Of a stretch of 64,000 nt of DNA, positions 1-64,000 are shown in pieces (position 1 is the first letter of the stretch; each line of letters starts with the position of its first letter). Source of the stretch: Artemia franciscana. Taxonomy: Eukaryota > Arthropoda > Branchiopoda > Anostraca > Artemiidae. The notes under the pieces were generated by a model that was given only the letters and a program-made list of their open reading frames with translations, was not told the DNA's origin and searched no databases. The position numbers and the translations under genes are program-made. The stretch lies in contig NC_088883.1 in NCBI RefSeq assembly GCF_032884065.1, positions 30,187,310-30,251,309 on the forward strand. Reading direction: 5' to 3'.

Positions 1-473
1 TTCACAGATAACTTGCCAGTGCTGAGTACGCTCGAAGCCTTGGATCCTAGGTCAACTAAGTTTATGGACACAGAGCCGCTCAAGCTTTTCTCTTCTCTTT
101 ACGGCGAGCTGGATATCGACAGCTTTCTTCTCGAATCTCAAGCTGGTATTGCCAAGCATTTCTTGCTCAATGAGGAGAAAAAGCCGGAAAACTTCCTAGA
201 CATTGTCGACCATCTTCAGGCATTACCAGTGGCTTACTCAGAAGTAATTCAAGTACTTCGTACTGCGTCACACTTCCAGAGACAACAGCGAGCAATGAGC
301 GTTTGTTTTCTAGCCTAGAAATAGTGGAAAACTACCTGCGGTTTACAACAGGAGGTGACAGTCACCTCCTTTTGATATTTGCAGAGAAGGATTTAGTAAA
401 AAATTTGAACTACAACCAGCTTGTTGACGATTTTGCAAAGATGAAAGCTCGGTGGTTCCCCTTGTTACCTTAA
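1..473 (+). pseudogene. hAT transposase C-terminal remnant (hAT-1)
   Basis: This is the C-terminal end of a hAT-family transposase, entering from the left edge. The frame open to 318 reads a hydrophobic and acidic stretch and then a segment like the start of the hAT dimerisation domain. After about position 270 the frame is lost. The neighbouring frame from about 285 continues with a motif like ERLFSSLEIVENYLR, typical of hAT C-terminal dimerisation, and stops at 471-473. At least one frameshift therefore separates the two halves. The family resembles the zinc-finger MYM-type hAT-derived proteins of animals. The element is dead, and its 5' part and left terminus lie outside the window. Confidence 0.7.
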
Positions 474-847
474 ATGTTGTTATATTTTTTTTCTTGTTAT
501 GCTTTTCTTTTTGTAAATATTTTTGATCTGGAAAATTTCTGTTGAAGGGACACTGAGATTCTGGTTACAACCCTCAACATAACCATGAAGGTAACTTTCA
601 CCGATATATTGTTTACTTAAATAAGAAAGTTTCTCGCTGAGGAATGCCAGCCTGTAGTCTGGTTGAATTTTCCACTTTCAGTTTAATCACTTTACCTCGT
701 TGATTGTATTCTTCGTTGTAATAATTAATCTTAGAGGTCAGTGAGGCTGAGTTCCACATTTGGTTACAGTACATCAACACACAGGTGCTGAAAATGCATT
801 TTTACTTAGAATATTCGATCAATATCCTGCCAAAACCTGGATTTTTC
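474..847. other. Intergenic stretch, nothing recognised
   Basis: AT-rich sequence between the hAT remnant and the MITE end. It may include 3' non-coding sequence of the hAT element. I see no ORF, repeat or RNA gene. Confidence 0.5.
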
Positions 848-926
848 TTACGCGACACAAAGTGAATCGGGGGGGGGGGCAGATGGAGTTCATGCTCACC
901 ACAAGATTTGGTCCAAATGGCGCCTC
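848..926 (+). mobile_element. Right end of a hAT-type MITE (second copy)
   Basis: These ~80 bases match the right part of the complete MITE at 45427-45799. Both contain a G-rich run, a stretch starting gatggagttcatg, and the terminal motif ccaaatggcgcct. The left part is missing or diverged. The satellite array starts directly at the MITE end. Confidence 0.6.
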
Positions 927-929
927 AGA

Positions 930-3165
930 CTAAGAGAGATGAATCGAATTCTTTTTAGAGTTAGAGACATAGGAAGTGGGAATTTATCAAGATTCAGTCA
1001 AACATATACATTCTTATAAGGTCACAAGTGGTATACTACAGTTTGAAATACATGAATTGGGTTTATACCAGAGTTTGAAAGCGATGAGTCGAATTCTTCT
1101 AGAGTTGGAGACATATAAAGAGGGAATTGATCAAGATTTAGCCAAGCACAGACACTATTATAAGTTCACAAGTGTTATACTAGAGTCTGAAATAGATGAA
1201 TTAGGTTTTTACCAGAGTCTGAGAATGATGAATCGAATTCTTTTACGAGTTAAAGACATGAAGTGAGAATCTATCAAGATTCAGTCAAACATAGAAACTA
1301 TCATAAGGTCGCAAGTAATATACGGTATTAAATAGATGAATTAGGTTTATACCAAAGTCTGAGAGCAATGAATCAAATTCTTCTAGAGTTGGAGACACAT
1401 AAAGTGGGAATTGATCAAGATTTAGCCAAGCACAGACACTATTATAAGCTCACAAATTGTAAACTAGAGTGTGAAATAGATGAATTAGGTTTTTACCAAA
1501 GTCTGCGAGATGAATCGAGTTCTTTGTAGAGTTGCAGACATATAAAGTGGAAGTTTATCAAGATTCAGTCAAACATATATCCTATTATCCGCTAACAAGT
1601 GTTATACTAGAGCTTGAAATAGATGAATTAGGTTTTTACCAAAGGCTGAGAGGGATGAATAAAATTCTTTTTAGAGCTGGAGACATATGAAGTGGGGAAT
1701 TATCAAGATCCAGTCAAACACGAACACTATTATCAGCTCACAACTGGCATACTACAGTATGAAATAGAGGAATTAGGTTTTACCAAAGGCTGAGAGAGAT
1801 AAATCGAATTCTTATTAGAGTTGAAGACCAATGAAGTGGGAATTTATCAAGATTCAGTCAAATACGGACATAATAAACAGCTCACAAGACAGAGACATTA
1901 TTATCAGTCAAAAGTGGTATACTAGAGTCTCAAATAGATGAACTAGGTTTTTACCAAAGTCAGAGAGAGATGAATGAAATCATTTTTAGAAATTAGGGAC
2001 ATGTGAAGTGTGACTTTGTCAAGATTCAGTCAAAAACAGACACTATTATCAGCTCATAAATGGTATACTGGAGTCTGAAATCGATAAATTAGTTTTTTTT
2101 TTACCAAAGTCTGAGAGAAGAATCGAATTTGTTCAGAGTTAGAGGCATGTGAAGTAAAGATTCTTCAAGATTCAGTCTAACACAGACACAATTATCAGCT
2201 CAAAATTGATTTACTAGAGTCTGAAATAGATGAATAAGGTTTTTACCAAAGTCAGAGAGAGATGAATCAAATTCTTTTTCGAAATTAGAGACATATAAAG
2301 TGTGAACTAATCAAGATTCAGTCAAACACAGACACTAATATCAGCTCACAAGTGGTATACTGAGACAGATGAATTAGGTTTTTACCAAAGGCTGAGAGAG
2401 ATGAATCGAATTCTTTTTAGAGTTAAGAGACATATGAAGTGGGAATTTAGCAAGATTCAGTCAAACACAGACACTATTATCAGCTCACTAGTGGTATACT
2501 AGAGTCAGAAATAGATGAATTAGGTTTTTACCAGAGTCTGAGAGAGATGAATCGAAATCATTTGAGCTAGAGACATACAAAAGTAGAAATTTATCAAAAT
2601 TCAATCAAACACAGACAATATTATCAGCTCACAAGTGGTATAATAAAGTCTGAAATAGATGAATTAGGTTTTCGCCAGAGTCTGAGAGAGATGAATCGAA
2701 TTCTTTTAAGTCTTACAGAGATGTGAAATGGAAATTTAGCAAGATTCAGTCAAACACAGACACTATTATCAGGTAACAAGTGCTATACTAGAGTATGAAA
2801 TGGATGAATTAGGTTCTTAACAAAGTCAAAAAGTGATTAATCCAATCCTTTTTAGAGTTAGAGACATATGAAGTGGAACTTTATCAAGATTCAGTCAAAC
2901 AGAGACCATATTATCAGCTGATAAGTGGTATTCTGGAGTCTGAAATAGATGAATCATGTTTTCACCAAAGTCTTAGAGACCCATATCGAATTATTTTTAG
3001 AGTTAGAGACATACAAAATGGAAATTTATCAAGATTCAGTCAGATACAAACACTATTATCAGCCCCCTAAGTGGTATACAAGAATCTGAAATAGATGAAT
3101 TAGGTGTTTACAAAAGTCTGAGAGAGATGAATTAAATTCTTTTTAGAGCTAGAGACACATAAAGT
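930..3165 (+). repeat. Satellite array, ~143-bp unit, about 15-16 copies
   Basis: A diverged tandem array. Landmarks recur every 141-145 bases: gatgaatcgaattc, agagttagagacata, aagattcagtcaaacac, and gaaatagatgaattaggttt. For example, the aatcgaattc landmark falls near 942, 1087, 1231 and 1371. Units carry scattered substitutions and small indels, so short ORFs inside the array (976-1266, 2873-3070) are chance readings of the repeat and not genes. The first unit abuts a MITE end, and the array stops near 3165. Confidence 0.9.
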
Positions 3166-3714
3166 GAGAATACACAACTGATTTTTTAGCTCTATTCCGG
3201 GTACCTGCAGCCAACATACAACCGCTTCTTTTTTCAATAACTTCATTGAAGTTAGGTTCATTTAGGCTTACTTCATATGGGGCTCCACGCTAAGAAATTT
3301 TGGAAACAAAATTCACCTCATCCCTCTCAGACTTTAGTAAAACCCATGTTAAGCTATCTCGAATTCTAGTATCCGCCATCAAACTTGTTAGTAGTATCAA
3401 AGCCTAAAAAAAAATCCTTTTCTTACATCTCCGACTTTTTAATAAACATTTTAAACGTTCGACTTGCTAGCGTATCATATTTATTTGTTCCAGCCAAAAC
3501 GGTAAGCACTCAGTGCTTGTCAAAACAATAATATAATAATATAAGCAATTTCTAATATTATAAACAAAGAACCTTGGAAAAAGATCTTTGTTTAATGAGA
3601 TTTCAAATATTATTATGATTTTTTCTCCTAAAATAGGACATATATATGTTAGTTCCTACCTTCCTTAAACTTTCTCAAATAATATACGCAACTTTGTCAC
3701 ATCATACAGTTCGT
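3166..3714. other. AT-rich stretch without recognisable genes
   Basis: Non-coding sequence between the satellite and the dispersed repeat. Nothing supportable was seen on either strand. Confidence 0.5.
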
Positions 3715-4717
3715 TCTAACAAACTGTAAGTATGGAGCGACCTGGCTCAATAGTAACCGAAACTAAAAAAACAGTTTTGATACCAGTAGATACATCAAAA
3801 GAATCAACCTTGCATGCTGATTTCAAATATATAAGGCTAATTTAGTTTAGTTACCAACGGTTACAAGCCAGAGAAAATTTGCCAGATTTTCGAAAAAAGA
3901 CAAAAATACCTCTAAGTCATAAAATCTTCATGAAAATCATACATCAGATTCACCGTATCAAAAAACCCTACAGTAAAGGTTTCAAGTTCCTATCTGAAGA
4001 AATGAGGAATTTTGTATTTTTTTTCCAGAAGAAAGATCCCAGATGCATGTTTAATTGTTTTTTTTTTCAGAAGAGATCGTTTCGACCCAGAGGTTCTAGA
4101 ATATCATGAGAAGGCTCATTCAAATGGAAATTAAAATTTCTAATGCTCTTTTAAAGAGACCAAACAATTGGAGGATAACTAGACCCCCCACGCCCATTTT
4201 TTCTCAAAATGATCCCGACCAAATTTTGAAAGAGCTACTTTGCTAAACATAGTTGAAATGCCAAATAACTATGCCTATGCATATACTGTGATCCCAACAG
4301 TCCATGGGGAAAGGTCTAAGTTACAAAATTGGCCTATTGTTTACGTATAGTATGTGTTACTGGGAAGTATGCATACATTTTTCGGGGGGGGGGGGAATAT
4401 CTACCGTTTGGATTTTTCACGGGGATAATTTTGCCATGGGAGGGGAGTTTCCAGGGGATGAATCTTTCACATGAAATTTTACTCTAGAGGAATTCACCAG
4501 AATCCCTAAACAAAATTCTTTTTATATCTTGCTTTCTCATTGTTGATTCAATTTTACTTGTGGAGATATTAAGGGTAATTGCCCAGGGTAAATTTTCAGT
4601 AGGATTCAATTTTCTAGAGAATCCGTAAGGAGCAGGGATTTATCCGTGGATGTGTAGCCAGATTTACTGGCATTCCCAAAAACAATCAGAAAATAAATAA
4701 AGATAAAAGCTAAAGAT

Positions 4718-5039
4718 AAAGTGATAAAAGCTAACATTTTACAAGTTAAAAAGTTTCCTTAATTGAACTAACTGTACTCATTAAAAATTGGAATAATTTC
4801 TTATAATGATATTTGCCTTCTCTGCAGCTAATCTTAAAGTTCTTTTGGGATTGGGCTTGTTTTTCTTCATTCCTATTTTTGTCTTATTTTGAACTATATT
4901 ATTTTCTATAATTATTTTGTGCATATAGGGTTGAGTGTGTATTCACCCAAGTCTCTATTTAGGGATGTATTATTATTTAAGTATTATTTTATTTCGATTG
5001 CCTTGCAGACAATTTGTTTGATTTCTAGGTCATTGCTAA
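4718..5039 (-). mobile_element. Penelope-like element C-terminal fragment, copy 1
   Basis: This segment is a near-identical direct repeat of 5932-6249 (about 97% by eye). Read on the minus strand it encodes the last part of a Penelope-like ORF, downstream of the GIY-YIG endonuclease core. It contains no complete domain and is inserted in a copy of repeat family Z. Confidence 0.65.
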
Positions 5040-5104
5040 GGAACAACATTAAAACTTAAAAGGAACAAAAATTATTACGTATATGAGGAAGGTGGCTCCT
5101 AGCT

Positions 5105-5424
5105 CTTTACGCTCAAGTTTGAATTTTGTCTCAATTTTTTAACAGCGACTCCCGAAAAACTGTTTGTTTAATTAGAACAACAGGAAGCTTTTTATAAAAG
5201 TACTAAAACAACTTTAGCGTAAATAGCGAGGTTTTGAGGAGGAGCAAACCCCTCACATACATCATAACTTCTGTTCGTTTTACATTTTAATGTTGCTTCT
5301 TACTCTCAGTTGAAAAAACTTGTTTTTCTTACTTAATATAGAGTCTGGACGATATACTATCATGGTGTCATAGAGAATTTTTATACATAAAACTCAATTG
5401 TTTTCACAAAATTTGAATAAATAA
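5105..5424 (+). repeat. ~320-bp direct repeat flanking LINE-A, left copy
   Basis: The 3' segment of repeat family Z. A diverged second copy lies at 7975-8297, just beyond LINE-A. Both end in aataaataaatgac, and LINE-A begins immediately after the left copy. The pair could be two family Z insertions or a family Z copy split by the LINE and duplicated. Confidence 0.65.
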
Positions 5425-5427
5425 ATG

Positions 5428-5931
5428 ACAGTTTTCACCAAATGTAGAATATCATCATCAGAAGGAAGGAAAAGATACTTTCGGGTCCTTTCTGGTGTTA
5501 AACAGGGTTGTGTCTGGTCACCTTTCCAATTTGCCCTAGCCATTGACCATTTGATCCATAAAACCAGAACCAAATGCATAAAATTAGATGTAGAACACGA
5601 AATTAATGATTTAGACCTTGCTGACAATATCATGCTCATTGAGTCCTGTAAACACAGACTACAATAATTACTAGAGGCTGTACATGATAGAGGCTGACTT
5701 ATGGGACTAAGAATACAACTACAGAAGAGAGAATAATGAGGACTTCTTTCCCAAGACAGTAAACCAACAAAACCTATTTGAATATTTTGGCCCTATATCC
5801 AAGGGCTGGTTTTAGCAAAGAAAATAATAAACAATAAAACACTTACAATAAAAGCTATCAGCTAAAAATCCATTTTTTTAAAATAGCCTTGGCATCATTA
5901 CTTCTTAAAGAAAAGTTCAGCCAAGACTGTG
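5428..5931 (+). pseudogene. LINE-A reverse transcriptase fragment
   Basis: Part of a non-LTR retrotransposon reverse transcriptase. The open part (5425-5667) contains an RT motif like GVKQGC followed by SPF and a degenerate catalytic box read as LADN where FADD is expected. There is no 5' ORF or endonuclease before it, so the element is truncated. The frame closes at 5667, and decayed sequence runs on to a Penelope fragment that begins at about 5932. The RT C-terminal region resumes near 6603. The D-to-N change in the catalytic pair and the breaks show it is dead. Confidence 0.7.
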
Positions 5932-6600
5932 AGATAAAAGCTAACATTTTACAAGTTAAAAAGTTTCCTTCATTGAACTAACTGTACTTATTAAAAATTG
6001 GAATAATTTCTTATAATGATATTTGCCTTCTCTGCAGCTAATCTTAAAGTTCTTTTGGGATTAGGCTTGTTTTCTTCATTCCTATTTTTGTCTTATTTTG
6101 AATTATATTATTTTCTATAATTAATTTTGTGCATATAGGGTTGAGTGTGGATTCACCCAAGTCTCTATTTAGGGATGTATTATTATTTAAGTATTATTTT
6201 ATTTTGATTGCCTTGCAGACAGTTTGTTTGATTTCTAGGTCATTGCTAATTAGAATTGTTTTGTCAAATAGAACATAATGATTTGGATTTTCAAGAATAT
6301 GATTGCTTAAAGCTGAATCAAATGATATGGAGTTTTTTCTAGTTTTTAATGTTTTTTCAATACTTTCTTTACGTTGCTGTCATCTTGTTCCTAAATTTTG
6401 GTAGGTTCAGCCAATGTAATAGTTTCCACAACTACATAGTATTTGATACACCCCTCTTAGACGAGTCACTGGGGTTTTATCCTTACCAGAATTGAGAAGA
6501 TTCATTATGCTTAAATTACTTGTGAATAGAACACGTAAATTGTTTTTTAAACAAAATTTTTCAGTTTTGAAGTAACTTTCAGAATATAATGTAGGTAAAT
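5932..6600 (-). pseudogene. Penelope-like element, GIY-YIG endonuclease end
   Basis: On the minus strand this reads as the C-terminal end of a Penelope-like retroelement. From about 6598 downwards one frame gives a segment like FCLKNNLRVLF, then a GIY-YIG-type core with the SCGNYYIG motif preceded by RLRGVYQ, then a helical stretch ending near 6050. Three in-frame stops, one directly after the YIG motif, show decay. The reverse transcriptase part is missing, so this is a 5'-truncated copy. It splits LINE-A. The distal part (5932-6249) is repeated at 4718-5039. Confidence 0.75.
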
Positions 6601-6602
6601 CA

Positions 6603-7180
6603 TGCTTGTGGGTTTATTCGAATTGGAGTAAGAATCAATGCTAATAAGACAACAAGTATGTCAGTGACAGATTCATCTTTACACCTGAGATGCAATAACC
6701 AGAACATTGAGCAGGTTCTTGATTTTAAATACCTCGGGAGCACAGTGTTAAATATGGTTTCTACTGAAAAAAATATATCACACTGCATTGGGCAGGCCTC
6801 TGGTATACTCAATAGACTGAAACCGGTATGGAGGTTACAGAGTTTCATCCTACAACTCAAACTTCGTCTATTCAATAGCACCGTCATCCCTGTCCTGTTG
6901 CATGCTTCTGAAACCTGGCATCTGAATAGCACACAAGAAAGGCAAATTCTAGCTTTCAAGAATGCATGTCTCTGGAGAACATTAAACATCCATTGGTTAC
7001 AAAAAATCTCTAATGAGAAGGTGAGACAGATGAACAGACAACCCATAGCGACAGATGTCATCAGAACACGTCTGTGGACACATCAGGACACATCTGGGAC
7101 ATGAACTTTGTATGGATGAATTCTGGATCCCAAAAGCAACATTCCAGAAAAAATCTGAAGGAAGAAGAAGAAGAGGCAGA
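6603..7180 (+). pseudogene. LINE-A RT C-terminal region, tandem copy 1
   Basis: Continuation of LINE-A after the Penelope insertion. The frame open at 6658-7104 gives the RT thumb and C-terminal region, with a YLGSTV-type motif and a segment reading ASETWHLN, then an arginine-rich end (RRRR-type) shared by the next two copies. It ends where copy 2 begins with the same tryptophan-arginine-leucine segment. The reading frame is broken near 7080-7110. Confidence 0.7.
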
Positions 7181-7545
7181 CCCAAAACCAGTATAGAGGT
7201 TGCAGAGTTTCTTAATCCAACTTAAACTTTATCTATTCAATAGCAACATCATCCATGTCCTGTTATATACTTCTGAAACCTGGCATCTGAATAATGCACA
7301 GGAAAGGCAAATTCTAGCTTTCAAGAATGCATGTCTCCAGAGAACATTAAACATCCATTGGTTTCGAAAAAACGCTAATGAGAAGGTGACACGGATGAAC
7401 AGACAACCCATAGTTAGAGATGTCATCAGGACATGTCTGTGGAAACATCTGGGGCATGAACTTTGTATGGATGAATCCCAGATCCCAAAAGCAACGTTCC
7501 AGAGAAAACCCAAAGGAAGAAGAAGAAGAGGCACACCTGAAACCA
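7181..7545 (+). repeat. LINE-A RT C-terminal region, tandem copy 2
   Basis: A tandem copy of the ~360-bp segment starting near 6823. It re-encodes the same ASETWHLN-type region and the same basic end. Its own frame (7200-7598) is open through the junction with copy 3, so the duplication keeps the reading frame roughly in register. Confidence 0.75.
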
Positions 7546-7974
7546 ATATGGAGGTTGCAGAGTTTCTTCCTCCAACTCAAACATCATCTATTGAATAGCA
7601 ACATCATACCTGTCCTGTTATATGCTTCTGAAACCTGGCATCTGAATAACACACAAGAAAGGCATATTCTAGCCTTTGTGAAGGCATGTCTCCAGAGAAC
7701 ATTAAACATCCATTGGTTACAAAAAATCTCTAATGAGAAGGTGAGACAGATGACCATACAACCTATGGTGACAGATGTCATCAGGACATGTCTGTGGAAA
7801 CATCTGGGGCATGTACTCTGTATGGATGAATCCTGGATCCCAAAAGCAACATTCCAGAGAAAACCCAAAGGAAGAAGAAGAAGAGGCAGGCCACGCAATA
7901 CTCTCAGGCATACTTATCAGACAGACCTGCAAAACAAAAATACTTTGTTTCAAGTCTCAAATCTTTATTCTGTC
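7546..7974 (+). repeat. LINE-A RT C-terminal region, tandem copy 3
   Basis: The third copy of the same ~360-bp segment; the landmark gaggttgcagagtttc recurs at about 364 and 356 bases. The frame 7420-7989 spans the copy 2/3 junction. After the basic region (about 7900) it continues with a short unique tail, which should be the true C-terminus of the LINE ORF. Confidence 0.75.
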
Positions 7975-8297
7975 TCATCTAAGTTTTGAATTCTGTCTCA
8001 AATCTTGACTCCTGAAACACTTTTTGTTTCATTAGAACAATAAGAAGCATTCTATAAAAGTACTAAAAAAAAATTTAGTGTAAAGACCAAGGTTTTGAGG
8101 AGGAGCAAACCACCCTCACATATGTAATAACTTCTGTCTGTCTTAAGTTTTAATATTGCTCTTTAATTTCAGTTGAAAACACTTGTTTATATTCTTTAAT
8201 ACAATAAAAGTCCATACAATATGCTATCATTGTGTAATGGAGAATTTTTATACACAAAATTCAATTGTTATCATGAAATTCAAAATAAATAAATGAC
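7975..8297 (+). repeat. Repeat family Z 3' segment (right copy flanking LINE-A)
   Basis: A diverged direct repeat of 5105-5424, ending in aataaataaatgac. It lies immediately after LINE-A. Confidence 0.65.
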
Positions 8298-8950
8298 ACA
8301 CTTTTACATAAGGCAATTTCTTTTGGAACAAATTTTCTAGGTTTTGCTTACTAGAAGGGCTAGGAGATCTTGATTCAGAGTTCATTCAGGCAGTCTTGAT
8401 TCAGAGTTCATGGTGTGAGGACCTTTTTTGGATATAACTTATTGCAAAAGGATTATTGTCTCTACCTAACCTACAGCTAAGATTTTGATAAATTAATTCA
8501 GTGACCAAAGGATTATAATTTGAATAAGCGGATTATTTTGTTACTGAGTGAAAATTCCCTTGGGAGCTGTGGATTTTCTTATAGATATTTTCATGATCAG
8601 TGACCTATATAATATAGGTTGGGATAAAGCAGTGCGAATTAAATTAAGACTATCCGATATTTATCGACAATTTAGTGAAATTGCTTTAGTGAAATTCAAA
8701 ATTAAGCATTGATTTTAGCATTGAATTTATTAGCTGAACAGGAAAATAAAATAAATTGTGCTTAATCAAGTGGATATTTACGGACTCTTATTCTTTACAA
8801 GTAATTTGAAATTATTTTTTCCTTAACAAATATCTGTTAATTAAAAGTTTGGACATTTAGAATTTATCAAAATCAGGCAACCCCGTCAAATCAGCCAGCA
8901 GTGTTGCCACATCAACCTATTTTGGCGAAAAAAAATTAATTTGTAGAGCT
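8298..8950. other. Non-coding AT-rich stretch
   Basis: No gene is recognised. A short direct repeat (tcttgattcagagttcat) occurs twice between about 8370 and 8412. The stretch ends at the 5' end of LINE-B. Confidence 0.4.
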
Positions 8951-9094
8951 CTCCAACTGCAGAAGAGAGCGGGAACGGTACAGAAGAGCCGTACTTGTAC
9001 CAGCCGTACTTTTGTACTTAAACTGCTGGGGACAGGTGTACTGCACTTCCCATTTTGTTGGAAGCTCAGGATATTAGACATTATCAAGTTTGCG

Positions 9095-10117
9095 ATGTCT
9101 TACAGTGTTAATGACGTTGCGTTTGGCAAATTCTACGGCTACCCTTTGTTGCCTGTTTGAATAGTTGGTATAACTGCATTGAAGAAGGGAAAATCTTATC
9201 AAGTATTTTGCTACGGATCACACGAAAAAGCATCACTGAGTGAGGGATTCATTTTGCCGTTCGAAGAAAATTTCCCCAAAGCTTCAAAGAAAAAGTCGAA
9301 AGGAGTTCAAGTTGCTTTTACTGAACTAGCCACATTTCCGGATGTGTATCAAGAAATAATGGGAATTGCTGGTGCTGCTTCGACAAGCAGTGTATCTTCA
9401 CTCTCGTCTACCCTAGTAAATGCGCAGAGTGAAATTGCCAAATTGAAAGTTAATCTTCTTCAAGATATTCACAAACAGGTGACTGAGAAATGTTCAGGCG
9501 ACAAAGGCGTGATCAGTGAACAAGCAATTAACACTATTGTTACCGAGATCTATGATGCAATAAGTCTCGATTACAGTTCAAAATTTGCAAATATTGAAAA
9601 GATGCTCAAGGGGTTTCAAGCTCAAATAATGGCGCTAGAAAATCGCATCAACATTCTAGAATACCGCAACGACGATTTGGAACAGGAAAGAAGATCGAAC
9701 GTTCTTCAAATCCATGGACAGTCTCAGATAGGTGGAGAAACGCTGCCCAATAGCGTTCTAGAGCTATTCAATGCTAAGATGGAGATCCGTGTGCTTGCTA
9801 GTGACATAGAGTCAACTGAGCGCTTACGTACTCGAGTTAGATCAGCGGAAAATGTTATCCCGCCCGTTCTCGTCACTTTTCATTCATCTGAGTATACAAG
9901 GCGCATGTTCATGAACAAAAAGAAGCTCGCCCGATCGAAAGTATTTATATCTGAGTATTTAACGCCAAAACGTAAGCAACTGCTGAATCTGGCACGCGAC
10001 AAATTTGGAGCTCGGAATGTTTGGACTGATGGTGGCCGTGTGCTAGCCAAACCGGAAAACAGTTCAGCCATCTTGAAAATTAGGTCACTGAATGACCTGA
10101 TCAGTGACCAGTACTGA
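9095..10117 (+). pseudogene. LINE-B ORF1 protein with PWWP-like N-terminus
   Basis: The ATG at 9095 opens a frame of 340 codons with one internal stop (TGA at 9158-9160). Past that stop the frame is open to 10117. Residues 1-75 resemble a PWWP chromatin-reader domain: a start like DVAFGKFYGYP, an LLP turn in place of PWWP, a beta strand with a VFCYGS motif (compare the FFGT motif of PWWP proteins), and a basic helix. Residues 100-200 include a coiled coil. The rest resembles the RNA-binding core of LINE ORF1 proteins, with a VLQIHG start and a basic C-terminal segment with KPENSS near its end. The role would be RNA binding in the retrotransposition particle. The PWWP call is my inference and needs a profile search. 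Confidence 0.65.
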
Positions 10118-10257
10118 CATGTTGAATCCATCCTCAGTTCTTTCGTTTATTTGGGGTTGGCTGCTTGTTTTGCTAATCTTGTGTCAAAAACTTTTTTGTT
10201 TGTTTTGTCATTAAGATATCAAAGAGTTCGCACTATTGAGCATACTAGAGTATTATC

Positions 10258-13200
10258 ATGAATAGTATGACCGACAGGCTTTCAGACTTAGAAAGTAATC
10301 GGCTGTCTGTTGTCCAATTATTATCCACCCCTATTGCAAATGATAGTTTAAGTGAAGGAAATAATACTCAAGCAATGAAAGCTAGTAATTTTTGGATAGT
10401 CAGTCGCTGAAGAACCGGTCAGTCAAAGAAGATACTATTTTTGCATTTTGGAATTACCAAGGCCTTAGGACTGCGTACCCTACACTGTGTAACATATTAA
10501 GTGATATGCAAGAAACACCGTTAGTAATAGGACTATGTGAGACGTTTGTATCAAACAGGGATAATTTTTCGGTGTGGGATTTCCAGTTTCCAGGATATGT
10601 TAGTGAAAGAAAAGAATGACAGGTTATGGAGCGAGGCAGTCTGGCTTTGTTGATAAAGGAAGGAGTTACATATTGGGTAAGGGAGGATCTCTCACTTTGG
10701 CTTGAAGGAAGACTTGAGACTCTTTTTATTGAAATAGATGATAAATATGATAAAAATGTAGTTATTGGTTTAGTTTATAAGACACCATCATTTAATGAGG
10801 AAGTTTTTATTGAGGAAATGGAGCATTTAATGGAGAAATTTAGTAATGATCATAAATATAAAGTAGTAATGGGGGATTTCAATAATGACCTCCTTAAAAG
10901 TACAAGCCGCCTAGATTTTCTTAACTCTATGATTTCATCATTCCAGTACCCCCTGGTAACTATTCCTACACGAGTAACTGATAAGTCTGCGACTCTTATC
11001 GATAATATATTTGTGGATGGAAAGCTGCTTGAAAGTTCGTATGCTGATGTTCTACACATGGATGGATCCAACCATCTTTTTCTTCTTAGTAAAATAAAAA
11101 AATCTTACAGGATTATAAATAAGAGTGGTCAAATAAATAAAAAATATTTTCGTGATTTAAGAAAAGATAATTTAAAAAAATTTGAGAAAGAAATGGAAAA
11201 TGCAGATTTTACTCCAGTTTTTGAAGAAGATAACCCGTTGGTTGTGTATGATATTTATATTGCAATATTTACAAAGATATTGAATGATACGTGTCCTCTA
11301 AGAAGACTTAAAAGAGGTAGTACGAAATTCCCAAAGAAACCATGGATTACACAGGGCATTCTAAATTCTATAAGTCGGAAAAATGAATTGTATAAAATAT
11401 ACCTAGGTGAACCATCTGTCATTAATTTTCAGCAGTTAAAATTACCAGAGTACTTTAAACGGATTAAAACGGAAAGCTGAAAAAATGTATTTACAAAATG
11501 AATTTATGAAGCATAAATGTGATATGAAAAAAATATGGAAAACAGTAAATTCACTCCTGGGTCAAAAGGGTAAAATAGAAGTTATTAATAAATTACAAAC
11601 AGAGAGGGGAAATTTGACTACCCCAAATGATGTTGCGAATTATTTATGTGATTATTTTTCTAGTGAGGGAGCTAAACTTTGTGACGATGCTCGGAAAAGA
11701 ATTAAGCGGCCTCCCAAAATAGTTCAGTCGGAAATTCCAGTAGAAAATCAGCTGGTTTTTAATGCTTGTAGCATAAGTGAAGTGAGTACAATTATCAGTA
11801 GAATCCAATCAAACTAAAGTGGCATAGACGGGATTTCTCTTAAGATTGCTAAATCAGTTAAATCAGTTATAACACCAGTTTTATGTAATCTGATTAATAA
11901 TTCTATGGAAAAAGAAATTTTCCCAGAAGTTTTGAAGGTGGCTAAAATAATACCATTGCACAAAGGAGGTAAGAGAGATGACCCTTCAAACAAAAGACCC
12001 ATTTCTATCCTCCCTTTTTTTTCAAAAATATATGAAAGGTGATAGGATCCAGGCTAACTGATTACGTTGAAAATAATACAATTCTTATAAATACTCAATT
12101 TGGTCTTAGAAAAAAAAATGTCCACAGAAATGGCAACCATTAAACTTGTTGACTGGGTAAATACGTTGTTTGAAGCGGGTCTGATTCCAGCTGCTTTATT
12201 CCTGGATTTGAAAAGGCTTTTGACACAATTGACCTTAAATAGTTATTACCTGAGCTGGAAAAAATTGGTGTTACCGGAAAGATTTTGTCTTGGTTTGAAT
12301 CTTATTTAAGTGACCAAAAGCAGGTTGTGGTGAATGGGTGTTTTACTTTTGAAGCTAGTACAATAACTTGCGGAGTACCCCAGGCCTCTATACTAGGTCC
12401 TCTTTTATTTTTAATATTTATAGATCAGATCAAGTATTATTTGTCAGAGGCTGGTATAATCCTTTTTGCAGACAATACTCTTTTACTTGTAGCTGCTCCA
12501 TCAGTTGATCTACTTTTTGATAAAATGATAAAGGCAATGACCGAGTTTATTGAGTGGGCAGATTTCAATCTTTTGACATTAAATTATAATAAAACTAACT
12601 AACTACATTCTATTTTCTTCGATATCTAGTATTGAAACTAATTTAGAATTAATAATAAATGGAAATCAAAGAAAAAGAGTTAAGGTAACAAAGTATTTAG
12701 GTTTTATGATTGATGAAAATCTATCATGGATAAAACATTCAAATATTATAGCTTCAAAGTTGTCCAGATCTCTGGGTGTGCTTCGCCGAGTTAAAAACCT
12801 AGTATCCTATAAAATTCTTTGGTTACTATATTTTGCTATTTTTTACCCGTATATTTGCTATGGTTGCTCTTTATGGGCTAGTAATTTTGTATCATGTTAT
12901 AAAAAAATCCAAAATAAAGCCGTTAAACTTTTATCACCTAAAACTTTATTTACTCATAATATTAATGAACTTTATACTAAGAATCAACTTTTTGATATTT
13001 CAAAAACAAGAGACTACCAAGTTAGTATTTTCATATATAAATTTAATAATAATATACTTCCCTCTTCTTTCGAAAATATTTTCTCCATTAATTGTGATCT
13101 TCATAGCCATGATTCACAAGGGGCATCAAATGTGGTACAACCATTTAGAAATACGGCTAGAGCTTCTTTCATGATTAGAAATTTTGCCCCCTCTGTATGG

Positions 13201-13287
13201 GATATTATTCCAATTGAAATAAGAAATTCGGGTCATTTGGCTTCTTTCAAGGCTGTTGTTAAGAGATTCTTCCTTGCAAAAGAGTAG
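10258..13287 (+). pseudogene. LINE-B ORF2: endonuclease and reverse transcriptase
   Basis: Broken pieces in order. The N-terminus starts at ATG 10258 with a frameshift near 10390. An apurinic-type endonuclease follows (10392-10619 and 10626-11480) with FWNYQGL, a GLCET box, a VVMGDFNND box and a final GSNHLF where SDH is usual. A linker lies at 11485-11817. RT fingers (11814-12050) contain SGIDGIS-like and IPLHKGG motifs. The RT palm (12100-12602) has a GVPQASILGP motif and FADNT where FADDT is expected. The thumb is 12706-13287. Frameshifts or stops lie near 10390, 10619, 11480, 12040, 12220 and 12600. The second catalytic aspartate is replaced by asparagine, a change also present in the inverted copy. 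Confidence 0.8.
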
Positions 13288-13795
13288 TATGGTAATGATG
13301 CAAAAGTATAGTAATAATGCATGAGTGTCATAAGTAGAATCTTTGTATGTAGTAATATGTAGAGTAGAGATGACTGCCACCTGCTGCCAACAAGCCCCTC
13401 GGGGCTTTCTTAGCAGGTGCAGCATAATGTTTTGTATACATGTTTCAAAATAAATTCTATGTTCTAAAAAAAAAAAAGAGTAAAGATTGCAAATTTTATT
13501 TTTAGAACATAGAATTTTATTTTGAAACATGTATACAAAACATTATGCTGCACCTGCTAAGAAAGCCCCGAGGGGCTTGTTGGCAGCAGGTGGCAGTCAT
13601 CTCTACTCTACATATTAGTACATACAAAGATTCTACTTATGACACTCATGCATTGTTACTATACTTTTGCATCATTACCATAATATTCTTTTGCAAGGAA
13701 GAATCTCTTAACAACAGCCTTGAAGGAAGCCAAATGACCCGAATTTCTTATTTCAATTGGAATAATATCCCATACAGAGGGGGCAAAATTTCTAA

Positions 13796-14263
13796 TCATG
13801 AAAGATGCTCTAGCCGTATTTCTAAATGGGTGTACCACATTTGATGCCCCTTGTGTATCATGACTATGAAGATCACAATTAATGGAGAAAAAATTTTTGA
13901 AAGAAGAGCGAAGTATATTATTAATAAATTTATATGTGAAAATACTAACTTGGTAGTCTCTTGTTTTTGAAATATCAAAAGTTGATTCTTAATATAAAGT
14001 TCATTAATATTATGAGTAAATAAAGTTTTAGGTGATAAAAGTTTAACAGCTTTATTTTGGATTTTTTTATAACATGATACAAAATTACTAGCCCATAAAG
14101 AGCAACCATAGCAAATATACGGGAAAAAGATAGCAAAATATAGTAACCGAAGAATTCTATAGGATACTAGGTTTTTAACTCGGCGAAGCACACCCAGAGA
14201 TCTGGACAACTTTGAAGCTATAATATTTGAATGTTTTATCCATGATAGATTTTCATCAATCAT
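13796..14263 (-). pseudogene. RT thumb/C-terminal part of the inverted LINE-B copy
   Basis: Encodes the region after the palm, starting with MIDENLSWIKH and including a GVLRRVKNLVSY segment. It corresponds to 12706-13287 of LINE-B. A frameshift near residue 95 makes its tail differ from that copy. Confidence 0.75.
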
Positions 14264-14366
14264 AAAACCTAAATACTTTGTTACCTTAACTCTTTTTCTT
14301 TGATTTCCATTTATTATTAATTCTAAATTAGTTTCAATACTAGATATCGGAGAAAATAGAATGTAG

Positions 14367-14930
14367 TTAGTTAGTTTTATTATAATTTAATGTCAAAAGA
14401 TTGAAATCTGCCCACTCAATAAACTCAGTCATTGCCTTTATCGTTTTATCAAAAAGTAGATCAACTGATGGAGCAGCTACAAGTAAATGAGTATTGTCTG
14501 CAAAAAGGATTATACCAGCCTCTGACAAATAATACTTGATCTGATCTATAAATATTAAAAATAAAAGAGGACCTAGTATAGAGCCCTGGGGTACTCTGCA
14601 AGTTATTGTACTAGCGTCAAAAGTAAAACACCCATTCACCACAACCTGCTTTTGGTCACTTAAATAAGATTCCAACCAAGACAAACTCTTTCCGGTAACA
14701 CCAATTTTTTCCAGCTCAGGTAATAACTGTTTATGGTCAATTGTGTCAAAAGCCTTTTTCAAATCCAGGAATAAAGCAGCTGGAATCAGACCCGCTTCAA
14801 ACAATGTATTTACCCATTCAACAAGTTTAATGGTTGCCATTTCTGTAGACATTTTTTTTCTAAAACCAAATTGAGTATTTATAAGAATTTTATAATTTTC
14901 AACGTAATCAGTTAGCCTGGATCCTATCAC
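14367..14930 (-). pseudogene. Reverse transcriptase palm of the inverted LINE-B copy
   Basis: A continuous 187-residue RT palm fragment. Motifs in order are FGFRKK, FLDLKKAFDTIDH, GKSLSWLESYLSDQ, RVPQGSILGP and LFADNTHLL. The same region of LINE-B itself is split by a frameshift, so this copy is better preserved. No endonuclease or start region is present because the element is 5'-truncated. The asparagine in FADN predicts no polymerase activity. Confidence 0.8.
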
Positions 14931-14944
14931 CTTTTCATATATTT

Positions 14945-17731
14945 TTCTATAATCACTTCAATAGAAAGCTGTACAAAATGATCAGCCAAAATACTGTCAG
15001 TTAGAATGAATGGGAAGGGGCTTGAATCAGGATTTGGCTTGTAGCACATCCCTATTGATTCCTTCATATACTCCTAAAACATACCTGCCTACTGCTTCTA
15101 CCATGTTAGGATTTAAATTAATAGGTGCAATAGCTCTAAATAACAATGGGGCTGCTTGTGTATTCATGCATCAACCATTTTAAAGCAAGGATGTAAGTCT
15201 AAGCAGGTTATTGCCTAGTGTGACTGTAACCCTCCTGGATAAAACCATATCTAGTAGTAAAATCTGCAATATAGTTTGAACTAAGGCTTAACAATAATTG
15301 AAATTAAGGGATAGGCTAGTCGTCTGTATCAATTTTCTAGCCTATATGAAAATAGCCTACCAAAAAGGCATTTTCAATGAGAATTTCCAAAAAAGTTCAA
15401 AATATACAAGTACATGCATGTGTACATGCAATGTTAGTGCTTGGCTTGTATACAAATATACCAAAAACCTGCATATGCAAAAAAATTATTGATGCAAGGC
15501 TTAGTATCATGGTAAATGTTTAGTTTTGTTCCAAGTGTCTATTACTGCATATAGCAAGGTTCTGATTATTGCATATTGTTGCTTTGTGATTATTAGAGTA
15601 GCAATCCATTTTTAGCTTTCTAAAATTCCCCTCCAACAAGACTAAAAATTACAAGCAAGTTAAGATATTTTAATTTAAGACATTTCATTTCAAGTTAAGA
15701 TTGCAAGATAAGACATTTCAACCATGAAAATTCTGCCTTATTATGCTTATTTTACCCATATGCTTATGCTAGGTTACCCTTATTATGCTTCCAAGCCTTT
15801 CCACTCTGAAAGATGCTGTTTAGCATTTTAGAATGGAGTTATTAAGACAAATTATAAAAGGCATTTAGAGAGAGGCAGTAACTTTTAACTGGACTACAAA
15901 ACACCTCTCAGATTTTGCAGTTGCCTCCTAAGTAGCCTTGAAAGGAAAAAAAACTAGAAATAATTAATGAAATGCTTGATGGCTATGCAAAAAAAGTAAT
16001 TTTGATTGTTTTTCAAGATAGGGTGCTTAAAATCTCCTGTTGAAGGTTTTTGTTATATGGATGGAGATTATGTGTAACTATTGATCTTCTAAGCAGCTGA
16101 AGCCATCACAAACTATGCAATAGGGTTATCTGATGTTCAAACACATTATTAGAATACAGTTAATGATAATTTTGAATTGATTGGCTGTATAAGAATTTTC
16201 CATGGTTTTAAGCCTTTTTTATACCCAAAAAAACTAGAAATATTTTGGTCATTTTCAAGACCCCAAGAAGGGTTAAATTTGTATTTGCAGTAGAAGTCAT
16301 ATTATATTTATAAAGAGCTTAAAAAAAGGCATTGAGTGGTATGTTCACTTTATTCATAAGTCAGTAATGTAAACAACAAAAAATTTACCCAAAAACCTTA
16401 TTCCTTGTGTTTGATTTCTATTTTTTTCTAGGGAGGAAACTCAAGTAATAAAAAAGCTACTTTAGGCTCACATATCAAACTATCCATATTTTTAGGGAGC
16501 AAAAAAAAAAAATTCTTGGATTGAATATAAGGGCCTTTTGCTATACTTGGGAAAGATAATTCTTTATTATACTGCTAAGTACTGGTGAGTTTTTTAGTGA
16601 GACTGGTAAATGTTTAGTTTTTTTCCAAGTGCTCTAAACTAAAAACTATAATGCAAAGTAGCATAGTTTCCAGTTTAGAGCCCTTAGAAATGCTAATTCT
16701 AGAAGCATATCCATTTCTGGTTAACCCTACCCTCCAATGGGCTAACTAAAAAGGTGTAAACTGGACTTGTTTACAGGTAAAATTACCTGTAGAGTCAAGT
16801 GTATTAGTCCATGAGCCCTGTAGCAGCAGGGTAAGGTCTGTATTTTATATTTATTTAGTAAGCCTTGTTTGAGGTTTTTTTTTTCAATTTTTATCACTCT
16901 TTGTTGAATAAATATAGAACACAGACTTCAACCCACTGCCTGCAGTGCTTATGGACTAATACACTTTGCTCTATAGGTACTGTTACCTGTAAGCAAGCCC
17001 ACTTTAAGTATTTTTAGTCTTGTTGGAGGGGAATTTTAGAAAGCTAAAAATGGATTGCTACTCTAATAATCACAAAGCTACAATATGCAATAATCAGAAC
17101 CTTGCTATATGCAATAATAGACACTTGGAACAAAACTAAACATTTACCATGATACTAAGCCTTGCATCAATAATTTTTTTGCATATGCAGGTTTTTGGTA
17201 TTTAGGTTTTTGGTTTTTGGTATACAAGCCAAGCACTAACATTGCATGTACACATGCATGTACTTGTATATTTTGAACTTTTTTGGAAATTCTCATTGAA
17301 ATGCCTTTTTGGTAGGCTATTTTCATATAGGCTAGAAAATTGATACAGACGACTACCCTATCCCTTAATTTCAATTATTGTTAAGCCTTAGTTCAAACTA
17401 TATTGCAGATTTTACAACTAGATATGGTTTTATCCAGGAGGGTTAGAGTCACACTAGGCAATAACCTGCTTAGACTTACATCCTTGCTTTAAAATGGTTG
17501 ATGCATGAATACACAAGCAGCCCCGTTGTTATTTAGAGCTATTGCACCTATTAATTTAAATCCTAACATGGTAGAAGCAGTAGGCAGGTATGTTTTAGGA
17601 GTATATGAAGGAATCAATAGGGATGTGCTACAAGCCAAATCCTGATTCAAGCCCCTTCCCATTCATTCTAACTGACAGTATTTTGGCTGATCATTTTGTA
17701 CAGCTTTCTATTGAAGTGATTATAGATCAGT
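14945..17731. mobile_element. Foldback element with ~700-bp inverted arms
   Basis: The left arm (about 14945-15647) is repeated in reverse complement at about 17018-17731. The outer ends read ctataatcacttcaatag on the left and its exact complement on the right. The arms are well over 90% identical by eye. Short ORFs in each arm (15298-15492 and 17144-17374) are mirror images of one sequence and are not genes. The centre holds ~1 kb of unique AT-rich DNA plus a second hairpin (16748-17015). There is no transposase, so this looks like a non-autonomous foldback or long-TIR DNA transposon. I could not define a target duplication because the left end abuts a truncated LINE. Confidence 0.75.
16748..17015. 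repeat. Internal palindrome within the foldback element
   Basis: The two halves, about 16748-16870 and 16890-17015, are imperfect reverse complements, sharing for example gtattagtccat against atggactaatac. The palindrome sits beside the inner edge of the right arm and would form a long hairpin. Confidence 0.65.
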
Positions 17732-18792
17732 TAGAGTTGCTCTCTGATCAGAAATTATACCCACACTTTTGCTGAATTCATTTCTTCCGTTTCTTCCACA
17801 AACAATTTGGGAAAGAAAGCTAGAAGTGAACCCCGTATTCCTTTTACTTATGCGGTTACATATCTGACTAATCCAATCGTTATATAAGACGTACATGACG
17901 TCAGAGGTTACTCGGATCAAGTGAGCTCAGAAAGCTCAGAAAGCTCAGTGATCCTCGAAAGCTCAGTGAGTGACCGAAAGCTCAAAGTGACCTTGAAAGC
18001 TCAGTGAGTTGTGTTTAATTTTTGTCCGTAGGCTTGCCAATTTTCTAATCCCGAAAAAAAGATTATTGAGGACAAGTGACGTCATTGTTACATTTTTTTT
18101 AAATGGATAAACATGTGAAATCGTTTAGTCTAGAGAATAGACAAGAAAACTGTAAATAGTGGAAATAATCTTAGCTTTTCAGTGACCTGTAAGTAATCTT
18201 TTGTATATTCCTTAGGATCTAAAGGGTTTTATTGTTCTAGGCCTGTCTTGCATAGGCTAAGCTTCATAAGGAGTCAGAAGAAAAGTTTTCTGGTTATTAA
18301 AAAGGTTGGTTCTTAGGAAGGCAGTTTCTAACAGGCCTAGTTTCTAAACCATCCTATAATTTTTAGTTAAAAATATTTAGAATGATTAAGCCAATACCTA
18401 TAGCCTTTTATATAGTCTATATTTGTCAAGATTGCTATTTAAACTAGATTTTCAAGGTAAAGTAGGGGTAAAATTTTACTTTAGCTACTTTTGGCTATCT
18501 TTGAAAGAAGTTAGGCTAGGAAAATTAAACTTTCAGGGATATGTCTACAGGCTTAAATATGTCCCAGAAAGGTATTTTGAAGTACCTACTTCTACTTCTT
18601 TCCCCTCTTGAGGGCTCTGAAATTTTTGGGTGCCTCATTTTTGGTTATTAGTTTCTTTTTCTCTTGCCTTAGTTCTGAGAAGACAATTCCTGTTGATTGA
18701 GCATGAACTTTAAGCCATAACACTGTTTTTTTCTAATTTTAGAAATAATCTTTTATGCCATGTCATTATAGGTTAAATATATGGCTTATATT
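17732..18792. other. Intergenic stretch with short AGCTCA repeats
   Basis: Between 17925 and 18009 the motif gaaagctcagtga and variants occur about seven times. The rest is AT-rich, with no gene recognised. The last 8 bases (18785-18792, cttatatt) are the left target-site duplication of the hAT element. Confidence 0.5.
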
Positions 18793-18824
18793 CAGTGCTT
18801 CTATTGTCCCCGAATTTTCGGGGA
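18793..18824 (+). repeat. hAT-2 left terminal inverted repeat
   Basis: Starts cagtgcttct and enters a run of tccccgaa motifs that continues to about 18890. It pairs with 49704-49739, with mismatches at a few positions. Confidence 0.75.
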
Positions 18825-19182
18825 TTTCCCCGAAAATCGAGAAAAATCCCCAAAAAGAAATGGCATTCCCCAAATCCCCGAAAATCTTTCGTTTCCCATG
18901 ATCTGCCTGAAATAGAGTTAGTGGAAGGCTCACTGTTCGCTCCACAATTTTAATATTGTTTTGCACCTTTATACTATGGTATGCTGGCAAACGTATGATA
19001 TTGAAAAATATAAAACACAATTGAGCTTATAGTTTGGAAATTCAAATCATCTAAGCATTGGAGAGTTCAAGATTAACCAGTTGGATATAACATCTTCTGC
19101 TTCAAGTTATAATTATCTCGTGAGTATTGGTGATTCTTCGTATTTCCTTGATTATTTTACCATACCTAAACTTTAGACAAAT

Positions 19183-20460
19183 ATGATTGCAGCTGAATGC
19201 TTCAGTTACCTAACCAGGGTCTACCTGGTCCCACCCAAAATTTCCATCCCCCCTACTCTCAACCTCTATTTGGAATCCTCCCTAAAGGACAAAGTGCAAC
19301 AATATATATGCAAGCACCAAATGTTTGGTGCTTTGGAAGAAAAAGGGAGCTATATTGTATATCAGTACTATTGCAGAGTCCTTCAGGGTTATAAGTCCCA
19401 GGAATATGAACACACTCAAAAGAATGCAGAGCTAAAGAGTCAGTCAGTCTGTTTGAGGTACTCAGAGAAACACCAATCAGACCAGTGCCCATTGAAAACA
19501 ATAGAAAACCAAGTGCCTCTGCGAAACTGGACTGGTTTCTGTGCTGACGCAATGAACTCAATAATGAGATGTCATAATTTGGTAGCAAAGCTGATCAGTG
19601 ACAATTATCCGTGGGTGGTAGTAGTCAAGTGTAGTTGCCACTCCATTCATCTTTGTGCTTTGTATGCCTGCAAGAAGCTTACCAAAACTCTGGAAGGCTT
19701 ATGTCGCCATGTATATAGTCATTTCTCTATGAGCTCTAAGCGAGTTTCAGTACTTGCAGTACTGTAGGACAGCCTGGTGGCTGTCCCTCCATGCATGTGT
19801 GCAAAGAATCCTTGAACAGTGGAGCGCATTGTCCCTCTATTTCACTAGTGCCAATTTTGATGACCCCACCCATGGCAACGAACTTGCCCTTAGTGATCTG
19901 AAAAATCCTTTTGTCAAGGTTCTAATGATGTTTGTTGACTACACTCTAGGCCTTTTGAACGACTTTAATGTATTGTTTCAATCGAAGTCACTAATTTTCT
20001 ATAAGCTGAAGACGGAAATACTTAAGCTTATTGCCACCTTGGCTATAAACTATATGGATGGAACCTACATCAGAAACTGCACTGATCTTTTGGCTCTTGA
20101 CATAACAGACGAGAGCCATTATGTTGACGTTCAGAAGGTCTATCTCGGGTATACTGCAGAAGAGGAGTTGGCATCTTTGGTCTCGTCTAGTCCAGATATC
20201 TCACAGTTGGAGGTGAGGAAGATTTACATAACAGCAAGAGACTTTTACAAGGAGGCCATTATCCAGATACAGAGACGCTTTACGTTTGAATGTGACTTCT
20301 AGGAGTTCACAAGTCTACTTGATCCTGTCAATGCTCGAAACTTGAACCCACCTAGCTTAGCAAATTTTCTAAGAAGTCGTGGGTTGACTTTGTGGGACAA
20401 GGCTCTAATTGACAGGAAGGGCGTGAACAGAGCACTGTTTCTTTGGCGGGTTTAGACATA
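19183..20460 (+). pseudogene. hAT-2 transposase, N-terminal and central part
   Basis: A decayed hAT transposase in at least two frames. The frame 19183-19767 contains, from about 19515, a GFCADAMNSIM segment and the CHSIHLCALYACKKL motif typical of hAT transposases related to animal KIAA1586-type proteins. A frameshift near 19755 leads into 19754-20302, starting at WLSLHACVQRILEQW. After the stop at 20302 recognisable sequence runs on to about 20559, where LINE-C is inserted. The first ~330 bases look different and contain a degenerate CCHC-like stretch (YSEKHQSDQCPLKT); they may be a small fragment of a LINE gag-like ORF. The C-terminus continues at 48041. Confidence 0.7.
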
Positions 20461-20684
20461 TGTATGATGTCCATGGAGGAGTATTGGAAGTTTATCTGTA
20501 AGCAGACATACCCATGTAGAAAGCCGAGGTTTGAAAACCTAAGAAAGGTTTTAGATTACTGATTTTAGTACTGATTACTAGATTACCGACTATAGTACTA
20601 GATTACTAATGAGCTCTTGTCGCGTCCAAAAAGTAACCAGCTATTTTTTCCTATTGAATGTGTCTGGACTTCTAAATTAGCATA

Positions 20685-21003
20685 ATGTTGAATGAGAAAG
20701 AAAGACTTGTGCATAATGCTTTGCTAAATTATTTATCGCGAGCGCTCCAAGCAAATAAGACTGATGAAATTTGCGAAAAGGCAGTGGGATTTTATGACAA
20801 GGATACGATTGTAAAAGCTAAGGATACACTTTGGCACTATTCGAATACTTCGAGTCACAACGTTGCTCGCCAAAAGATTGCCGATAATGTGTTAGATATG
20901 CTGAAACTGATCCAGTTATGTGAGACTAACCGATCAAAGTGCCGAAATTCGTAATTTTTTATCCTACGGAGGTCCCAACTACGCCTGGTGAATTAAGTGC
21001 TAT
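20685..21003 (+). pseudogene. LINE-C ORF1, N-terminal part
   Basis: The ATG at 20685 starts a 90-residue helical segment (MLNEKERLVHNALL) that reads to about 20940. A frameshift just before the stop moves the sequence into another frame (a PTEVPTTPGEL-like segment), which runs to 21003. There the CTAT target duplication and the LTR element interrupt it. The same reading continues after the element at 44303. It belongs to a gag-like ORF1 that should bind LINE RNA. Confidence 0.7.
21000..21003 (+). repeat. Target-site duplication CTAT, left
   Basis: The four bases CTAT directly precede the 5' LTR and are repeated directly after the 3' LTR (44299-44302). A 4-bp duplication is usual for Ty3/Gypsy integrases. 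Confidence 0.9.
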
Positions 21004-21871
21004 TGTAACATATAGACCAGCCCCCTCCCCTCTATAAAAAAATCTCTCATCCATACTCTTCTAGGAATTCTTAAATTCAGGACTAAATTTCTCAGTCACA
21101 CCCCTTTAGTAAATTTCAATTAGTAAAAGGTTTGAATAAAATCATTTAGAATTTAACAGTTGCTAAATTTAACAGTCTGCATAATCCAACGCAGTTGGAC
21201 TACGTGCATTTAGATAAGTTAAATGTTACTTAACAAGTTAAGTAACCAGTTATTCTGACCCCTGGGTTTTTCAACTCAAAACCAAAAGGGAAATCCTTGC
21301 CATAAAAACAACTTTTGGATGCGAGACTAGTCACATGATTAAATATTACCAATAGTAGTGGAGGTCAACTTCCACAGGTCACCAAGCCTGTCCGGCGGGT
21401 GTTTTTTCAGAGAAATCGCGCGTTGGATATATGAACCCAACGCAAGGGCGAATAGTCAGTTTTATGGAGAGAGTCGAATGCATTAGATCAATTGCTCATG
21501 TTCACCTTTTCATGCAATAAGTCATTGAAGCTATTTTGTCAATAGTTGTATATTGTAAGTAAATAAACCTTATTGTATTTAATCATCTTCTGTCTATGTA
21601 TTAGGGCATAAGGTACAGTTCCTCTAGCTTTCAGGTACGGTCCCAAGGGAATCTATATTTGTTTCAGGAGACCTTGAACAACACCGAGATGGTTCTGTCT
21701 CCCAGGTTACCGGGGATTATATACGAAGCCTTTTTATTTTATTAATAATTTAGCTCCCATATCCACATCAAGCTATTAAGACTTAGAAAAGTCCCTAGCA
21801 ACTCAACGCAAACCCCCTTCAAGATAAAATCACAACTCAAACTTATTATTTAACAAAACCACCCCGTAACA
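21004..21871 (+). repeat. 5' LTR (868 bp)
   Basis: Begins TGTAACATATAGACC and ends CCCCGTAACA, giving the usual TG...CA ends. A TATA-like tctataaaaa lies at 21031 and a polyadenylation-type aataaa at 21562-21567. It is nearly identical to 43433-44298. Confidence 0.93.
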
Positions 21872-21873
21872 TA

Positions 21874-21887
21874 TGGCGCGGTCGGGA
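21874..21887 (+). promoter_or_regulatory. Primer binding site
   Basis: The sequence tggcgcggtcggga starts two bases after the 5' LTR. It begins with TGG, complementary to the CCA end of tRNAs, and resembles the tRNA-Ser-type sites known from 17.6/297-like errantiviruses. The exact tRNA is inferred. Confidence 0.65.
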
Positions 21888-22180
21888 AAAGAAAGCAGCA
21901 AAAGGAACTGAAAGTACCTGCGTAATAAATGCCTACTAACATAGACAAGTATGATTACTTACATTTATTTTTTGATTTTTAAGTGCAGTGCAATTTTATC
22001 TCGCTTTTTGAATTTTTAGGTGCAGTGCGATTTTATTTCTATTTTTGCATTTTTTTTTATAGGTATATCCCATTCAAAAAAAATCAAAATCTTTAAGAAA
22101 TTAAAATAAAACAGTAATAAAATTAAAAAATTTGGAGATTATTTTATACCGCATACGTAAAAAAAAAGACTACAATAAAT
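21888..22180 (+). other. 5' leader of the LTR element
   Basis: Untranslated leader between primer site and gag. It contains two imperfect ~41-bp copies around the motif aggtgcagtgcgattttat (about 21980-22045) and a pyrimidine-rich stretch ending ttttttataggt near 22062 that could act as a splice acceptor. Confidence 0.5.
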
Positions 22181-23362
22181 ATGGACCAGGAACAAGATGA
22201 AATATTAAAAGCGCAACAAATTATTGCAACTTCAGTAGAAATTGCAAAATCATTACCAGAATATGAAGGAGATACGGACGTTGATCAATTCAACATCCAT
22301 TTAGGACAATTTGTGGAAATGACAAAAATTGACCTAAAAGTATTAAAAAATATGTTACTTTTAAGATTGAAAGGACAGGCGCTAACATTCCTAAAACAAA
22401 TCGAAAACTCGATAGGTACAGAAGCAACCTCAACAATTAACTCAATAGAATTATTGCAACAGGCCTTCCAGAAAAGATTCATTGACACAAGTTCATTGAA
22501 TAAACTGAAATATGGCCTAGTTACTTTCGAACAGACCCAAAACGTTCGTGAGTACTTACATAAGGTTAGAATCGCAACAGAAGCGCGATACGGTCCAGGA
22601 AAAGGGGAATTATATGAAAAAATCATACTAAATGCATTTAAACAGGGACTAAACCCAAAGTTATACCGCCTTTTGATAGCTAAAAATATTGATAACCTAG
22701 AACTAGCAGTTCAGGAAATAGAAAGAGCCGTAGAAATTGATTCGATTGTCCTGCAGCATCAAAAACTGTCAATAAATGCTGTAGAAAACAAAGCCCCTGT
22801 AAAGTCAAGAGATTCCTCTCCGCGATTTTTCTCCCGAGAATCATCGCCCAAACCTATTCGAAATCAAATTCGAACCACCACACCTCCAAGACAAGTACGT
22901 TTTGCCCCCAATAACCTATTAAGGGCACAAACTAACAAAGAACCATTAAGGTGTTTCACATGTAGCCGGTTAGGACATATCGCAAGAAATTGTTTCGCAA
23001 ACAATAATTATCGACCAAACATTAGGGGGACGGGTAACCGTTTGTCCAGGGGGACAAACTATAGTGGGTACGCCCCTAGAGGCAATCGAGGGAACACCTT
23101 TGTAACAAGAAATAATTATCCCACCCAAAATCAAAATTTCCAACGCAATACGTATCAATATCGAGGAGGGTATCGTGGAAGAACAAATCAACCCAGTAAT
23201 AGTTGGAACAGAAATACAAGAGGAAATTACATCAGCCGACGGCAGCCATATAATAGCTCCATCTCAAATAATAACCAAGGAACCCAAAACAGAACAAATG
23301 GAAGTTCTACATCTAACATCTGGGAGTCCCAGGGAAACGATATAAGCCTCCAAAATTCGTAG
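22181..23362 (+). CDS. gag: gag polyprotein of the LTR element
   Basis: 393 residues starting at ATG 22181. Residues 1 to about 215 are helix-rich and match the capsid-like region of arthropod Gypsy gag proteins. A low-complexity S/R/P region follows. One CCHC zinc knuckle (C258-x2-C261-x4-H266-x4-C271, reading CFTCSRLGHIARNC) binds RNA. The tail after it is rich in Asn, Arg, Gly and Tyr. The frame stops at 23360-23362. The -1 frame stays open across the stop to about 23422, which would allow a gag-pol frameshift, but the protease frame is not reached without a further shift. The role is particle assembly and RNA packaging. Confidence 0.88.
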   Translation: MDQEQDEILKAQQIIATSVEIAKSLPEYEGDTDVDQFNIHLGQFVEMTKIDLKVLKNMLLLRLKGQALTFLKQIENSIGTEATSTINSIELLQQAFQKRFIDTSSLNKLKYGLVTFEQTQNVREYLHKVRIATEARYGPGKGELYEKIILNAFKQGLNPKLYRLLIAKNIDNLELAVQEIERAVEIDSIVLQHQKLSINAVENKAPVKSRDSSPRFFSRESSPKPIRNQIRTTTPPRQVRFAPNNLLRAQTNKEPLRCFTCSRLGHIARNCFANNNYRPNIRGTGNRLSRGTNYSGYAPRGNRGNTFVTRNNYPTQNQNFQRNTYQYRGGYRGRTNQPSNSWNRNTRGNYISRRQPYNSSISNNNQGTQNRTNGSSTSNIWESQGNDISLQNS

Positions 23363-23437
23363 GACCAAAATTTGGTGGCAAGATAATTTATAGGTCCCCC
23401 CAGTAATAATACCATTTTTAAGTGCAAATAATAAAAG

Positions 23438-23755
23438 ATGTTACCAGTATTTGAAAATTTTAACGCAGGGAATATTTATTTCTCAGCCCTTATAGATTCA
23501 GGAGCAACTGTAAATGTGATAAATACATCCGTATTTAATAAATTACCAAACTATATTAAACGACGAATGAGCAATATCTGTCCCAATTTATCAAGTGTAA
23601 CCGGACACGACCTGGATGTGAAAGGCACTGTGTACCTAGCCTTGCGCAAGGATAACAGAAATTTCTATACTCGATTTATAGTTTGTAAGAATTTTCCATA
23701 CGAAGCGATAATAGGCGCAAATATTTTAAAATCAAATAAAATATTATTAGACTAG
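23438..23755 (+). CDS. pro: Retropepsin (protease), cut short by the Helitron
   Basis: An aspartic protease of the retropepsin type, with the catalytic motif DSGA at residues 20-23 after a hydrophobic strand, and a second strand near AIIGANIL. The frame continues that of gag, but four stop codons lie between them. The stop at 23753-23755 is not native. It is formed by the first bases of the Helitron at 23752, and the protein frame resumes without loss after 26794. The intact pol would therefore have joined protease to the RT segment. Confidence 0.85.
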   Translation: MLPVFENFNAGNIYFSALIDSGATVNVINTSVFNKLPNYIKRRMSNICPNLSSVTGHDLDVKGTVYLALRKDNRNFYTRFIVCKNFPYEAIIGANILKSNKILLD

Positions 23756-23756
23756 C

Positions 23757-23789
23757 TGTTGGGGTGGCGCTTCGCGCCACCCCAACACC
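23757..23789 (-). terminator. Helitron 3' hairpin
   Basis: A near-perfect palindrome (gttggggtggcgc with gcgccaccccaac around a cttc loop) lies immediately inside the CTAG end. It is the termination signal expected for rolling-circle Helitrons. Confidence 0.85.
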
Positions 23790-23925
23790 TAGTTGGTGGG
23801 GCGCTTCGCGCCCCCCCAAGCCCCCCCGCGCGCGTAAGTCGTTACGCGCCATATTAGTTATGCGCCATTGTAGTTGTGTCCCTGTGTCCCACCTGTGAAT
23901 ATAGATAGATTTATATATGTGTTTC

Positions 23926-24534
23926 AAACTACGCAAAAATTGCGAATAAACAACATTCTTGGCTTTCCCATTGTCTGTGCATATGCAAAGCCGTATGTAC
24001 TAATAATGACGTCATATACAAACGCTCTTTTTACAAACAAACAAACATGCATCCACATAACTCGTTTTTATATAGATAGATACAATACAAATTAACTGCG
24101 TAAAACTTGCGAATAAACAACATTCTTCGCTGTCCAATTGTCGCTGCATATAAATACATTGTCAGGTTTACCGACCCTCGAACATGCAACGTACAATTGT
24201 CCATGGGAAAAACAATCAGGATTAAGATCTATACCACATTTTTCTAATGATTGACCTTGAGCTTTGTTAATGGTGATTGCAAATACTAATCGAATTGGGA
24301 ATTGCAATCTTTTAAATTGAAAAAGCAGATCCGTTGGAATCATGGGAATGCGAGGAATAAGAACAGCCTCACCCTCATAAGGCCCTGTCAAGATTGTGGC
24401 CTCTATTAGGTTTTCCATTGTTTTTTTTTTACGGCAAGTCGCGTGCCATTGCAAAGCTTTGGTGGGTTGGTATTTCTTAAAAGTATTATTGGTACGCCTA
24501 TTTTTAGTTGTAGCACGTGTGGTGGAAACCCTGA
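23926..24534 (-). repeat. Helitron internal duplication, copy 1
   Basis: ~610 bases that recur at 24950-25574 with a few indels. Both include the helicase end and 3' flanking DNA with a (tagatagata)-type microsatellite. The duplication suggests two Helitron 3' parts in tandem. Confidence 0.8.
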
Positions 24535-24867
24535 AGGATCTATGGAATTTAAAAATTCAGATGGATAATTAACCGCTTCATTTGGTTCCAAAACTGTGTC
24601 GACTGACTTGTAAAGGACTGCCTGGTCTCGAATCTTGTTCAAAACAATATTGTTGATTTCGTGGACGTCTATATTTTTGGGTGCGAGAATCGCTCTTTCA
24701 CTTAGCCATTTATTATTTTTATAATTTTTTAGAATATTCGGAAATACTTTTTCAATCAATTCATTTTTGGACGTCACTAAATTACAGAAATCAGCAGGTA
24801 GTTGTATACGTCCTGAAATTGAGTCTACTGTTTGACCAGAGTCATCGTTTTGCAATCGGACACGCAT
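24092..24867 (-). pseudogene. Helitron PIF1-type helicase, C-terminal part
   Basis: Two overlapping minus-strand frames (24406-24867, then 24092-24454) give the end of the PIF1-like helicase of a Helitron Rep-Hel protein. Motifs in order are LPADFCN, a VLEPNEAVNYPSEFLN segment, LKIGVPIILLRN, and the helicase motif TINKAQGQSL with YVACSRV near the end. A frameshift near 24420, in a T-rich run, separates them. The N-terminal helicase motifs are missing. Confidence 0.8.
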
Positions 24868-24949
24868 ATTTGTAGTTAATTTTAATATTTTTACGTTTGC
24901 CTATAAATTAAAATTTTTTAGGCAAGCATTCATTTCGTCTGCAGGAGTT

Positions 24950-25574
24950 AAACTACGTAAAAATTGCGAATATACAACATTCTTGGCTTTCCCATTGTCT
25001 CTGCATATACAAAGCCGTATGTACTAATAATGACATCATATGCAAACGCTCTTTTTACAAACAAACAAACATGCATACATACAACTCGTTTTTATATAGA
25101 TAGATAGATAGATAGATAGATAAAATACAAATTAACTGCGTAAAACTTGCGAATATACAACATTCTTCGCTGTCCAATTGTCGCTGCATATAAATAGATT
25201 GTCAGGTTTACCGACCCTCGAACATGCAACGTACAATTGTCAATGGTAAAAACAATCAGTATTAAGATCTATACCACATTTTTCTAATGATTGACCTTGA
25301 GCTTTGTTAATGGTGATTGCAAATGCTAATCGAATTGGGAATTGCAATCTTTTAAATTGAAAAGGCAGATCCGTTGGAATCTTGGGAATGCGAGGAATAA
25401 GAACAGCCTCACCCTCAAAAGGCCCTGTCAAGATTGTGGCCTCTATTAGGTTTTCCATTGTTTTTTTTTACGGCAGGTCGAGTGCCATAGCAAAGCTTTG
25501 GTGGGTTTATATTTCTTAAAAGTATTATTGGTAGGCCTATTTTTAGTTGTAGCACGTGTGGTGGAAACCCTGAG
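24950..25574 (-). repeat. Helitron internal duplication, copy 2
   Basis: The partner of 23926-24534. It includes an expanded gata microsatellite near 25100-25122. Confidence 0.8.
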
Positions 25575-25700
25575 AATAATATCTCGAGGTAAAAACTGAT
25601 CACCGACCATAACGATGGCCACTTCGTCGATAGTTGGAGCATTGTATCTACGCACATGTTGGCCAGGAGGCGTTTTGTCAGCGGAAATAACAATTTTATG
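25240..25700 (-). pseudogene. Second copy of the Helitron helicase C-terminus
   Basis: Repeats the same helicase end as 24092-24534, including TINKAQGQSLEKCGID, again with a frameshift near 25445. It joins upstream at about 25575 directly to Rep-side sequence, so the whole middle of the Rep-Hel gene is deleted here. Confidence 0.75.
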
Positions 25701-25991
25701 CGTATAAGTAGGCATCAAATCGATGGCTGTTTTGAACAGACGCACTAAATTATTATTTTCGTGGAAAAGATGTTGTAATTGGGAAACGATTGTCCTTTCA
25801 ATGTTGGGAGAAATTTCGCAATGTGCATTCAATTCAGAATTTCTATCACTGATGAAGTACAATTGTAAAAATTTATGATTCTCGCCTGAGAATGGTAGAA
25901 CAGACCCTGCTCTATGATAAATTTGCCCTTTTACTTTGAAAGTAGACATAAATTGATCTGGATTTTCAATTTGGGCTCCAAACGACGTCAT
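25575..25991 (-). pseudogene. Helitron Rep-side (helitron-like N) fragment
   Basis: A minus-strand frame reading MTSFGAQIENPDQFMSTFKV and, further on, HYFISDRN-type and NIERTIVSQLQ segments typical of the region before and within the Helitron-like N domain that precedes the Rep endonuclease. The HUH catalytic motifs themselves are not present because of the deletion at about 25575. Confidence 0.7.
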
Positions 25992-26079
25992 TTGGAAACA
26001 TGAGTTGTATTTTCTGATTCATTTATATTCCTTATGTCCCGGTGTCCCGGTCGTCATTTATATCCCCCTGTTTTATATC

Positions 26080-26540
26080 CCATTTATTTTTCAGTTTTTT
26101 CCTTTTTTCAGTTTTTTTTTAGTTTTTTAGTTCTTTTAGTTTTTACGTTTTTTAGTTTTTTTTAGTTTTTGACTAAAAACTAATGAATTTTTAATTAATA
26201 AATAGATATTAATAGATGAATTTTTTTTTTTAGTTTTTTACCTTTTTTTCTTTTTAGTTTTTATTGGTTTTTACCTTTTTTAGCTTTTTATCTTTTTTAT
26301 TTTTTTTATTTTTATTTTTAATTTTATTAGTATTCTTTTTCTCTTCTATTTTTCATTTTTCCTTTTTTTTAGTTTTTTTTAGTTTTTAGTTTTTTAAGTT
26401 TTTTCCTTTTTTTTAGTTTCTTTAGTTTTTTTAGTTTTTCGGCTTTTTTATTTTTTTATTAGTTTTTAGTTTTTTTTGTAGTTTTTGCCTTTTTTTAGTT
26501 TTTTCAGTTTTTTTTTTAGTTTTTAGTTTTTTACCTTTTT
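26080..26540. repeat. Low-complexity (TTTTTAG)n tract in the Helitron
   Basis: About 460 bases made almost only of ttttttagtttt-like units. No coding potential. Confidence 0.9.
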
Positions 26541-26542
26541 TA

Positions 26543-26616
26543 GCCTAACCAGGATTTGAACCTGGGACCTTCATTCTCCGTTCTGACACCCTCTCTCACC
26601 GAGTGACTACTCCAGC
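26543..26616 (-). repeat. tRNA-like sequence inside the Helitron
   Basis: A 74-base minus-strand segment with a B-box-like ggttcaaatcc inside a perfect 5-bp T-arm stem (ccagg/cctgg) and an A-box-like D-arm region. Acceptor and anticodon stems do not pair properly, so I call it tRNA-derived and not a functional tRNA. Confidence 0.5.
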
Positions 26617-26837
26617 ATGTTCATTTTGGTGTTTTAAATGGTATATTATTAACCAAATTAATGTGTTTTACAATATACTAAGTATCGTCATAACAAAAAT
26701 GGTGGCAACTAATTTCATGACGTCAGCCGAAACATGACGTCACCTGATCCACAGATCAACAGATCCACAGACAACTTATTTTTATATATATAGATGTAGC
26801 AAATTCAAAGTTTATCTACCCAACGGATACCATATCA

Positions 26838-29117
26838 ATGATAAATAACATACAAGCAAACAAAGTAAGGGAAAATATAGGTAACATGAAAGAGTATAGA
26901 AACAAACAAATTCAAGAAATTTGTTATTTATGGAAAAAACTTGAAAAAATAGAAACTCCAGGAAAAAAACCAGCGGAGAATCTTCTAAATTCAATAAAAG
27001 AAGAAAATAACGAAAAATATTATGGATTTGTAGTGCGTAAAACAAAAATTCCCCCTAAATCAATGCAGAGGGTCCAAATATCACAAATGTTAGAACCAGT
27101 TAATGATAAAAATGAAATTTGGGTAGCATCGCCGTCGGAAAATCTCCCGAAATATGTAGTTTGTGAAGAACAAATTATAAATTACGAAAAGGGAGAAGGT
27201 TACATTTGGGTAACGAACACCCACGAAAACGACCTAATTACCCTAAGTAAAGGTACATGTTTAGTAGAGATACAAGTAGTATCGGAATCCGATATTAATA
27301 ATTGGAAAAATTTGGAAAAAAACTTCGTGAATAATATTAATGTTCACGTTGACACAGAATATCCACTGACGCGATCTCAATTCCTTGAAAAATTCGAACT
27401 AAGTCACATAACCGATGTGTCATTAAAACAAAAATTATGCGACTTATTATGGGAATATAGAGATGTCTTTTCGACATCTGAAGATGACATAGGACTTATC
27501 CCATTTTATGAACACGCAATACAAACCACGGGGCCGCCAGTTGCAAAACAACCATACAGAATTCCTTATAAACATAAAGAATGGCTAATAAAAAAAATAC
27601 ATGAACTCGAAAAAAATCAAATCATAAGGCCAAGCGTAAGCCCATACTCTGCCCCCGTCATTCTAGTCCCGAAGAAGAACAATGACCTTAGATTAGTGGT
27701 AGATTATAGAGCCTTAAATAAACAAGTAGTAAATGACAAATTTCCCCTACCTAGAATAGACGAAATTCTAGATTCAATATCAAATAAAAATAAAATATTT
27801 ACTTCCCTAGATTTGACACAAGGATATCATCAAGTAAAAATAGCTGAGGGCGATGTTTTTAAAACAGCTTTTTCAACAACAGAATGTGGTTCTTATGAAT
27901 ACTTAAGGGTACCATTTGGACTAAAAACCAGTTCAAGTGCATTGTGTAGACCCCTCCTTCATTTACTAAGAGGCCTAAATAACATAATTCATTTTGTTGA
28001 TGACGTCATAGCTATGGACAAAGACGCGGAGGACCATTTAGTGACCCTAGCAAAAGTGTTTGGGAAATTTAGAGAAGGCAATTTAAAATGTAGACCAGAA
28101 AAAGTAAATCTTTTTCAAACAAAACTAAAATTTTTAGGAGTAGTTGTAACGCAAGGACAAATTTCCCCAGACCCTGAAAAAATAAAATCCGTTAAAAATA
28201 TAAAGCCCCCCCAAACAATTAAACAATTACGAGGAATCTTAGGATTAATGAGCTATTTCCGAAAATTTATAAGAAATTACGCACAAGTTGCAAAACCTTT
28301 AACGGACCTCACGAGAGGCAACCCACAAAAAATTGTGTGGTCTAATACAGCTCAGAATGCATTAAATCATTTAAAAAAGGCTCTAACCTCAGAACCTATT
28401 TTATCGCTACCCGACTTCCAAACAGGACAATTCGTTGTTACAACGGATGCCTCAAACAAGGGAATTGGGGCGATCCTCTCCCAAATAATAAATGGGGAAG
28501 AAAGAGTAATAGCGTACGCTTCTCGCACCCTGACTTCTGGAGAAAGTAATTATTCTGCTACACAGCTTGAATTATTATCGATTATCCACCATTTGGACAA
28601 GTTCAGACATTATTTGGTAGGCAGAAAATTTAAACTGCGTTCGGACCACAAAAGCCTGCAATATTTGCAAACTTTCAAAAAGCCAACGGGAATACTCGCG
28701 AGATGGATTTTGAAAATCCAAGACTTAGATTATGAATTTGAACATCTTAAGGGAAAACAAAATGCCCCATGTGATTATCTAAGTAGATTTCCAGATAATA
28801 CCCCAGTAGAAAATGAAAATGAAGAAGTCAACACAATAAAAGCAAAGTATGTTCCAAGAAAGAAAGGTTTAAAAATGAAATCGGTTGAGAATAATTCGGT
28901 TGAGAAGGAACAGAAAAACAGCCCACTTTCCTTGAATTCTATAAAAATATATCAAAAGAAAGATAATACTTGTGCTGCTCTAATAGAATATTTCTTATAT
29001 GATAAAGAGTTACCTGATGGAATGAAATCTTTTAAAAAAGAAATTGATAACTATTATTTTGATTTCGACGAAAAAATACTATGTAGGATAATGACCGATA
29101 CTGATAAAAGAAATTAA
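26838..29117 (+). CDS. pol: Reverse transcriptase / RNase H of the LTR element
   Basis: 759 residues from the first ATG after the Helitron; the true frame begins at the Helitron boundary (26795) and belongs to the same pol ORF as the protease. The region to about residue 190 is the protease-RT linker. The RT has LVVDYRALNK, FTSLDLTQGYHQ and the catalytic box FVDD (F386-D389). RNase H follows with a TTDAS motif (D537), an LELLSI segment carrying the catalytic Glu, and RSDHKSL. It makes cDNA from the element RNA. The frame stops at TAA 29115-29117. That stop is in frame with the integrase and interrupts pol, so it is a point mutation and not a normal end. Confidence 0.92.
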   Translation: MINNIQANKVRENIGNMKEYRNKQIQEICYLWKKLEKIETPGKKPAENLLNSIKEENNEKYYGFVVRKTKIPPKSMQRVQISQMLEPVNDKNEIWVASPSENLPKYVVCEEQIINYEKGEGYIWVTNTHENDLITLSKGTCLVEIQVVSESDINNWKNLEKNFVNNINVHVDTEYPLTRSQFLEKFELSHITDVSLKQKLCDLLWEYRDVFSTSEDDIGLIPFYEHAIQTTGPPVAKQPYRIPYKHKEWLIKKIHELEKNQIIRPSVSPYSAPVILVPKKNNDLRLVVDYRALNKQVVNDKFPLPRIDEILDSISNKNKIFTSLDLTQGYHQVKIAEGDVFKTAFSTTECGSYEYLRVPFGLKTSSSALCRPLLHLLRGLNNIIHFVDDVIAMDKDAEDHLVTLAKVFGKFREGNLKCRPEKVNLFQTKLKFLGVVVTQGQISPDPEKIKSVKNIKPPQTIKQLRGILGLMSYFRKFIRNYAQVAKPLTDLTRGNPQKIVWSNTAQNALNHLKKALTSEPILSLPDFQTGQFVVTTDASNKGIGAILSQIINGEERVIAYASRTLTSGESNYSATQLELLSIIHHLDKFRHYLVGRKFKLRSDHKSLQYLQTFKKPTGILARWILKIQDLDYEFEHLKGKQNAPCDYLSRFPDNTPVENENEEVNTIKAKYVPRKKGLKMKSVENNSVEKEQKNSPLSLNSIKIYQKKDNTCAALIEYFLYDKELPDGMKSFKKEIDNYYFDFDEKILCRIMTDTDKRN

Positions 29118-31298
29118 ACTTCCGTTATACCAGTTTTACCCCAAATTTTGGAAAAACCCGCTTTTGAATTTTTTCACTCTGAAGTAGGAGGTCACTTGGG
29201 ATTGGATAAGACATTCCATAGATTAAAACAATACTTTTTCGTTACTTCAGCCTTAACAAAGTTAAAGAATTATGTCATTAATTGTGAAACCTGTAATTTA
29301 AGAAAAAATCCTCAAGTCTACCCGAATCCAACGATAGGAAAAACGCCTATGACCCGGTTTCCATTTGATATAGTTTCTTTTGATTTATATGGTACTAGCG
29401 GAGGACTACCCACGTCTAATGAAGGACACACCTGTGTACTGTCAGTAATAGATCATTTTTCTGGTTTCACTTTTGCTAAACCATTAAAAAATCAAAGCGC
29501 CTATACAACGTCGAAAGCTCTCGCTAAAATATTCCTTAATTTCGGTATCCCCACTACAGTATTAAGTGACAACGGCCCTAATTTTGTATCGAAAGTAACC
29601 AAGGATTTAACGTCTTTCCTTCAAATAAATAAATTGGTATCGACCCCCTATCATCCACAGGCCAATGGGAAAATCGAAAACAGACACAAGCTATTCTCTA
29701 ATATTTTAAGTATTTATACAAAAGAAAATCGCAGGGATTGGCATGAAACCTTACCTTATTTAACAAATGTAATAAATACAGCTTACTCCCATGTCATTCG
29801 CGATAACCCATTTTATATATTATTCGGACGAGACTTTAGAATCCCTTATAATGAAATTATAGAGTCACGACAATTTTATAATGATTCTCAAGATTATAAA
29901 CAGGAATTTATCAATAGAATGAGGAAAACTTATAAACTTGTAAAACAAGAAATAGAAAGATCAAAAAGAAAGCAAGAAGCAAAGAATATTCCTAATGTCA
30001 AAGGTAAACTCGATTTCCAAGTAGGAGATTGCGTTTACTTAAAAAATGAAAACAAATCAGACGGCAAGAAACTTTCGGACCGGTACCTAGGACCGTTAAG
30101 AATAATTAAAAGGTATGATAATAATGTTACATTTAAACTATTAAAACCAAAAACAGGAAAAATTTATAAAACCCATGTTAGTCGTATAAAAAGGGCAAAA
30201 TTCACAGAAACATGGACCCCTCAACCTTCAACATCAAATACCTCGGAGGACGAAAATCAACCACCTCGCTCTAGATTAAGTGAGCTTAAACCTTTTAATT
30301 TTAAACAAGGGTATTTTGAAAACAGTAGTGACGAAGAAAAATTTAATGAATTTCTAACCATGACAAATATGGTTACCCCCCCAAAAAGTACCCCCGTCGC
30401 GCGGAGACGGAAAAAAAGCGACTCATCTTCCAGTGAGGAATCAGAAGAATTGGACTATACAATTTCTCCAAAGTCACAATTTTTCCCAGATAAAATGTCA
30501 ACCCCTTACCCCCCAAAACGTTTCCCCGACAATTTGGTGAAACCTATTTCACCAATAGACAGACCTTTATCGTTACATGATGAATTAAATAAGGCTATAC
30601 AAACTCCTGGGGATATAGAGTCACAAAGGGACAAAGGACCCCAAATACAAACATTAAGAGAAGCAATGGATATCATTAACTACCCAATTAAGACTAGACA
30701 GAGTACATTTTATACTAATCCATCTACTGATGAGCAACAGAATCACGATATAACAGTCTCAAAGGCAAAACCAAAGGACTGGGTATCTTGGAAGGAAACC
30801 TTAATGCAAACTATTCCTCACCCCCCGGAAGACATGGCTTTCAAGCAGTGGAGACACCCCAAGAAGACATTTGAATCCTCCCAAAGCTCCCAAGAATCGT
30901 TCAATTCTCCCGAGCCCAGAGATCAACAGGACGAGTCAATCAATAAACCCTCCACTTCACGAGGAGAAGAAATTTACGAAGGTCAGGCTGGATCTACACC
31001 TAAATCTCAAACTTCTACTTCAAGAGAACCAGATACTAAATCTACAACTAGTTCCTCAGATACTGAGAGTGAATCAGGCACAAATGAGCCCAAAGATGTG
31101 GAAAGAACAAGACCACAGAGTGCAACTGCCCAGGCTAAAAAGGCACAAATTAAAGGTCAAAGATTTCTTAAAAAACAATATAAAAAGTTTGACTTGATAT
31201 CGCTAGCAAAGCCAAAGAAAAAAACCGAGTCTACCGAAGAGAAGGTAACAACAAGGTCAGGCCGAGTTGTCAAAAAACCAGATATATTAGATTATTAA
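29118..31298 (+). CDS. pol: Integrase with a very long disordered tail
   Basis: Same frame as the RT, after one stop codon. With numbering from TTG 29148, residues 10-49 form an HHCC zinc finger (H10, H16, C46, C49). The catalytic triad is D79, D141, E177, with the SDNGP and QANGKIENRH contexts and the D-35-E spacing. A GPY/F domain lies at about residues 286-345 (RYLGPLRII). Then come some 350 residues rich in Ser, Pro, Lys and Glu, much longer than usual, ending in an RSGRVVKKP motif that normally closes Gypsy integrases. The integrase inserts cDNA with a 4-bp duplication, consistent with CTAT here. Confidence 0.9.
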   Translation, partial: TSVIPVLPQILEKPAFEFFHSEVGGHLGLDKTFHRLKQYFFVTSALTKLKNYVINCETCNLRKNPQVYPNPTIGKTPMTRFPFDIVSFDLYGTSGGLPTSNEGHTCVLSVIDHFSGFTFAKPLKNQSAYTTSKALAKIFLNFGIPTTVLSDNGPNFVSKVTKDLTSFLQINKLVSTPYHPQANGKIENRHKLFSNILSIYTKENRRDWHETLPYLTNVINTAYSHVIRDNPFYILFGRDFRIPYNEIIESRQFYNDSQDYKQEFINRMRKTYKLVKQEIERSKRKQEAKNIPNVKGKLDFQVGDCVYLKNENKSDGKKLSDRYLGPLRIIKRYDNNVTFKLLKPKTGKIYKTHVSRIKRAKFTETWTPQPSTSNTSEDENQPPRSRLSELKPFNFKQGYFENSSDEEKFNEFLTMTNMVTPPKSTPVARRRKKSDSSSSEESEELDYTISPKSQFFPDKMSTPYPPKRFPDNLVKPISPIDRPLSLHDELNKAIQTPGDIESQRDKGPQIQTLREAMDIINYPIKTRQSTFYTNPSTDEQQNHDITVSKAKPKDWVSWKETLMQTIPHPPEDMAFKQWRHPKKTFESSQSSQESFNSPEPRDQQDESINKPSTSRGEEIYEGQAGSTPKSQTSTSREPDTKSTTSSSDTESESGTNEPKDVERTRPQSATAQAKKAQIKGQRFLKKQYKKFDLISLAKPKKKTESTEEKVTTRSGRVVKKPDILDY

Positions 31299-32409
31299 TA
31301 AAAGAAAAATAAGAATCTACCAGTCCTTAATAAAAAAAAATATATATAAAAAAATAAAATAGTCTTTTTTTTGCTAATTGTTAATTGGTAACCCTAAGAA
31401 ACCATCCCGTAATAAAACATCCTTAAAAGAAAGTACCTTTCAGGAAAACTGAAAGACTCCAAGTGAAAAATTGGCCTATCTTCAAAGAGTGCTCATTATT
31501 CTAAGTAAGTTCAAAATCACATTTTTGCTAAGATTAATCGCAAGAGTGCAACTACTTCATTAACATTTTTCTTAAAATAATTCCTTTAAGTTAAGGATTA
31601 TCTTAAGGGTTAAAATTAGAACTGCCCCGTCGACTAAACGTTTCACCAAATTAGTAGGCGAGACACTTCCTGATTCTTGAACTTTAATTTCTCTAATAAT
31701 ATAACCCATTGCTTGGTAAACATATTTTACCACAAGTATAACTCAGCTGTAACAAAGCATTAATTAGAAAGCTTATTAATATTGCTAAAGCTTATGCATA
31801 GACAGACTTGGACAGAGAGGCATAGACAGACAGACAGACTAGGTTTGGAAACTAAAATTAAATTCGAAATTACAAGAAGTCTACTATACACGAAACCTGA
31901 ATAGAGAAAACAAGGCGCCCTTGCGGGTTGTAGTGGCAAGGCTTGTCGTGTTTCAACTTGCATGACCACAAACAGCCTTAAAGGACTCCTTAAAAGCTAC
32001 CTCTTCATTGCTACAGCCAGCGGTAAAGTGAACAAATAAAAGTAAATCGCAACAAACTGTAAATTGAATTTTGACAAACCCAAAGTCCCCGTAAGCCAAT
32101 AATCGGTAATTGGAGCTGGTGTTGTTTACGAACTTCGTCTGAGTTCGTTGACAACATTAATTCGATTTCCCCATTACTATTTCTTCATTGCCTCAACCCA
32201 TGTTAGACCAATTAATTCTTCCCATTATATAGAATATTCGCCCGTTTTTGAACGAATTTAAGTAAAAATCCTTGTACATTGTATTTCTCCACTTATTACT
32301 TGACGTTTCTAATTTGTAACTTGCAAAACATTTCTTATTTCTCGCTTCCGATTTCCCCAAGTTATTAAATCCCTCTTAAATTATTAACTACCCCATTTAC
32401 CACCAAAAT
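31299..32409 (+). other. Non-coding gap before the accessory genes
   Basis: About 1.1 kb with no long ORF. It contains a short gacagaca repeat near 31800-31840. It may hold splice sites for accessory or env mRNAs, but I could not identify them. Confidence 0.4.
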
Positions 32410-33009
32410 ATGTCCAAAGCCATTATAGATACAGAATTTATTTCAATTATCCATGCTAAGGAAAACATTATATATGCGGCCGCGATTTTAGTGCAGGATA
32501 AGAATGGTAAAGAGGTGTATGCTGAAACATGGTACCTCAATTACGATTTAACAAAATTTGAACCTCATACATATAGATTTGGCTTAAAATTAGCGAATAC
32601 TCCTAAATATCAACCCGCGAGAGGAGAAGTAAAAATAAAGTATTCAAATAAAAATAAGAAAGGAAAAAACTTGACAAGCCTTCAACTATTAATAAGAAAA
32701 CTACAACAAAAATTTAATATAAGCTATTGGTTTTGCAAGGGCCCAAACCAAACTGATCTACTTTTAATTGATAAATGTAGACCACCGAAAATTTGTTATA
32801 AGATCGAGGAAAATGAAAATTGTATTAAGTACGAAGGAATTCACCACCCCTTAGATGAAATCCGACATTACGCCAAATTTATGTATGATCCAACGTCCCA
32901 AGATTACGCAGTAAGGGGAAATAACATTTTCTTAAAGAGAAAAAAATCGGTAGAAGCAAAAAAAGACGCATATAAAGGTAAATTAAAATCAAGAAAATTC
33001 AAACAATAA
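32410..33009 (+). CDS. Accessory protein 1, possible DEDDh exonuclease-like
   Basis: 199 residues from ATG 32410, not a known retroelement protein. The start IIDTEF has the D-x-E pattern (D7, E9) of exonuclease motif I, followed by a beta-hairpin region with DKNGKEVYAETWY. A motif-II-like FCKGPNQTDLLLID (D116) and a motif-III-like HHPLDEIRH (H145/H146, D149) follow. The order fits the RNase H-fold DEDDh family, but the final aspartate position carries Glu, so activity is doubtful. The C-terminus is very basic (about residues 175-199). It is the first of the accessory ORFs, and its function is inferred. Confidence 0.6.
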   Translation: MSKAIIDTEFISIIHAKENIIYAAAILVQDKNGKEVYAETWYLNYDLTKFEPHTYRFGLKLANTPKYQPARGEVKIKYSNKNKKGKNLTSLQLLIRKLQQKFNISYWFCKGPNQTDLLLIDKCRPPKICYKIEENENCIKYEGIHHPLDEIRHYAKFMYDPTSQDYAVRGNNIFLKRKKSVEAKKDAYKGKLKSRKFKQ

Positions 33010-33122
33010 ACAAAATCTACAATTTTTTTAGACGAAACACCAGAAGGACTCAAGGCGGAAAAAGGTAATTACTCATTAGATAATTAGCCTGCTTATACGT
33101 GTGACTAATACTAACCGGGAAA

Positions 33123-33968
33123 ATGCCGCGACAAAGATCCTTAAGTAATACCGACACCCTAGAACCCGACCAAGACCTGATATTTGCGAGACCAGAATTT
33201 TGGATTTCAAATAAAACCCTAAGTTTACCAAACCTCTCGGTAATAGACTATGAATTACGGGAAATAATCTTCGAATCCGCAATAACTAATGCAATAAGGA
33301 ACTTGGAATATAATACCTTATATTCATTATTGCAAGTTCCCGTTATTTTTAACGAGGATCTCATAATACACGGAATAATCATCCTATTATACGGATCATT
33401 TTCACTAGATATATTGAGCAAAGATTACGATTATAGGCACAAAAATGCTTCATACACCTTCGCAGCCCTACTCCAAGCAATGCCCCCCGTTGCGTATCCT
33501 TTAATAGCATCTTTAATACGCGAAAATTTTTGGCACATAGAACAAGAATCAGGTTTCAAAATACTATGGCCCTTAAAGTTCCTGGACTTACTACTAAATG
33601 TGAATTACAAAATAGTGGAAGATGAAAATATATTGTTGGGAATATATGAACACTATTTGAGATACAGTACCAATTTTGACCCAATAATTGTAAAAAATTC
33701 AACCCATTATATTTATGATGAACAGTATATGGAGTTAATAAATGTAACGACAAAATTCTACATGAATGATGAAAATTTTGGATCAAAAATTTTGCCAGAT
33801 AAAGACATCATTGTGTATGAGAAATTCCTAGACACAGCTAGCCCGCTATGCTTTCGTAAGGAATTGATTTATAAAATAATTCACACGACCTCAGATAAAC
33901 TCAGTCTAAAAGATCTATGCAGGAAGAAAATACAACAAGTATTAAGGAAAAGGGACATTAATTATTAA
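33123..33968 (+). CDS. Accessory protein 2a, SOCS-box-like, truncated paralogue
   Basis: 281 residues from ATG 33123. It is a clear paralogue of the next gene over most of its length. Shared motifs include SLPNLS, a NLEYNTLY-type segment, a SLIRENFW segment, ILWPLKFL and a DIIVYEKF segment. It ends inside a BC-box-like motif (LSLKDLCRKKI, residues 260-270, C266), the Elongin-binding half of a SOCS box. The Cullin-box half is missing because the frame stops at 33966-33968; its C-terminal counterpart lies in another frame at 33980-34183. This looks like a small deletion or frameshift in one copy. Role inferred as substrate-recruiting adaptor of a ubiquitin ligase. Confidence 0.65.
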   Translation: MPRQRSLSNTDTLEPDQDLIFARPEFWISNKTLSLPNLSVIDYELREIIFESAITNAIRNLEYNTLYSLLQVPVIFNEDLIIHGIIILLYGSFSLDILSKDYDYRHKNASYTFAALLQAMPPVAYPLIASLIRENFWHIEQESGFKILWPLKFLDLLLNVNYKIVEDENILLGIYEHYLRYSTNFDPIIVKNSTHYIYDEQYMELINVTTKFYMNDENFGSKILPDKDIIVYEKFLDTASPLCFRKELIYKIIHTTSDKLSLKDLCRKKIQQVLRKRDINY

Positions 33969-33979
33969 AGAAATATATA

Positions 33980-34183
33980 ATGTACATGGAAAACGGCCCC
34001 GAAATCAACGAAAAGGACTTCCAGTTAACATTTAAAACCCCCTATCTTTTAAAGTCAGAGTACAATTTACTGGCCAATAGTGGGCCAATTTTAAGAATAA
34101 CAGAAAATTATGAAATTGACGGTCCTTTTTTACCCTTTACCCTTTTTTCTCCTCCCCCCTTATGTAACTTTTCTAATTTGTAG
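33980..34183 (+). pseudogene. Detached C-terminal remnant of accessory protein 2a
   Basis: A 67-codon frame that aligns with the C-terminus of the paralogue 34351-35487. Both have a LTF segment, then a GPI segment (GPILRITENYEID against GPIFNVQNNFDIN). It is in a different frame from 33123-33968, and about a dozen residues between the two parts are absent, including the LQIP-type Cullin-box core. Confidence 0.65.
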
Positions 34184-34350
34184 ACGAGGAAGAACCGTGT
34201 AAAATAAAAGAAAAATTTGGTTGGCAGAGAATAGAAATCAATACCTTAATAAACACGTCATACGCGATTCTAGAAGAAACCAGTGTCAAGGTAACCGCCA
34301 ATTAACTTACTAACCTGCTTATAACTAACAAAAATTGAAAAAGAAATATC

Positions 34351-35487
34351 ATGCCATTAAAAAGAACCTTAAGTTATCCCAACCTCACCAGGTTGAGGAA
34401 TGGGGAAAGTTTTGATATAAAAACTAGAACCATAAAAACTCCCTCTAGATACCTGAAAAACCGAACAGCTTGGTTTCCGTGTAAAACACAAAGTTTGCCA
34501 AATTTGTCAGAAAGTGAACACGAATTATCAGACCAAGATTTAGAAAATGCCGTTCAGAAAGCAACAAGAGAATTACAATACCAAACTCTCTACAACCTTC
34601 TCGAAATTCCTGTAAGCATCACTAATAAGCTAATAACAAGAATTTTGTTCATCTTGTTATTTTGTTCATTTACACGCAAGATAAGAAGAGAAAACTTCCA
34701 ATATAAACAGCTACTTGCGTCTCGGACTTTTACGATATTACTTAACAAAATCCCCCTCAAGAAATACCCTCTAGTAGCAACATTGATCAGCGAAAATTTC
34801 TGGAGAATCTATAATGAAGGAGGCTATACAATCATATGGCCTCTCAGATTTTTGTCAATGTTGATAAAAAGAAATACAAATGTCTTGTTGGAAAAACCAA
34901 GCATACTAAACAAAATTTATAAAGACTACAAGAACCATTATTCAGCTAGTAACTTGATAAGAAACGGCCGAAAATTCCATATTTATGAACCAGATTACAA
35001 TGAACTGAAACAAATAATCTTTACCTGTAACGAATGCGATGACAACTTTGCGTCAAAAATAGCACCTCAAACAGATATAATCGTATTTGAAAAATTAATG
35101 AACTGTAGGGACCCCCTATTTTTCCATAAAATATTAATTTTCAAAGTAATCCATAACGTGTCAGGACCCTTAACCTTAAAAGAACAGTGCAGAAGGCACG
35201 TCCGACTTCTTATGCGGAAAAGAAATATAAATTATACCCTGCGGAGCCTTCAAATACCTAAAAATTTACAAAAATATCTTATGTTCGCGGAAGACAATTC
35301 AGAAAATAAAGGTCAAATATCTGAATTAACCTTTTGGTCAGCTCATATTCCTAGATCAAAAGATTTTTTAACATATATAGGCGGACCAATTTTCAACGTG
35401 CAAAATAATTTCGACATCAACTGTCTACTTTACAAAAATTTTAAACCTTCGAGTAACAAACAGCTAATCCCGCGAAATTATCCATGA
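34351..35487 (+). CDS. Accessory protein 2b with SOCS-box-like motif
   Basis: 378 residues from ATG 34351, intact. Residues 45-270 form a helical region shared with the preceding paralogue and not recognised otherwise. Residues 273-312 resemble a SOCS box: a BC-box-like LTLKEQCRRHV (C280) that would bind Elongin B/C, then a Cullin5-box-like core LQIP (300-303) and LQKYL (306-310). This is the layout used by SOCS and ankyrin-SOCS proteins. Another 65 residues follow. A tandem duplication of about 1.2 kb produced the pair, and both copies are preceded by similar ~60-base leaders with cctgcttata. Target unknown. The E3-adaptor role is inference from the motif. Confidence 0.65.
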   Translation: MPLKRTLSYPNLTRLRNGESFDIKTRTIKTPSRYLKNRTAWFPCKTQSLPNLSESEHELSDQDLENAVQKATRELQYQTLYNLLEIPVSITNKLITRILFILLFCSFTRKIRRENFQYKQLLASRTFTILLNKIPLKKYPLVATLISENFWRIYNEGGYTIIWPLRFLSMLIKRNTNVLLEKPSILNKIYKDYKNHYSASNLIRNGRKFHIYEPDYNELKQIIFTCNECDDNFASKIAPQTDIIVFEKLMNCRDPLFFHKILIFKVIHNVSGPLTLKEQCRRHVRLLMRKRNINYTLRSLQIPKNLQKYLMFAEDNSENKGQISELTFWSAHIPRSKDFLTYIGGPIFNVQNNFDINCLLYKNFKPSSNKQLIPRNYP

Positions 35488-35560
35488 AAACATGCCTAAC
35501 TCTTAATATAACCCAATTTAATTTTTTTTAGAAATTGGACTGGTCTAAAGATTTGAAGTA

Positions 35561-36196
35561 ATGGAATCTCGGCCGCATTACTTCCTCGCAATCCAAGTTA
35601 AAAACCCTCAGATAAGGATGAATGCTTCATTAATGCAAAAACACGTAATTGAAACAAACCCTATGTTAACAAAAGCCTTAATCAAACAAAACTCTTTCCA
35701 TCTAACGTTAAAAGTATTGCATCTGAAAAATAATACTGAAATTGAACATGTAAAAAGTGCTTTTGTCAAGACCATAGAAAAATATAGACAAAATTTCACA
35801 AATGAAAAACTTTATCTTGATTTTCAAGGCATCGGGGATTTCTTTAAGCAAATTATATATGCAAAATTAGAGAACGAAGAGGTAGTTAAAACACGCTTAA
35901 ATCCAATCATAGAAGAAATCTCGAAAGAAATTACCAAAAGCGGAGTACAAATTGTAAATCAAGAAAACTGGAAGCCACATTTAACGTTAGTTGACCTAAG
36001 AAAAGTAAAAAAGCTAAGGAAAGAGGCACGAAAACTTCACCCCTCGTTAACTTCAAATTTTAAAAACATGAAATTTGGAAGAGAACTTGTAAACGGGTTA
36101 CAATTACTATCAATTTTCGGACCCAAAAGCCAAGAAAACTATTACGAGATAATAGCAGAAGTAACGTTTGAACAAAACACCCCTAAATGCAACTAA
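35561..36196 (+). CDS. 2H phosphoesterase, AKAP7-like
   Basis: 211 residues from ATG 35561. It has the two HxT motifs that define 2H phosphoesterases: HLTL at residues 47-50 and HLTL at residues 140-143, each on a predicted strand. The start (HYFLAIQVKNPQI), the helix reading NPMLTKALI and the GIGDFF strand match the AKAP7 nuclear-domain family. Known members include animal AKAP7 and the C-terminal domain of rotavirus VP3 and coronavirus NS2, which cleave 2',5'-oligoadenylates. Here it would be a cytosolic or nuclear phosphodiesterase. Substrate is not known in arthropods. It lies 73 bases after the SOCS-like gene in the same orientation. Confidence 0.85.
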   Translation: MESRPHYFLAIQVKNPQIRMNASLMQKHVIETNPMLTKALIKQNSFHLTLKVLHLKNNTEIEHVKSAFVKTIEKYRQNFTNEKLYLDFQGIGDFFKQIIYAKLENEEVVKTRLNPIIEEISKEITKSGVQIVNQENWKPHLTLVDLRKVKKLRKEARKLHPSLTSNFKNMKFGRELVNGLQLLSIFGPKSQENYYEIIAEVTFEQNTPKCN

Positions 36197-37970
36197 AAGT
36201 AAAACAAATGAAGTAAAAACGTTTCAGGAACAGGAAGGAGAACGAAACAGGAAATATATGGCGGTAAGGAAACGATTTTTCAAAATAAATTACGCTTACC
36301 AAAACTAACATTGCAAAAAAATATATATATATAACCTCCGTATAACTATCTTAATTCATATACTTATAGTAAGACAAATATGTTAAAAATTACCAAAATC
36401 GTCGGACCTGTGAACTTTACAAACTATTATAAATAAGTGTAATAGCATATACCACACGAAAAATCTAAACTTAACACTTAGCCTACTGACCCCTTATAAT
36501 ATTAATATATACATTCAATAAAATTAGACTGGCTAATAAAAAAAAAAAAAATTTTTTTGGAGAATCGGAGTGACTATATGTGACTATAGCGTGTCATAAA
36601 TAAAAAAAAAATATATAATTTTTTTTCTCTTCTCATAATTTTAACAAAAAATGTCCCAAAAGCATTTAACAAAATTCAATCTCTTACCTTATGCGATCTC
36701 TTACCTACATGGATTCATGACACGGTCCGAACTTTGAAAAATACTTCAAATATCAAGCTTTGAAAATATATCAAAACATAATAACTATATTTGATAAGCA
36801 TGTGTTCACAAAGTATACTTATATATCCCGCTTAGATAACAGAATATAGTCTTCCCATCTAAACAACTGAACAATGTATTGTAAGACGAGACTTTTATAT
36901 AACGATAAACGAAAACAACCTTTAGTATTAAGGCCAACATAGTCGCATCATCCTATTGAAACATCGCTACATCAGATTACAAAGTAATACATTGTTCTTA
37001 ATTTGACTAGCTCTCATTCCAAATGCAAAGTGCTGTAATAAAACCCTCAATTATTATCTACTTACATCTACTTGAGGTAGTAAATACCTCAAATCTAAAG
37101 GTTTTTCGAAAAAGCCATAATTATACTGCACATCTTCAACCGACAAGATAATTGGGATAGGAAAGTATTTCTACCTAATGAAAAAATACTTATTTTTTTT
37201 CCTTATTCAATCAAGTTGAAAATAACACACTTATCTATTTCCTAACTAAACTGAAAATTTTATATAAGGAAAAACTTAATGAGAAACATTTAATAAACCG
37301 TATAAAATTACGCCATATTGCGCTATGTTAGTTAGTAAAATTTAACTAAGATAAGAATGTGCCGCTACGCGCTGCGCTATGCGCCGCATAAGACTAAAAT
37401 TAGATGCGCTAGCAAAACAAAAACAAGTTATTTTTTTAAATTTGTGTTTACCAAAATACACTTTGTGCTGAAGAACTGTGCATATAGTAATAAGGTAAAT
37501 TGGTTTCCTTTTAACCTAAACAAATTGATACAATAATGTTTCTCAATAATCTTCAACGGAGAGAATGTCACCCAGCAATAGCAGGCCCCATTAGCAGAGG
37601 TCTTATTTGAGGAAATATGACTTTTGGTTAGAAGTTAAAACCGACGTACAAATTTGTATATGCTATAATTTGGCATAATTTGTATGCTATTACGAAAAGT
37701 ACATTTTTATCATTTTAAAATAAATGGCCTAGGGAACTTAATTCATGGTCGGTACATATTTCCCTCAACATTATTGATTCAACACCCCTTTCATAAGTGC
37801 CTAAACGAAATTCTCCATAAAATTATAGCACAAAAATTGTCTCAAGGAAACCTAAATGAAAAAAAATGTTATTACTTTAAACTATAGGCCATGATGAACA
37901 ACATTTAAACTCGGTTTGGAAAGTGTGATTTATAACAAATATTTTTGGAAAGCAAAAAAAAGGGGGAAAG

Positions 37971-38015
<45 letters not shown>

Positions 38016-38385
38016 AAATTTTTTCTAATAATTTAACTCTTCTTAAATGATTATGATACAATCTCTTCTTAATTATGAGACAATGTAAGCTTATGAATAC
38101 AAAGCAACTAATAACCTACGACTTTTCAATTAAACTAGGCTAAAATTCGACCGAATTTAAATTAGTGGTTAAAATTTTTTTTTTTTTTTTTACCAATTAG
38201 GCTACTTAACTTTCAGCGGAAAGGAGTTCAAGCACAAAACAACGCTAACATGTCGGAATTCAAACCCTTATACCTCAATATAACACCCTCAGCCAATTTG
38301 TGCCAGTTTGGCATAGCTATAATTATCTCCCAAAGTGCATACCAGGAAAGCTGTGATCTGTATCTTTGAGATATAGTTACTAGGC

Positions 38386-38500
38386 CTTATAATTTTATTA
38401 TTTAATAACAAACCCTCATTTTAAGCTTTAGACTATATTAAGCCATCTATAATTGGATTTAAACTAAATTCAAATTTAAACCATAAATCAAAAATTTTCT
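38386..38500 (+). repeat. 115-bp direct repeat upstream of env, copy 1
   Basis: Almost identical to 39227-39341, which ends ~45 bases before the env ATG. Landmark: ttaagccatctataattgg. Confidence 0.85.
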
Positions 38501-39226
38501 GTAACAAAATAGGCTAATAAATTTCTACTCCATAACAAATTAGTAACTTAAGCTTTAGGCCATAATAAACAAATAATTATTTCATAATTTTATCTGATAA
38601 AAAAAAGAAGAAAAAAAAAGAATACTACTTTTAACCAAAATACTAAATTATCAAGTAGTATAACCCTAATAGCATTTACCACTCCCCTACCCCATATTTT
38701 ATTAAATTAAAAAAAATATATATATAATAATTTTTTTATGAACTGATATGGTAACGTTTACTCGCTTTGCCCTAATTCCTTATATTAGCTAACAGATGGA
38801 AATGAAGAACTAACAGAAATAAAAGTTAATCCTTCACCAGACCTCAAAACGAAATTTCAACCAAGATCGCTAATAACTTGTTATCATTTAAGGTTTTATT
38901 TCATTTCTTTTGTTTAATAGTAATATGACCATTACGATTCTGAAAACTACATATCCCCAATTTAAACAAAAAAATTAAGGTTTATTGAACTAATTTTTTT
39001 TAGCCTAACATTATTCGCTGTAAAAAACACATACTATTAAATTCTTTAATTATTTTTTGCTCAACTATGCATCTGAAAATTTTGCCTACCGCCCTGTAAC
39101 CAACAAGGCAGTATATACACCTACTGTTTGGCGATGTATACATCAAGAAGTCTTTCTTAGAGACAAATTGTCCTAACCCATGCCAAAGTCTGTACACAGA
39201 TAATATATATATTAATTACTTATGGT

Positions 39227-39341
39227 CTTATAATCTTATTATTTAATAACAAACCCTCATTTTAAGCTTTAGACTATATTAAGCCATCTATAATTGGATT
39301 TAAACTAAATTCAAATTTAAACCATAAATCAAAAATTTTCT
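39227..39341 (+). repeat. 115-bp direct repeat upstream of env, copy 2
   Basis: The partner of 38386-38500, located just before the env start. Confidence 0.85.
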
Positions 39342-39387
39342 CATTTGAAACTGGAGAAAAATTCATAGCTTTCCATTAAACGAATTA

Positions 39388-41571
39388 ATGGAAATCCCCA
39401 AAAGCACCTCAAAAAAATACGAAACGACTACTTTCTGGAAATACGATACTCAGAACGAGGAAACCACAGCAGAAACTGATTTTACTCCAACAACAATTGA
39501 AACTGAACATACCCCAATAACAGAAGTGGAAGAAACATTCCCATCGTCAAACCCCACGACGACTGACCCACAACCAATAGAGTTAGACACCTCAATATCA
39601 GAAATTACTACAAGTACTATCCCTGGTGTACTAATGCCAATTAGAAACGATGAAATTTTAATAACAGTAAGGCAACCATGGCAATCAACTAGCTGGATAT
39701 GGACTTCTTCGAAAAAGGGAAGAATACAAGTTAGATGGCAAATCCCTTTTGTCGAGACAGACTATGGTAGAACACGATGTGTGGATGGAGACAAAAAATG
39801 TCAAGATGAAGGTCACTGGAGAGAATGTTGGACAATAGATGGTAAGAAAACTTGCGCGCGACTGGCCATGGCTGACGAACCAGCGAAGGATGAATTAGAA
39901 CCCCTCCCGGAATTAACCATGGAAAATGCTCATAAAATCTCAACTCATCAGGCATTCCTCATCTTATATAGACAAAGGTTAGAGGCGTTATTTGAACTAT
40001 TCAATACAGAAATACAAAAACTTAAACAAAGCACTACACGTATATTCGAAGTATTTTTCCGAAGAAGTAAATATAAACGATTAACAAGTCTAATCCCAAT
40101 AGTAGGGGAGCTTGCTTCCCGACTATTCGGTTTGTCAACCGAAGAAGATTTGAATATACTAAGAGATAATGTTAAAAGACTCAACACAGCCATGAATACA
40201 ACATTACATGTCCAAAAAATACAAGCAAGTATCGCCAATTATCAAAAAGACAAAATCGAGGCTATATCCAAAAAAATATCAAGAACAGTCAGCACAATGA
40301 ACTATTTAAAGAATGAAGTAGACAGAGTAATCTCTGATTCCAGCCTAACGATGGTGTCACTCGACATTGTTATTATGTCTTTGCTAAACTTAGCCACTGA
40401 CGTCAGTAAATTTGAATTCGCGTTATTTGAATTAACAGGAGGAACTCTTTCTTACGACTTAGTGGATCCCTCGGATCTTAAGAACATCCTAAACGAAATA
40501 AAAACTCACTTAACATTTGGTCTCCACTTACCAGTTGAACCAGAAGTCGCTAACTTGTTTTTATATTATACCAAACTAAAGGTGCATATCACCGAGATCA
40601 ATGAGCAACTGTTTGCTGTAGTCACAATTCCTTTGATTAATCAACAATCAATATACGACCTACACAAAATATCTACATTTCCCATCAACATTAAAGAGAC
40701 AAACTCCTTCATGAGCATCATCCCAGAAGCGGAATATATGTTAATAGATCAAGATAGAAGAAAATACGCACTAGCAAATACCGAAGAATTAAAAGAATGC
40801 GTGTCATTTAAAAATTTGGTCTGCCAACTTACGTTACCTATATATAACGTAAAGATAGGATCATGCATGCTAGATCTATTCCTAAAGGAATCGCAGCAAC
40901 AAAATATTCCTGATTCTTGTGAAGCCTTAATAGGAAATACCAAAAGAGAAACTTTCATTAACTTACCGAACGACTTATGGTTATTTACAGTGCCTAAAAA
41001 GACGGTAGGAACCCTATCCTGCTATAACAATACAGAAAAAATTGACCCCAGCTATCGAACCGAAATATTATTACAGGATGTTGGAACTATTACAAACAAA
41101 CAAGGTTGCAGACTTGTAACTAAAGAAACAACCGTCCAAACACCTCTAATCACAACCAGCACTAATGTCATGAGCCCAAAAATAATAAATTTTCAAGGAA
41201 TAAACTTGTCCTTCACGATTCCGAATATAAATGATGAACAATCTAAAACATCCATATGGCCAAAAATAGAAAAGATTAAAGGTACAATGCAATTAACAAA
41301 AATAAAGGAAGCGTTAGATATGCAAATACCCTTATTCACTGACGAAGACCAAAGATTGAAATACGTGGAGAGCCAATACGGTTTGTTCTCACCAAACTCA
41401 TGGTATAATATTATAATCACTATATTCATGGTATTTCTTATTTCACTAACAATAAGAGCGCTACTAACAATTAACTATGGGAAACTACTGAAGAGAAAAA
41501 GGATAAATACTGATGCAATCGAGGCACAAGAGATGCATCAATTGAACCCTACTGCTCCTGATGATATTTAA
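39388..41571 (+). CDS. env: Envelope fusion glycoprotein, errantivirus/baculovirus F type
   Basis: 727 residues from ATG 39388. The N-terminal ~85 residues are Thr/Ser/Glu-rich, then comes a cysteine-containing domain. A basic furin-like site ends at about R231 and is followed by a hydrophobic segment with LFGLS, as in the F proteins of baculoviruses and the env of gypsy-like errantiviruses. Heptad-like helices fill residues 255-340. A single membrane segment spans about 673-693 and leaves a short basic and acidic tail of 34 residues. No signal peptide is visible at this ATG, and the frame is closed 14 codons upstream, so a spliced 5' exon may supply it. The protein would sit in the particle envelope. 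No frameshift is seen. Confidence 0.88.
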   Translation: MEIPKSTSKKYETTTFWKYDTQNEETTAETDFTPTTIETEHTPITEVEETFPSSNPTTTDPQPIELDTSISEITTSTIPGVLMPIRNDEILITVRQPWQSTSWIWTSSKKGRIQVRWQIPFVETDYGRTRCVDGDKKCQDEGHWRECWTIDGKKTCARLAMADEPAKDELEPLPELTMENAHKISTHQAFLILYRQRLEALFELFNTEIQKLKQSTTRIFEVFFRRSKYKRLTSLIPIVGELASRLFGLSTEEDLNILRDNVKRLNTAMNTTLHVQKIQASIANYQKDKIEAISKKISRTVSTMNYLKNEVDRVISDSSLTMVSLDIVIMSLLNLATDVSKFEFALFELTGGTLSYDLVDPSDLKNILNEIKTHLTFGLHLPVEPEVANLFLYYTKLKVHITEINEQLFAVVTIPLINQQSIYDLHKISTFPINIKETNSFMSIIPEAEYMLIDQDRRKYALANTEELKECVSFKNLVCQLTLPIYNVKIGSCMLDLFLKESQQQNIPDSCEALIGNTKRETFINLPNDLWLFTVPKKTVGTLSCYNNTEKIDPSYRTEILLQDVGTITNKQGCRLVTKETTVQTPLITTSTNVMSPKIINFQGINLSFTIPNINDEQSKTSIWPKIEKIKGTMQLTKIKEALDMQIPLFTDEDQRLKYVESQYGLFSPNSWYNIIITIFMVFLISLTIRALLTINYGKLLKRKRINTDAIEAQEMHQLNPTAPDDI

Positions 41572-43419
41572 GCCATTTTAACAGGGAGGATGTAATAATC
41601 CGGGGAAATTGAGAGGTCTTTCTCCGTACGTAACATCCTTTCCCTACTGTAGAAATATTGTTGGTGTATAACAGCTAAAAGGCTATGATACAACATACTG
41701 TATTACTTTTTGGCATATACATCAAAAATACTCTTGGCAGAAAATCTTTATGTAAATATAGACCTCTAACAAGCACGAAAAAATTCGTTCCTATCTTTTT
41801 ATGTGCAAGAGATTTAAGAGGTCATCTCTTGTAATTTTGCTGATCTATTCCAAGAAGGAAAACGTTCCAAGGCGTGATAATTGAAAGGCTATGATGCAAA
41901 ATGTATTACTTTTCGACTAATCACGCGTCGGAGGTTCAAATTTTTTTTGATTAAAGTATGATCCAGAACAATTAAGACCTCTATATAATCTTATATAGAT
42001 ATATATAACCCTCTTTAGTGCCGTAATTTTATATTTACATGTAATCATAATAATATAGTAATAGTGTAGTACCAATAAAACTATTTTTAATTGCTATATG
42101 ACCAATCATACCTCACGTTACTTCAAATGTACCTGGAAATTATTAGAATTTAAAACTTCTTTTAAGAAATCGTACATTCAATTTCCCTTTGAATGTTTGA
42201 AGAAAATAATATTACTGTTATGCAATTATGTGCTATTATTATGCAATTTCATATTACAATAATGCTTTATATTATCGTATCGCCAGTACCGTTTTATATG
42301 TTAACAACATGATTCTGCTTGGAAATTTTTATTACAGAATTTGGCATACTACTAACATTGGCCAACAAACATCATGGTCAAAGACTACAAAACACCTATC
42401 ATGATTTATCAACCACCGAAGAATGCCCAAGACACGTCTGATTCAACCGTACAACTATCACCCAAGCGACATCCCAAATAAAACCAACTACTTACTATCA
42501 TCTTTCATTTCTGACTGAATAATGTAGACTAGAGAAGACGAAATATCCAGCCAGTGGGTACAACCACAACATACCCACCACAAAAACACCATTAGTGAAC
42601 CCAATTCAACATGGAAACCCTCACAGACCTAACGAAGATTTAGAACAGGAGATCCTAAATCCTAATTTTTTTAACTTAGGAATCAACTACCAAGTAAGGT
42701 CTTAGATAGTACTTCAGTCTATTGAATTAAATTAAGATAACGCCAAAGACAATTAAGATAACGCTTAAATGCAGAAGAGAGCGGGAGCAGGACAGAAGAA
42801 CTGTAGTACCGGCCGTACCTTTGTACTTAAACTGCTGGGGATAGGTGATTCTGAGTCCCGCGCTTCCCATTTTGTAGAAGTGTAAAAAACAAAAAGTCTT
42901 TACTTTTGCTAAATGGTGATAAATTAAAAAATGACATTATATTTGTTCAATCAGTAAATAGGGCAAGGACACGAAAATTGTGATTGGTGTGAAACTAATA
43001 TCCAGAACTAATAAGTGATGAACATTTAAAAAGTGCCAAATAGTGAATTATAAATTTAAGTAAATAAAAGTGCCAGTGGAAATCTTTTTATATTACGTCG
43101 TGTATTTTTATTTTTATTGTTAAAATACCTGGGATCAATTAAAAATCAAATATAACAGTTAAAACTTCAAGTAAAAAAAAAACAATTGGAACCAGGTATT
43201 CGTGTTAATAACATTTATTGTCAAGTGTTATGGTTAAATAATTTTTTTTAGTGCTAGGTGCAGGACATATATATATAAGGTGAAGGAAAATATTTCTTGA
43301 ATTTAAATCATCATTTACAAGGTTATGGGATTATAATAAAATATTTATAGACAATAAGGAATAAATGCAATATTTAAAGAATGAGATTAGGCTGATTGAT
43401 GGGGACATCAATCTGCAAC
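41572..43419 (+). other. 3' non-coding region of the LTR element
   Basis: About 1.85 kb without coding sequence. An aggctatgat segment recurs near 41681 and 41886. A ~105-bp block (42770-42879) resembles the 5' end of LINE-B. Confidence 0.6.
42770..42879 (+). repeat. Block shared with the LINE-B 5' leader
   Basis: About 80% identical by eye to 8958-9064. Shared landmarks are gcagaagagagcggga, ggccgtac, tttgtacttaaactgctggg and cttcccattttgt. It may be a captured LINE 5' end, a SINE, or a promoter segment common to both. Confidence 0.7.
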
Positions 43420-43430
43420 GGGAAAGGGGA
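43420..43430 (+). promoter_or_regulatory. Polypurine tract
   Basis: The purine run gggaaagggga lies just before the 3' LTR, separated by two or three bases. It is the expected primer site for plus-strand DNA synthesis. Confidence 0.85.
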
Positions 43431-43432
43431 TA

Positions 43433-44298
43433 TGTAACATATAGACCAGCCCCCTCCCCTCTATAAAAAAATCTCTCATCCATACTCTTCTAGGAATTCT
43501 TAAATTCAGGACTAAATTTCTCAGTCACACCCCTTTAGTAAATTTCAATTAGTAAAAGGTTTGAATAAAATCATTTAGAATTTAACAGTTGCTAAATTTA
43601 ACAGTCTGCATAATCCAACGCAGTTGGACTACGTGCATTTAGATAAGTTAAATGTTACTTAACAAGTTAAGTAACCAGTTATTCTGACCCCTGGGTTTTT
43701 CAACTCAAAATCAAAAGGGAAATCCTTGCCATAAAAACAACTTTTGGATGCGAGACTAGTCACATGATTAAATATTACCAATAGTAGTGGAGGTCAACTT
43801 GCACAGGTCACCAAGCCTGTCCGGCGGGTGTTTTTTCCGAGAAATCGCGCGTTGGATATATGAACCCAACGCAAGGGCGAATAGTCAGTTTTATGGAGAG
43901 AGTCGAATGCATTAGATCAATTGCTCATGTTCCTTTTCATGCAATAAGTCATTGAAGCTATTTTGTCAATAGTTGTATATTGTAAGTAAATAAACCTTAT
44001 TGTATTTAATCATCTTCTGTCTATGTATTAGGGCATAAGGTACAGTTCCTCTAGCTTTCAGGTACGGTCCCAAGGGAATCTATATTTGTTTCAGGAGACC
44101 TTGAACAACACCGAGATGGTTCTGTCTCCCAGGTTACCGGGGATTATATACGAAGCCTTTTTATTTTATTAATAATTTAGCTCCCATATCCACATCAAGC
44201 TATTAAGACTTAGAAAAGTCCCTAGCAACTCAACGCAAACCCCCTTCAAGATAAAATCACAACTCAGACCCATTAATTAACAAAACCACCCCGTAACA
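43433..44298 (+). repeat. 3' LTR (866 bp)
   Basis: Matches 21004-21871 with about eight substitutions and one 2-base deletion; four of the substitutions cluster near the 3' end. It starts TGTAACATATAGACC and ends CCCCGTAACA. Confidence 0.93.
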
Positions 44299-44302
44299 CT
44301 AT
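44299..44302 (+). repeat. Target-site duplication CTAT, right
   Basis: Identical to 21000-21003. Confidence 0.9.
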
Positions 44303-44880
44303 TGTTGCTCAAAAAGTGACAGAAATCTCCAATAATTTGAAGGACTTTATTGAAAGTGAGAAAAAAGCCCGTGCAGCTGAGAAACTTGCTACATCTATGA
44401 ATCAATTAGTCTCCGCTGGCCAAGCCTTCCTATGCAGTTATCCTCAAGAAGCCCCCCCTTAGACCTTAAAAAGCCTGACTCCCGTAAAGCTTATCTGGAG
44501 CATGTTTGTGGAGAAGTTAGTGGGAATATAATCGAGCTTCGTCCCAGTAGAGACGCCTGGAAAGTAGTCACAAAGAATAAAAGTGGTGCCGAATCTATTA
44601 TGTGACGCATAACCGGGAATAACCCTGAAGTCGAGCCTAAACTCCAATGCCCCTCCTTTTTCAGTATTATCCGTTATGTTCCTGAAGATCTGAATAAAAA
44701 TTTGCGTCTGCGTGCTCAGGTACCCGAAAATGTTCCAGGTGTGGTGAGGCTGGCCACTCCACAACCAAAGACAATCCTTGTACCAAGGCACTTAAGTGTG
44801 CTCTTTGCAATTCCTCCAACCACCCATGTTACACTTTTAAATGTCCTGTCGCTCAGTCTCTTCTCAAGAATTCCAATGCC
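44303..44880 (+). pseudogene. LINE-C ORF1, C-terminal part with zinc knuckles
   Basis: The reading interrupted at 21003 resumes here with a helical region (VTEISNNLKDFIESEKK). Frameshifts occur near 44458 and 44605. CCHC-type knuckles are encoded at 44731-44855 (CSRCGEAGH, then CALCNSSNH). This is the RNA-binding end of a gag-like LINE ORF1. Confidence 0.75.
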
Positions 44881-45426
44881 TGAAGAAACCTTAAAAATTG
44901 TATCGTGTAAAATCAATGGGAAAGTTTTACCGAAACATCACCTACTGTCTGAACTTTGCTTGTGGTTTGACGTGGTGGGTCTTCAAGTACATTTCTTGTG
45001 AAGCGATAGTCGTCAACTGTTGGAGTTCACGTCTTCTCATAATCTGTTTTTCCACCATGCTAAGTCCACTCGCGGTAGGCCTTCAGGTGGTTTGGCTCTG
45101 ATGATACGAAAAGAGCTACTTGGTAACCTAGCTGCTGAGTCTGACAGTTTCCTTGCGGTTGAAGTTTCGAATGCGGTCATATTCGTCGTTTATTTTCCTA
45201 CTAATTACCATAATGATATGTCTGAGAGGAATTTCTCTCTCACATGTACTTCTATTGCCAAGCTAGTATCAAAATAGGAAGATGAAGGCCTAAGTTGTCT
45301 CCTGTTTGGTGACTTTAACTGTGAACTGTCTGACCCTGAAAACAATAGATATCAGATCTTGCTCCATGCTTGTCCAAGTCTCACCTATGTTGGAAATGAT
45401 CGTGATTTTACGTACATCCATTAATC
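44881..45426 (+). pseudogene. LINE-C ORF2 endonuclease, first part
   Basis: Apurinic-type endonuclease region in broken frames (44881-45001, 45020-45277, 45280-45426). Visible pieces are a GGLALMIRKEL segment, a VIFVVYFPTNYH segment and the LLFGDFNCE box. There is a stop at 45275 and a MITE at 45427. Confidence 0.7.
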
Positions 45427-45799
45427 GAGAGGCGCCATCTGGGGGGGGGGGCAAATGCCCACCCCAGATTTACCAGGGGGCCCAAGCTTCCACCACAAAG
45501 GGCCCTTTGTCGCCCATAATAATCCATTATGTCCAATATAATCCATTCTGTCCAATTGATTTGAAATTACTGCACGCCTATTAACCAAAGAGCGTAATTA
45601 CTTAACGACCCATGGGGTAATTAAGCTATTTACTATTAATCATTGTAAACTTTGAAAGTAGGTAAGATACATAATAAAATTCTCGAGTTCTGTCAAATGC
45701 CCATTTCCTAGACGTTTACGCGTCACGAAGTGAGTCTGAGGAGGGGGGACAAGATGGAGTTCATGCCCACCCCAAGATTTGGTCCAAATGGCGCCTCTG
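45427..45799. mobile_element. hAT-type MITE, 373 bp
   Basis: The terminal inverted repeats are agaggcgccatctgg on the left and ccaaatggcgcctctg on the right. The 8 bases before (cattaatc, 45419-45426) and after (catcaatc, 45800-45807) match at 7 of 8 positions, a hAT-like target duplication. One copy of this duplication fits the LINE-C endonuclease reading. No coding capacity. Confidence 0.85.
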
Positions 45800-46605
45800 C
45801 ATCAATCTGGCTCCGCGTCTCAGTTGGACTATTTCTATTGTTCTTCTATGATTAAACCTACCTCTACTACTACGGTTCTTCTTGATTACTCCATATCCGA
45901 CCACATGCCGATCTGTAATTCTTTTCAAATAAAGCCCTTGCCGCAAACTTCACCCACAAATTTCCCACCTAAATGGTTGTTCAGCCTCAACTGGGAAGCT
46001 GCTAACATCGATTCCTACCAGAGTTCATGTGACCACATACTCTCAAAGATCCGAATTCCTTTCACACTTCTCTGTTGTCCGAACATGACAGTAGACTCAG
46101 AAAAAAACATCCTACTAAACATCTACTGTTCTGGGATAACGCATGCTATCCATACAGCAAAGAAAACTGCTGTTCCGGTCCGGAAAATTCGCCACGGCAC
46201 GGAAGTGTGTAACTTGCGGAATAATCCTAATCTCCTGGCAGCATGTGATTCAGCAAAATTGTGGCTACAATTATGGGCAGATTGAGGGAAGCCGCGCTCC
46301 GGAGTAGTCAACGCTGTTCGTATTTACACGAAACGTAAATTTTCCAAAGCCATCGCATAGCATAAGGCTAATGAAATTGCCCCTACCAGCGAGATTGTCG
46401 ATAATTTGCCTCCTGCTTTACGGCATCTTCGAGCTAAGAACAAATCTTCCAATGGCCCGCCCTGCATGCCAGAAAAAGACTGGTGCGACTACTTCAGAGA
46501 CCAATTTTCAGCCACTAATTCCTATCTAGATAACACCTTTTCCAAGCCCTCGATAAGGAGCTTCAGTTTGCAGTTAAGGATATTGGTGTCCTGGTCACTC
46601 CGTCC
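45800..46605 (+). pseudogene. LINE-C ORF2 endonuclease end and linker
   Basis: Continues after the MITE with SASQLDYFYC and the conserved SDHMPI box of the endonuclease (about 45895-45912), then a linker to the RT (to 46285 and, in other frames, 46406-46605). Frameshifts lie near 46285 and 46400. Confidence 0.7.
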
Positions 46606-47772
46606 TTGATGCGTTCCAAAATTGATAAGCTAAAAAAAAAGAGATCTAAGGGCATCGATGGTATATCTGGTACCCATTTAAGCTTTGCCAGCAATCTTGT
46701 CCTAGAGCAACTTTCTCTGCTATTTCAAATGAGTTTCGTTACTGGCATCGTTCCAGACAGCTTTGGTGTTGGATTGGTCCAGCCTATTCTCAAAAAAGGT
46801 AAACCAGCTGACCAGTGTGCTTCATATCGTCTGATCACCGTTTCAACTACTTTTTGTAAGCTATTTGAATCCCTTATTTTTGATGAAATTGCACTTCGAT
46901 GCACTACTCCGGACGACCAGTTCGGGTTCAAAAACCACTCAGGACGGGAACACGTTCACAGCGTTCTTGCAAATCTTCTTACTGATGCAGATAAAAATGG
47001 TGATCTTCTCGTCTTTGGAGCATTTGATGTTAGTAGAGCCTTCGATTCTTGCATCCATGGCCATATCCTGCTCAAAGCCCTTCAGCGAGGTGTTTCCTCT
47101 TGCATCCTTTCCCCTGTTTACAGTATGTACAACAAGCTCTCGGCTGTCATCCTGATCCCCTCTCCGTCCGGCATTTTCCCTTCTAAAGAAATGCTGAGTG
47201 TCAAGAAAGGCGTACGTCAAGGTGGCAAAACTTCTCCATCACTGTTTAATAACGCTATTATCGAAGCACAGCAAGTAATAAAGCCGTCGTACGTTTTTCG
47301 TGGGATTAATCTTTCGCTGCTGAACTTTGCTGATGACATTCTTCATGTTTCTCGTTCGATATCTTTATTTCAACAAAATTACGACTCACTTGCAGTGGCA
47401 TACAAGCAGATCGGACTTTCCTTCAACGAATCTAAAACAGAACTTCTTTTTTTCAATGGTTCAAAAAATGAGCTTTCAATTAACCTCTCCGTTAAAATTG
47501 GCGACACTCTGATTAAGCCTTGTGAGTCCCTTACGTATCTTGGCCTTCCTATTTCTTCTACATTGAAGGACACACGCTCAGCACTGACAAACCACTTCTG
47601 TTCCCGTCTACGAGCATCTTACGGATTACTTGTTGCCAATAACTATCGTTTCAACCGTCCTTTCCTTGCCCGGCTATACAATGCTTTTACTACCCCCAAT
47701 CTGCTTGCTCTGGTTCCCTTCTGGAAAATATTCACAGCTACCGAAAAGAAAGCCATTTGCATCGCATTTTAA
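46606..47772 (+). pseudogene. LINE-C ORF2 reverse transcriptase
   Basis: A continuous 388-residue RT. Motifs in order are KRSKGIDGISG, VQPILKKGKP, QFGFKNHSG, FGAFDVSRAFDS, KKGVRQGGKTSPSLFN and the intact catalytic box FADD (residues about 242-245). The thumb follows with LTYLGLP. The N-terminal endonuclease is on the preceding pieces. A frameshift near 47765 ends the frame, with a short C-terminal continuation to about 47900. The frame is complete here, unlike other LINE pieces in the window. Confidence 0.85.
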
Positions 47773-48040
47773 AGATATGCTAAGTTTCTCCTGCGTCTCC
47801 CTTTGTGGCACAGCAATGGCAACATCTCCAGGAAATATAAGGTCACCTACCCTTCCATGGCCATAGAGAGAAGAATCTCCATTTCAGTACCAATGTTTTA
47901 AGAGCCAACCACCCCTGGACTAGTGTTATTTTATAATATTTGTAGTGGAAGTGTATTTAAATTGTTGTGCTTTTCTTTCTTTTTCTTTTATATACTCCGT
48001 CTTTTCTGTTTTTAGGTGTAATAAATTAATAATAATAATA
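47773..48040 (+). other. LINE-C 3' end and (taa)n tail
   Basis: The end of ORF2 in a shifted frame, a short 3' UTR, and the microsatellite tail aataataataa near 48027-48040. Confidence 0.7.
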
Positions 48041-48309
48041 ATTACATATGTGCACTGCCATTTTCTAACGTTACAGCAGAACGCTTGTTCAGTACCCTCA
48101 AAGATTTGAAAACAGATAAACGAAACTGTGTGGCGACAATATCGGTTGCGTGTAATAGGGCTAAGACTAAAATGGGAATGAAGAGACTCAATCTCAGTTC
48201 CTCTTCTCTTGTGCTTGACCGTGAAACGACGAAGCTTCTGTCAAATGTTAAGGCTTCTGCAACTGCTCAAGAAGCAGCTAAGCTTATTTCTAGTTCTGTG
48301 GCTCCCTAG
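48041..48309 (+). pseudogene. hAT-2 transposase C-terminal dimerisation domain
   Basis: The hAT reading resumes after LINE-C with ICALPFSNVTAERLFSTLKD, the conserved C-terminal hAT dimerisation motif, then KTDKRN. The frame is open to 48309. This is the missing end of the transposase at 19183-20460. Confidence 0.8.
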
Positions 48310-49703
48310 GTTGTAGGTAGTGTGCTTAGTTTAGCTGGTATTGAGCCTCTTCGTGGTAATTTTCAATGACATGTTTTTTTTTGTATAATTGAATATAATT
48401 GAAACTTGAAGGCTTTATTTTTTCCTGCACAGTATAATACAAAAAAGGTTTGTTGCAAGTACATGCTAGATCATTCGAAAATTCTTTTGGCTTTCCTATC
48501 CCAAAATACTGCCTTTTTGGTGCAGAAGAAATTGAAAAAGCTGATTTCCACTCTAGGATTTAAGCAGGCCTAAGTGTTTGAAGCTAGGTAAAACTTACGG
48601 ACCGAAAAGGCTTTTGAAACACCAGTCAAGAAAATAAAACCTGTATATATTTTCAACCAATCAGAGAAAAAACGGATTGGCCAGGATTCCTAAACAAAAT
48701 TCTTTTTATTTATTTTAAGTTTATCTTTGTAAACCGAATCTTACGCGTGGAGACCTTTATGGTATTTGTCCGGGAAAATTTTTTAACGGTATTGAATTGT
48801 CTAGAGCTCTAGACGATTTTTCTGGGGAGAGGAATAATTTTTCTGTGGAGATGGAGCTGGATTTCCTGGCATTTTTAAAAAACTGTTTGAAATAAAATAA
48901 AAGATTTTTTCCGTCTGAAAGTACGCCCAAGGAGCAACGTTAAAATGAACAAAAAATAATATATATATGAAGGGGATAGCCCACTTTTTCTTTGCGCTTA
49001 AGTTCAGATTTAGTCCCGATTCTATAAGAACAACTTCCAAAATAATTGAAAAATGAGAAGCTTAAGTACTGAAAAACTTCAGCATAAATAGTTGGGCGTT
49101 TAGAAGGGGACAGTCCTCTTACTATGTAATCGTTTCTATTCGTTTTCAGTTTTAATTCTGTTCCTTGCTTTCAGGTGATTTTTTAAAATTAAATTTCTGG
49201 TGTAAGTTCATGTTTGCTTGCTGAAGAATATTCGTTAATTTCAAGAAATCATTGCACATGTTATTGCTTTGTATGAGATTATTGCCTTTCTATAGGCTGC
49301 TTTATTTTCGTCGTCTTTCTGAAAATAAATGACATGAAAATCTCGTTTTCGGGCTATGGGAATAAAGCAGCAAAGATAATATAGAACCTAAAGCAACAAA
49401 GTTCCAGAGTGTCATTCAGCCTATTATTTTTTAATTTATTTAAAATAGTTCTGAGGTTTTGTCTATAATACCAGCAAAAATCGTTTTTAGCTATGGGTTC
49501 CAATCCTGTACTCTAGCTCTAGAACCTAATCTGTTAAAAACTTGATTTAGTACGCGGATCCAGCCCTACTTGAGCCTGAAAACGAAGCTATAACCAATTT
49601 TGGCTCCTAAATTTTGTAACAAAATTCCATTTTGAACTTGCCCCCGAAAATTCCCCCAATCTTGAAGACTTGTCCCCGAAAACTCCCCGAATTTTTTAAA
49701 CTT
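48310..49703 (+). other. hAT-2 3' non-coding DNA with repeat family Z copy
   Basis: Mostly non-coding. A family Z copy lies at about 48640-49335 and shares landmarks such as cctaaacaaaattctttttat and ggatttcctggca. The last ~100 bases carry ccccgaa-type subterminal motifs. Confidence 0.6.
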
Positions 49704-49739
49704 GTCCCCGAATTTTGAGATTCGAGAGTGGAAGCCCTG
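49704..49739 (-). repeat. hAT-2 right terminal inverted repeat
   Basis: Complementary strand starts cagggcttccactctcgaa. The flanking 8 bases cttatatt (49740-49747) duplicate 18785-18792. Confidence 0.8.
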
Positions 49740-49747
49740 CTTATATT

Positions 49748-50317
49748 ATTTATTCTCAATGAATTTTTGTTTTATTTGATTTCATTGATGTCAGTTGCTT
49801 TCTGTTAAAAATACATTCATTTTTTACATCAAGCTTCTTCTTTTGTGAAAAAATTTGAACTGTTTTTCTTTTTATAGGTTGTATAAAATGTAAAGGAATA
49901 CTTGGCCCTTCATTTCATAGATTCAACTAAAAGCCTTTGAGGCATCTTATATCAAAATACATCTGACACATTTTAATGTTTTTTTTTTGTTTTTTTTTTT
50001 TTTTTAGATGACATAGGACACTGTTAAAGTTTGCATTTGCTTTGCTAAAAATTGTCTTAAAAAGTGCCAAGTTTAGAGAGTTATGTTAATATTCTTCTTG
50101 CTGATCTGTATAATTGTTTTTAAACTCCCTTCTGTTTAAAACATTTTTGATAGATTCTGAGACAACCATTGATTTTTAGTCATCACAAATGTTTTTTCTC
50201 AAATGGGCTGGTGGAAAACAAATATTCTTCATTTTTCAATATATATACAAAGATTTTTTAACATTTTCTTTTTCCAAATAATTTTTGTTCTCTGGTGACA
50301 TTTGTGTTCCTTCTTAA
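49748..50317. other. Non-coding, T-rich stretch
   Basis: No genes. Poly(T) run around 49980-50005. Confidence 0.5.
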
Positions 50318-50395
50318 GTGGCTGGCACTCTAGGCTGAGAATCCTTTATCCAAAGGGAACAGGATTAATTCCTGGCATTAGCAGTTAATTTGGTT
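50318..50395 (+). repeat. Possible tRNA-derived SINE head
   Basis: Begins tggctggcactctaggctg (A-box-like) and has a B-box-like aggattaattcct about 45 bases on. A tRNA-unrelated tail may run to about 50760. Only one copy is visible in this window. Confidence 0.4.
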
Positions 50396-50835
50396 TGGGA
50401 CAAAGGTCAGTGATGTAACTCTGTAAGTTCAGCCAGAATTGCCCCAAACCTAACAGGTTACCTAGAGAAATCTGGGGTCAGTAAGCAGGAAGGACATGCA
50501 AAAGCATAGGATGACTGTCCCCTAGCTTTCTATTGCACATCCTGGCTAAAGGACCCCCTGATCCTTTAGTGGGCTTCTGACTTAGCCATAAAAGCTTTCT
50601 TTTAAACCCATTAAATATAAGTACAAAGGAAGAAATGCCAGTAAGGTCCTTCCTTTTCAATGAATTGTTGATGTACAGACAAGAGTATAGGTCATAAGAG
50701 GTGGTTGGTGAATATTTTGCAAGGTTTAAAAATTTAGGGCAATTGCTCAGGTTGGCAACTGAGCACAAAAGTAAAATTTTGTGAATGGATTTTCTTTGTG
50801 AATGTTATGTTTACATAATGTCAAGCATTTTAAAG
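50396..50835. other. Non-coding stretch
   Basis: Possible SINE tail; no ORF with recognisable content. Confidence 0.4.
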
Positions 50836-51725
50836 TTAATTTATTTATTTATTGATAACAAATATGGTAAGCTTTCAAGCTTGTCGCAATAAATATAATA
50901 AATAGAAGTTATGACAACATAATACATAATACAACTGACAACATAGTACACACATATAAATCGATGGAAATAACGACTACAACAAACACTGACAAATAAT
51001 ACTATAAATTATTTAAAAATGATTTACTTTGAAAATTTGTTTCTGCTAGTCTTGTTTTGAATTTATTTATGTCATCTGTTAGAAATGTTTTAGGTGGAAG
51101 GTCATTCCATGGCTTCCACACCCTGCTGTAAAATGAATGTTGGCCTATTTTCCTTTTTGAAAGTGAGGGGTACAATTTATGTGGGTGATAACGGGTCCTG
51201 TTAGTGTCATTAAATGTGAAGAACTGTGATGTACTTATATTATAAATGCCTTTGATTATACGGAATGTGTTAATAATGTCTGCCCTATCCCTTTGGAATT
51301 GAAGACTTGACAATCCTAGCCTGTGCAGTCTATTTTCATACGGCAAATGTTTCAAATAAGGTACAAGCTTAGTTGCTCTTTGCTGTATTTTTTCAACCCT
51401 TGCTCTGTCATTTTTATTCAATGGATACCATACTGACGAATTGTATTCGAGTATAGGTCAGACTGTTTATTTATAAATGGCAATGAATGAATGGAGATTA
51501 AACTTACGGAAATTCCGTCTAAGACATAATAGCTGATAGTTTGCCTTACGAGTTACTTCAGAGACATGCTTGTCAAACCTAAGACTAGAATCAAAATGAA
51601 CACCAAGGTTACGGACATTTTCAACAGGTAAGATTGAATGTCCAGCAAGATGGTATTGGTAACTTTGTTCTACTTTGCCGAAGTAATGGACAACCCTACA
51701 CTTATTTTCGTTGACAAACATGGAG
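50836..51725 (-). pseudogene. LINE 3' fragment (CR1/Jockey-like RT C-terminus)
   Basis: A minus-strand, 5'-truncated LINE. The frame 51467-51721 reads NENKCRVVHYFGK and a VRNLGVHFDSSL motif (the conserved YLGV-type box after the RT palm). The next frame, 51002-51421, has KIQQRATKLVPYLKHLPYEN and RVWKPWNDLPP, characteristic of the RT C-terminal region of CR1/Jockey elements. A stop or frameshift near 51440 separates them. The 3' end is an (ataa)n-type tail at 50836-50855. Confidence 0.8.
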
Positions 51726-51830
51726 TAGATCTAATGGCTAAGATCTTAATATAAAATGTAAGAGTATGAAATAATATGTAGTCGTTAGTTTTATTTTATA
51801 GGCTATCTATAATAAAGATTCTTTTGTATG

Positions 51831-52021
51831 CAAGGCCGTATCCAGGATTTTTCAAAGGGGGGTTTTACAAAAGGATTAGTTTGGGAGGTAGTATATTTAC
51901 ACAAAATCTCTCAAAAACACATACAAAGTTGTCTATATATGTTTGTTGTGTTTTTACATATCGCATTTTTTTTTGGGGGGGGGGCTAACCCCCATCCCCT
52001 CCCTCTCTGAATATTGCCTTG
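51831..52021. mobile_element. Small MITE with imperfect terminal repeats
   Basis: The ends read caaggccgtatccagg and, on the complement, caaggcaatattcagag. Flanking 8 bases are similar (tttgtatg against ttcttatg). Contains a run of G and C bases near the right end. Family unknown, perhaps hAT-like. Confidence 0.5.
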
Positions 52022-52344
52022 TTCTTATGACTGGATTTGAGTCTGGAAACAAATATAATACTGCATATGAATAACTGAAACAATACTTCTAACTGAGAGG
52101 CTGTGTGAAAACCCTTTCATACCCTTTCTTTGCTCAGTACTATTTTTGCCTTGTCTGGGACACAATGTTAGAATATAGAACTTTTGCTATGACAATTATA
52201 GATTATAATCATGGGCAGGAAATTAGTACTACCTGAGTAAAGAGAAATGTGTGCATAATGTATTTTTTTAGACCAGGGTACTTTGTATAGAAGGAGTAGT
52301 TGTAGAAACTTCAAAACGGGCTGTTTCAATTGGAAAATGAAAGG

Positions 52345-52880
52345 GTTAGAATAGAATAGAATATGATTTATTGGCTAAAATAGCACACAAGCTAGCATAA
52401 GCACGTCAGAACAATTATAATTACAATGATAAAATAAATGTTAAGGGATAAACATAGTTAAAAAGTTAAATCAATTATTAAAATGCGAAACAAAATAGGG
52501 AACGAAAGAGTTTTTGTACCTCATTGTCAACATTTGGGGACACAAGTCAAGTTGAGTATTTGGAGCTCTACGAGCATTAAGTCTTGTATTGGGAAGGATT
52601 GGGGGGTTTTCTTTGAAGTGGGGAAGAAGACGTCGATGATAGTCAGAACTAAGGCACTTGTGCCCGAAGTTCATGGTAAGGAAGTGACGTCGTGATTCCA
52701 ATGTAGTGAGTTCACGTCTAGCCAAACCTTCATCATAAGTAGTATAGGACGTCCCCAGTATAATTTTTATAGCTCTTTTTTGAATGCTTTCAATTTTAGA
52801 ACATCGGGATTTGGTCAGTCCAGGGTGCCAGACAGGGCAAGCATATTCAAGACAAGGTCTTATATAAGAACAATAAATTA
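52345..52880 (-). pseudogene. LINE 3' fragment (RT C-terminus)
   Basis: Minus strand. Broken frames give CPVWHPGL, an IQKRAIKII-type motif and then RRELTTLESRRHFLTMNFGH, a typical RT C-terminal region. The frame 52471-52725 is the best preserved part. The 3' tail is an (agaat)n run near 52350. 5'-truncated. Confidence 0.75.
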
Positions 52881-53269
52881 TTTTAAGGTCCCCCCCCTAG
52901 TCCATCATTTCCCCAAACACAAGCAACCAAAATTTTGAAACAGGCCTGGAAATTATGTCTTTGAGGATGAAAGCCGCCGCCCCCACTGTCCCCAGGGTAA
53001 GGGTGGTAATTTGTGCCCTGCAGGCATATAAGATTCTCTTGGAAAGTATACTCGAATAGACTTTGGAGGGGCTCATTGGATTGGAAACAAAAAGCTCTAG
53101 TGTCTCTTTCAGGAGTCAAAGGGATTAGAGTGCAGCTGCCCCCCTCCCCACATTCCACATTTCCCCAAATCTTTCTGATAGAACTTTTGAGATAGTCATT
53201 TGTTCAAAAACAATCAAAGATTGTAGGCAGCTCAATTGCACTGTCTAATTAAAAGGCAGTGTGGGCCAC

Positions 53270-53392
<123 letters not shown>

Positions 53393-53599
53393 TTTAAGAC
53401 CAGGGCACTTCGTATAAAAGGATCTGTCATAAGAACTTCAAGAGAAGCTCGTTCAACTTGAAATTGCGGGTCCTGTAGCCCTTTCTAATTGTCGAAAGTG
53501 ACTGGGTGGACATCCCCCCGGTCCCTCACTTCACCAAATACGCCTGATTGAAATTTAGAGAGATATGCATTTTATTCAGCGTAGTTGAAAGCTCTAGTA

Positions 53600-54100
53600 A
53601 TTAAGTAAGTAAAATATTTATTATCCATATTTTTCACATGGAACAAAATGGAGTACAATGAAAAAAAAAAATAAAAGTTGTTACAATGAAAATGTATGAA
53701 AAATATACAAAAAACAAAACATAACAAAAAACGTTAATTACATAATTTCCAAATATTCCCGCTCCACATCTGGGAGCCTTTATCAATAGGAGAAAAAAAT
53801 AAAGAAAGAGTGAGAAATAATAAATTTAAATCCTCCAAAAAAATAACACAACAAGGAAAAGGAAAAAAAGACAGGAATAAATATAGCTCAGTGAGTTTTA
53901 TTTGTTTGTTTATCTTTTGATTTTTTCTCTTTTCTGTGTTTTTTTGTTTTTTAACGATTTAAATTTATTTTGTTTTGTCTCTTCTTTTTCTTCGTTTATA
54001 AAGGCTCCCGGTTGCGGAGTTGAAATATTTGGAAATCTTTCAATTAATTTTTAATGGATATTTTTTGTTTTGTTTGGTTTTTAGTACGTTTTTAATAAGT
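53600..54100. repeat. Imperfect long hairpin
   Basis: The segment 53745-53790 (atttccaaatattcccgctcc) is the reverse complement of 53997-54042 with a few mismatches, and the inverted similarity extends through A-rich and T-rich arms. Possibly a foldback MITE. Confidence 0.55.
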
Positions 54101-54129
54101 TTTGTTCACTGCTTGATTGGTTAACCCTG

Positions 54130-54275
54130 TTTTTCAAACAGTTCATGACAACGAACTGTAAGTAAGGAAATCCGGCTCAATAGTGACCAACACTCTTAAA
54201 AACGGAATTTTGATACCAATAGACACATCGAAAGAATAATATTTTTATGCTGATTTTAAATATATAAGTTTCATC
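54130..54275 (+). repeat. Repeat family Z, 5' fragment
   Basis: Contains gaactgtaagtaagg, ggctcaatagtgacc and aatatataag, as in 3715-3840. Truncated after that. Confidence 0.65.
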
Positions 54276-54384
54276 AAGATCTCCCTATAAACCTGGTATT
54301 TGTATATTTGTCTCTGAAATGTCATTTTCTTGTGCCTTTGACTTTCGAATAATATATTCTAAACTTTGGCTTTGCTAGCGTTAC

Positions 54385-55230
54385 CTAAAAATAATGGAAA
54401 TATAGCAATGTAATGCAATAATATTTTTTTATTGAAATATTGGCATGTAGATTATTAGAATTTAAAAAACTGAATACTTGAGTCCATCTCATAAAATACT
54501 CCATCATATTTTCTCTTGATATTTCAGATATTCCATTTTTCAGGCCATCTACAACTTTTAACAACCTCGTCATACATTTCATCATTGATACTACTGTTTT
54601 AAATGAGTGTATCTCTTGATAAACTATCGATGGTACTAATAAATAATGCAGGTGCTTTGTTTTTCATCAATTCATCTTTATATTGCTTGTTGGAATTGCC
54701 TTTCAATGCCCATTTCACTTTACTTGTGATTTCACAGCCTACTATGACATTATTTTTTACATTGATTGCAGTTTTGGCACCTGGATAAGATATACATTAT
54801 GACATTGGTGCTACAGTAGGCTTGTCTTCTTTTGAATGCTAATGCTGGAAAGATGGTCACAGGATCTATCAACAGGTAACATTTTACCAGCTGCAGTAGC
54901 AAGAAGTTGGCCTTCGTCATCAACTAAAAGCTTAGGTTTGCATTCTCTTTGAGCACTATCATCCCTGGATTTAACACGTTACTGTCAGGACAACGCATGC
55001 TTACACTTGCAATAGAATTTCCATTAATGCTTGTTTCAGAGTTCAAATTTTCCTCCTTGTCAGCATTGAATGCTACGATGTCATTGTCATGAACACTTAC
55101 TTTCTTGAAATGTTTCACCTTCACATTTAAAAATAAAGATATGAGTCTTAATTCTTGTATTGCACAAGTGATACTGTTGGAAACGTACAATAAACTAGCT
55201 ATAATCGATGACAAGTCAAAGAGCCCCACA
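54385..55230 (-). pseudogene. Possible decayed coding region, unrecognised
   Basis: Minus-strand frames 54924-55229 (101 codons) and 54385-54585 (66 codons), plus an intervening frame with a PGAKTAINVKNNVIVG segment, suggest a broken gene. I do not recognise a domain. It could be an old transposase or a captured gene. Confidence 0.3.
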
Positions 55231-56869
55231 GGGCCATCTTCTTTTAAAATTCTGGATTCGGCAAAAGATTGAAAATTCCTTGGGCGTGATAGTGCATGCT
55301 AGAGGTGTCATCAGGCAGGTAAATTGTGCCACGCTGACATCAACTGCCATGCAGTTATCTTCTAAGTTAAAGCGATTGATTCTTGTATAAGCAGATGATT
55401 TTGCAGGAAAGTGCCTGAAAATGTATTAGAAGTTAGGAGGTATGCCGGAAGGTGTCAGCCCTAGTGCGCTAAAGTGGTGTGAAGCTCCACGGGGTGCATC
55501 ACAGTGGCGATGTATTGCAAAAACACAAGACAGCGGATTTAATGTGTGTTTTATCATTAAAATATCCGAGAATACCTTAGGAATGATGAAGGGTGCCATA
55601 AGGGATCATATGCCAGTCGTAGTGTGGAACGGTGGCATTAATTGTCTTGGACTATTACGTTAGGGGGTGTTTCTCGAAAAAATGAACCAATCGATTTAAA
55701 GAATATTTTTATCATAAGAATATCTGAGAATGCCATAGAAATAGAAATACCAGAGGTTGCCATGTGCCAGCCATAGTGTGCCATAGGTCATAGATTGAGA
55801 GGAAAACACCAACAAAGAATGCACAAAATATGGAATTTAGTTACATGTCCTGTCCCCTCTCCCTTTAAATGACCTCTAATAAGTCACCCATCTGGCGTCC
55901 CTATTGAAAGCTCTCAAAAATATCGTTCTAATGTGGCTTAAATTCATCTATAACGAGACTATGGAAAACACGAAGAAAATTTTATTAACATATATGCTTT
56001 TTAACCAGTAATGCCTAGTCTTGTCTAAAAGAAACATGGCATTTTCATTAAAACTTCTTAGAAATATCTTTTAATAAGTACTCTCCTCCTCTCCTGGAAT
56101 TGGTTTCTAGGGTTCCCGCCTTTCTTCAATTATCGCGTTTTTGCTTATATTTTATCCTATATTAGCTTTTTTCACGTTTTGTTTTTCCTTTTGTTGAGTT
56201 TTATCTGCTTTTTTCGTGATTTCATGATTTTATCATGTTCTTTCATTAATAAAACTTTTATTTACAATAAAAATCAGAGTCCTAGAAAGTAATGTCTTGG
56301 TCGCCTTGGAAAATTAATAAAATTGTAACAAGCAGTTACAAATGAAACGTAACCAATTTCCAGTAATTGATTTTCTCCTCCCCGTGTCAGTTATTCCAGA
56401 CTCTGCAAACACGAAATGCAAAGCTTTATTAATCATTTTTACCAGAAAGTATTTCCCGAATTATAATATTAGGAATTCTTTCTTGGCACTGATGGTTAAA
56501 GTGGCATTCCATCGGAAAAATCTCTTTCGATTCCAAAGTGAACGGAAATCTTCGGATTACAAAGGTTTCCTAAGGAGAACTTCTATAAGGAAATGTTTCG
56601 AAGAAAAATATCTTAAAACAAAAAAATTTGAAAAGAAATGAAATCCCGAAGAAAAAGTCCCTCTGAAGAAAGGAACCCACCGAAGAAAAAAGTCTTGAAG
56701 AAAATAAAATCATGACGAAAAAAGTATCTCTTAAATTATTACATGTCACACACGTGTGGGTCATACTTAGTTACAAGCTGGGGTATTCCACGGGCTCACT
56801 GAATAAAAAAAGTCATGCTAGAATGCATCACTCTCAGTTACAACCAGGGATTTCCACTTGACTAGTATG
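55231..56869. other. Non-coding with simple repeats
   Basis: No recognised gene. Related sentences of DNA around catatgccagtcgtagtgtgg (55608) and catgtgccagccatagtgtg (55761) suggest a decayed direct duplication. A gaagaaa-rich tract lies at 56570-56730. Confidence 0.4.
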
Positions 56870-57092
56870 CCACCGTTGGCATTTGTTGCCAGAGGGCCCG
56901 ATGAAATCGGAAGCTAGGGCCCTTGGTGGAATTGGATGCTAGGTGTCCGTTGGAACTGATTTCTAGAGCTCCTATTGGAATTGACTACTAGGGGCTCCTG
57001 GTAGAATTTAGCCGTATTGCCCCCCACTGGAATTGGTTGCTAGGGCCTCCAGTGGGATTCTTCGCCAGGGTTTCCATTGGAATTGGTTGCTA
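56870..57092 (+). repeat. Minisatellite, ~30-bp unit
   Basis: Variants of ggaattggttgctaggg recur about seven times at 27-34-base intervals. Confidence 0.75.
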
Positions 57093-58130
57093 AAACAAAG
57101 ACATCATGAAGAAAATATTTGCATAAGTCAACAAATAATTCCTATTATGTAACAAACACCTGCTTCCTGAAGAAAACATACCCCATAATGTTACAAACAC
57201 CCGCATCTTGAAGAAAATTAATATCACCTGCGTCTTAACGGAATCGCCATTAAATTTCTTCGTGGTCTTAAACCATTAAGGAAGAAAAGAGTAGCGCCTA
57301 TGGTTTTGTTTAAAATAATCTTGGCCATACTACTTACATAGTAGCCACGTAATTCATTGTGCTATGCATTTGGAGAGTAGCTTGGTACACAGCAGCCAGG
57401 TAATTCATTATATATATTCTAGCTGTATTTAAAGCCTATTGCGTATTTGACACTTTACTGAAAACGAATTATATTAAAGAAATGTTCTTTTGTAAAGTTA
57501 AATCTTGAACTGACGAATTTTCAGCTGTAAATTTCATTATATATCAAATATTCAGTTTAATTTAGTTTTTTCCAAAACTGTTAAAGACACATTCAGTGAT
57601 TAGTTAAAGCACCAATGACGCAGTAGGCTTTAGATTTTTATAGTTAGGGAGTGAGGCAGTAGCTGAACTCTTGTTTGTTGTGATTTGTTCCATTTTTGCT
57701 CAGATTTGTATATTCAATTCAGGTCTTACTCCTTTTAATATTTAATTATTCATTTATATTACTACCTGTTCTATGTTTGCTATGTTTGTTTATTTAATTT
57801 TCTTCGTTTCGGGTTTCCTCTATTCTCTTATAGTTAAAGGTTTTTCTCTGTTGTAACCTTGATTTGCATATTCAATTTAAGTTTTACCCGTTTCAAGATT
57901 CTGTGTAATTCTATTATAATATGTTATGCGCTCATTTGATTTCATTTCACATTCTTTTGATTGATACATTTCATTTCTGTACGTTTTCGGTTTCATTTAT
58001 TCTTTAAGTATAGTTTCCGGTCGTTTTTATTTGAATTATTACAGATTTTTTTTCCGATGATCTTAAGTTTGATATGGCCTTTACTTTTCTTTGAAATACT
58101 TCTTTTTTGGAATTTTTTTTATTAACATTT
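57093..58130. other. Non-coding, AT-rich
   Basis: Nothing supportable beyond short T-rich runs and a duplicated acaaacacctgc-type phrase near 57150-57215. Confidence 0.4.
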
Positions 58131-58640
58131 TAAGAACTGGCAATTTGCATAAGTTACAACCTTCTCACCTGGAGCTTTGAGGGATTTTTCAACCCATAAG
58201 TTGTAGTTATAAGAAATTTGGGCTTTTTTGAAAAAAATGTCGATTTGAAAATTTTGATTGGATACATTTGGGAGAAAATAGCGCTGGGGGAGAAGGATGG
58301 TTACCCTCCGATCACTTTCGACTCTTAAAAGGAGACAGAAATTTTGATTTCCAATCGAATTGGCCTCTTTCAAAATTTGTACGACCACCCCTTCCATAAA
58401 AACTTATATGTTAAAGATGGGGAACTAGTATAACTTATAGCCATTGCCTTGATGGTGGGGAGAGGGGGGGGTATCATAATTATAGTTAATTGACATTTGG
58501 ACTATTTTGATCTAAAGATCTATCTCGAAATTTTGATAGGAAGCATTTGGTCAAAAAACTACGTGAAGGGGGACTGGTTGCCGTCCGATTACTCTTGACT
58601 TTTAAATAACGAGCTAAAACTTTCAATTTTAATGATAAAA
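58131..58640. repeat. Diverged direct duplication
   Basis: 58195-58370 and 58430-58620 are related, for instance aaattttgattggatacatttgg against aaattttgataggaagcatttgg. They are probably parts of a dispersed repeat. Confidence 0.55.
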
Positions 58641-59319
58641 CATTGAATCCTTATTGCCTTTACTGCAGGCAATGCTGTAGCAATGCAGGCAATGCAGGCA
58701 TTACTGCAGGCAATGTAAGCTCTACAATAGGGTCATCTCATATGCTCAACCTGACGATTTGATTTTCATTAAAATCGATTTAATTCGATTTAATTATTTC
58801 CTCCCTCTTCCAAAAATCACAAAAATATTTTCAGGCTCGCAGTTCTTGATGGTCAAAATTAAACTTAATGTTAATGTTAAATATTAAACTCATTTCATCA
58901 ACACAGACCATGAAATCAAACTAGGCTTTTCAGACCACACTCTTATATAACACCATAAGAAGGCATATTTTTTATTGGGAGGGGGGCATTCACTTATACA
59001 TGTGGCCCTTTTTAATTATTGCATTTAATTGTAAATAGTACCAACAAAATTGAAAACAGCACAAATAATTTGATTTTTGATTAATATTTCTTCAGGTGTA
59101 CATACTCATTATATCGCAGAAAAAGCAATTATCCCTACGCCAGATTTTTCATCAAATTAAACACGGTATAATTAAATACCGAACGATAAATTTCTCCGAA
59201 ACTGTTAGTACCAGATTGACATGGTTCCTCTGTGGAGTTTTCAGCCTTTTTTTATTTATTTACTACAATGTCAAACCAGGGAATCGGATGCAAAGGTTTG
59301 CTTAGATCTATCTAATTTG
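58641..59319. other. Non-coding with a GCAGGCAAT microrepeat
   Basis: gcaggcaat-type units occur five times at 58664-58716. The rest is AT-rich and unassigned. Confidence 0.5.
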
Positions 59320-60500
59320 ACCCGATCTCAACGATAATTTTAGATATATTGGACATAATATATATGCATATAGTAATAATAACCAAACTCTAAAAAATGG
59401 AACTTCGATGACAGTAAATATAGAAAAAATTGAATTTTTATGTTGATTCCAAATATATAAAATTCATTTAGTTCAATATGACTGATAAAAAGCTACGAGC
59501 CGGAGAAGATGTGCCTGAATTTGTAAAAAATCAGGCATTTTGGGGGTATGCACCCCCAAAATGTCAAGCGAGCTTAATGATAATCCCACCCTCTGATTCA
59601 GAACTTAAGAAAATTTTACTATAGAGGTTTCAAGCTCCTATGTACAAAAATTTAGATTTTTGTTTACCAGATGAAATATCACGGGTGGCTGTTAATTTGT
59701 TTCTTCCTTAGAGTAATCGTATCGAACCAATAGTCCTAGATGATGTGGAGAGAGCTCATTTGAACGGAAACCAAAAGTTTTAGGGCCCTTCTTAAGTGAT
59801 CCAAACGATTAGATGGTAACTAGCCCTCCTCCCACGCCCGTTTTTTTCTAAATTCATCTGATCTCAAATTGTGAGATCCAATATAATTGTGAGATCCATA
59901 ATATCCAATATAGTTGAAAGTTCTAATACCTATGCTTTTGGAGATAACATAACCCCCGTGGTCCCAGGGGAAAAGGCTATAAGCTATGTAATTTGCAGTT
60001 GTTCACAGATACTATTTGTTTCTGGGGAATTTCCTGTAGGGAAAATTTTCTATGAATAGGAATTTTCCAGGGTAAATTGTACATGGGAGGATGGATTTCC
60101 TGGCACTATTAAAAAAGGTCCGAAATTAAATAAAAATAAACACGTGGTAAAGTAAAAATAAACTACGACAGGAGCTGTCGTAGAAACTTCAAAATGGGAT
60201 TTTTCAATTGGTAATCGCAAGTTCTAGTTCCCTTTTTAATAGTCAAAAGCACTATAGTTATTTAGCACTTTAGAAAATTTCCTTACTGCTCTAATTAAAC
60301 GACTCTTGCGTTCCAGGAGTCGCTATTAAAGAACCAAAAAGAAAACTAAGACATTAGCGTAAAGAGTTAGGAGTTGAGGAGGGGGTAACCCCTTTTGTAT
60401 ACACAATAATTTCTGTTTGTTTTAAGGTTTAATATTATCTTGCTTTCAGTTGAAAAAATTTGTCTATTTGAACTTTTTTTTAATGTTTTTTTTTATAATA
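59320..60500 (+). repeat. Repeat family Z, long copy
   Basis: Collinear with 3715-5330 but without the Penelope insert. Shared blocks include aatatataaaattcattt, ctcatttgaacggaaacc, agttgaaagttctaatacctatgc and gttaggagttgaggagg. This copy helps define the family's full length of about 1.2 kb. Confidence 0.7.
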
Positions 60501-60559
60501 CTGTGAAATCCGGCTCTACCTCCATGGAAAAAAATACCCCCCCCCCCTAGTATGATCCT

Positions 60560-61430
60560 CTAGACAATTCAACCCATATGAAAATTTACCCCAAACTTTA
60601 ACCTCCACACGTAAAATTGAGGCGGCAAAAAGATAGCAAAGATAATAAAAAGAATTTCGAATAGAAATTCTGGCATATTCCCCCAGTATAAAACTTTCAC
60701 TGGATAGTTCAACCGCCGGAAACTTCCTTCTTCATAGAAAATCCCCCCAGCAGAGAGTTCACAACCCTTCCCGATCTGAGAAATGTATTCATAATTCCCA
60801 GTAACAAACACTATACGTAGACGATGGGCAACCTTTATAACTTAAGGACCTTCCCCGAGGGGCTGTGGGGACTATGCTATCACTAAAGGCATAGTTTTAG
60901 GATCTTTCAACTACGCTAAACAGAATGGCTATCTCAAAGTTTTGATCGTATAACTTTAGTAAAAAGAGGGCATGGGAGGGGCTAGCTTCCCTCCAGTCTT
61001 TTGTTCATTTAAAAAGGGCACTAGAACTTTTAATTTCCGTTTAAATGATCCCTCTTTCGATATTATAGGACTATTGGTTCACTACCTTCAGCCCTGGAAG
61101 GAAAAAAGACGAAAGAATAAACATGCATCTGCGATCTTTCTTTTGGCAAAAATTCCTAAACTCTACATTTTTGCAGATAGAAACTTGAAACGGTTATGTG
61201 GTTCTCATTAAGGTTTTCTGACTTTTAGGGGGTATTCCCTCCCATTCTGAAAATATTCCCAGACATTCAATGGTTAACACTAAAGTTAATTAATCTTATA
61301 TATTCGGAATCAGCGTATTTAGCTGATATAGACTATCTATTGATACCAAACTTAAGTTTTTTAGAGTTTTGGTTACTATTGAGCCGCGTCGCTTCCTGCT
61401 TACAGTTTGTTACCTCAAACTGTATGATAA
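60560..61430 (-). repeat. Repeat family Z, inverted copy
   Basis: On the minus strand it begins near 61425 with acagtttgaggtaacaaactg and ggctcaatagtaacc, the family start. Together with 59320-60500 it forms an inverted pair. Confidence 0.6.
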
Positions 61431-61514
61431 AAATGTAATAAGTGGTGGATTCATTTTCAACCTTGCTAAACTATCTTGGAAACTGCAAATTTGCCAAAAC
61501 GGCAATTTTTTCTC

Positions 61515-61680
61515 CCTCTGCAGTTTTCTTAGAAAATTTTTCTTAGTTTTTAGACTTTTGGTTTCCATGTGCTGTTTTTTTAGAAAATTTTTCTTAGTTT
61601 TTAGACTTTTGGTTTTCATGCGCTATTTTTCTTAGAAAAGTTTTCTTAGTTTTTAGACTTTTGATTTCCATGTGCTATTT
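61515..61680 (+). repeat. Tandem repeat, ~55-bp unit, three copies
   Basis: The unit contains tcttagtttttagactttt followed by ggtttccatgtgct. Confidence 0.85.
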
Positions 61681-63046
61681 TGAACCCTTTTAGTGCCTTT
61701 AAAAGCTCAAGCTGTAATTTCCTCAAAAAATGATTACTTAAGTAAAAAAAAAGGGCTTGAAAACAGCATAAAGTGGTTTATTCAATCATATTCTAGCTAA
61801 CTTTTGTTGAAAATCCCACACTAACCAGAAGTGTTCCCTCTTTGTCGGTAGGTTAACCTAGTGAAAAGAACATCACTCCCCGCAAGCTAACACGTGATCA
61901 GTATTTACCTTATGACCTACTAGAATTTTGATATTGAGGCTTAAAAAAAGCTTAGCCAACCTTTCTTGTTTCTCTTTTTTTGTTGGTTCTTAGTTAGTTC
62001 AATGACTGAACACAAGATTAAATTGGATCAAATTCGTTGAGCGCTAATTAATCCAAATTTCAAACGTTCAGGTTCTTTTGTTTTCGGTGAGAGTTCTTAA
62101 TTTTTTATCAGTTGATCCAATTGATTGAACTGGCACACAGCCAACAAATTAGAGGTGGCGTTATTTTCTATTTACACTACGAACACAGAAAGGTTGCTGT
62201 TAGATTTTTTTTCATATATGAAGTTAATAGACAAAGAAAAAGTAGCACTTTTGTGCGACACTTACTGGCTTTTGATGGAAAAGTGCGGTTTTCGGTGTCG
62301 TACGTAATACAGTACGACAATGATAAAAAAAGTGCAGCAAACTCACAAAAGTGCGACATTTAGCTACCTTAACAGTGACAGAAACTGTATATTTTACGTG
62401 GCAGAATGCCATGCATGAACATAAACATGGTATATTTCTGGTTATATGCGATGGCATGCGCGCTTTGAAAAACGGAAGAATTTTTGCTAAGATGTTTTCC
62501 TCAGAAATTGCCTACCGACTGATTTGCATACCCGACTGACTGATCGTATCTCAAACAGTAAGCTGTGCGAAAGTGTGGTTCAATCCACGGATGAAAGATG
62601 ACAGATTGCAAAGATTTTATTGGCCAGCCGCCTGCGGCCAAACGAAAAGCAGGTTGTTCCCAGTTGGGGTGGATGGATGTTTTAAGGAAAGGGCTAAGGG
62701 AAATGGGAACTTCCTAGAAGGGGATATAGAGGGAGTCTTTGTATAGATTGAGATGGAGGAGGAGCGTCATAGCTGTGTTGGCCTCAGGTGGATAGGTGGT
62801 GCAATGAGTTGTTAGTAATAGTATTAGTGGCATGTGCAAGAGCGTAGCTAGGGGGAGTAATTGAATATAGCTGTTCCCAGGCTCAGCCTCTGAAGAGCGC
62901 TGAACTAAGTTCTTTTTCACTCATATGGAGAGGGGGGCGTAGAAACTGACATTGTTCCCAGGCACAAAAATTACTTCGCCTCTGAATCCATGAATATATT
63001 TTATTGTGTCCAATTCTTATAAGAATCTTTAAATCTGTATTTGCAG
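61681..63046. other. Mostly non-coding
   Basis: No recognised gene. Contains a GC-rich hairpin (ggccagccgcctgcggcc, near 62621-62638). Related phrases with aagtgcgaca on both strands lie near 62245-62360. Confidence 0.4.
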
Positions 63047-63337
63047 GGTATACCAAAAATAGTTCATTCGCACAATTATCAACGAACTGTCGATGAAAGA
63101 GTTCCACTTCTTAATGTCCGATATGAATTTGTCTTTCCGCAAATTGAAGTATTACGGCCCATAGAAGACAGTGGCTATTCCAATATCCCAGAAGAAACAG
63201 AATATAATGAATCTAATGAAGAAAATGATGACATGTTCTATGTTGAAGAACACCCTGAAGTAATATTAGATAATCACCAGGACCCGGTACTTGTTGATGA
63301 AGATTATTTTGACAATGAATACGAAGAAACTAGTGAG
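63047..63337 (+). CDS. Possible internal exon of a host gene
   Basis: The segment is flanked by a splice acceptor-like tctgtatttgcag (ending 63046) and a donor-like gag/gtatgt (donor at 63338). It is 291 bases, exactly 97 codons, in a frame open through both borders. The encoded peptide starts GIPKIVHSHNYQ and is very acidic (a stretch reading EETEYNESNEENDD). It has no domain I recognise. It stands apart from the repeats around it and could be an exon of a gene that continues outside the window. It could also be chance. Confidence 0.4.
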
Positions 63338-64000
63338 GTATGTAACAAGTCCTCTGAGAAGCGGAACATACAGTACAAAGAAACAAATAGAAATATTATA
63401 ATATGTTGTTTGTCGTAAGGCTATCTCCTCACCTTGAAATGATTTATTATTAATCAGATATTTCTTACCATAAATCAATTTTCTTTTCAAGGTAAATTTT
63501 AGAGGTGGCAATAAAAAAAAAAGTTTAGAGTTAATTAAAAAGACCATTAGGGACAAATAAAATCAAAGCCAAACTCTGATCAGGAACGCTAGAGGATGCA
63601 TTAGGAATACAAACCAATTCCGTATGACTCATTAATCTTGCATTAAGATTTTTTGTGGAATCACTTTCAGGGAGGAGGGAATTAGGTAAAAAAAAAACTT
63701 TACAAAGCGCATCAAAAATTTGTTTATGCAATTTATTACTTTCTACGAGTCCCGAAAAATATTTTGGAGGGAGGGATTACTCGTTTTAACCTCCCCCCCC
63801 CCTTCCTGGTTGTCAACTCTTTCATAGGACTTCCATCTCCAACTACTTTCACTAAGGTGAAAAGATGATGTAATAAGTCATATGAGAATATGATATCCTA
63901 GGCATTGTTTGAACCATATACTGTACTAGAATAAGATTTGAACCAAACGATAAAAGTCGCTAAGTCGGCTATATCCTTAAGTTCAGAAAACTTTGTCAGA
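63338..64000. other. Possible intron or intergenic DNA
   Basis: AT-rich; no further exon, repeat or RNA gene recognised up to the window end. Confidence 0.4.

Follow-up and report, generated by a model that had tools for sequence, protein, structure and literature searches.

Typical insect errantiviruses are 7 to 9 kb long and carry gag, pol and env only, and accessory genes that disarm host defence are best known from vertebrate retroviruses. Burro, a giant Gypsy element of planarians, has env homology and added domains related to ubiquitination and apoptosis; its many extra domains lie inside a single polyprotein about 4,900 aa long, and its env region is located between gag and pol (PMC6431247). 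LTR elements of bdelloid rotifers carry captured enzyme ORFs downstream of pol, mostly a single ORF3 (DEDDy exonuclease or GDSL esterase) that replaces env (PMC5408684). Vif recruits Cullin5-ElonginB-ElonginC (PMC2597746), and AKAP7-like enzymes have been captured by RNA viruses (PMC10835031). Mouse AKAP7 cleaves 2',5'-linked oligonucleotides besides 2-5A, and neither it nor three viral relatives cleave 2',3'-cGAMP (PMC8406329). Metazoan errantiviruses were surveyed by Chary and Hayashi in 2025 (cited in PMC13172572); in two recent papers on insect env-carrying Gypsy elements (PMC12992720 and PMC13172572), the word "accessory" has 0 occurrences. None of the papers listed by our literature searches, which covered the full text of open papers, describes an LTR retrotransposon with a SOCS-box or AKAP7-like gene; a prior report is possible.

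The window, a stretch of 64,000 nucleotides from Artemia franciscana, contains an element that shares with errantiviruses and env-carrying insect Gypsy elements (Metaviridae) the order LTR-gag-PR-RT-RNase H-IN-env, a 4-bp duplication and an F-type env. It differs from errantiviruses in its size (about 20 kb versus 7 to 9 kb), in a long integrase tail, and in four conserved genes that are added between integrase and env. By its LTRs, gene order and F-type env, it is an errantivirus-like, env-bearing Ty3/Gypsy element. Its boundaries and core features are the following.

21000..21003, unstranded: left target-site duplication CTAT, directly outside the 5' LTR
21004..21871, plus strand: 5' LTR, 868 bp, TG...CA (LTR-LTR comparison)
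21874..21887, plus strand: primer-binding-site-like TGGCGCGGTCGGGA, starting two bases past the 5' LTR
22181..23362, plus strand: gag, 393 aa, one CCHC zinc knuckle (Pfam PF00098, 4.7e-4)
23438..23755, plus strand: aspartic protease ORF, cut off by the Helitron-like insert (PF00077, 3.5e-5)
23752..26794 (approximate ends), minus strand: Helitron-like insert with Pif1-helicase fragments, outside the element proper (PF21530, 6.3e-18)
26838..29117, plus strand: RT and RNase H part of pol (PF00078, 1e-26; PF17917, 1.3e-33)
29118..31298, plus strand: integrase (H2C2 and core), then a Ser/Pro-rich tail (PF00665, 2.1e-11; PF17921, 3.8e-11)
36197..39348, plus strand: AT-rich spacer with copy-to-copy length differences (copy comparison)
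39388..41571, plus strand: env, Baculo_F/errantivirus-type, 727 aa, N-terminally truncated here (Pfam matches of homologues)
43420..43432, plus strand: polypurine tract GGGAAAGGGGATA, directly upstream of the 3' LTR
43433..44298, plus strand: 3' LTR, 866 bp, TG...CA (LTR-LTR comparison)
44299..44302, unstranded: right target-site duplication CTAT, directly outside the 3' LTR

The sequence-only reading had described paired, nearly identical LTRs, a primer site, a purine tract and a 4-bp duplication, and all of these were present. The LTRs differ by 7 substitutions per 866 aligned bases and one 2-base indel, and the primer-binding-site-like TGGCGCGGTCGGGA is putatively tRNA-Ser-like. The LTR-to-LTR span is 23.3 kb, of which about 3.04 kb is the Helitron-like insert (reverse orientation, TC...CTAG ends, Pif1 2B domain at 6.3e-18). 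The element proper is thus about 20 kb long, and the size proposed earlier holds for it, but not for the span. Pfam analysis revealed gag, PR, RT, RNase H and IN in Gypsy order, with pol broken by the insert in this copy. The gag match scored 20.6 bits, slightly below the Pfam cut-off of 20.8, and an SH3-like match in the integrase was also below its cut-off. The Ser/Pro-rich integrase tail comprises about 365 aa (dN/dS 0.21-0.41). The F-type env downstream of pol was assigned through homologues: PF12259 (Baculo_F) was present in three of five homologues of the window env ORF, and the ORF itself had no PF12259 match in Pfam. An Rfam search of the window yielded nothing at gathering score.

The four accessory ORFs lie between integrase and env, on the same strand, as previously noted.

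32410..33009, plus strand: accessory ORF 1, 199 aa, "exonuclease-like" by motif only
33123..33968, plus strand: accessory ORF 2, SOCS-A, 281 aa here (PF07525 in other copies)
34351..35487, plus strand: accessory ORF 3, SOCS-B, 378 aa here (Pfam SOCS_box PF07525, 5.3e-6)
35561..36196, plus strand: accessory ORF 4, AKAP7-like 2H phosphoesterase, 211 aa, motifs FHLTL and PHLTL (Pfam AKAP7_NLS, 2.6e-36)

In contrast to Burro, the element thus encodes its SOCS-box and 2H proteins in separate ORFs between integrase and env. Unlike the bdelloid elements, it combines a four-gene block with env, and its ORF 1 is exonuclease-like by motif only.

The duplicated SOCS-box-like pair was corroborated. SOCS_box (PF07525) exceeded the Pfam cut-off in SOCS-A of all four other copies tested (2.6e-8 to 1.6e-7), and the truncated SOCS-A of the window, which stops ahead of the Cullin box, had no Pfam SOCS_box match. 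Among 26 other open copies, the length of SOCS-A is 359-369 aa in 21 and 335-358 aa in five. SOCS-B is 368 aa long in open near copies; the only SOCS-B tested besides that of the window, from the diverged copy L041, had no Pfam SOCS_box match. Using our own patterns, we detected a BC box in 27 and a Cullin box in 29 of 34 SOCS-B rows. By their Pfam matches, both SOCS-A and SOCS-B carry SOCS boxes. The rows of the two proteins are split by one branch with a support of 100/100, which dates their duplication before the sampled subfamilies. The SOCS-B model was helical with a mean pLDDT of 46 (block means 64-83 over residues 61-150), Foldseek returned no significant match in PDB (best E 0.11), and no cellular relatives were found among four SOCS-B hits, all of them unnamed. 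At one locus, an additional, broken SOCS-like ORF was observed. Among IMG/VR viral contigs, from which records of the own genome are possibly omitted, there was no confirmed relative of SOCS-B, RT or 2H.

The predicted 2H phosphoesterase was borne out as well. In addition to AKAP7_NLS, the protein matched the AKAP7 crystal structure 5jj2 at 4e-26, and the two HxT motifs were retained in 29/29 open rows. By these matches it is AKAP7-like, with both catalytic motifs.

The exonuclease label fared differently, since nothing beyond the motif pattern DxE...HHPLxE spoke for it. Set against the DEDD exonuclease pattern, the final acid of the motif residues is E rather than D. IDTEF and HHPLDE were found in all five own-genome rows and TDLLL in four of them, and in the homologue P0010, DSK replaces DTE. 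ORF 1 had no exonuclease family match in the Pfam or PDB profile search, its AlphaFold model (pLDDT 34) was too poor for fold comparison, and no cellular relatives were among 11 homologue hits. An exonuclease is therefore unsupported by Pfam, PDB profile search or a confident fold. ORF 1 is a highly constrained accessory protein, possibly a diverged nuclease.

We searched the same 1.27-Gb genome for other copies, using the LTR and SOCS-B as queries. Among ten LTR pairs found 16-25 kb apart, eight contained a SOCS-B match (one of them partial), and of the top 30 SOCS-B matches, counting that of the window itself, 25 were free of stops over the matched stretch. The four genes were consecutive in 18/18 near loci tabulated, and ten of the 18 diverged loci held all four in the same order; three diverged loci had SOCS-B and 2H without an exo-like or SOCS-A match. 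Integrase upstream and env downstream of the block were found in the two diverged copies checked, and env also in a third. Copies and subfamilies thus share the block in its position and gene order. Whether other copies lack the accessory ORFs received a mixed answer, because the remaining two LTR pairs were without the four intact genes and held remnants of a different SOCS-box/2H block. In these two pairs, the integrase tail and spacer shared about 79-93% DNA identity with the window family, while the SOCS-box/2H remnants shared only 44-45%. Their existence suggests that some copies may do without the block in cis.

The same two pairs bear on the possibility that the block is a shuttling module, recombined between env-Gypsy lineages, with its genes selected as a module and not as fixed components of a single family. 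A close integrase tail and spacer around distant remnants would fit such exchange, as would the diverged loci with SOCS-B and 2H only and the locus with the extra SOCS-like ORF. Loss and decay could, however, yield the same pattern, and we lean somewhat against the module, which would be compatible with the explanation that we prefer (see below).

To assess selection, we compared dN/dS in the accessory ORFs at dS of at least 0.15, in rows picked for open frames; this biases the values toward functional copies, and the pairs are not independent. The medians were 0.15-0.16 for the exo-like ORF (9 pairs), the lowest of the four, 0.36 for SOCS-A (112 pairs), about 0.34 for SOCS-B (206 pairs) and 0.28-0.29 for 2H (94 pairs), and no pair exceeded 1 in any of them. 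At dS 0.03-0.15, 13 of 242 2H pairs had a dN/dS above 1. Shifted frames, used as a control, gave 0.84-1.8; for scale, the four integrase matches included three with 0.09-0.13 and one with 0.29. We conclude that all four accessory frames are under purifying selection and that this selection is frame specific. Together with the conserved position and order, it supports the earlier suggestion that the ORFs are functional parts of the element.

In our preferred explanation, to which we give an even chance, the window holds a decayed copy from a family of env-bearing Ty3/Gypsy elements, about 20 kb long, whose conserved block between integrase and env lowers host defence. By analogy to Vif and viral 2',5'-phosphodiesterases, the accessory block is probably an anti-defence cassette. 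SOCS-A and SOCS-B would serve as substrate receptors, working through Elongin B/C and a Cullin. Their helical N-terminal parts would select two different targets, and the recruited host proteins, probably restriction factors, would be ubiquitinated and degraded. Lentiviral Vif is likewise a retroelement-encoded Cullin-Elongin adaptor (PMC2597746), a role that for SOCS-A and SOCS-B is suggested by the SOCS box. The likeness would be functional, by analogy; the element differs from Vif in its Pfam-recognised SOCS box, its two gene copies and its Gypsy setting. The 2H protein may cleave 2',5'-linked nucleotide alarm signals in the manner of coronavirus NS2 or rotavirus VP3. With the AKAP7-derived 2',5'-phosphodiesterases of viruses (PMC10835031, PMC8406329) it shares the AKAP7-like 2H type, the two HxT motifs and a virus-like carrier; here, however, the carrier is an LTR retroelement. 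The combined effect of the block would be a weaker host defence while the element replicates and spreads by means of Env. Several observations weigh against this explanation: the SOCS-B of L041 misses the Pfam SOCS_box, some SOCS-B rows lack the BC-box or Cullin-box pattern, two LTR pairs are without intact accessory genes, and 2',3'-cGAMP is no substrate of mouse AKAP7 or of three viral relatives (PMC8406329).

A broader version is tentative, and we consider it somewhat doubtful: a giant, complex-retrovirus-like env-Gypsy lineage would have independently gained a multi-gene counter-defence cassette, which then diversified and was swapped between families. The cassette would consist of a pair of SOCS-box receptors resembling Vif, a 2',5'-phosphodiesterase and the highly constrained ORF 1. 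If this is true, hosts oppose such elements with restriction factors that can be degraded and with second messengers that are 2',5'-linked. A Gypsy family with such a conserved cassette would show that Gypsy-type retroelements, like vertebrate retroviruses, acquired genes that disarm defence. The proteins could also serve as baits, since the proteins bound by SOCS-A and SOCS-B and the nucleotide signals cleaved by 2H would lead to defence factors.

The accessory genes could instead be replication or assembly factors. The SOCS-box proteins would then control the turnover of the element's own Gag and Env or of cell-cycle proteins, 2H would act in the processing of RNA ends, and a helper role in reverse transcription or RNA packaging would fall to ORF 1. 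The constraint on ORF 1, about equal to that on integrase, fits a core function, and it is also in line with such roles that mouse AKAP7 acts not on 2-5A alone but on further 2',5'-linked oligonucleotides (PMC8406329). On the other hand, AKAP7-type enzymes are recurrent viral counter-defence tools (PMC10835031), Vif employs a Cullin-Elongin ligase (PMC2597746), and two LTR pairs exist without intact accessory genes. We regard replication or assembly factors as somewhat unlikely.

Still less can be said for passive cargo, i.e., functionless host gene fragments trapped between the LTRs. Captured fragments can ride in LTR elements (PMC6431247), and in this genome many copies are broken by stops and frameshifts. 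Yet we rejected passive cargo as very improbable because of the frame-specific purifying selection in all four ORFs; the SOCS-A/SOCS-B duplication older than the sampled subfamilies and the 2H motifs intact in every open row also argue against it. Finally, the Helitron-like insert and a rearranged junction near env lend some color to the idea that this one locus is an assembly chimera or holds a private piece of host DNA, but nothing in the block itself does. The probability is negligible, since other contigs have LTR pairs with the same block inside.

The window copy itself is decayed, with truncated SOCS-A and env and an interrupted pol. The earlier statement that its genes are nearly all intact therefore did not hold. 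Its env is without about 310 N-terminal residues, including a signal-peptide-like start, which are retained in 3/3 sampled near copies. Close to the junction where this 5' part of env is missing, the spacer contains a 118-bp direct repeat (38383-38500 and 39224-39341).

Four accessory ORFs and env lie on one common strand between pol and the 3′ LTR of the element. The main features are as follows:

21004-44298, plus strand, LTR-bounded element
~23752-26794, reverse orientation, Helitron-like insert inside pol, with Pif1-helicase fragments
32410-33009, plus strand, exo-like ORF 1
33123-33968, plus strand, SOCS-A
34351-35487, plus strand, SOCS-B
35561-36196, plus strand, 2H gene

The LTRs (868 and 866 bp) differ from each other by seven substitutions and one 2-base indel, and CTAT is present on both flanks of the element. 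A PBS-like site, TGGCGCGGTCGGGA, starts two bases 3′ of the 5′ LTR and is putatively tRNA-Ser-like; a purine tract is located directly upstream of the 3′ LTR. Pfam analysis revealed aspartic protease, RT, RNase H, integrase zinc finger, and integrase core domains, along with a gag zinc knuckle slightly below the cut-off (4.7e-4) and an SH3-like match, also below its cut-off, in the integrase region. The integrase ORF carries an extra tail of ~365 residues.

The insert in pol contains a Pif1 helicase 2B domain (6.3e-18), and its ends are of the TC...CTAG type with a GC-rich hairpin-like stretch close to one of them, which we take to be marks of Helitrons. The protease ORF terminates at a stop codon that this insert supplies. 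Without it, the element measures about 20.25 kb, in agreement with the LTR start-to-start distances of 20.07 to 20.76 kb in six other copies. The insert consists of two similar halves (spacing of ~1.02 to 1.04 kb; 94 to 97% identity) and includes a T-rich low-complexity stretch.

Other copies were searched for in the same genome (1.27 Gb; 6,468 contigs), with the initial 497 bp of the LTR as the query. Since 40 of 392 candidates were scored, the counts are lower bounds: at least 77 stretches matched, at least 40 of them long, and the 40 long matches included at least 10 LTR pairs on the same contig and strand, 16 to 25 kb apart. Their start-to-start distances were 22,429 (window), 20,313, 20,065, 25,081, 20,762, 16,548, 18,510, 20,149, 20,289, and 20,533 bp. 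SOCS-B gave at least 115 matches (109 of 860 candidates scored), and the matched part was stop-free in 25 of the best 30 of these, the window's own included. A SOCS-B match was present inside 8 of the 10 LTR pairs, one of them partial (C4:32379690).

The two pairs without a SOCS-B match (C131:402101-418649 and C21:13434467-13452977) were sampled mid-element (L066 at ~0.41 Mb, 6.0 kb; L067 at ~13.44 Mb, 6.5 kb). In both, the integrase tail and the spacer match the window family at 79 to 93% DNA identity, and the sequence between them retains just the remains of a SOCS box (44%) and of a 2H protein (44 to 45%), both distant, with no exo-like or SOCS-A match in the sampled middles. Part of the copies thus carry another block, a pattern suggestive of either exchange or loss and decay.

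The order exo-like end, SOCS-A, SOCS-B, 2H was found in all 18 plus-oriented near loci, the orientation tabulated for order; 11 minus-oriented near loci were used for dN/dS only. Furthermore, we picked 18 diverged loci from the SOCS-B matches (SOCS-B identity, 44 to 87%). In these 4.5- to 6.5-kb stretches, where absence of a gene near an edge is no proof, 10 loci had all four genes in order, 2 had exo-like, SOCS-A, and SOCS-B without a 2H match, 3 had pieces of the other three genes with no exo-like match, and 3 had only SOCS-B and 2H. Two diverged copies share the window's arrangement, with integrase 5′ and env 3′ of the block; env is likewise 3′ in a third. In a tree of 24 rows selected among open frames of SOCS-A and SOCS-B, a single branch (100/100) separates the two genes, so the duplication predates the subfamilies sampled. 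An additional broken SOCS-like ORF 3′ of the 2H gene in one diverged locus (L054, 4104-4916) suggests a further duplication among the SOCS-like genes. A conserved 111-aa ORF is located upstream of SOCS-B in a subfamily with 62 to 64% identity (L041, 2288-2623; L042, 2139-2474), in loci that gave no match to SOCS-A or to the exo-like ORF; L053 has an ORF of equal length at 3069-3404 on the minus strand.

For dN/dS, we used open frames of 47 loci (L010 to L056) and the window, with minimal lengths of 180 (exo-like), 330 (SOCS-A; window exempt), 340 (SOCS-B), and 185 aa (2H).

Median dN/dS of the accessory genes at dS ≥0.15 (Nei-Gojobori counts; pairs are not independent, and exclusion of short or broken copies biases the values toward functional copies)
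Gene; median dN/dS; pairs; rows
exo-like; 0.161; 9; 5
SOCS-A; 0.36; 112; 27
SOCS-B; 0.335; 206; 34
2H; 0.281; 94; 29

At this dS, no pair of any of the four genes exceeded 1 (maximum 0.923, in 2H). At dS 0.03 to 0.15, dN/dS was above 1 in 13 of 242 2H pairs; exo-like, SOCS-A, and SOCS-B (521 pairs in total) had no such pair. Shifting the frame by one or two bases gave medians of 0.84 to 1.79, compared to 0.147 to 0.364 in frame (pairs at least 8% different). For scale, other parts of the element were compared with two or three diverged copies, yielding 0.11 to 0.30 for RT-RNase H pieces, 0.09 to 0.13 for integrase in three of four matches (0.29 in the remaining one), 0.21 to 0.41 for the integrase tail, and 0.08 to 0.41 for env. 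These results show that the accessory block is maintained by selection.

A Pfam SOCS box was detected in the window SOCS-B (5.3e-6). The window SOCS-A, which ends ahead of the second half of the box, had no Pfam match, and SOCS-A of four other copies scored above the cut-off (2.6e-8 to 1.6e-7); in SOCS-B of the diverged copy L041, the box failed it. Using our own strict patterns, modelled on the general motifs, we found the BC box in 25 of 27 SOCS-A and 27 of 34 SOCS-B rows, and the Cullin box in 25 SOCS-A and 29 SOCS-B rows out of the same 27 and 34. A protein search with SOCS-B retrieved four proteins, none named, and its AlphaFold model (helical, low confidence) had no significant fold match. 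The 2H protein matches AKAP7_NLS (Pfam, 2.6e-36) and AKAP7 structures (4e-26), and both HxT motifs are kept in all 29 open rows.

ORF 1 received no family assignment by profile search, and its 11 homologues (46 to 97% identity; ENA and JGI sources) have no informative names. Its DxE and HHPLxE residues resemble those of DEDDh exonucleases, but the final acid is E, and profile searches gave no support for this assignment. The homologue P0005 (JGI source; 17 member sequences) is 97% identical to ORF 1, indicating that DNA of the window element or a near relative occurs in sequenced JGI samples.

SOCS-A and SOCS-B would recruit an Elongin-Cullin ligase, leading to host protein degradation, and the 2H enzyme may remove 2′,5′-linked signals. 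The latter role is suggested by three precedents: AKAP7-type enzymes, one from oyster included, cleave 2′,5′-oligonucleotides but not 2′,3′-cGAMP (PMC8406329); nidoviruses and rotaviruses captured AKAP7-like enzymes (PMC10835031); and avian poxviruses and phage T4 have different LigT-like enzymes that do cleave cGAMP (PMC11410667). Which signal matters would depend on the host.

Burro elements are likewise giant Gypsy elements with added domains (PMC6431247), and bdelloid LTR elements likewise carry captured enzymes (PMC5408684), so elements of this kind are already known. In the literature searched, which did not include a metazoan errantivirus survey, we found no prior positionally conserved four-gene block between integrase and env that combines a duplicated SOCS-box protein pair with an AKAP7-like enzyme.

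Baculo_F was detected in three of five env homologues. In all three near copies sampled, the env ORF has a hydrophobic, signal-peptide-like N terminus and begins ~310 residues upstream of the start in the window copy, where this part is missing. The extended ORF continues unbroken into the window-retained part in two of them; the sampled stretch of the third stops short. A 118-bp direct repeat (98%; 38383-38500 and 39224-39341) is located near the junction of the missing env 5′ part.

Downstream of the element, a separate reverse transcriptase ORF is present at 46534-47772 (RVT_1, 6.2e-22). Similar non-LTR-type retrotransposon stretches lie in opposite orientations at 9161-13287 and 13796-14957, with a Baculo_FP_2nd domain (2.4e-6) in the ORF at 9161-10117. 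Tandem arrays occupy 933-3166 (unit of ~145 bp) and 6817-7888 (unit of ~355 bp), the latter overlapping ORFs with a weak DUF6451 match below the cut-off (3.2e-4).
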